The notes beneath the pieces were generated by a model. That model did not search any database, was not told the DNA's origin, and saw only the letters and a program-made list of their open reading frames with translations. Shown here in pieces: positions 1-21,012 of a stretch of DNA of 21,012 nucleotides. Each line of letters opens with the position of its first letter. Positions within the stretch are counted from its first letter, which is position 1. This stretch comes from a virus. Location: positions 1-21,012 of the IMG/VR virus record IMGVR_UViG_3300030419_005163; one strand, 5' to 3'. A program made the position numbers and the translations under genes.

Positions 1-8
1 TCTGGGAG

Positions 9-248
9 GTGACAAAAACACTCAGATATTATGGTGCACCGCACGCTGTGGCCAAGGGCAGTCCTTTCCGCTACGAGCCAAAGTTAACACCGCTTGATCG
101 CGAAGAAATGGAATTGCCGCAAAGAGAAAAAGAACTTGACGATCAGGTGCAGCGGGTAATGGGCACTATGGGCGAGAGCAAAGAAGAGCAAATTAAAAAA
201 GTTATCCGAGAAACAATTAGACGGAAACTAAGGAGTGTGTTAAAATGA
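9..248 (+). CDS. Hypothetical protein, possibly 5'-truncated
   Basis: I do not recognise this 79-residue charged protein. It opens with a Tyr/Gly/Pro-rich stretch (RYYGAPHAVAKGSPFRYEP) and continues as a Glu/Lys/Arg-rich, probably helical tail. The GTG at 9 has a Shine-Dalgarno-like GGGAG directly against it, which is too close to work well. The reading frame is open to the left edge, so the real start may lie outside the window. Alternatively GTG overlaps a TGA at 10-12 that could end an upstream gene. The stop overlaps the next gene's start by four bases, so the two are probably translationally coupled. Confidence 0.6.
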   Translation: MTKTLRYYGAPHAVAKGSPFRYEPKLTPLDREEMELPQREKELDDQVQRVMGTMGESKEEQIKKVIRETIRRKLRSVLK

Positions 249-409
249 AAAAGTTATTGTTAATTCTGTTAACAAGTTGTGCAGCGAAAAACGCAGAGGT
301 CGAAAAAAATTTGGAGCAAAATTTTTCAGATTTTTACCTTGAGGAAATTGATTTAGAGCAATTGCCAGAAGCTGGCGATGATAACGAAGAAGAAGAAGAA
401 TCTCCTTGA
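245..409 (+). CDS. Small predicted lipoprotein (54 aa)
   Basis: This short gene starts with ATG overlapping the upstream stop (ATGA) and has a good AAGGAG ribosome binding site at 230-235. The product begins MKKLLLILLTSC: a two-lysine n-region, a hydrophobic core and a lipobox-like L-T-S-C with the lipidated Cys at residue 12. The mature part is only about 42 residues and very acidic, ending in a run of five Glu before Ser-Pro. Small phage lipoproteins are known as outer spanins and as superinfection-exclusion proteins, but nothing here decides between these. The signal peptide is unusually short, so membrane targeting is inferred. The stop lies inside the -35 element of the next promoter. 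Confidence 0.65.
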   Translation: MKKLLLILLTSCAAKNAEVEKNLEQNFSDFYLEEIDLEQLPEAGDDNEEEEESP

Positions 410-434
410 CAAGACGGCCGTTTCGGGCTATATT
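406..434 (+). promoter_or_regulatory. Sigma-70-type promoter upstream of helicase
   Basis: TTGACA at 406-411, a 17-base spacer, then TATATT at 429-434. The -10 lies in the 12-base palindrome TATATTAATATA (429-440), and the same layout recurs upstream of GroEL. The expected transcript start is near 441, giving a leader of about 23 bases before the helicase ATG. The -35 overlaps the stop of the lipoprotein gene. Confidence 0.75.
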
Positions 435-463
435 AATATAAGCACTAAATTATCGGGGCATAT

Positions 464-1825
464 ATGAAAGAGCGTGCAGACTTTGGAAGGTACGGAAAGT
501 CCTTCCAAGAGGGTTTGTGTCAATTAATTCTGGAAGATCGTCCGTTTGCCGATCAAATATCAGAAGTTCTTGACATCAATTTTCTTGAATTGAAATATCT
601 TCAAGTATTCGTTAAAAAAATATTTCAGTATCGAAAAAAGTATAGTACGCATCCAACGTACAAAACTATGCTTACAATCATACGTGCTGAGCTGTCAAAG
701 GAAAATGATGCAACCCAAAAGCAAGTTCGCGACTACTTTGCAAGAATTTACAGAACGGATGTTGATGGCAAAGATTATGTTAAAGAAACTTCATTAGATT
801 TTTGTCGAAAACAAAAAATTAAAGAATCAATGCTCAAGTGCGTTCCGCTTTTGGAAAAGCTGTCGTTTGATGAAATATCAAAAGAAATCAACGATGCTTT
901 GAAGCTTGGTAGTGACAACAATTTTGGTCATGATTATCTACTGGATTTTGAAGATAGATTTACAATTAAGTCGAGAAATCCAGTTACAACCGGCTGGTGC
1001 GATATTGACAACATTTGCAAAAATGGCTTAGGCAAAGGCGAGCTTGGAGTTGTAATTGCACCAACGGGCGCCGGAAAATCCATGGTTCTTGTACACTTGG
1101 GATCAGAGGCTCTCAAGCTTGGCAAGACTGTTGTACACTATACATTGGAACTTTCTGATACTGTCGTCGGCAGTCGCTATGATAGCTGCCTTACAGGTGT
1201 CCCGTTGTCTGATTTGCATAGTTTCAAAGAAGATATCTACGAAACGGTCAAAAATTTACCGGGTAAGCTAATAGTTAAAGAATATCCTACAAAATCAGCC
1301 AGTGTTGAAACAATTCGTAACCACTTAGAAAAGCTTAGAAAAAGAGACGTTTTGCCCGGTATGATTATCGTTGATTATGGTGATTTATTGCGACCCGTAT
1401 CCAATCAACGTGAGAAAAGAATGGAATTGGAATCTATTTATGAGGGCATGAGGGCGATTGCCCAAGAGTTCAAATGTCCAGTATGGACAGCATCGCAAAC
1501 AAACCGATCGGGGCTCAATGCTGAAGTAATTACCATGGAGTCCATCAGTGAAGCTTTTAACAAATGTTTTGTGGCAGATTTTATCTTTTCGGTGTCTCGG
1601 ACAATCGAAGACAAGCTCGTCAATAAAGGAAGAATATTCGTTGCCAAAAACAGAAACGGACCAGACGGTATCATCTTCCCGATATCTATGGATACTTCAA
1701 ATGTGAGCATTAAAGTATCTGCATCCAATGGCGAAACTCCAGCCCAAGTTATTGAAACATCGGCAAAAGAGCAAGCCCAAGCTTTGAAAGATAAGTATAG
1801 ACAATATAAAAAAAGGAAAAATTAA
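464..1825 (+). CDS. Replicative DNA helicase, DnaB/T4 gp41-like
   Basis: This is a RecA-fold hexameric helicase that would unwind duplex DNA ahead of the phage polymerase. The ATPase core starts near residue 176 (TGWCDIDNICKNGLGKGEL). Walker A is APTGAGKS at 199-206, and Walker B is MIIVDYGD at 300-307. A sensor-like WTASQTNRSG follows, and KNRNGPDG near the C-terminus matches the conserved Arg/Lys-containing segment of the DnaB family. The first 170 residues are helical and do not look like the standard DnaB N-terminal domain; this and the 453-residue length suggest the T4 gp41 branch. It is the first gene after a strong promoter, and RNR follows with no gap. No primase or helicase loader is visible in the window. 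Confidence 0.9.
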   Translation: MKERADFGRYGKSFQEGLCQLILEDRPFADQISEVLDINFLELKYLQVFVKKIFQYRKKYSTHPTYKTMLTIIRAELSKENDATQKQVRDYFARIYRTDVDGKDYVKETSLDFCRKQKIKESMLKCVPLLEKLSFDEISKEINDALKLGSDNNFGHDYLLDFEDRFTIKSRNPVTTGWCDIDNICKNGLGKGELGVVIAPTGAGKSMVLVHLGSEALKLGKTVVHYTLELSDTVVGSRYDSCLTGVPLSDLHSFKEDIYETVKNLPGKLIVKEYPTKSASVETIRNHLEKLRKRDVLPGMIIVDYGDLLRPVSNQREKRMELESIYEGMRAIAQEFKCPVWTASQTNRSGLNAEVITMESISEAFNKCFVADFIFSVSRTIEDKLVNKGRIFVAKNRNGPDGIIFPISMDTSNVSIKVSASNGETPAQVIETSAKEQAQALKDKYRQYKKRKN

Positions 1826-3799
1826 ATGTATTACAAGCCCGACACAACAATTAGACGTTTTCGATTATCTGAAGTATTTATCGATCAATATCGCGAGCAA
1901 GAGGTTCCATGGGGGCCGATTGGTTATGTCACGTTCAAAAGAACATACGCCCGAAGACTAAACGAGCAGGATCCGAACTTGGAAGGCACAGAAGAATGGT
2001 ACCAGACATGTCGCCGCGTAATTGAGGGCATGTTTACGATTCAAAAAAGACATGTTACGAAACTTGGGCTTGAATGGAACGATGCCAAGGCCCAGCGCAC
2101 CGCGAAAGAAGCATACGATAGGCTCTTCAGCTTAAAGTGGACACCTCCCGGTCGCGGCTTGTGGATGATGGGCACCAAGTTTGTTGATGAGCGCACCGGT
2201 GCAGGGTTATTTAATTGTGCTTTTCGATCGACAAAAGATATATCTTCCAAAGGTGGGTATCTTTTTGCTTGGATGATGGACGCTTTAATGGTTGGCATCG
2301 GCGTTGGCTTCGACACCAAAGGTGCTGGTACTCTTACAGTTAAAAGACCACAGTGGACAGATGATGTATTTATGATTTCCGATAGTAGAGAGGGTTGGGT
2401 CGAGTCGGTTAGAATTTTACTCGATGGTTATTTTTTCGGTAACAAAGTGCCAAAATTTGATTACTCTAAGATCAGACCCGCCGGCGCACCAATCTTAGGA
2501 TTCGGAGGCACTTCTAGTGGCGCCAAGCCCTTGATGGAGTTGCATCAGAGCTTAACAGAGATGTACAATACAAGAATTGAGGAAGAAATAACTTCGGTTG
2601 ATATTGTCGATACTGAAAACTTAATTGGACGCTGTGTTGTGGCAGGAAACGTTCGTCGCTCTGCTGCACTGGCTCTTGGTGGCTACAGCGATAAGCCATA
2701 CCTGACAATGAAGAACGATCAAGAAAAACTTATGCATCATCGATGGGGATCAAATAATTCTTTTGAGGCCGTTGTTGGAATGGACTATTCCTGGCATGCC
2801 GAGCAGAGCCAAAAGAATGGAGAACCCGGCTATATCTGGCTTGAAAACGCTAGAACTCGCGGTAGATTCAAAGATGCACCTCGCGATGATGATCGAAATG
2901 TTATGGGATTCAATCCGTGTGTCGAACAACAATTGGAAGATGCGGAGCTTTGTTGCTTGGTGGAGACATATCCAGCTAAGCATGACACTTATGAAGATTA
3001 CATCAAAACACTAAAGATTGCCTACTTGTATGGAAAAACCGTGACGCTTGTCAATACTCATTGGCCTGAGACAAATGCAATTATGCTAAAAAATCGTCGC
3101 ATTGGGTTGTCTCAATCCGGCGTTATTCAGGCATTTAACAAGCATGGCCGTAGAACAATGTTTGAGTGGTGTGACAATGCATATAGCCATGTGCAGCAAC
3201 TGGATGAAGAATATTCTGACTGGCTATGTATCCCTCGCTCTGTTCGTGTAACTAGTATTAAGCCGTCTGGCACAGTTTCGCTATTGAATGGATCCACACC
3301 GGGCGTGCACTTTCCAGAGGATGAATATTATATTAGGCGTGTGAGGTTCTCAAAAAATTCAGATTTGCTTGACACATTGGAAAAAAATGGTTATAATATA
3401 GAGGACGATGAATATTCACCAAACACTTCTGTTGTGGAGTTTCCAATTCATGAACCGTATTTTTCTAAAGGAAAGAGGGACATCAGCATGTGGGAACAGT
3501 TAGAAATTGCAGCACAATATCAGCACTACTGGGCTGACAATTCTGTATCAATTACTGTCTCTTTCAAGCCGGAAGAGGGCCCGCAAATTAAACATGCGTT
3601 GGAAATGTATGAAAGTCGTCTAAAGGCCGTCTCGTTTTTAAAATACGAGGAAACCGGCTATGTCCAAGCTCCTTATGAGCCCATAACTAAAGAGCAGTAT
3701 GAGGAGATGGCTAGTAAAACTACCCAAGTTACAAAGATCGAGACAAACAAGGCTGGTGCCGGAACTAAATTTTGTGACGGGGATAGTTGTGTTTTGTGA
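1826..3799 (+). CDS. nrdJ: AdoCbl-dependent class II ribonucleotide reductase (RTPR type)
   Basis: This enzyme would reduce ribonucleoside triphosphates to deoxyribonucleotides using adenosylcobalamin, supplying dNTPs for phage replication. It matches the monomeric Lactobacillus leichmannii-type reductase. FNPCVEQ carries the thiyl-radical Cys365 and Glu367. The reducible pair is Cys131 (LFNCAFRS) and Cys376 (ELCC), with the 365-376 spacing of the family. The C-terminal shuttle pair is Cys650 and Cys655 (KFCDGDSCVL). VVAGNVRRSA and IKPSGTVSLLNGSTPG are further family motifs. At 657 residues it is shorter than the roughly 740-residue type enzyme. ATG follows the helicase stop directly. The host must supply cobalamin and a thioredoxin or glutaredoxin, as neither is visible here. 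An internal promoter-like element lies near its 3' part. Confidence 0.93.
   Translation: MYYKPDTTIRRFRLSEVFIDQYREQEVPWGPIGYVTFKRTYARRLNEQDPNLEGTEEWYQTCRRVIEGMFTIQKRHVTKLGLEWNDAKAQRTAKEAYDRLFSLKWTPPGRGLWMMGTKFVDERTGAGLFNCAFRSTKDISSKGGYLFAWMMDALMVGIGVGFDTKGAGTLTVKRPQWTDDVFMISDSREGWVESVRILLDGYFFGNKVPKFDYSKIRPAGAPILGFGGTSSGAKPLMELHQSLTEMYNTRIEEEITSVDIVDTENLIGRCVVAGNVRRSAALALGGYSDKPYLTMKNDQEKLMHHRWGSNNSFEAVVGMDYSWHAEQSQKNGEPGYIWLENARTRGRFKDAPRDDDRNVMGFNPCVEQQLEDAELCCLVETYPAKHDTYEDYIKTLKIAYLYGKTVTLVNTHWPETNAIMLKNRRIGLSQSGVIQAFNKHGRRTMFEWCDNAYSHVQQLDEEYSDWLCIPRSVRVTSIKPSGTVSLLNGSTPGVHFPEDEYYIRRVRFSKNSDLLDTLEKNGYNIEDDEYSPNTSVVEFPIHEPYFSKGKRDISMWEQLEIAAQYQHYWADNSVSITVSFKPEEGPQIKHALEMYESRLKAVSFLKYEETGYVQAPYEPITKEQYEEMASKTTQVTKIETNKAGAGTKFCDGDSCVL
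3369..3397 (+). promoter_or_regulatory. Perfect-consensus promoter inside the RNR gene
   Basis: TTGACA at 3369-3374, a 17-base spacer, TATAAT at 3392-3397: both hexamers match the sigma-70 consensus completely. It lies in the coding sequence of RNR, about 400 bases before its stop, and could drive the zinc-ribbon, GroES and Nudix genes separately from the helicase-RNR transcript. Activity is inferred from sequence alone. Confidence 0.55.
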
Positions 3800-3807
3800 G
3801 GTGTAAT

Positions 3808-4059
3808 TTGAAATTAAATCATTTGCTACCCAGCCACTTAAGCAAGGGTCGCTGTAAAAATGGAAAGCAACATTTTTGGATACCAACCGGCGCTGTCGAG
3901 GCAAAACTGGGTGACAACGTTGCTATATGTCTTTTTTGCAAGCATTGCAATAAAAGAGAGTGGACTTTTTTAACACATAACGAATATAATATACACAAAG
4001 GAGTTATCGACAATGCGATTGAAACCAATGAATCGTCACTTGTTAATCGAATTAATTGA
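3808..4059 (+). CDS. Small zinc-ribbon-like protein
   Basis: This is an 83-residue protein of unknown role. I chose TTG at 3808 because GAGGTG just after the RNR coding end sits at a suitable distance; an in-frame TTG at 3787 would overlap RNR and has no clear ribosome binding site. Cys16 and the cluster Cys41, Cys44, Cys47 (ICLFCKHCNKREW), with nearby histidines, suggest a bound zinc ion. Similar small C-x2-C proteins are frequent in T4-like phages and are mostly uncharacterised. The 3' end overlaps the GroES-like gene by 47 bases, so the last 15 or so residues are encoded in two frames. Confidence 0.65.
   Translation: MKLNHLLPSHLSKGRCKNGKQHFWIPTGAVEAKLGDNVAICLFCKHCNKREWTFLTHNEYNIHKGVIDNAIETNESSLVNRIN
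3961..3990 (+). promoter_or_regulatory. Possible weak promoter before groES
   Basis: A perfect TATAAT at 3985-3990 lies 23 bases upstream of the GroES-like ATG. The best -35 candidate is TGGACT at 3961-3966 with an 18-base spacer, only four of six matches. A transcript starting near 3997 would begin at the ribosome binding site itself, which weakens the case. Confidence 0.25.
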
Positions 4060-4297
4060 ACACGAAGAGCAAGAAACTGACTTAGGCATTTTATTGCCGG
4101 AAAACTACAAGCCTACGCTTGATCACCATGCAGCCGTTCGCCTTCTTGACACTGCTAGCGATTGCAATCAAATTGGCAACCTTGTTGTCGGATCAACCTT
4201 TATTGTCAATCGGTCGATGATCGAAGAGGTGAGCTTCAACGGCAAAAAGTACCATGTTATTTTAGAAAATCATATAATTGGACGACTTGACTCGTAA
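4013..4297 (+). CDS. groES: GroES/gp31-like co-chaperonin
   Basis: This 94-residue protein has the outline of a 10-kDa chaperonin. It opens with MRLKPMNRHLLIE, equivalent to the 'xxPLxDRVxV' first strand. A flexible segment follows (about residues 17-32) containing GILLP, the hydrophobic tripeptide that docks GroES-type lids on GroEL. A beta-rich middle with VVGSTFIVNR and a last strand YHVILENHIIGRL match the GroES end, where the final residues specify activity. The length is close to GroES (97) and shorter than T4 gp31 (111). The ribosome binding site AAAGGAG at 3997-4003 supports this start. It would cap a GroEL ring; the same window encodes a GroEL at 18600. The homology is read from motif order, not from an alignment. 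Confidence 0.75.
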   Translation: MRLKPMNRHLLIELIEHEEQETDLGILLPENYKPTLDHHAAVRLLDTASDCNQIGNLVVGSTFIVNRSMIEEVSFNGKKYHVILENHIIGRLDS

Positions 4298-4314
4298 TTT
4301 TACTAGTTAATTAT

Positions 4315-4464
4315 GTGAAAGAACTTTGTTTAGTAGCTGTAGGGTTGAATATTGGGCTCATAATGCTTGGAATTGCCATGAGCAGTCACACTCTTACTAT
4401 TATGGCATTTGCATCAGCGTCTCTTTGTTTTTTGGGATATAAGTCTAGGTCAAAGAATGAGTGA
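4315..4464 (+). CDS. Tiny two-helix membrane protein (49 aa)
   Basis: A GTG-started frame encodes a very hydrophobic product with two predicted membrane segments: LCLVAVGLNIGLIMLGIAM (about residues 4-22) and LTIMAFASASLCFLGY (about 27-42). It ends in the basic tail KSRSKNE. It fills the gap between the co-chaperonin and Nudix genes and overlaps the Nudix ATG by eight bases. There is no clear ribosome binding site at the GTG, so the start and expression are uncertain. The membrane-like composition, the exact fit to the gap and the coupling to the next gene support it. A holin, an inner-membrane exclusion factor or an untranslated spacer are all possible. Confidence 0.5.
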   Translation: MKELCLVAVGLNIGLIMLGIAMSSHTLTIMAFASASLCFLGYKSRSKNE

Positions 4465-4837
4465 CACCGATCAAGTATCGAAAGTTGTAATATTGAGCAA
4501 GACAAATCGGTTTCTTGTTCTTCGCGTTTCGATGAATGAGAAATACCTGGGCCAGTGGGATCTTCCTGGCGGGCACCTAATTGTTGGCGAAGATCCAGAA
4601 GATGGCCTAGTTAGAGAAACATACGAGGAAACTGGACTGATTATCAAAAGCCCAACAAAAATGTATGCCGAAGACAAGGTAACATTTTACTATGCAAAGA
4701 TGCCGATCGGAACAATTAAATTAAGCGATGAGCACGATAAATATAGATTTTTAAGATTAGAGCAGATAGACGAATACGATATTTCCGATAAATTTAAGAG
4801 AGCAATAAATCAAGCATACAAGCTGGAGGCTGATTGA
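4457..4837 (+). CDS. Nudix hydrolase
   Basis: The 126-residue product carries a complete Nudix box at residues 39-61 (pattern G-x5-E-x7-R-E-U-x-E-E-x-G-U), preceded by WDLPGG. The catalytic Glu residues of REtyEEtG bind Mg2+ for hydrolysis of a nucleoside diphosphate linked to another moiety. I chose ATG at 4457, where the family's first strand follows closely (SKVVILSK); an in-frame TTG at 4409 would add unlikely residues. Substrate cannot be read from the sequence; oxidised dNTPs, NAD-like compounds, mRNA caps or nucleotide sugars are all known for phage Nudix enzymes. The stop overlaps the TTG start of the next gene, which includes a nucleotide-binding-like N-terminus. Confidence 0.88.
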   Translation: MSDTDQVSKVVILSKTNRFLVLRVSMNEKYLGQWDLPGGHLIVGEDPEDGLVRETYEETGLIIKSPTKMYAEDKVTFYYAKMPIGTIKLSDEHDKYRFLRLEQIDEYDISDKFKRAINQAYKLEAD

Positions 4838-5745
4838 AAAATCATGTATACGAATACGACAAGCTGGTAATTGGTAGCGACTTGTCAGCACTGATGTACG
4901 CACATATCAATAACATACCCGTGATATATACTGAGCCCAAAGTCTATCACTTCTTTGAAGCATTCGATCCCGAGCTTGTTGTCGGTCAAATTGCATCAGG
5001 CTTAAGATCCCGGGATATTGTGGCGCCCAATGGCCCGATACCCGTTGGCGTTTCAAAACAAGTGGTTTGGGCAAGACTGATTTATTTACTTTCTCTTTCT
5101 GGGCTTCTACCCTTGTCTGATAAAGCAAAGACAATTCGCATAGAGGACGAAAGTACGCTTAGGGTATCAACTGAGTATTCGAGATTTGTAAAATTTAAAT
5201 TTAATGAACTTTTGGTCTTTCATGATAATAATATCGAGGGAATCCCCACTCAAAAACAGGAAACAAAGTATGAAGTTTTAGATTGGATGAATGTAAAGTC
5301 TGGCATGATGCACCCTTTTGATAAAATAGAGACAGATTCCGATTTCGTTAGTCACATTTATTTTTATCCCTCCAACAGAATTGATGGGAATCATGACTTC
5401 AAAGATTTAGTTTCCATATCTTATTTGTCCGAAGCACAGCTCCAAGATTTTAATTTTTCCGATACATATGCGAGGTTTAAAATTGAAGACTTGATGCGTG
5501 AACACGGCATTAAGGGAAAAAAGAACGGCCGTCATTCAAAAAATCCCTCATTATCACGACACTTAGCAATCAAAGTCGAAGCAACAAAAAGAGAATTTAA
5601 AGTATGCACAGACGTAAAGTACATATCGTCGTCTGACAATATCAAAATTATGAACCTAGATACTAAAAATTTAATTTCCCAAGACGCGCCTAACAAGACT
5701 TACGCAGCAAAATTGATCGAGCAGTTTTATGGAAAACCACGATAA
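4834..5745 (+). CDS. Conserved-looking phage protein with Rossmann-like N-terminus
   Basis: This is a 303-residue protein without a firm family assignment. TTG at 4834 overlaps the Nudix stop (TTGA), and GGAGG lies at the right distance upstream. Residues 8-33 read YDKLVIGSDLSALMYA followed by a second strand (IPVIYTEP). This strand-turn-helix-strand pattern resembles a dinucleotide-binding fold, but the turn is G-S-D-L-S-A and lacks the classic GxGxxG. The middle (HIYFYPSNRIDGNHDFKDL, SYLSEAQLQDF) and the basic segment GIKGKKNGRHSKNP look like a folded phage-specific domain. It overlaps the nucleotidyltransferase-like gene by 17 bases, suggesting joint function. An FAD- or NAD-linked activity would be speculation. 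Confidence 0.75.
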   Translation: MKNHVYEYDKLVIGSDLSALMYAHINNIPVIYTEPKVYHFFEAFDPELVVGQIASGLRSRDIVAPNGPIPVGVSKQVVWARLIYLLSLSGLLPLSDKAKTIRIEDESTLRVSTEYSRFVKFKFNELLVFHDNNIEGIPTQKQETKYEVLDWMNVKSGMMHPFDKIETDSDFVSHIYFYPSNRIDGNHDFKDLVSISYLSEAQLQDFNFSDTYARFKIEDLMREHGIKGKKNGRHSKNPSLSRHLAIKVEATKREFKVCTDVKYISSSDNIKIMNLDTKNLISQDAPNKTYAAKLIEQFYGKPR

Positions 5746-6637
5746 AAAAACTTTTCATTTAGCAGGAATTGTTCCTGTTGCGGGCGGGGGAGTGGACTTT
5801 GGATTTGAGTGGTCCGACTGTATGATGCCAATTGCGCCAAACTATACAGCAGTAGAACGCGCTGTGGTCGAATGCGCATGGGCCGGCTGCGAGACGATCT
5901 GGATCATTTGCAATGACGATGTTTCGCCGCTGATACGGCACAGAATGGGCGACTTTATTCTTGACCCTGTATGGGCAAACAGATCCTTTGATAGGTTCCC
6001 GAGTGAAAGTAAAAAAATTATACCAATATTTTATGTGCCAATTCATCCAAAAGATAGAGGCAAAAGAGACTCGTTAGGTTGGAGCGTGTTGCATGGTGCT
6101 TTAACCGCGTTTAAAATTGCAGCTAAGATGAGTAGGTGGTTAATTCCTTCGCGATATTATGTGGCCTTTCCTTATGGAGTATACAACCCAGATATTTTGC
6201 GACAACATCGGAAAAAAATATCCAGCTCTGAGCCTTTTTACTTATTGTATGATAATAAAACAATTCGTGATGGAGAATATTTAGGATTTACATTTGATAA
6301 AGATGATTTTGTTAAATTTAGAAGAGTAGTAAGGGAGGGCACAGGCTTTTGGGATCCAGATAGTGACCGTCGCGATGGACGTTATCCGACAAAATCATTG
6401 CCAATTGAAGAAAGATACTCTGCAAGGCATTTTACGCTTGACAAAATTTTTAATTGTGTTATATTAGATAATGCGGAGGTAATAAGTTTACCGTGGTATT
6501 TCAATATTGACTGTTGGGATCGATATTGTAATTATATGGGCTCAAAAGAGCGCGAGAAGATTATTAAACCAACAAAATTGCTCAATGCAAGAAAACTAAA
6601 TTCAATAGGAGAATATATAAATGAGCACGACAGCTAA
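5729..6637 (+). CDS. Nucleotidyltransferase-like protein (GT-A/NTP-transferase fold)
   Basis: The first 75 residues follow the layout of nucleotide-sugar pyrophosphorylases. The opening strand GIVPVAGGG stands in for the usual 'xxLAGGxGxR', followed by CMMPIAPN as 'KPMxPI', a helix (ERAVVECAWAGCETIWIIC) and NDD at the end of the next strand. The basic residue normally after the glycine loop is not obvious, so substrate binding may differ or activity may be lost. The C-terminal 180 residues are rich in Tyr, Trp and Arg, with WFNIDCWDRY-type features I cannot place. In phages such proteins can serve capsule-like or DNA glycosylation pathways. The start at 5729 overlaps the previous gene; the next gene starts 17 bases before its end. 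Confidence 0.7.
   Translation: MENHDKKTFHLAGIVPVAGGGVDFGFEWSDCMMPIAPNYTAVERAVVECAWAGCETIWIICNDDVSPLIRHRMGDFILDPVWANRSFDRFPSESKKIIPIFYVPIHPKDRGKRDSLGWSVLHGALTAFKIAAKMSRWLIPSRYYVAFPYGVYNPDILRQHRKKISSSEPFYLLYDNKTIRDGEYLGFTFDKDDFVKFRRVVREGTGFWDPDSDRRDGRYPTKSLPIEERYSARHFTLDKIFNCVILDNAEVISLPWYFNIDCWDRYCNYMGSKEREKIIKPTKLLNARKLNSIGEYINEHDS
6438..6465 (+). promoter_or_regulatory. Promoter-like element inside the nucleotidyltransferase-like gene
   Basis: TTGACA at 6438-6443, a 16-base spacer and TATATT at 6460-6465, the same -10 hexamer as the helicase and GroEL promoters. It lies about 155 bases upstream of the small genes that lead into DNA polymerase III alpha, so it could give the polymerase operon its own transcript. 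It is embedded in coding sequence and could be chance. Confidence 0.45.
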
Positions 6638-6845
6638 TAAAAAGACAAAGGCCGATGTTGAGAAGGATCTGGCCAAAACTGAGAACAAGCTCACTTGGCA
6701 GACAGAAAGAAGAAAGAACACCCTGAAGCACGTTGGAGAGCTGCGGAAGTGGCTTTTGGAAGCGACCCCTCCCGCAAAGTGGGATTGGCTCAAAATGAGA
6801 ACAGAAATCGTTGCACGGCTGGATGAAGTAATTCAAAGGAGCTAG
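6621..6845 (+). CDS. Small helical hypothetical protein (74 aa)
   Basis: I do not recognise this product. It is highly charged and probably all-helical, with a coiled-coil-like stretch over residues 10-45 (VEKDLAKTENKLTWQTERR) and a conserved-looking ATPPAKWDWLKMR before a last helix. AGGAGA about eight bases upstream supports the ATG. It overlaps the previous gene by 17 bases and is followed five bases later by another small gene, ahead of the polymerase. No enzymatic motif is visible; a protein-binding or DNA-binding accessory role would be a guess. Confidence 0.7.
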   Translation: MSTTANKKTKADVEKDLAKTENKLTWQTERRKNTLKHVGELRKWLLEATPPAKWDWLKMRTEIVARLDEVIQRS

Positions 6846-6850
6846 CAAGC

Positions 6851-7054
6851 ATGAGAACCATAAATAAAATTTCATTGCAATTGACAGCGGAAGAATTGAA
6901 AGACGCTATTGAAGATTGGGTTCGTCGTGATGACGAACATGTCGCAAACCATTTGCGTGATAATCATTGTACAGTAGCTATGGGACAAATTGAAGATGTA
7001 CAAATCTTTCAACTCGATATCTCTGGAGAGTTCGTTGCAGCAGCAGAAGAGTAA
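6851..7054 (+). CDS. Small hypothetical protein (67 aa)
   Basis: This is an unrecognised acidic protein of about one helix plus two strands: ISLQLTAEELKDAIEDWVRR, then a His-rich turn (DEHVANHLRDNHC) and VQIFQLDISGEFV. AAAGGAG at 6836-6842 supports the ATG. Its 3' end overlaps the polymerase reading frame, and the best polymerase start lies 20 bases before this stop, so the two are probably translationally coupled. Nothing shows its function. Confidence 0.65.
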   Translation: MRTINKISLQLTAEELKDAIEDWVRRDDEHVANHLRDNHCTVAMGQIEDVQIFQLDISGEFVAAAEE

Positions 7055-10000
7055 AATTCCGTTCGTGGGCCTCCACGCTCATAGCGTGGCAGGCTCTATA
7101 TTTGATGCAATGGGTTATCCGCAAGAGCATATGGATTTTGCATATGAGAATGGATGCGATGCCCTGGCCTTAACTGATCACGGCAACATGAACGGCTTGG
7201 CTTATCAGGTCCTGCATGCAAAGAAAATGCAAGCGGATGGCAAAGATTTCAAACCGATTTATGGGTGTGAGGCATATTTCATTCCATCCATCGAAGAGTG
7301 GCGACAAGATTATGAAGCCGTGATGGAGGACAAGAAGAAGCGTAGAGCACATGCAAAGGAGGATCAATCTGGTGCAACAATTGAAGATGAAGACGCTAGC
7401 AAAAAAGCGATTAAAAGTATTCTTAATCGTCGTCGTCATCTTATTCTTCTAGCTCAAAATCAGACTGGATTAAATAATATTTTTAAACTTATCTCTGAGA
7501 GCTATAAGACTGAAAACTATTATCGGTATCCTCGCATGGATTACGATATGCTCGCCAAATACTCTGAGGGCGTGATAGCTGCATCTGCCTGTTTGGGCGG
7601 GGTGTATGCTGGAAACTACTGGGAGAACCGGGAGAATGGACCAGAGGCCGTCTTAGGCGCAATGCGGGAAACAACTCGCAAAATGGTGGCGATTTTTGAC
7701 GATCGTTGGTACGGCGAGTTGCAGTGGAATAATATTCCAGAGCAACATGAGTTGAATCAGTATATTATCAAGATGCATGAGGAGTTTGGCATTAAGCTGA
7801 TCTCTACAGCAGACAGTCATTATCCCAATCCAGATGCCTGGAAAGATCGGGAGCTTTATAAGCGCTTAGGTTGGCTTGGGAAGAGTCGGCCAGATTACGA
7901 AAGCACTGAGCTTCCCACGGGAACCGAAGCTATTGGATACGAATTGTACCCAAAGAACGGTGATCAGATGTGGAAATCATACAAAGACTATTCGGCGGCA
8001 TGCGGAGTTAACTATGATGACAACACAGTGAAAAACTCAATCATTGAAACACATAGGATTGCACATGAACGAATATCTACTTTTTATCCTGATAATACTG
8101 TGCGTTTGCCTGATTTTGTGGTCCCTGCAAACCTGACGGCAACGCAGGCGCTAACTCGTTTAAGTATTGATGGGCTTAAATCTTTTGACTTGCATGCAGA
8201 TCAAGAATATATCGATAGACTTAAGCACGAATTGCACGTCATTGATGATCGAGGTTTTAGTAAATACTTTCTCACAATGAAGGCAATTTCAGATAGGGCA
8301 TCGGGAATGATGCTCACTGGCCCGGGCAGAGGTTCAGCTGCTGGGTCATTGGTGGCATATGTCTTGGGAATTACGCAGGTTGATCCAATCAAGTACGGCT
8401 TGCTGTTCTCTCGCTTCTTACGTTCCGACGCAACTGACTATCCTGATATCGACTACGATGTCGCTGATCCGATGCAACTAAAAGAAAAGCTGATTGAAGA
8501 GTGGGGTGAGGATACTGTCGCCCCCATCTCCAATTGGAATACTTTGCAGCTTCGATCTTTGATCAAAGACATCTCAAAGTTTTATGGAATTCCATTTACG
8601 GAAGTCAATCCAGTGACCGGCCGCATGCTGCATGAGGCCAAGGGACCTGCAAAGAAGAAGCACGGCATTAAGGCTGGTGTTTATAACCCAACCTTTGAAG
8701 AGGTGATGGAGTTTAGCACATCTCTCCAGGCTTTCTTGAGGAAGTACCCGCACGTCAAGACTCATGTTGAGGCTCTTTATGGACAGGTGCGCTCTTGTTC
8801 TCGACATGCCGGCGGGGTGGTGGTCGCAGAGAACCTAGATCAATACATGCCGTTAATTAATTCAGGCGGTGTACGACAAACTCCATGGAGCGAAGGCCAG
8901 AATGTACGACATCTTGAGCCCATGGGCTTCATTAAGTTCGATATCCTTGGTCTTTCCACTTTGCGAATGATCGAGGGGTGTATCGAGCACGTTCTTCGTC
9001 GGCACCATGGAGTTGAAAATCCGACATTTGCACATGTGAGGGACTACTACAATCAACATCTTCACCCGGATGCAATTGATCTCAATGATCAGGAGGTATA
9101 TAAAAATATATTTCACAAGGGCAAATGGGCAGGAATTTTTCAATTCACTGAAGCTGGTGCGCAAGATTTTTGCAAACTAGCAAAGCCAACGAGCCTTATC
9201 GATATTTCAGCTATCACTTCAATTTATCGACCTGGGCCATTGAGCGCCGATGTTGATAAACAATTTGTTGAAGCTAAGGAATCTCCGCAATATATTAAAT
9301 ATATGTCTGAAGAGGTGCGAGAAATCACCGAAGAAACATATGGCTTTCTAATCTTTCAGGAACAAATTGCTCTGTTGGCTCACAAGCTAGGAAAAGATCT
9401 GACCCTTGATGAAGGTAACCTGCTTCGCAAGCTACTTACTAAAAAAGGAACAGGCAAGGGCAATGAGGCGAAGACGAAGATTTATGAAAAGTTTATGCAA
9501 GGCTGCAGCGAAAAAGGCATGCAAAAAGTGGATTCCCAAAAACTATGGGACACTTTTGAGTATTTCTCTGGGTATGGTTTTAATAAATCACACGCTGTCT
9601 CATATTCAATCTTGTCGTTTCAATGCGCATGGCTAATGAATTACTATCCAGTAGAATGGATGGCAGCATTTCTTGACAAAGAGCCCGAGAGCAGAAAAGA
9701 AAAGGCAATTAATATTGCCAAGCAACACGGTTTCAACATTGAGACAGTTGACATTAATCGTTCTGGTATGGTGTGGGAAATTATAGGAAATGATAGCACG
9801 CTTGTTCAACCTTTAAGCTCTATTAAAGGACTGGGCGAAAAGGCAATTGAACAAATTATTAATTACAGACCGTTCAACACAATTGAGGAATTTTTGTTTC
9901 ACGACGACATCAGCTACTCTAAATTAAATAAAAAATGTTTGGACGTGCTGGTTAGATCTGAGGCACTAACTTCTTTGATGGATGATCGTTTTGCGAACAT

Positions 10001-10469
10001 GAAACATTTTTGGTACTGCGTGGCCGTCGATCGAGTTCGCAAGGCTGGCAAGTTTCATGAGAATATCGAACTTACAAAAGACGAGCCAGACTTTACCGAA
10101 GAGGAGAAGATTCAATACCTTGTTGATTTAACTGGTATTTTTCCAATGAACAGGGTAGTTGATGAGAAGATTTTACGCAACTTGAGCGATAAATATATTC
10201 CTCCAATCTCCGAGTATGATTCAGAATTGCAGTTGACTTGGTTTATTCCGCGTGATATAATTCCAAAGAAGACAAAGAATGGAAAAACATATTGGATTGT
10301 TGAGGTAATTGATTCTACTAGTGCGCTAACAAAGATTAAATGTTGGGGAGTGAATCCAAGCCGAGATATAATTTATGTAAATCGTCCTTATCTTGCAAAA
10401 CTAGATTTCGATCCTCAATGGGGATTCTCAACTCGTTCAATTAGGCACAATTTTAGGTTATTAGGATGA
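7035..10469 (+). CDS. dnaE: DNA polymerase III alpha subunit (DnaE type) with apparently intact PHP domain
   Basis: This is the chain-elongating replicative polymerase, 1144 residues, close to bacterial DnaE (about 1160). The PHP domain is at residues 10-290 with all expected metal ligands: H14, H16, D24, H49, E79, H135, C186, D260, H262. The C-family polymerase core has GPGRGSAAGS (429-438), catalytic PDIDYD (D471, D473) and KFDILGL (D636). YRPGP, FQEQ and GYGFNKSHAVSY follow, then helix-hairpin-helix-like and C-terminal OB-fold-like regions (LTWFIPRDI near 1075). I chose TTG at 7035, with GGAGAG upstream; in-frame TTG 6990 and ATG 6996 would overlap the previous gene more and have weaker ribosome sites. 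No separate proofreading exonuclease or sliding clamp is visible in the window. It overlaps ClpP 1 by four bases. Confidence 0.95.
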   Translation: MQQQKSKIPFVGLHAHSVAGSIFDAMGYPQEHMDFAYENGCDALALTDHGNMNGLAYQVLHAKKMQADGKDFKPIYGCEAYFIPSIEEWRQDYEAVMEDKKKRRAHAKEDQSGATIEDEDASKKAIKSILNRRRHLILLAQNQTGLNNIFKLISESYKTENYYRYPRMDYDMLAKYSEGVIAASACLGGVYAGNYWENRENGPEAVLGAMRETTRKMVAIFDDRWYGELQWNNIPEQHELNQYIIKMHEEFGIKLISTADSHYPNPDAWKDRELYKRLGWLGKSRPDYESTELPTGTEAIGYELYPKNGDQMWKSYKDYSAACGVNYDDNTVKNSIIETHRIAHERISTFYPDNTVRLPDFVVPANLTATQALTRLSIDGLKSFDLHADQEYIDRLKHELHVIDDRGFSKYFLTMKAISDRASGMMLTGPGRGSAAGSLVAYVLGITQVDPIKYGLLFSRFLRSDATDYPDIDYDVADPMQLKEKLIEEWGEDTVAPISNWNTLQLRSLIKDISKFYGIPFTEVNPVTGRMLHEAKGPAKKKHGIKAGVYNPTFEEVMEFSTSLQAFLRKYPHVKTHVEALYGQVRSCSRHAGGVVVAENLDQYMPLINSGGVRQTPWSEGQNVRHLEPMGFIKFDILGLSTLRMIEGCIEHVLRRHHGVENPTFAHVRDYYNQHLHPDAIDLNDQEVYKNIFHKGKWAGIFQFTEAGAQDFCKLAKPTSLIDISAITSIYRPGPLSADVDKQFVEAKESPQYIKYMSEEVREITEETYGFLIFQEQIALLAHKLGKDLTLDEGNLLRKLLTKKGTGKGNEAKTKIYEKFMQGCSEKGMQKVDSQKLWDTFEYFSGYGFNKSHAVSYSILSFQCAWLMNYYPVEWMAAFLDKEPESRKEKAINIAKQHGFNIETVDINRSGMVWEIIGNDSTLVQPLSSIKGLGEKAIEQIINYRPFNTIEEFLFHDDISYSKLNKKCLDVLVRSEALTSLMDDRFANMKHFWYCVAVDRVRKAGKFHENIELTKDEPDFTEEEKIQYLVDLTGIFPMNRVVDEKILRNLSDKYIPPISEYDSELQLTWFIPRDIIPKKTKNGKTYWIVEVIDSTSALTKIKCWGVNPSRDIIYVNRPYLAKLDFDPQWGFSTRSIRHNFRLLG

Positions 10470-11068
10470 AAATTACATATAAAAAAGATCCATTACTTCA
10501 TAAAGTTGAATTGCATCGCACGCCTGTTATTATTCGTGTAAATAAATTTGATGAAAAGTCTGCTCAAGAGTTTTCTGAAAAAATGAGCGATGCACACAAC
10601 ACCGGCCAGCCAGTAATTCCAATTGTTATTGATTCATATGGTGGTCAAGTGTATTCGCTAATGGCAATGATTTCAGAGATTGAGCATTCGGAAGTTCCTG
10701 TTGCAACAATTGTTGAAGGTAAGGCGATGTCCTGTGGTGCGATCCTTTTTTCCTTTGGGCAGAGTGGTATGCGATTCATGGATCCAAATGCTACCGTGAT
10801 GATTCACGATGTATCGTCTATGGAGAGGGGCAAGGTTGAGGAAATCAAGGCGTCAGCAGAAGAAACTGAAAGACTTAATAAAAAAGTATATACCATGATG
10901 GCTCGCAATTGCGGAAAGAGAGATGATTATTTTTTAAAGATTGTGCATAAAAAAGGACATGCAGATTGGTTTTTAGATGCCGATGAGTGTCTAAAGCACA
11001 AGTTGGCGAATCATGTTCGCGTGCCAAAGTTTAATCTTGAGGTCGCAGTTGATTTTAGTTTTGAATAA
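10466..11068 (+). CDS. clpP: ClpP-like serine protease 1 (Ser-His-Asp triad)
   Basis: This 200-residue ClpP/crotonase-fold peptidase would assemble into rings and degrade unfolded or delivered substrates. The oxyanion strand has IDSYGGQ (56-61). The nucleophile is Ser89 in GKAMSCGA, the His is His114 in VMIHDVS, and Asp167 in HADWFLDADE sits at the E. coli Asp171 position, so the triad is complete. ATG overlaps the polymerase stop (ATGA). No ClpX, ClpA or other AAA+ unfoldase is visible here, so a host unfoldase or unassisted peptidase action is likely. Head-maturation protease is an alternative role, as ClpP-fold proteases do this in some phages, but no capsid gene is next to it. Confidence 0.9.
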   Translation: MKITYKKDPLLHKVELHRTPVIIRVNKFDEKSAQEFSEKMSDAHNTGQPVIPIVIDSYGGQVYSLMAMISEIEHSEVPVATIVEGKAMSCGAILFSFGQSGMRFMDPNATVMIHDVSSMERGKVEEIKASAEETERLNKKVYTMMARNCGKRDDYFLKIVHKKGHADWFLDADECLKHKLANHVRVPKFNLEVAVDFSFE

Positions 11069-11071
11069 TTG

Positions 11072-11100
11072 TTGACAAAGTAATTTTTAGAGGTTATAAT
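11072..11100 (+). promoter_or_regulatory. Consensus promoter whose -10 touches the next start codon
   Basis: TTGACA at 11072-11077, a 17-base spacer, TATAAT at 11095-11100, both perfect. The last two bases of the -10 form the first two bases of the ATG at 11099. A transcript from this promoter would start near 11107, after that ATG, so it would serve downstream genes (and perhaps an in-frame ATG at 11114), while the ATG at 11099 needs read-through RNA. Confidence 0.7.
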
Positions 11101-11305
11101 GTATAAAGATCAAATGGTCTACAAGGTTGGCGACTTAGTTAAAGTGGGTTACCCGCAAGATCGGCTACGAACCATCGGTTTAGTGGTTTCGATTAACGAG
11201 AATTCTACAATCTATGGAGTCAAATTTGGAAAATACGTGCAGAACTTTCACTACTCATTTATACAACCACTATCTAGAAAAAATTGCCAAGGAGATATAA
11301 AATGA
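11099..11305 (+). CDS. Small SH3-like beta-barrel protein
   Basis: This 68-residue product is mostly predicted beta-strand: YKVGDLVKVGYP, RTIGLVVSINEN, STIYGVKFGKYVQNF, followed by FIQPLS. This is the look of a small SH3/KOW-type barrel, which often binds nucleic acid or protein, but no specific family can be named. AGAGG five bases before ATG 11099 is a good ribosome binding site; ATG at 11114 is an alternative on transcripts from the overlapping promoter. The stop lies just past the start of the next gene. Confidence 0.65.
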   Translation: MYKDQMVYKVGDLVKVGYPQDRLRTIGLVVSINENSTIYGVKFGKYVQNFHYSFIQPLSRKNCQGDIK

Positions 11306-11565
11306 ACGAACAAAATGAAAAGGAACTTATGATTGTTGAATACATTAAGTCCCTAAAAACTCTAGAGGATGCGATGGAGCCCTATAAGGATCAGCGCAGA
11401 GATCTCAAGAAGTCATATCAAGAAAATGGATGGCTGACCCGCGATGAAATTAGTCTCGCTGTTAAGGCATATCGACTCATGAAGAGTGGAGATGACCTTG
11501 ACGATCTCTATGATATGTATAGCCTGCTACGAAAAGCAAAAGGTCCAACAGCGAATGCTTCTTGA
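11302..11565 (+). CDS. Small helical protein, possibly GapR-like in layout
   Basis: This is an 87-residue all-helical protein. I chose ATG at 11302, behind a strong AAGGAG; the upstream in-frame TTG at 11284 has none. Two long helices (ELMIVEYIKSLKTLEDAMEP and YKDQRRDLKKSYQ) lead to ENGWLTRDEISLAVKAYRLM and a final helix LDDLYDMYSLLRKA. The order 'basic coiled coil, xxGx, AVKAYRLxK, acidic turn, LYxMY' is reminiscent of GapR/DUF2312, an AT-rich-DNA-binding protein family. That is a weak impression from pattern only. It overlaps the dUTPase gene by 11 bases. Confidence 0.65.
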   Translation: MNEQNEKELMIVEYIKSLKTLEDAMEPYKDQRRDLKKSYQENGWLTRDEISLAVKAYRLMKSGDDLDDLYDMYSLLRKAKGPTANAS

Positions 11566-12019
11566 ATATTGTAGAGTAAGACCTGACGTGAAGCCCCCAA
11601 CAAGGGGGCACCCGTCTGATGCGGGACTCGATGTATATTATTGCCCAGATAACCCAAGCGAGGTTGGTGTTAATTTAAAGCCCGGTGATAGTAAGATTCT
11701 ACCAACGGGCCTTCGCTTTGGTGTGCCGCACGGCTATATGCTGGAGGTGAAAAACCGATCAAGCATGGCCTCAAAACGAAGTTTAATTGTCGGAGCGTGC
11801 GTAGTTGATTCTGGATATGATGGGGAGGTGTTTATAAATCTTCACAATATTGGATCCGAGGATCAATTTGTTGCGGCCGGCACTAAAATTGCACAGGTAG
11901 TAATGATTCCAGTTGTTTCGTTTAGAGCAATTGAGTCTTCAGCTAGCGATCTTTACGATTGGTATCCGATTACCATTAGCGATCGCGGCAAGGGAGCCTT
12001 GGGGAGCACCGGGGAATGA
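11555..12019 (+). CDS. dut: dUTPase (deoxyuridine triphosphatase)
   Basis: This enzyme hydrolyses dUTP to dUMP and pyrophosphate, keeping uracil out of DNA and feeding dTMP synthesis. The 154-residue trimeric-type protein has the five family motifs in order: SDAGLDV (21-27), NRSS (67-70), VVDSGYDG (83-90, with the Asp85/Tyr88 pocket), GTKIAQVV (109-116) and RGKGALGSTG (144-153). In motif 5 the usual Phe that stacks on uracil is Leu149, a mild deviation that could lower affinity. I chose ATG at 11555, just before the first strand; an earlier in-frame ATG at 11486 would overlap the previous gene heavily. It overlaps the next gene by four bases. Confidence 0.92.
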   Translation: MLLEYCRVRPDVKPPTRGHPSDAGLDVYYCPDNPSEVGVNLKPGDSKILPTGLRFGVPHGYMLEVKNRSSMASKRSLIVGACVVDSGYDGEVFINLHNIGSEDQFVAAGTKIAQVVMIPVVSFRAIESSASDLYDWYPITISDRGKGALGSTGE

Positions 12020-12573
12020 ACCGACAGCAGGAAAGTGAAAATTTTAAAAAATTGCAATTTAGTGCTGATTTAGCCAAGTTAGTAAAACACACTAGGCAGG
12101 TAGGCTTTTTTAATATGGGCGAAGATGCCTCGTTTCCTCATATCGAGTTTGCAATTCCAGACACGCAGATAAAAGATCGTTACTGGTGCAAAGACGATAG
12201 CAATTGTGGTGAAAATCTTTATGAGTATACACTCAGAAACACCAGAACAACAAAAATAATATATGATTATGACGCGACTTATTTTAAGGATATTTATAAT
12301 TTATTATCTGCAAAATATAAACTTGGCAGGATGAGGCTTCTTGGCCTACAGCCAAATCGCTCGCTGTCATGGCACAGGGAACCTGATGAAAGAATCGTCA
12401 TCCCGGTGATCACTAATCCTGGCGCGCATATGGTCATAGGGGGTGAAAATAAGCACCTCCCTGCTGATGGTTCAGCTTGGTATTGCGACACGACAAAATT
12501 CCACACAGCTTTTAATGGAGGCTTTGACCTTCGGGTACATTTAATTATTACTTATAATGGTGAATTAGGATGA
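12016..12573 (+). CDS. Putative 2OG-Fe(II) oxygenase, aspartyl hydroxylase-like
   Basis: The C-terminal 80 residues have the signature of the Asp/Asn beta-hydroxylase-like cupin fold. SWHREPDERIVIPVITN gives His120 and Glu122 (or Asp124) as the first iron ligands. GSAWYCDTTKFHTAFNGG gives His163 as the distal ligand. DLRVHLII gives Arg173 and His175, where the 2-oxoglutarate-binding Arg is expected. The N-terminal 100 residues are less clear and include YWCKDDSNC. Such enzymes hydroxylate amino acid side chains or modify nucleobases and small molecules; phages carry many uncharacterised ones. It lies in a tight operon of ATGA overlaps between dUTPase and a zinc ribbon. The HxE form of the first ligand pair needs structural modelling. 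Confidence 0.7.
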   Translation: MNRQQESENFKKLQFSADLAKLVKHTRQVGFFNMGEDASFPHIEFAIPDTQIKDRYWCKDDSNCGENLYEYTLRNTRTTKIIYDYDATYFKDIYNLLSAKYKLGRMRLLGLQPNRSLSWHREPDERIVIPVITNPGAHMVIGGENKHLPADGSAWYCDTTKFHTAFNGGFDLRVHLIITYNGELG

Positions 12574-12827
12574 ACAGACGACAACGCCGAGCCGCAGCAA
12601 AAGCAGCAAAGAAGGGTGGAAATGAAGAACTTTCCGAGAAAATTTTTTTATTCAACCAGATGCCAGACGAGTGCATGGCGTGCTTAAAGCCGTTTGACAA
12701 GCAAGACAAACAGATGGTGATGGAGTGGAGCGTGGTCGTGAGAGAGGAAGAGAAGGTCGTGAGACTCTATTGCCCAGATTGTTGGGACAAGGCTACAAAA
12801 TTAATAAAAGAATTGGAGGATAAATGA
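12570..12827 (+). CDS. Small basic zinc-ribbon protein
   Basis: This 85-residue protein starts MNRRQRRAAAKAAKKGG, a highly basic leader suited to RNA or DNA contact and common as an N-terminus in phage proteins. It continues into a four-cysteine zinc ribbon: Cys35/Cys38 (ECMAC) and Cys68/Cys71 (YCPDC). Between the knuckles is a beta-hairpin (MVMEWSVVV...KVVRLY). The fold suggests nucleic-acid or protein binding, with no catalytic residues. Both ends overlap neighbours by four bases, so it is expressed with the oxygenase-like gene and the next small gene. Similar proteins recur in marine T4-like phages to my knowledge, without known function. Confidence 0.75.
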   Translation: MNRRQRRAAAKAAKKGGNEELSEKIFLFNQMPDECMACLKPFDKQDKQMVMEWSVVVREEEKVVRLYCPDCWDKATKLIKELEDK

Positions 12828-13024
12828 TTTATACAGCAATTTTTCAATATGATGATGGCCGCCTGCGTTCAGAGATACACAACGCGCCACCAGATCGAGA
12901 TCTTGCATGGAAGCAGATCTATGAGGGTCGGAATCAGACAGACGCTTGTTTGATTGTACTGATTACCGGCAATCACTATATTTTTACATACCAGGATTTA
13001 CAAAGGATAGAAGATGAATATTAA
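12824..13024 (+). CDS. Small hypothetical protein (66 aa)
   Basis: I do not recognise this protein. It is a compact alpha/beta protein: strand MIYTAIFQYDDGRL, helix DRDLAWKQIYEG, strand CLIVLITGNHYIF, helix TYQDLQRIEDEY. The ATG overlaps the previous stop (ATGA), with AATTGGAGG upstream as ribosome binding site. It overlaps the IMPDH/GMPR gene by 11 bases. No motif suggests an activity. Confidence 0.65.
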   Translation: MIYTAIFQYDDGRLRSEIHNAPPDRDLAWKQIYEGRNQTDACLIVLITGNHYIFTYQDLQRIEDEY

Positions 13025-14042
13025 ACATACAATTTGTTACGATGATGTGCTGTTAGTGCCCCAATATTCAAGCATCCAGTCGCGAAAAGAGATTGATATT
13101 AGCAACTCTTTGTCGGACATCGAGTTTTCAATGCCGATTATTTCTGCCCCAATGGATACAGTTACAGGAGCAGCGATGACGAAAATTTTGGACAACAAGG
13201 GTGGCCTTGGAATTGTTCATCGCTACAACACAATAGAGCAACAAGTTAAGATGATCAAGCGTGCCCATCGAATGCATGGTGCAAAAAATGTTGCGGCTGC
13301 AATTGGTGTCACTGGAGACTATATTGATAGGGCCATTGCGCTGCATGAAGCCGGTGTTAAAATTCTATGTATCGACGTGGCACACGGTCACCACACAATG
13401 ATGCGACACTCTTTGGAAGTCTTGCGCAACACGATCGGCACAACAGCACACATCATGGCTGGGAATGTTGCAACACTCGAAGGCTTTAACGACCTGTCGG
13501 ACTGGGGCGCTGACTCAATCAGGGTTGGAATTGGTGGCGGTTCAATCTGCTCCACCAGAACACAAACTGGCCATGGCGTACCAACGCTACAATCAGTGAT
13601 TGATTGTTCCAGATCTGATCGCGATGCAAAAATTATCGCAGATGGCGGAATTAGGACTTCTGGAGATATCGTCAAAGCGCTTGCAGCAGGCGCAGACTTT
13701 GTAATAGTTGGATCATTGTTGGCCGGGACCACACAAGCTCCTGGTGAAGTCTTTTACCAAGATGGCGAAAGATACAAAACCTATCGAGGCATGGCATCAG
13801 CAGAGGCCCAGAAAGATTGGCGCGGATCGACCTCTTCATTAGAGGGTATATCAACGAGCGTCCCTTACAAAGGAGATGCAGCCGATGTGCTGGAGAATTT
13901 AGAGCGTGGTATTAGAAGCGGCCTATCGTATACTGGCGCTAGCGATTTGAAAGAGTTACGCGCCAAAGCGAAGTTTATTTTGCAGTCAACCGCCGGCATT
14001 CAAGAAAGTGCCACGCACATCCAGTGGAGATATGATCGGTGA
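13014..14042 (+). CDS. IMP dehydrogenase/GMP reductase family enzyme, no CBS domains
   Basis: This is a TIM-barrel purine enzyme of 342 residues. Family features are CYDDVLLVPQYSS at the start, SAPMDTVT (44-51), the catalytic Cys loop GGGSICSTRTQTG with Cys179 and Thr181, IADGGIRTSGDIVKALAAGA as the phosphate-binding region, and YRGMASAEA plus EGISTSVPYKG near the flap. It could make XMP from IMP (towards GTP) or IMP from GMP. The length matches GMP reductase (about 347) or a CBS-less IMPDH; normal IMPDH has an inserted CBS pair and about 490 residues. SAPMDTVT and SICSTR favour the IMPDH side, but the flap Arg-Tyr pair of IMPDH is not clear. I therefore leave the direction open. RBS: AAAGGAT at 13001-13007. 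Confidence 0.88.
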   Translation: MNIKHTICYDDVLLVPQYSSIQSRKEIDISNSLSDIEFSMPIISAPMDTVTGAAMTKILDNKGGLGIVHRYNTIEQQVKMIKRAHRMHGAKNVAAAIGVTGDYIDRAIALHEAGVKILCIDVAHGHHTMMRHSLEVLRNTIGTTAHIMAGNVATLEGFNDLSDWGADSIRVGIGGGSICSTRTQTGHGVPTLQSVIDCSRSDRDAKIIADGGIRTSGDIVKALAAGADFVIVGSLLAGTTQAPGEVFYQDGERYKTYRGMASAEAQKDWRGSTSSLEGISTSVPYKGDAADVLENLERGIRSGLSYTGASDLKELRAKAKFILQSTAGIQESATHIQWRYDR

Positions 14043-14365
14043 GTTATGGCAATTCGCGAAAAAAGATAATGTTTTATGACACAGATAAGCGTCATGCTGA
14101 TTTAAAAATAAGATTACAGCACGATGATCTGTCTCAATCAGAGTTTTTTCGCGCCATTGTTACTGGTTATTTAAACAAATGCGATTTAATAATTGAGTTT
14201 ATTAATGAGTATAAGTCAAAAAATAGAAAACAAAGCATTAAAAATATTAGCACATCTGAAAGGCTAATAATTAAAGGCAAAAACATGGAGAGTAAATTGA
14301 ATTTGAATAATGACGAGAGGGAAGACATTTTTGACATAATTGCAAAGGAACACCCTGACTTATGA
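14039..14365 (+). CDS. Ribbon-helix-helix-like small protein
   Basis: This 108-residue basic protein is started by GTG at 14039, overlapping the previous stop (GTGA), with GGAG about ten bases upstream. Residues 22-50 (DLKIRLQHDDLSQSEFFRAI and on) follow the Arc/MetJ pattern: a short strand of alternating residues, then two helices, so a dimeric DNA-binding domain is plausible. The rest is a lysine-rich helix and an acidic C-terminus (EREDIFDIIAKEHPDL). Proteins of this kind occur in T4-like marine phages as far as I recall, without assigned function. It is coupled by ATGA to a second putative regulator, so the pair may act together in transcription switching. Confidence 0.7.
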   Translation: MSYGNSRKKIMFYDTDKRHADLKIRLQHDDLSQSEFFRAIVTGYLNKCDLIIEFINEYKSKNRKQSIKNISTSERLIIKGKNMESKLNLNNDEREDIFDIIAKEHPDL

Positions 14366-14607
14366 AAAATAAAAGATGTTGGGAAAGAAACAATAATTGC
14401 AAAAATAAAAAATGTCGCTACTGGATAGATTTTCCAGAAGATAATTGCTGTAGCCTCATCGCAATTAAAAAAAATGGGTCAATGAATTTAAGACAAATAG
14501 CAGAACGAGAAAACATAAGCTATGCAAGAGTGAAGCAAATTCAAGATGCCGCACTAATTAAATTAAAGAAGCGCGGCCTTAACCTTGTTGATTTTTTATA
14601 CAAGTAA
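14362..14607 (+). CDS. Cys-rich protein with sigma-70 region 4-like helix-turn-helix
   Basis: This is an 81-residue protein of two parts. Residues 1-35 hold five cysteines (6, 13, 18, 29, 30), probably a zinc-binding knuckle. Residues 40-75 (SMNLRQIAERENISYARVKQ and on) match the sigma-70 region 4 motif, equivalent to 'TLEEIGxxxxVTRERIRQIExxALxKLR'. That region normally reads the -35 element and contacts the RNA polymerase beta flap. There is no region 2, so it is not a complete sigma factor. It could redirect host RNA polymerase, as phage co-activators do, or simply bind DNA. It is coupled to the ribbon-helix-helix-like gene and precedes the acidic virion-type gene, a likely switch point. 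Confidence 0.75.
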   Translation: MKNKRCWERNNNCKNKKCRYWIDFPEDNCCSLIAIKKNGSMNLRQIAERENISYARVKQIQDAALIKLKKRGLNLVDFLYK

Positions 14608-14670
14608 ATAAGGTTATTTAGCAATTTCACAACTATTTAATAACAGTTATTCTTTTAGGAGATTTTACAC

Positions 14671-15261
14671 ATGAGCAAGAAGACACTTTTAAGCGAAGCG
14701 CAGGTCCGACGTTGGATGTCGTTAGCTAACATTGAGCCCGTTGAGCAGCTTAAAACGCTGTCCGAGAACGGTCTACATCCCGGTGCACGCGACGACGAGA
14801 TGGGCATGGGCGAGGATCCAGGTATGGATATGGGCGCCCCAGAAGGCGAGGACATGATGGACGACGATATGCCCGATGAAGAGGGCGCTGGTAGTGAGCA
14901 ATTAGCCCCAGAGGCCATTGAGGCACTTGAGGTTGCCGCCGAAGCAGCTGCTGACGCTATGCTTGACGCACTCAGGCCATATGGCGTTGAGGGCGATGCT
15001 TCCCGCGAAGGTGAAGATGAGATGGAGGAGCCTGCTGCCGAAGACGAGCCCATGGGCGATATGCCACCGGGTGATGAAGGCGATGATGAAGAAATGGATA
15101 TGATGGAAGGTATCGAACTAATTGACGACGAGGAATTAGTTGAGCAGGTATTGAGCCGCGTAACCAACAGGCTTAGAACCGAGCAGCAGCGCCGGCACCG
15201 AGCTAAGAAGATTGATCAGATTGCCGAGCGAATTGCTAGCAAGATTTCAAAACTCGGATAA
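14671..15261 (+). CDS. Very acidic, Met-rich probable virion or scaffold protein
   Basis: This 196-residue protein has three parts. The N-terminus (LLSEAQVRRWMSLANIEPV) is a motif I associate with structural or prohead-core proteins of T4-like marine phages. A long low-complexity middle (about 40-150) is rich in Asp, Glu, Met and Gly. The C-terminus is a basic helix (LVEQVLSRVTNRLRTEQQRR and on). Acidic scaffold or core proteins occupy phage proheads and are later cut or expelled; ClpP-fold proteases are encoded nearby. No enzyme motif is present. AGGAG at 14658-14662 supports the ATG, and a terminator follows. The 63-base gap before it holds no clear promoter. Scaffold identity is inferred from composition and family memory. 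Confidence 0.75.
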   Translation: MSKKTLLSEAQVRRWMSLANIEPVEQLKTLSENGLHPGARDDEMGMGEDPGMDMGAPEGEDMMDDDMPDEEGAGSEQLAPEAIEALEVAAEAAADAMLDALRPYGVEGDASREGEDEMEEPAAEDEPMGDMPPGDEGDDEEMDMMEGIELIDDEELVEQVLSRVTNRLRTEQQRRHRAKKIDQIAERIASKISKLG

Positions 15262-15289
15262 TCTTTGAAGCTCTTCTTTTAACATAAAC

Positions 15290-15320
15290 ATGCCACCGCA
15301 TGAGCGGTGGCATTTCATTT
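15290..15320 (+). terminator. Rho-independent-type terminator
   Basis: A perfect 10-base-pair stem (ATGCCACCGC at 15290-15299 and GCGGTGGCAT at 15304-15313) with the loop ATGA is followed by TTCATTT. The stem is GC-rich and strong; the T tract is short and interrupted. It sits between the acidic protein stop and the next ribosome binding site, so it probably ends or attenuates the upstream transcript. Confidence 0.8.
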
Positions 15321-15332
15321 GATGAGGTGATA

Positions 15333-15710
15333 ATGAATATATACTTACTTGGCACGTTGTGTTTTATTTTTGGATATGCAACGTGCAGAATGTTGACGGC
15401 TCTTTTTAATTTAGGGCTAGCCAGCATTATTGTTAAACAAGCTGGCCAAGATGCATTAAACTTATTAAAGGTTGCCGCTGAAGATGTTGCATTTATTAAG
15501 CAGCTTAAGCACAAAACAATGATTGAAAGCGGCCTCTCAGAGACGCAGTGTGAATCGGCAAAACTATTGTTTGATCAAAGTATTGACAATTGGAAACGAT
15601 CTGCAATAATAAAGTATGTCGCGATATATCCAAAACATTTTAGGAGTCAACTTAAATTTCACGATTGGGACTCAGCCATGGCGTATTTAACTAAAATTCA
15701 CACAAAATAA
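15333..15710 (+). CDS. Membrane-anchored hypothetical protein (125 aa)
   Basis: The product starts with a single hydrophobic helix (MNIYLLGTLCFIFGYATC, residues 1-18, possibly extending to about 37). A soluble helical domain follows with VKQAGQDALNLLKVAAEDVA and WKRSAIIKYVAIYPKHF. I chose ATG at 15333 because GAGGTG precedes it; the in-frame ATG at 15300 lies inside the terminator hairpin. A weak promoter-like element is embedded near its 3' end. No known family is recognised; an inner-membrane anchor for a phage assembly or lysis factor is possible. It lies 30 bases before ClpP 2. Confidence 0.7.
   Translation: MNIYLLGTLCFIFGYATCRMLTALFNLGLASIIVKQAGQDALNLLKVAAEDVAFIKQLKHKTMIESGLSETQCESAKLLFDQSIDNWKRSAIIKYVAIYPKHFRSQLKFHDWDSAMAYLTKIHTK
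15583..15610 (+). promoter_or_regulatory. Possible promoter before ClpP 2
   Basis: TTGACA at 15583-15588, a 16-base spacer and AATAAT at 15605-15610 (five of six). It is inside the upstream membrane-protein gene and about 130 bases before the ClpP 2 start. A separate TATAAT at 15715-15720 lies closer but has no acceptable -35. Either could serve ClpP 2; neither is convincing. Confidence 0.3.
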
Positions 15711-15740
15711 GTGTTATAATCTACAATACTGGAGATACAA

Positions 15741-16373
15741 TTGAGATTCAATGAACAATTAAAAGCCGACGATAAGGTCACCACGGCCATAGCACACAGT
15801 GCCGTCGAAGATGAGATGCGAACGATCGGTATCGTTGGCGATGTTGACGAAGAAAAGTGTGCAGAGATATTGTACTCGCTGATTGTATTACAAAAATCAG
15901 CAAAAATTATCGTACCCGAGGATCCCGAGGATCCAGATACTGGCGTCACACAAATCGTAAGACCGATTGAATTTATTATATCCACATGTGGTGGATCGGC
16001 TGATGAAATGTTTGCTTTGTACGATGTTATGAGAAACGTACAAAAAGATTGTGATATAATTACACGCGGCTTAGGCAAAGTAATGTCAGCCGGCGTGTTA
16101 CTCTTAGCTGCTGGAACAAAAGGCAAGAGAGAGATAGGCAAGCATTGTAGGGTTATGATCCATAGTGTAATTGCCGGCAATGCTGGCTCCTTTCACAATC
16201 TGGAAAACGAGATGGAAGAGGTCAGAAATACACAAGAGCAATACATTAAGGCTTTGGTTGGAGAAACCAACATGACTACAAGACAACTAAAAAAGATGTT
16301 AGAAAGAAAGGTAAATATTTATCTTACAGCACAAGAAGCGGTCGAATTGGGTATTGCTGACATAATTATATAA
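15741..16373 (+). CDS. clpP: ClpP-like serine protease 2 (Ser-His-Asn)
   Basis: This is a second ClpP-fold peptidase, 210 residues, distant from ClpP 1 of this window. TTG at 15741 has GGAG six bases upstream. The substrate-binding strand has ISTCGGSADE (80-89). The nucleophile is Ser116 in GKVMSAGV, and the His is His141 in VMIHSV. The position of the catalytic Asp holds Asn192 in KVNIYLTAQEAVELGIAD (codon AAT at 16314-16316). Ser-His-Asn triads are known, for example in Listeria monocytogenes ClpP1, which works in a mixed complex with ClpP2. An acidic insert (EDPEDPD, residues 60-66) interrupts the N-terminal part. A phage-specific, regulated or mixed protease is inferred; a prohead protease remains possible. 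Confidence 0.88.
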   Translation: MRFNEQLKADDKVTTAIAHSAVEDEMRTIGIVGDVDEEKCAEILYSLIVLQKSAKIIVPEDPEDPDTGVTQIVRPIEFIISTCGGSADEMFALYDVMRNVQKDCDIITRGLGKVMSAGVLLLAAGTKGKREIGKHCRVMIHSVIAGNAGSFHNLENEMEEVRNTQEQYIKALVGETNMTTRQLKKMLERKVNIYLTAQEAVELGIADIII

Positions 16374-16392
16374 GTATAGGAGTATCTGCATA

Positions 16393-17019
16393 ATGGCAAA
16401 GATAACTGGAGCGGCAGCACGTTTGCTTGTTGAGCAATTTCGCTGCATCGTGGAGAAGAAAGGATATGTCTTTTTTGAGGGGCGTAAACCATATGACGTT
16501 AATATCATCGGCGTCAGGAGCGACGAGGCACGCGCTAACAAATTCGATGACAGCCTTTATGTAATTTACAAGAACACGCTCAAAGATTGGGAAGTTAGAC
16601 TTTACAAAATAACAACCGATCCTGGCACATATTATTTAAAAAATCCAATGAAAGTGACCGGCACTGCAATTGTTGTCCCGGGCCAGTACAGGTCGGCCTA
16701 CAAAAGAGGGACTCATTATACATATGAAGCTCTTGTCCAACGAGGCAAAAATCCAATAAAAATCTATCGTGATTCAAATAAAGACGAAATACTTGACATG
16801 TCAAACGATACTGTAACTGAGGGCTGGTACGGGATTAATATCCACAAGGCAGGATCTGATTCAAAAAATGTTGACCGCTGGTCAGCCGGCTGTCAAGTTT
16901 TCAAAACCAGTAGTGATTTCAATGACTTCATGAAACTAGTTTGTAGGTCTGAAAAATATTGGGGTAAGTATTTTAGCTACACGCTTTTAGAAGAGAAAGA
17001 TTTTAAGGATTGCAAATGA
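16393..17019 (+). CDS. Putative YkuD-like L,D-transpeptidase or lysin
   Basis: This is a 208-residue protein. The C-terminal third carries WYGINIHKAG (His151) and VDRWSAGCQVF (Ser164, Gly166, Cys167), the His...Ser-x-Gly-Cys layout of YkuD-type L,D-transpeptidases, whose Cys acts on peptidoglycan stem peptides. In typical YkuD the sequence is SHGC; here His is replaced by Ala (SAGC), so this is a variant branch. The N-terminal half (GVRSDEARANKFDDSLYVIY and on) is beta-rich and probably part of the fold. There is no signal peptide, so it would need a holin or act from the virion. It may be an endolysin-type or cell-wall-editing enzyme. AGGAG upstream (16379-16383) supports ATG 16393. It overlaps the next gene by four bases. 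Confidence 0.75.
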   Translation: MAKITGAAARLLVEQFRCIVEKKGYVFFEGRKPYDVNIIGVRSDEARANKFDDSLYVIYKNTLKDWEVRLYKITTDPGTYYLKNPMKVTGTAIVVPGQYRSAYKRGTHYTYEALVQRGKNPIKIYRDSNKDEILDMSNDTVTEGWYGINIHKAGSDSKNVDRWSAGCQVFKTSSDFNDFMKLVCRSEKYWGKYFSYTLLEEKDFKDCK

Positions 17020-18536
17020 AAAAGCTCGATGAGACAATTGATAGATTTTTTAGCGAAGATGATAGCTTGACGTTAAAAACTTTATTTGAAGAAGTGGAAA
17101 AAGTTGTAGACCTTTTTGAGATACGGACTTCAATTGTCGAGCAGACAGAGAGTCCTGATGATCCGTTGGCGCAGGCATTTAAAAAAGCTGTTGAGGATAA
17201 AGATATTCAAGCACTTTTGCCAACAATTAAGATCACCGAAGCATGGGGCAAACTTGGCAAGCGTGATCGCACCGTTATTGAAAAGTGGACAGCACAGCTT
17301 GGTGGCGAGGGCAACACTGTACAGGATAAACTATCGTTAATTAATGACGTTATGACTGGTAAGGCCGCACAGGCCACAAGTATCTCTCAAATATTAACCA
17401 CGATGATGGTTATCGAAACTTTAAATGCCATTCTAGGTGAATTCACAGAATCAGCCGGTGGTTTTATTTTTGAAGGTTTTTTGGCGGGCTTATTTGGTGG
17501 ACAATCAGTGCAAATCGAAACACCGGAAGACATTAAAACAGCCACTGGGCAAGAAGTTGAAGCCGCCGGCAAGCCTATTACTGATGTTGTGTTAGCTGGT
17601 AGGCATTACTCTCTTAAATTGCTTGGCAAATCAACGGCGGTTAAAGGATCGTTTAAAAACATGGTCGAGCACTTTAAGAGTGGTATTGATCATGTTGTTT
17701 ACTTGGATGCTCGTCGTAAAGGCGAAGACCTACATTTTTCAGAATTTGAAATTACCTTATCCACATTCTTGGAGGCTTTTTATGAACCTTTCGCAGCTTT
17801 TGCAAAGAAGACCGTAACTGTTGACACTGTACAGAAATTAAGAAATCGACACAAAAAGTTTGATGATCAAATATTTTTAATCAGAACATCAAAAAAGTTA
17901 TCTCGTCGTGATTATCCTGACATTGGTGGACGCTCAAAGTTTCAAAGCATAACTGACAGAGAGACTGGCGAGGTCAACCGACAGCTAATTGACAAATTAA
18001 TGGAATTGCCAGACGATGTTTTGCAACAATTGGGCCCTTTTGCCATTGCATATTCTTCTGAAAGTTACGCTAAAAGCACCAAGGCGCGAGCCTTGTTTGG
18101 GCCGGTTGGCCAATTCAATGATCTAAAAGATGCGTTTGATCAATACAAGGCTGGCGATCTTTCTGCTGAAAAACTTTTTCCCTTTTTAGAAAGAACACCG
18201 GCATACACTCAGCAAAAACAATTTGCACTAACTCCAACTCAAGTTGAAAAAATCGCATCTTACAATGAAGTTGGGACATTAAGTTTGGGAGAGTCCGGTT
18301 TGAAAAATCTTTGGACATTGTACGCCGAGCGTCTTATCGAAACTATCGCGCCAGTTTATTTTTTCTTAAATACTTTCACGCAAAATATTAATAGTTATTT
18401 CTTGTCCAATCCGACCGAAGAAACCAGTAGATTTGGATATGGCACTAAGGCAATTGCTGCTGCTGAAAAAGTCAAGGAGTCGTCTGCCACCGCCGTCAAG
18501 GCGCTAACACCATCAGATGACGAACTTGAGTCATAA
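17016..18536 (+). CDS. Large uncharacterised phage protein with possible nuclease-like core
   Basis: This 506-residue protein resembles conserved but uncharacterised proteins of T4-like marine phages (from memory). ATG 17016 overlaps the previous stop and has AAGGA upstream; an in-frame TTG lies six bases earlier. An N-terminal helical region (1-130) precedes a hydrophobic AGGFIFEGFLAGLFGG. ITDVVLAGRHYSLKLLGKS then gives Glu153, Asp190 and Ser199-x-Lys201. This E...D...SxK spacing recalls PD-(D/E)XK nucleases, with Ser where the acidic residue is usual. The C-terminal half is helical, ending in an Ala/Lys/Ser-rich tail. A virion structural protein or DNA-acting enzyme both fit; confidence in any function is low. 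Confidence 0.7.
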   Translation: MKKLDETIDRFFSEDDSLTLKTLFEEVEKVVDLFEIRTSIVEQTESPDDPLAQAFKKAVEDKDIQALLPTIKITEAWGKLGKRDRTVIEKWTAQLGGEGNTVQDKLSLINDVMTGKAAQATSISQILTTMMVIETLNAILGEFTESAGGFIFEGFLAGLFGGQSVQIETPEDIKTATGQEVEAAGKPITDVVLAGRHYSLKLLGKSTAVKGSFKNMVEHFKSGIDHVVYLDARRKGEDLHFSEFEITLSTFLEAFYEPFAAFAKKTVTVDTVQKLRNRHKKFDDQIFLIRTSKKLSRRDYPDIGGRSKFQSITDRETGEVNRQLIDKLMELPDDVLQQLGPFAIAYSSESYAKSTKARALFGPVGQFNDLKDAFDQYKAGDLSAEKLFPFLERTPAYTQQKQFALTPTQVEKIASYNEVGTLSLGESGLKNLWTLYAERLIETIAPVYFFLNTFTQNINSYFLSNPTEETSRFGYGTKAIAAAEKVKESSATAVKALTPSDDELES

Positions 18537-18552
18537 TAAACAAAAACAATAC

Positions 18553-18581
18553 TTGACAAAATAATAAAAATAGATTATATT
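18553..18581 (+). promoter_or_regulatory. Sigma-70-type promoter upstream of GroEL
   Basis: TTGACA at 18553-18558, a 17-base spacer, TATATT at 18576-18581, with the 12-base palindrome TATATTAATATA at 18576-18587. It has the same design as the helicase promoter. The predicted transcript start near 18588 leaves only about a dozen leader bases before the TTG start, with the ribosome site (GAGGTG) at its very 5' end. Confidence 0.8.
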
Positions 18582-18599
18582 AATATAAAGAGGTGTATA

Positions 18600-20177
18600 T
18601 TGTCAGATTTTAAAATGGCATTTGATTCAAATGCGTCACTAAACCAGAAGATTCTTGATGGTGTCAATGTTCTAGCAGATAACGTAGCTACAACCTTGGG
18701 TCCAAAGGGAAGAAATGTTATATTACAACAGAAGGGTGCCGACCCTATCATTACAAAGGATGGTGTAACTGTTGCACAGTTTGTTCATTTAGACGATCCG
18801 TTTATGAATTCCGGCGCACAGATAATTAAGCAGGCTGCGGTTCAGACCAATTCCGATGCTGGCGATGGAACAACAACATCGACAGTTTTAGCAAGAGCGA
18901 TCTTGGCACAGTCCCAGACCTATTTGGCCACCGGTATTTCGCCAGTTGAGCTTAAGCGTGGTATCGACAAGTGCTCAAAGGCTATTGTAAACCGGTTAAA
19001 AGATATGGCTGACCCCGTTAAAAGCGAGGAGGACATCGCACATGTTGCTACAATTTCGGCTAACAATGACGCAGCGATTGGAAAACTAATTGCCACCGCT
19101 GTTGATCGCGTTGGAAAAGATGGTGCAATCACCATCGAGGAAGCGAGGTCTATGAGTACCTCGCTGGACATCGCTGAGGGGTTTAGCTTTGATTCTGGCT
19201 TTTGTGCTACCGCGTTTATCACTGATGAGCGAAGAGGCACCATGCATTATGATGAGCCACTTATCTTGGTTACCGACTACAAGGTGACAACCGTCGAGCA
19301 GATACTTCCAATCCTTGAAATCGTAGCAAGAGAGGGTCGTCCATTTGTGTTGGTAGCTGAAGACGTTGAAGGTCAAGCGTTGGCTGCTATGATAATGAAT
19401 GCAATGCGCGGATCTCTAAAAGTCGCAGCAATTAAGGCACCAAGATATGGAGAAGAGCGTAGGGGCATACTAAGCGATTTAGCCATTTCTGTCAATGCTA
19501 CTTTTATATCGCGAGAATCAGGAACGAAACTACATGAAACCACTTTGGATATGCTTGGTACAGCCATGTCTATCGAATGTACAAGAAACTTTACTACAAT
19601 CGTTGGCGGCAATTCCAATTATGAATTGGTAGAAAAGCGAATTGAATCGCTCAAGTCCGAACTGACCCGCACAGAATCCATGCACGATTGTGCACGCATT
19701 CAAGAGCGCATTACGAGATTGGCCAGTGGCGTTGCTGTCATTAAGGTGGGTGCTGCCACGGAGATTGAGATGACAGAGAAAAAGCATCGCATTGAGGATG
19801 CGCTGGAAGCTGTCCGATCAGCGCAGCTTGAGGGAATCGTTCCTGGCGGCGGGACAGCGCTGCTGCGTGCCATCAAGGGGCTGAAGGTTGATTATGACAA
19901 TGAAGACCAGCGCCTGGGCATTGAGATTGTAAAGAGGGCGGTTCAAGAACCCATTAGACAAATGGCGCTTAATTCTGGGGAGTCTCCAGACATTATTGTT
20001 CGGATGGTTTCAAAACGCTCCGGTTCGCACGGGTATGATTTTCGTAATGGCAAGATTGTAGACATGATTGAATCAGGAATTATTGACCCTGTGAAGGTGA
20101 CATGTTCTGCTGTGACCAATGCCGCATCTGTCGCCGGAACCCTTATTACAACAAATTATGCAATTGTTGAGATTTAG
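18600..20177 (+). CDS. groEL: GroEL (60-kDa chaperonin)
   Basis: This 525-residue group I chaperonin would form the folding chamber, presumably closed by the GroES-like lid encoded at 4013. ATP-site motifs are present: LGPKGRNV, KDGVTVA, GDGTTT (88-93, Asp89) and RIEDALEA (Asp400, the E. coli Asp398 equivalent). IKVGAATE and GIVPGGGTALL are further family blocks. E. coli GroEL has 548 residues; the missing part is mainly the C-terminal GGM-rich tail, as the protein ends at TTNYAIVEI. In the host protein that tail lines the cavity. TTG at 18600 is supported by GAGGTG; ATG at 18615 is an alternative. It is a single-gene transcription start behind a strong promoter. Host-derived ancestry is inferred. 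Confidence 0.95.
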   Translation: MSDFKMAFDSNASLNQKILDGVNVLADNVATTLGPKGRNVILQQKGADPIITKDGVTVAQFVHLDDPFMNSGAQIIKQAAVQTNSDAGDGTTTSTVLARAILAQSQTYLATGISPVELKRGIDKCSKAIVNRLKDMADPVKSEEDIAHVATISANNDAAIGKLIATAVDRVGKDGAITIEEARSMSTSLDIAEGFSFDSGFCATAFITDERRGTMHYDEPLILVTDYKVTTVEQILPILEIVAREGRPFVLVAEDVEGQALAAMIMNAMRGSLKVAAIKAPRYGEERRGILSDLAISVNATFISRESGTKLHETTLDMLGTAMSIECTRNFTTIVGGNSNYELVEKRIESLKSELTRTESMHDCARIQERITRLASGVAVIKVGAATEIEMTEKKHRIEDALEAVRSAQLEGIVPGGGTALLRAIKGLKVDYDNEDQRLGIEIVKRAVQEPIRQMALNSGESPDIIVRMVSKRSGSHGYDFRNGKIVDMIESGIIDPVKVTCSAVTNAASVAGTLITTNYAIVEI

Positions 20178-20194
20178 ACCTATTTATTATTGCC

Positions 20195-20458
20195 ATGGAC
20201 GATCAACAAAGACAAGACCTAACTAAGGCCATTTTTCTACTTGAGCGTGTCAAAGAAGATATTGATGCTATCCGCGATGACATATCAAAAATTAAAGACG
20301 CTGTATATGATCCAGATGAAGGCATCTATGCTCGTCTTCGTTCGCTTGAAACTTGGAAAAACACGTCAACAAAAATATTGTGGATTATGTTCACCTCTAT
20401 TGTTGGCCTGACTACTGTGGGTATGTGGCAAATTTTATTTCCACAATTAAATTTTTAA
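20195..20458 (+). CDS. XhlA/holin-like membrane protein
   Basis: This 87-residue protein has an N-terminal acidic coiled coil (residues 8-37, LERVKEDIDAIRDDISKIKD) and the segment IYARLRSLETWKNTSTK. One membrane helix near the C-terminus follows (about 61-82, ILWIMFTSIVGLTTVGMWQI). This is the layout of haemolysin XhlA-type phage proteins that assist holins and of other tail-anchored phage proteins. There is no recognisable Shine-Dalgarno site before the ATG (the preceding 17 bases are T/A-rich), so it may rely on read-through from GroEL translation or be poorly expressed. A lysis role is inferred from fold, with the transpeptidase-like gene 3 kb upstream. Confidence 0.65.
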   Translation: MDDQQRQDLTKAIFLLERVKEDIDAIRDDISKIKDAVYDPDEGIYARLRSLETWKNTSTKILWIMFTSIVGLTTVGMWQILFPQLNF

Positions 20459-20473
20459 ACAAAAGAGGTATTT

Positions 20474-20878
20474 ATGAGAGTTAGTTTGCAGTTTACCGTC
20501 GATTTTGACGAGCTACCGGATCGTATTGTCGGCTTTGTTCGTGATGCATGTAGCCGACACGATCAAATTGATGCTTTGGAGCTATTGACCTCGGTCGAAG
20601 GCTGCATCAAAGATGACAATACGATGGCCGCCATCAATACTATTTCCGAATTTAGATCCAGACTTGCAAGGATTGACTTTCAGCTTGAGGATTGTGTTAA
20701 TATAATTAGAGATTATCACATGGCTCTTGTTGGAGAAGTTAAGCCAGTACATCAAGAGCCAGAGCCAGTGTCTCCTTCACCCGTCGATGCGATGAGTGGT
20801 TTGTTGAGCGAACTTCATGCGCTACAAGAAATGACAAATGATATTAGGAGCGACGATGAACAAAGCGAACACGGGTAA
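20474..20878 (+). CDS. Hypothetical acidic protein (134 aa)
   Basis: This is an unrecognised protein. The N-terminus is a strand (MRVSLQFTVDFDELPD) leading to helices (IVGFVRDACSRHDQID) and a region that looks like a helical hairpin up to residue 90. A Pro/Glu-rich linker (QEPEPVSPSPVD) and a last acidic helix follow. AGAGGT at 20464-20469 supports the ATG. It overlaps the next gene by 23 bases. No catalytic motif is visible. Confidence 0.65.
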   Translation: MRVSLQFTVDFDELPDRIVGFVRDACSRHDQIDALELLTSVEGCIKDDNTMAAINTISEFRSRLARIDFQLEDCVNIIRDYHMALVGEVKPVHQEPEPVSPSPVDAMSGLLSELHALQEMTNDIRSDDEQSEHG

Positions 20879-21012
20879 TTTAGGATATATTCCATCGGAA
20901 GTTTTAATTGTAAAAATAAACGAGTCAGGCAATGTCACCAGATGCGAAAAAACTTCAAAACCTAAAAATGTTTTAATTTTGGAGCCAGTCATATGGGGAG
21001 GCGGTAAAAGTT
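20856..21012 (+). CDS. Hypothetical protein, cut by the right edge
   Basis: ATG at 20856, behind a good AGGAG (20846-20850), opens a frame that stays open to the end of the window, 52 residues. The visible part reads as a beta-rich start (LGYIPSEVLIVKINESGN) followed by KNVLILEPVIWGGGKS. GGGKS near the edge looks loosely like a P-loop, but the preceding residues (EPVIWGG) do not fit well, and the chain is cut there. No function can be assigned. Confidence 0.55.
   Translation, partial: MNKANTGNLGYIPSEVLIVKINESGNVTRCEKTSKPKNVLILEPVIWGGGKS

What the first reader, a model, noticed from the sequence alone, without database searches (positions are those of the whole stretch)
4013..20177. Phage encodes both a GroES-like lid and a GroEL, 14 kb apart
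The gene at 4013 reads as a co-chaperonin and 18600 as a full GroEL. Known phages usually carry only a lid (T4 gp31) or, more rarely, only a GroEL (phage EL). Having both suggests a private folding chamber for a difficult virion protein, and its separated genes have different promoters. GroEL also lacks the GGM-type tail, hinting at a modified cavity.
Basis: partly seen in the sequence, partly recalled or inferred. Interest (0 to 1): 0.75.

Follow-up and report, generated by a model that had tools for sequence, protein, structure and literature searches.

The report
Phage-encoded GroES lid and GroEL chamber
This marine T4-like phage carries genes for both halves of a bacterial protein-folding machine, chamber and lid, probably to fold its own capsid protein; the pair is real and fixed in its lineage, but phages carrying both halves are already known.

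Summary
4013-4297 encodes a Cpn10/GroES-family lid: Pfam PF00166 above cut-off, mobile-loop motif G-I-L-L, and the 35 best PDB fold matches are all Cpn10-type, including T4 gp31. 18600-20177 encodes a full group I GroEL (45% identical to E. coli) with all ATPase residues checked kept bar one substitution (N479D) and no GGM tail. The window is an IMG/VR fragment of an uncultivated lineage of about 195-203 kb marine phages with T4-type heads (Gp23 capsid protein). Both genes occur in 32 of 50 related records searched, always in the same order, on the same strand, 14.3-19.7 kb apart. Of the other 18, 17 end before groES would be reached and one is marginal. groEL has its own conserved sigma-70-type promoter; groES has none of its own in most relatives and lies behind dnaB-nrdJ. 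The rarity premise is wrong: 10 of 18 GroEL-bearing phage representatives searched also carry Cpn10, six of them far from groEL, and papers report such phages. The missing GGM tail is also usual for phage GroELs. Best reading: a phage-encoded GroEL/GroES machine, most likely for the Gp23-type capsid protein (client inferred). New member of a known kind.

The parts
4013..4297 (+). groES-like gene (Cpn10 family lid), 94 aa, ATG start, AAAGGAG ribosome-binding site
   Evidence: PF00166 26.1 bits > cut-off 21.1; phrog_3188; PDB GroES; fold search; conserved in 32 records
4061..4114 (+). mobile-loop stretch of the lid (residues 17-34, HEEQETDLGILLPENYKP) with the G-I-L-L hydrophobic motif
   Evidence: aligns with the E. 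coli GroES mobile loop GIVL; L28 and P29 invariant, G25 and I26 nearly so in 15 relatives; lowest-confidence, strandless part of the model
18600..20177 (+). groEL gene, group I chaperonin, 525 aa, TTG start, no GGM tail
   Evidence: PF00118 1.1e-64; phrog_5725 2.6e-141; PDB 5e-160; residues; tree
18553..18581 (+). sigma-70-type promoter of groEL, TTGACA-17-TATATT (11/12)
   Evidence: a match of 10/12 or better occurs in 86% of 64 distinct groEL upstream stretches against 3.4% of random stretches
406..434 (+). candidate promoter TTGACA-17-TATATT before the dnaB-nrdJ-groES run
   Evidence: an equivalent 11/12 site precedes the dnaB homologue in G042
3369..3397 (+). candidate promoter TTGACA-17-TATAAT inside nrdJ, 615 nt before groES; not general in the lineage
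1826..3799 (+). nrdJ-like class II ribonucleotide reductase, upstream neighbour of groES
   Evidence: PF17975 9.7e-29, PF21995 2e-12; same order in G005 and G042
3787..4059 (+). small conserved ORF between nrdJ and groES (Cys-rich, zinc-ribbon-like by eye); exact start uncertain, listed extent overlaps groES
   Evidence: tblastn matches in relatives

Best explanation
The two genes encode a complete phage GroEL/GroES chaperonin. The GroEL homologue forms the ATP-driven ring, and the GroES homologue caps it by docking its I-L-L mobile loop on the apical helices of the phage GroEL. The main client is probably the phage's Gp23-type major capsid protein, as in T4, where gp31 and host GroEL fold gp23. 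groEL is transcribed from its own strong host-type sigma-70 promoter; groES is read with the dnaB-nrdJ genes. Shown here: homology, fold of the lid, conservation of catalytic and docking-type residues, co-occurrence, fixed gene order, groEL promoter conservation, and presence of a Gp23 capsid protein in a complete relative. Inferred: ring assembly, pairing of this lid with this ring, and the identity of the client.
For: Family assignment of both proteins. Lid model: the 35 best PDB matches are all Cpn10-type, T4 gp31 among them, and the mobile-loop region is unstructured. Lid motif G-[IL]-[ILVM]-L-P in nearly all relatives. GroEL T30, G32, K51, D52, D87-T91, D398, G415 and D495 invariant in 66 relatives; docking/substrate residues F204, L234 (L/M), L237, L259, I/V263, M264 and R268 kept hydrophobic or identical. 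Both genes in 32 of 50 records, same order and strand, 14.3-19.7 kb apart; 17 of the other 18 records end short of that point. Gp23 capsid protein (PF07068 1.2e-71) and Gp20 portal (1.7e-28) in G005. gp23 of T4 needs GroEL and gp31 (PMC3012670). groEL promoter conservation.
Against: No lid-ring complex was modelled, so docking is unproven; the lid could serve host GroEL. The apical residue Y203 is A in the whole family and S201 is A or G, which could weaken or reshape docking. The client is inferred by analogy only; the capsid gene itself lies outside this window. The window is a fragment.
Confidence: 0.8

Rival explanations
1. The lid works on the host GroEL, as T4 gp31 does, while the phage GroEL works alone without a lid, as phage EL and OBP chaperonins are reported to do.
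For: Genes are 14 kb apart with different transcription. Phages that carry GroEL without a detectable Cpn10 exist: AR9, EL, OBP, phi14:2, cr111, JM-2012. Phage EL chaperonin does not interact with E. coli GroES (PMC7185714).
Against: Co-occurrence is essentially universal in this lineage. The phage GroEL keeps group I GroES-docking positions, unlike EL and AR9, which diverge there.
Confidence: 0.12
2. The phage GroEL and lid boost general folding or proteostasis of the infected cell, or fold several phage proteins (tail, replication), rather than the capsid protein in particular.
For: groES sits in a replication and nucleotide-metabolism block (DnaB-like helicase, class II RNR, PolIII alpha) and groEL has a host-type promoter, which fits early expression. 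The window also has two ClpP-type proteases.
Against: No positive evidence for another client; the lineage has the Gp23 capsid type known to need a special GroE cage.
Confidence: 0.35
3. Host genes picked up recently, or a chimaeric assembly or bacterial contamination.
For: One Opitutia MAG contig carries a family GroEL.
Against: All 19 family GroELs sampled form one clade (SH-aLRT 100) on a long branch, apart from the bacterial GroELs sampled; identity to E. coli is only 40-46%. Flanking genes are phage-type and syntenic in complete relatives. The MAG contig aligns with family phage contigs beyond groEL.
Confidence: 0.02

Closest known systems
Vibrio phages Pv27 / phiKT1024 / Va1
   Same: Large phages with a T4-like Gp23 family head (reported for Pv27), encoding GroES and GroEL as separate, non-adjacent genes; GroEL without GGM tail (PMC12063606).
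   Different: GroEL only 42-44% identical to the window; genes about 8 kb apart; groEL lies between tail sheath and tail tube genes; the GroEL groups with E. coli and other Vibrio phages in the tree.
Flavobacterium phage immuto, elemo phages, Cellulophaga phi40:1, Bacteroides phage SJC03
   Same: Phage genomes with both a Cpn10 and a GroEL.
   Different: The two genes are adjacent or nearly so; lid sequences lack the FKPVNR start of this lineage.
T4 gp31 with host GroEL
   Same: Cpn10-type lid in a phage with a Gp23 capsid protein; same fold hit in the model search (1g31).
   Different: T4 has no GroEL of its own; gp31 is longer (111 aa).
Phage EL and OBP chaperonins
   Same: Phage-encoded GroEL homologues.
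   Different: 22-26% identical to the window protein for EL, no Cpn10 detected in their genomes, different residues at the GroES-docking positions (EL).
Viral GroEL/GroES of the virioplankton (Marine et al. 2017, ISME J; text not held)
   Same: According to PMC7185714, which cites it, some phages have both GroEL and GroES homologues.
   Different: I could not read it, so whether this very lineage was described there is unknown.

Membership tests
Cpn10 / GroES family | Match to the family profile above the curated cut-off | tested here: met
   PF00166 26.1 bits against 21.1; the six-frame genome search at E 0.001 missed it, so it is a divergent member
Cpn10 / GroES family | Cpn10 beta-barrel fold | tested here: met
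   Model pLDDT 75.4, pTM 0.60; the 35 best PDB matches are Cpn10-type chains, three with E below 0.001, TM 0.45-0.59 for most
Cpn10 / GroES family | Flexible mobile loop with a hydrophobic tripeptide (IVL in E. coli) | tested here: met
   G-I-L-L at residues 25-28, conserved in relatives; region 15-38 strandless and low confidence
Cpn10 / GroES family | Heptameric lid that docks on a Cpn60 ring | not testable with these tools
   Only single-chain prediction offered
Group I chaperonin GroEL | Full-length Cpn60 match with equatorial, intermediate and apical domains | tested here: met
   Profile positions 1-487 of 490; no group II helical protrusion insert seen in the alignment
Group I chaperonin GroEL | ATP-binding and hydrolysis residues | tested here: met
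   T30, G32, K51, D52, D87-T91, D398, G415, D495 invariant in 66 relatives; N479 is D or N in all but two
Group I chaperonin GroEL | Hydrophobic GroES/substrate-docking surface of the apical domain | tested here: met
   F204, L234, L237, L259, I263, M264 kept; Y203 is A
Group I chaperonin GroEL | Double-ring tetradecamer | not testable with these tools
   Inter-ring positions are altered: E461 is S and S463 is D in all 66, R452 mostly kept; effect unknown
Bacterial GroEL | C-terminal GGM-repeat tail | tested here: not met
   Absent in the family and in all phage GroELs compared; the tail is not required for family membership
T4-type phage head | Gp23 capsid protein and Gp20 portal in the same genome | tested here: inconclusive
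   Met in the complete relative G005; the window is a fragment that does not reach these genes

The most novel reading that the evidence does not exclude
A complete, host-independent GroE machine fixed throughout a large uncultivated marine T4-like lineage, with a ring whose inter-ring contacts are changed (E461S, S463D in every member) so that it may act as a single ring or make a larger chamber, co-adapted with its own divergent lid for a large Gp23 (about 600 aa).
Probability: 0.2. Interest if true: 0.5.

Novelty: new member of a known kind. Interest (0 to 1): 0.3.

Why it matters
It shows that an entire lineage of abundant-looking marine T4-like phages keeps both halves of the GroE machine, in a fixed but split gene order and with a strong promoter for groEL. 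That makes the phage independent of the host lid and perhaps of the host ring for capsid folding, and gives a natural set of 30 or more co-inherited lid-ring pairs in which lid-ring specificity can be studied. It does not overturn anything: phages with both genes are already reported.

Tried and rejected
(1) Rarity of a phage with both genes: rejected and by papers. (2) Contamination or recent host capture: rejected by synteny and tree. (3) Lid as a chance ORF: rejected by conservation in 32 records. (4) T4 late promoter (TATAAATA) as the driver: near-matches are more frequent than in shuffles (50 against 30), but only one exact site, on the minus strand, so not used. (5) A promoter of its own for groES: a 10/12 site lies just upstream and a 12/12 site lies 615 nt upstream inside nrdJ, but most relatives have neither. 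(6) Host identification: the only cellular hit was a MAG contig that looks like the phage itself, so the host stays unknown. (7) Marine et al. 2017 could not be read. (8) A tblastn search for the lid in the phage collection found nothing, which reflects low sensitivity, since profile searches find Cpn10s there. (9) Residue table used numbering off by one and was replaced.

Full report
WHAT IS THERE. The window is a 21,012-base IMG/VR virus record. The genes followed all lie on the plus strand: a DnaB-like helicase, a class II ribonucleotide reductase, the lid, a PolIII alpha, two ClpP-like proteases and others, ending with GroEL. The ORF at 4013-4297 matches Cpn10 (PF00166, 26.1 bits, cut-off 21.1), phrog_3188 'co-chaperonin GroES' and solved GroES chains. 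The ORF at 18600-20177 is a full-length GroEL (PF00118 1.1e-64; phrog_5725 2.6e-141; PDB down to 5e-160).

THE LID. Its sequence has the GroES layout, with ETDLGILLPENYKPT in place of the E. coli mobile loop ETKSAGGIVLTGSAAAK. In 15 relatives P5, N7, R8, L28, P29, D50, M69, N86 and G90 are invariant, and G25 and I26 nearly so. An AlphaFold2 model from 15 relatives has mean pLDDT 75.4; residues 15-38 carry no strand, and 18-21 are the least certain. Foldseek against the PDB gives Cpn10-type chains for the first 35 places, among them human, mycobacterial, Thermus and E. coli lids and T4 gp31. TM-scores are moderate (about 0.45-0.59 for most), as expected for a lid modelled alone with a loose loop.

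THE RING. The GroEL is 45% identical to E. coli (family range 40-46%). All ATP-site residues checked except N479 (D or N in all but two) and I493 (I or V) are invariant in 66 relatives. Docking and substrate positions F204, L237, L259 and M264 (V in E. coli) are invariant, L234 is L or M, and 263 is I or V. Family-wide departures are Y203A, R197S/A, G374S, E461S and S463D. E461 and S463 lie at the inter-ring contact in E. coli (established knowledge), so ring pairing may differ; this is a lead, not a result. The C-terminus stops one to five residues from E. coli position 524 on. None of the other phage GroELs compared has a GGM-repeat tail either, while E. coli and most of the cellular GroELs do.

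THE LINEAGE. A scan of IMG/VR found 155 stretches encoding a GroEL relative (80 kept, 62-95% identical). The lid was then searched in 50 of these records: 32 have it. In all 32 it lies on the same strand and 14.3-19.7 kb upstream of groEL. Of the 18 without it, 17 end less than 14.3 kb upstream of groEL; G035 has 14,382 nt, just over the shortest spacing seen. So the pair is, as far as can be seen, universal in this lineage. Two records, 203,204 and 195,459 bases, repeat their first bases at their ends and are probably complete. The larger encodes a Gp23 capsid protein (PF07068 1.2e-71), a Gp20 portal (1.7e-28), a T4-type terminase and a tail sheath: a T4-type contractile phage. Gene order around the window is largely shared with both.

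TRANSCRIPTION. A sigma-70-like promoter TTGACA-17-TATATT lies directly before groEL. In 64 distinct upstream stretches from relatives a match of 10/12 or better occurs in 86%, against 3.4% in random stretches of the same loci; it is a perfect 12/12 site in both large genomes. groES shows no such conservation (18% at 10/12 or better, mean score close to control), and a longer upstream search finds sites in only a few relatives. groES is therefore probably read with dnaB and nrdJ, which have a candidate promoter at 406-434. These are consensus sites, not mapped starts.

ORIGIN. In a maximum-likelihood tree of 51 GroELs the 19 family members form one clade (SH-aLRT 100) on a branch of 1.1 changes per site, separate from 14 verrucomicrobial and three proteobacterial sequences. 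Sampling of bacteria was narrow, several phage rows are long-branched, and the deeper placement is not trusted. A family GroEL in an Opitutia MAG sits on a short contig that aligns with family phage contigs beyond the gene, so it is more likely phage DNA in the bin than a host gene.

IS IT UNUSUAL? No. 273 phage records match this GroEL, although some of these 'phage' records are bacterial contigs. Of 18 representatives searched whole, 10 also have a Cpn10 above the Pfam cut-off. It is adjacent or nearly so in immuto, SJC03, phi40:1 and elemoB, and roughly 8 to 138 kb away in phiKT1024, Va1, K452, 1.244, 2.275 and VAP7; it is not detected in AR9, EL, OBP and others. Published isolates report both genes: Maribacter phage Panino (PMC11590407) and Vibrio phage Pv27, which has GroES as ORF14, GroEL as ORF24 and a Gp23-family head (PMC12063606). 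PMC7185714 states that some phages have both, citing Marine et al. 2017, which was not available to me.

HOW IT MOST LIKELY WORKS. The lid caps the phage's own ring; the leading client is the Gp23-type capsid protein (596 aa in G005), by analogy with T4, whose gp23 folds only with GroEL and gp31, apparently in an enlarged cage (PMC3012670). Shown: families, lid fold, residues, co-inheritance, gene order, groEL promoter and the capsid type of a relative. Inferred: docking of this lid on this ring, oligomeric state and client. A lid working on host GroEL remains possible.

VERDICT. The added value is the lineage-wide fixation, the split order and the conserved groEL promoter.

Noticed in passing
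L125:10930 (G005) and other ORFs of G005 and G042, e.g. G042 92666 and 10213: Several proteins of the two large relatives begin with a shared motif like MKLLLENWRRFLNE (5-9 per genome by a loose pattern). It resembles a T4-type capsid-targeting sequence with an (I/L)xE cleavage site; no control for chance was run.
   Followed up: partly
window 10466-11068 and 15741-16373: Two different ClpP-family proteases in one phage fragment, both similar to head maturation proteases in PHROGs.
   Followed up: no
window 13014-14042: A 342-aa protein whose sequence looks like IMP dehydrogenase / GMP reductase, conserved in relatives (58-69%); read by eye, no profile run.
   Followed up: no
window 17010-18536: 508-aa protein directly before groEL without Pfam or PHROG family; the ORF in the same place in G005 and G042 is 577-580 aa but barely similar.
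   Followed up: partly
window 3787-4059: Small Cys-rich ORF between nrdJ and groES, conserved in many relatives; its listed extent overlaps the groES start.
   Followed up: partly
window 12016-12573: Aspartyl/asparaginyl beta-hydroxylase-like protein (PF05118 3.1e-6), with no match in the four relatives compared.
   Followed up: no
L161 (PBSV01000084.1, Opitutia MAG): An 8.5-kb contig of a bacterial MAG carries a family phage GroEL; probably phage DNA in the bin, perhaps a weak hint at the host.
   Followed up: partly
window 16393-17019: YkuD-like protein, sub-threshold in Pfam (17.4 bits against 23.4) but strong to phrog_3000 and an endolysin PHROG: possible lysis enzyme.
   Followed up: no

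Follow-up and report, generated by a model that had tools for sequence, protein, structure and literature searches.

The 21 kb viral record analysed here (the window) carries one co-oriented gene cluster. Its first part encodes a DnaB-like helicase, a ribonucleotide reductase, a GroES-like co-chaperonin (4013..4297, + strand; PF00166, E 9e-6, above cut-off), a NUDIX protein, the DNA polymerase III alpha subunit DnaE (6990..10469, +; TIGR00594, 598 bits), ClpP-A and a dUTPase, where the names ribonucleotide reductase, NUDIX and dUTPase were assigned by eye. These are followed by an Asp/Asn hydroxylase-like gene, an IMPDH/GMP-reductase-family gene (guaC; 13014..14042, +; PF00478, 4e-104), a sigma-region-4-like ORF, an acidic ORF and a 136-aa ORF (15300..15710, +), and then by ClpP-B, an endolysin-related ORF, a 508-aa ORF and the chaperonin GroEL (18600..20177, +; TIGR02348, 611 bits, above cut-off). 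Comparison with relatives revealed a conserved order, dnaE - (clpP-A) - dut - guaC - 136-aa ORF - clpP-B - (508 aa) - groEL, in which clpP-A, when present, lies at the 3′ end of dnaE; the assignment of guaC draws on this synteny as well. The 136-aa ORF has a hydrophobic N-terminal stretch (by eye) and no PHROG or Pfam match. It immediately precedes clpP-B in the window and is a possible partner. In a set of 227 B loci (not de-duplicated) it was the closest recognised gene ahead of clpP-B in 163.

The earlier note had described two ClpP proteases at this locus, and both were recovered as members of PF00574 (peptidase S14), far above the cut-off of 20.2. The first gene, clpP-A (10466..11068, +), whose start overlaps the dnaE stop, encodes a 200-aa protein (90.1 bits, E 2e-25) with a Ser-His-Asp triad made up of Ser89 (10730-10732), His114 (10805-10807) and Asp167 (10964-10966). 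The second, clpP-B (15741..16373, +), begins with a TTG at 15741 that is preceded by GGAGA at 15731-15735, and encodes a 210-aa protein (101.1 bits, E 9e-29) in which Ser116 (16086-16088) and His141 (16161-16163) are accompanied by Asn192 (16314-16316, codon AAT). Just as the note had reported, the catalytic Asp is in place in ClpP-A (Asp167) and lacking in ClpP-B (Asn192). ClpP-A and ClpP-B are ~20% identical, and ClpP-B is ~30% identical to E. coli ClpP. Both fell below the 308.6 cut-off of the bacterial ClpP equivalog TIGR00493 (62.9 bits for ClpP-A and 69.9 for ClpP-B), indicating that they are relatives and not orthologues of bacterial ClpP. AlphaFold2 models were obtained with pLDDT 89 and pTM 0.85 for ClpP-A, and pLDDT 85 and pTM 0.79 for ClpP-B. 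The top PDB matches of the ClpP-A model were ClpPs (Z 23, 162 residues aligned at rmsd 2.6), and the ClpP-B model likewise matched PDB ClpPs (Z 25, 162 residues at rmsd 1.3). In both models, as in ClpP, the residue at the acid position is found at a short strand or immediately ahead of it. The stretch that precedes the second strand is longer in ClpP-B; the model shows it as a hairpin, and its length differs among members of the B family.

We found that Asn192, at a position where nearly all known ClpPs have the catalytic Asp, is the rule among the relatives of ClpP-B. The B profile returned at least 593 related stretches, and the B family spans hundreds of related aquatic phages. Among 162 distinct proteins of the B family, all collected from viral contigs, 159 have Asn at the acid position, encoded by AAT in 113 and by AAC in 46, and the other three have Asp. 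This frequency, reached with two codons, rules out chance and sequencing error, and the constancy of the amino acid while the third codon base varies shows selection for Asn. Among the homologues of ClpP-A, 85 of 86 have Asp at this position; the single exception (L160) reads 'NDYL' there, probably through a shift in the alignment, and the catalytic Ser and His are invariant in 81 A proteins. The Listeria-like Asn/Asp split proposed in the earlier note is thus real and holds across both families. The ClpPs of 16 other phages are all Ser-His-Asp, including both from Bacillus phage vB_BcoS-136, and several of them carry the same two-residue insertion before the acid as the B family ('KVDWY' compared with 'KVNIY' in B). 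This common insertion makes the alignment gap-free, showing that the Asn column is no alignment artefact.

The remainder of the B active site is conserved as well. Ser and His are kept in all 130 B proteins aligned and the paired glycines are unchanged. The Ser/His conservation, together with the frequency of Asn, indicates a site maintained by selection, ruling out that ClpP-B is a decaying pseudoenzyme. Loss of the acid could also mean that B has no catalytic activity and plays a purely structural part, like the ClpR of cyanobacteria and plastids, and such dead subunits do exist in mixed rings; the very Ser, His and glycines that B retains would, however, be expected to disappear from a dead subunit, and we consider this reading improbable. 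A different acidic residue in the B site, a point on which the earlier note had placed weight, did not emerge: the B-family alignment holds no B-specific invariant acid near Asn192 that stands in for Asp. The nearest candidate, E188, varies among B members, and D207 belongs to the general GLxD motif. A timed deamidation of Asn192 to Asp is unlikely, as Asn192 is followed by Ile or Val in 73/73 members first aligned, and either of these neighbours makes for slow deamidation. Shortly ahead of the acid, most B members have a Glu/Asp-Arg/Lys pair, in the region that forms the ring-ring sensor in other ClpPs. Judged by these alignments, the Asn192 site is a catalytic variant that the family has maintained.

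The window represents part of the genome of an uncultured T4-type phage, and ClpP-B is core to the uncultured T4-type lineage with the dnaE-guaC-clpP-B-groEL cluster. The gp23 capsid protein was found in 14 of 16 large relatives' records and a gp21-type protease in 9 of the 16. The phage collection held no close isolate, with best matches of 31% for ClpP-B and ~30% identity for DnaE. ClpP-A had a 57% match in LR756511, a 595 kb metagenomic phage that also encodes ClpX above the equivalog cut-off. When GTDB genomes were scanned with the B profile, 28 stretches fitted the peptide patterns and none was a relative, so that no bacterial source of ClpP-B emerged.

The earlier note had also suggested that the ClpPs might process the prohead, and their top PHROG matches are indeed labelled head maturation protease. 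Against a role of one or both in capsid maturation, a gp21-type S77 protease and gp23 are encoded in all B-bearing records >150 kb (5/5), far from the ClpP genes, indicating that capsid maturation is already served by its own protease in these phages. Furthermore, no capsid gene was recognised near either ClpP, and scores against the NCBIfam model Clp_rel_HeadMat (NF045542) were 62.1 for ClpP-A and 53.2 for ClpP-B, compared with a cut-off of 120. We regard prohead processing as very improbable.

We then asked how constant ClpP-A is as a companion of ClpP-B. An Asn and an Asp triad occur in one genome in the window and about 40 relatives, and the two genes are co-oriented in one cluster in ~40 loci. 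In the 43 loci with both ClpPs, dnaE is the nearest recognised gene before clpP-A in 39, and GroEL is present in 36. ClpP-A was found behind dnaE in 37 of 90 compared B loci and was absent from the dnaE-clpP-B segment in the other 53. Counted over distinct loci, it lies directly behind dnaE in 39, often overlapping or touching it, and is missing from the segment in 59. A-less here means without ClpP-A between dnaE and clpP-B, and a second ClpP may sit elsewhere. On a tree of the 90 B proteins the presence of A changes ~6 times, compared with 29 times when labels were shuffled, indicating that A is clade-structured with a few gains or losses. Some records carry A without B (G002, G003 and G006-G008) and others B without A (G030, G031 and G033). 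These results indicate that A is accessory; the pair does not appear to be obligate, and a mixed ring of A and B as an obligate arrangement is not supported.

Asn is retained irrespective of A, in 37/37 A-bearing and 50/53 A-less members. The three N-to-D reversions were independent and all occurred in A-less loci; the probability of this arising by chance is ~0.2 (not significant), and a coupling of reversion to the absence of A is at most suggested by the sequences. In B-bearing records, every classified second ClpP other than A is Ser-His-Asp: G029, G032 and G044 encode a different Ser-His-Asp ClpP, and G047 yet another Ser-His-Asp type. The second ClpP of G001, G004, G005 and G011 was rejected as a B partner because it belongs to another type, in which Glu occupies the acid position. 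The B-bearing 184-186 kb records G030 and G031, and also G033, yielded no second ClpP, though such records may be incomplete. With many members lacking A, and G030 and G031 lacking any second ClpP, B would have to do without a phage partner in many members. This persistence of B in large records could mean that it assembles with host ClpP into a Clp protease of mixed phage and host origin, which would be redirected or slowed in the infected cell, and a host subunit would often be at hand, ClpP being common among bacteria (present in 12 of 14 control genomes). B is nevertheless just ~30% identical to E. coli ClpP and has the inserted hairpin before the second strand, which makes such a hybrid rather unlikely.

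A ClpP ring would be expected to act with an unfoldase. No unfoldase gene lies within the 21 kb window, as the earlier note had stated, and two relatives do carry ClpX. One of them, G038 (54.7 kb, with the same cluster), encodes a 436-aa ClpX (629 bits, equivalog cut-off 359) with a zinc finger and an RSIGF loop. The other, record 3300010883_000104, encodes a ClpX 72% identical to that of G038, together with a Ser-His-Asn ClpP-B. ClpX was found in none of 48 other B-bearing records, most of which are fragments, nor above the cut-off in other large relatives, and the ClpS adaptor had no match in 28 records. An ATPase of G002 was rejected as ClpA because its profile is of the ClpB type and it lacks an IGF loop. 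At the 8 core ClpX-docking positions, E. coli ClpP has 8 hydrophobic residues, B proteins a mean of 4.6 and A proteins a mean of 3.1. The window's ClpP-A and ClpP-B have 3 each, and the B protein of the ClpX-bearing relative has 6. By this count of residues the ClpX-docking pocket is degraded in both ClpPs, in A more than in B.

Bacterial ClpP pairs offer a guide to how the phage proteins may work. Listeria monocytogenes, like the window, encodes one Ser-His-Asn and one Ser-His-Asp ClpP per genome. In its ClpP1, Asn172 favours an inactive state; the protein alone forms mostly inactive heptamers, and the ClpP1/2 heterocomplex aligns ClpP1 in the active state and boosts ClpX-dependent proteolysis ~10-fold (PMC5361862). 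The phage case differs in that the genes are viral, the Asn subunit is a core gene that often occurs without the Asp partner A, and the proteins share just ~20-30% identity with one another and with E. coli ClpP. Pseudomonas plecoglossicida ClpP1/ClpP2 is likewise a pair with a non-canonical third residue: its Ser-His-Pro member requires Ser and His and not the third residue, and the heterotetradecamer is more active (PMC12900304). There, in contrast to the phages, the residue is Pro and not Asn, the system is bacterial, and the canonical partner binds ClpX. A different possibility is that the phage A and B proteins are separate homo-oligomeric proteases with different jobs, Asn tuning the rate of B without any mixing. 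Their low identity (~20%), the wide occurrence of each without the other and their differing docking surfaces would fit such a division. The co-oriented pairing conserved in ~40 loci, however, and the precedents of Listeria, Mycobacterium and P. plecoglossicida, where divergent ClpPs do mix, argue against it, and we regard it as a less likely alternative.

Collectively, these data suggest that ClpP-B is a phage protease kept in a low-activity state until it is assembled with partners. The reading that we favour, with a probability of roughly 50%, is that ClpP-B is a subunit of low intrinsic activity, which the pairing of rings and an AAA+ unfoldase would activate and which would serve regulated proteolysis during infection. 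The phage would thereby bring its own Clp protease subunits for proteolysis in the infected cell and not for capsid maturation. ClpP-B, with its Ser-His-Asn triad, is predicted to have low activity when standing alone and to become active in a double ring docked to an AAA+ unfoldase, which would usually be host ClpX or ClpA and, in the two relatives, could be the phage-encoded ClpX. With ClpP-A or another Ser-His-Asp ClpP, as in the window, a mixed A7B7 particle would hold B active. By analogy with the bacterial pairs this is the most likely arrangement where a Ser-His-Asp partner is present, and ClpP-A would be the likeliest ring partner in the window's phage. In A-less phages this role would have to fall to another Ser-His-Asp ClpP, to host ClpP, or to unfoldase docking by itself.

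Phage Clp systems are already known, and jumbo phages (Agrobacterium phage Atu_ph07 and a survey) encode ClpP, ClpX, ClpA, ClpB and ClpS; excerpts of these reports mention no Asn triad (PMC6102473, PMC7824862). Two ClpPs (clpP1 and clpP2), one of them near dnaE, also occur in Bacillus phage vB_BcoS-136, but both are Ser-His-Asp. Nishimura et al. 2017 described T4-like marine genomes, one of 183 kb, and listed ClpP among the genes of environmental genomes, with no triad or pairing analysis in the excerpts concerned (PMC5332604). The Ser-His-Asn triad has been termed rare (PMC12900304). In open-licence PMC text we found no report of a fixed Ser-His-Asn ClpP family in phages. To our knowledge, Ser-His-Asn ClpP has been essentially a rarity of Listeria-like bacteria.

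More tentatively, the Ser-His-Asn ClpP may have been fixed in a widespread aquatic phage lineage as a latent protease whose activity depends on assembly with a phage or host Ser-His-Asp ring and an unfoldase. If this is true, the virus gains a conditional protein-degradation machine, and loss of the partner would select for a return to Asp. A viral family of hundreds of members with a fixed Asn, three natural reversions to Asp and varying partners (A, other Ser-His-Asp ClpPs, none, or its own ClpX) is a natural experiment through which to ask why ClpP can dispense with its catalytic acid or use it for regulation, and by what means phages carry out targeted proteolysis.

The two clpP genes of the window were found in the same cluster as a GroES-like gene (window 4013-4297) and a GroEL gene (window 18600-20177). 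The DnaE-type polymerase III alpha subunit encoded at window 6990-10469 belongs to a lineage with T4-type gp23 and gp21. Upstream of clpP-B lies a 136-aa ORF (window 15300-15710) whose product has a hydrophobic N-terminus and matched no PHROG or Pfam family, and this ORF was the nearest recognised upstream gene in 163 of the 227 B loci. Its product could possibly be a membrane partner or an adaptor.

Unfoldase and disaggregase genes were found in other viral contigs. Among huge metagenomic phages with an A-type ClpP, LR756511 encodes a canonical ClpX (L162:2146-3504) and LR756508 an Hsp100-type ATPase with an IGF motif (L163:1538-3511), while a 236 kb relative with ClpP-A only, G002, carries a full-length ClpB-like disaggregase near GroEL (L161:2563-5169). 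A single viral contig, L098, contains two A-type ClpP genes (3143-3907 and 10001-10600) about 6 kb apart. In the loci L331 and L332, from viral contigs of 180-224 kb, clpX directly follows clpP (about 9330-11680) and its frame is broken into two ORFs of 170 aa and 265 aa, possibly by an intron, an intein or a frameshift.

The catalytic-acid column also varied. Asp was regained from Asn in the ClpP-B of L079, L214 and L310 in three independent events, and all three loci have no clpP-A between dnaE and clpP-B, although a second ClpP may lie elsewhere. Furthermore, G001 and G048, relatives with large records of 281 kb and 284 kb, each have a second ClpP beside ClpP-A, and this second protein shows Glu at the same column of the alignment (genes at L166:8755-9465 and L320:643-1335). 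The resulting Ser-His-Glu triad is a further non-canonical one among two-ClpP phages.
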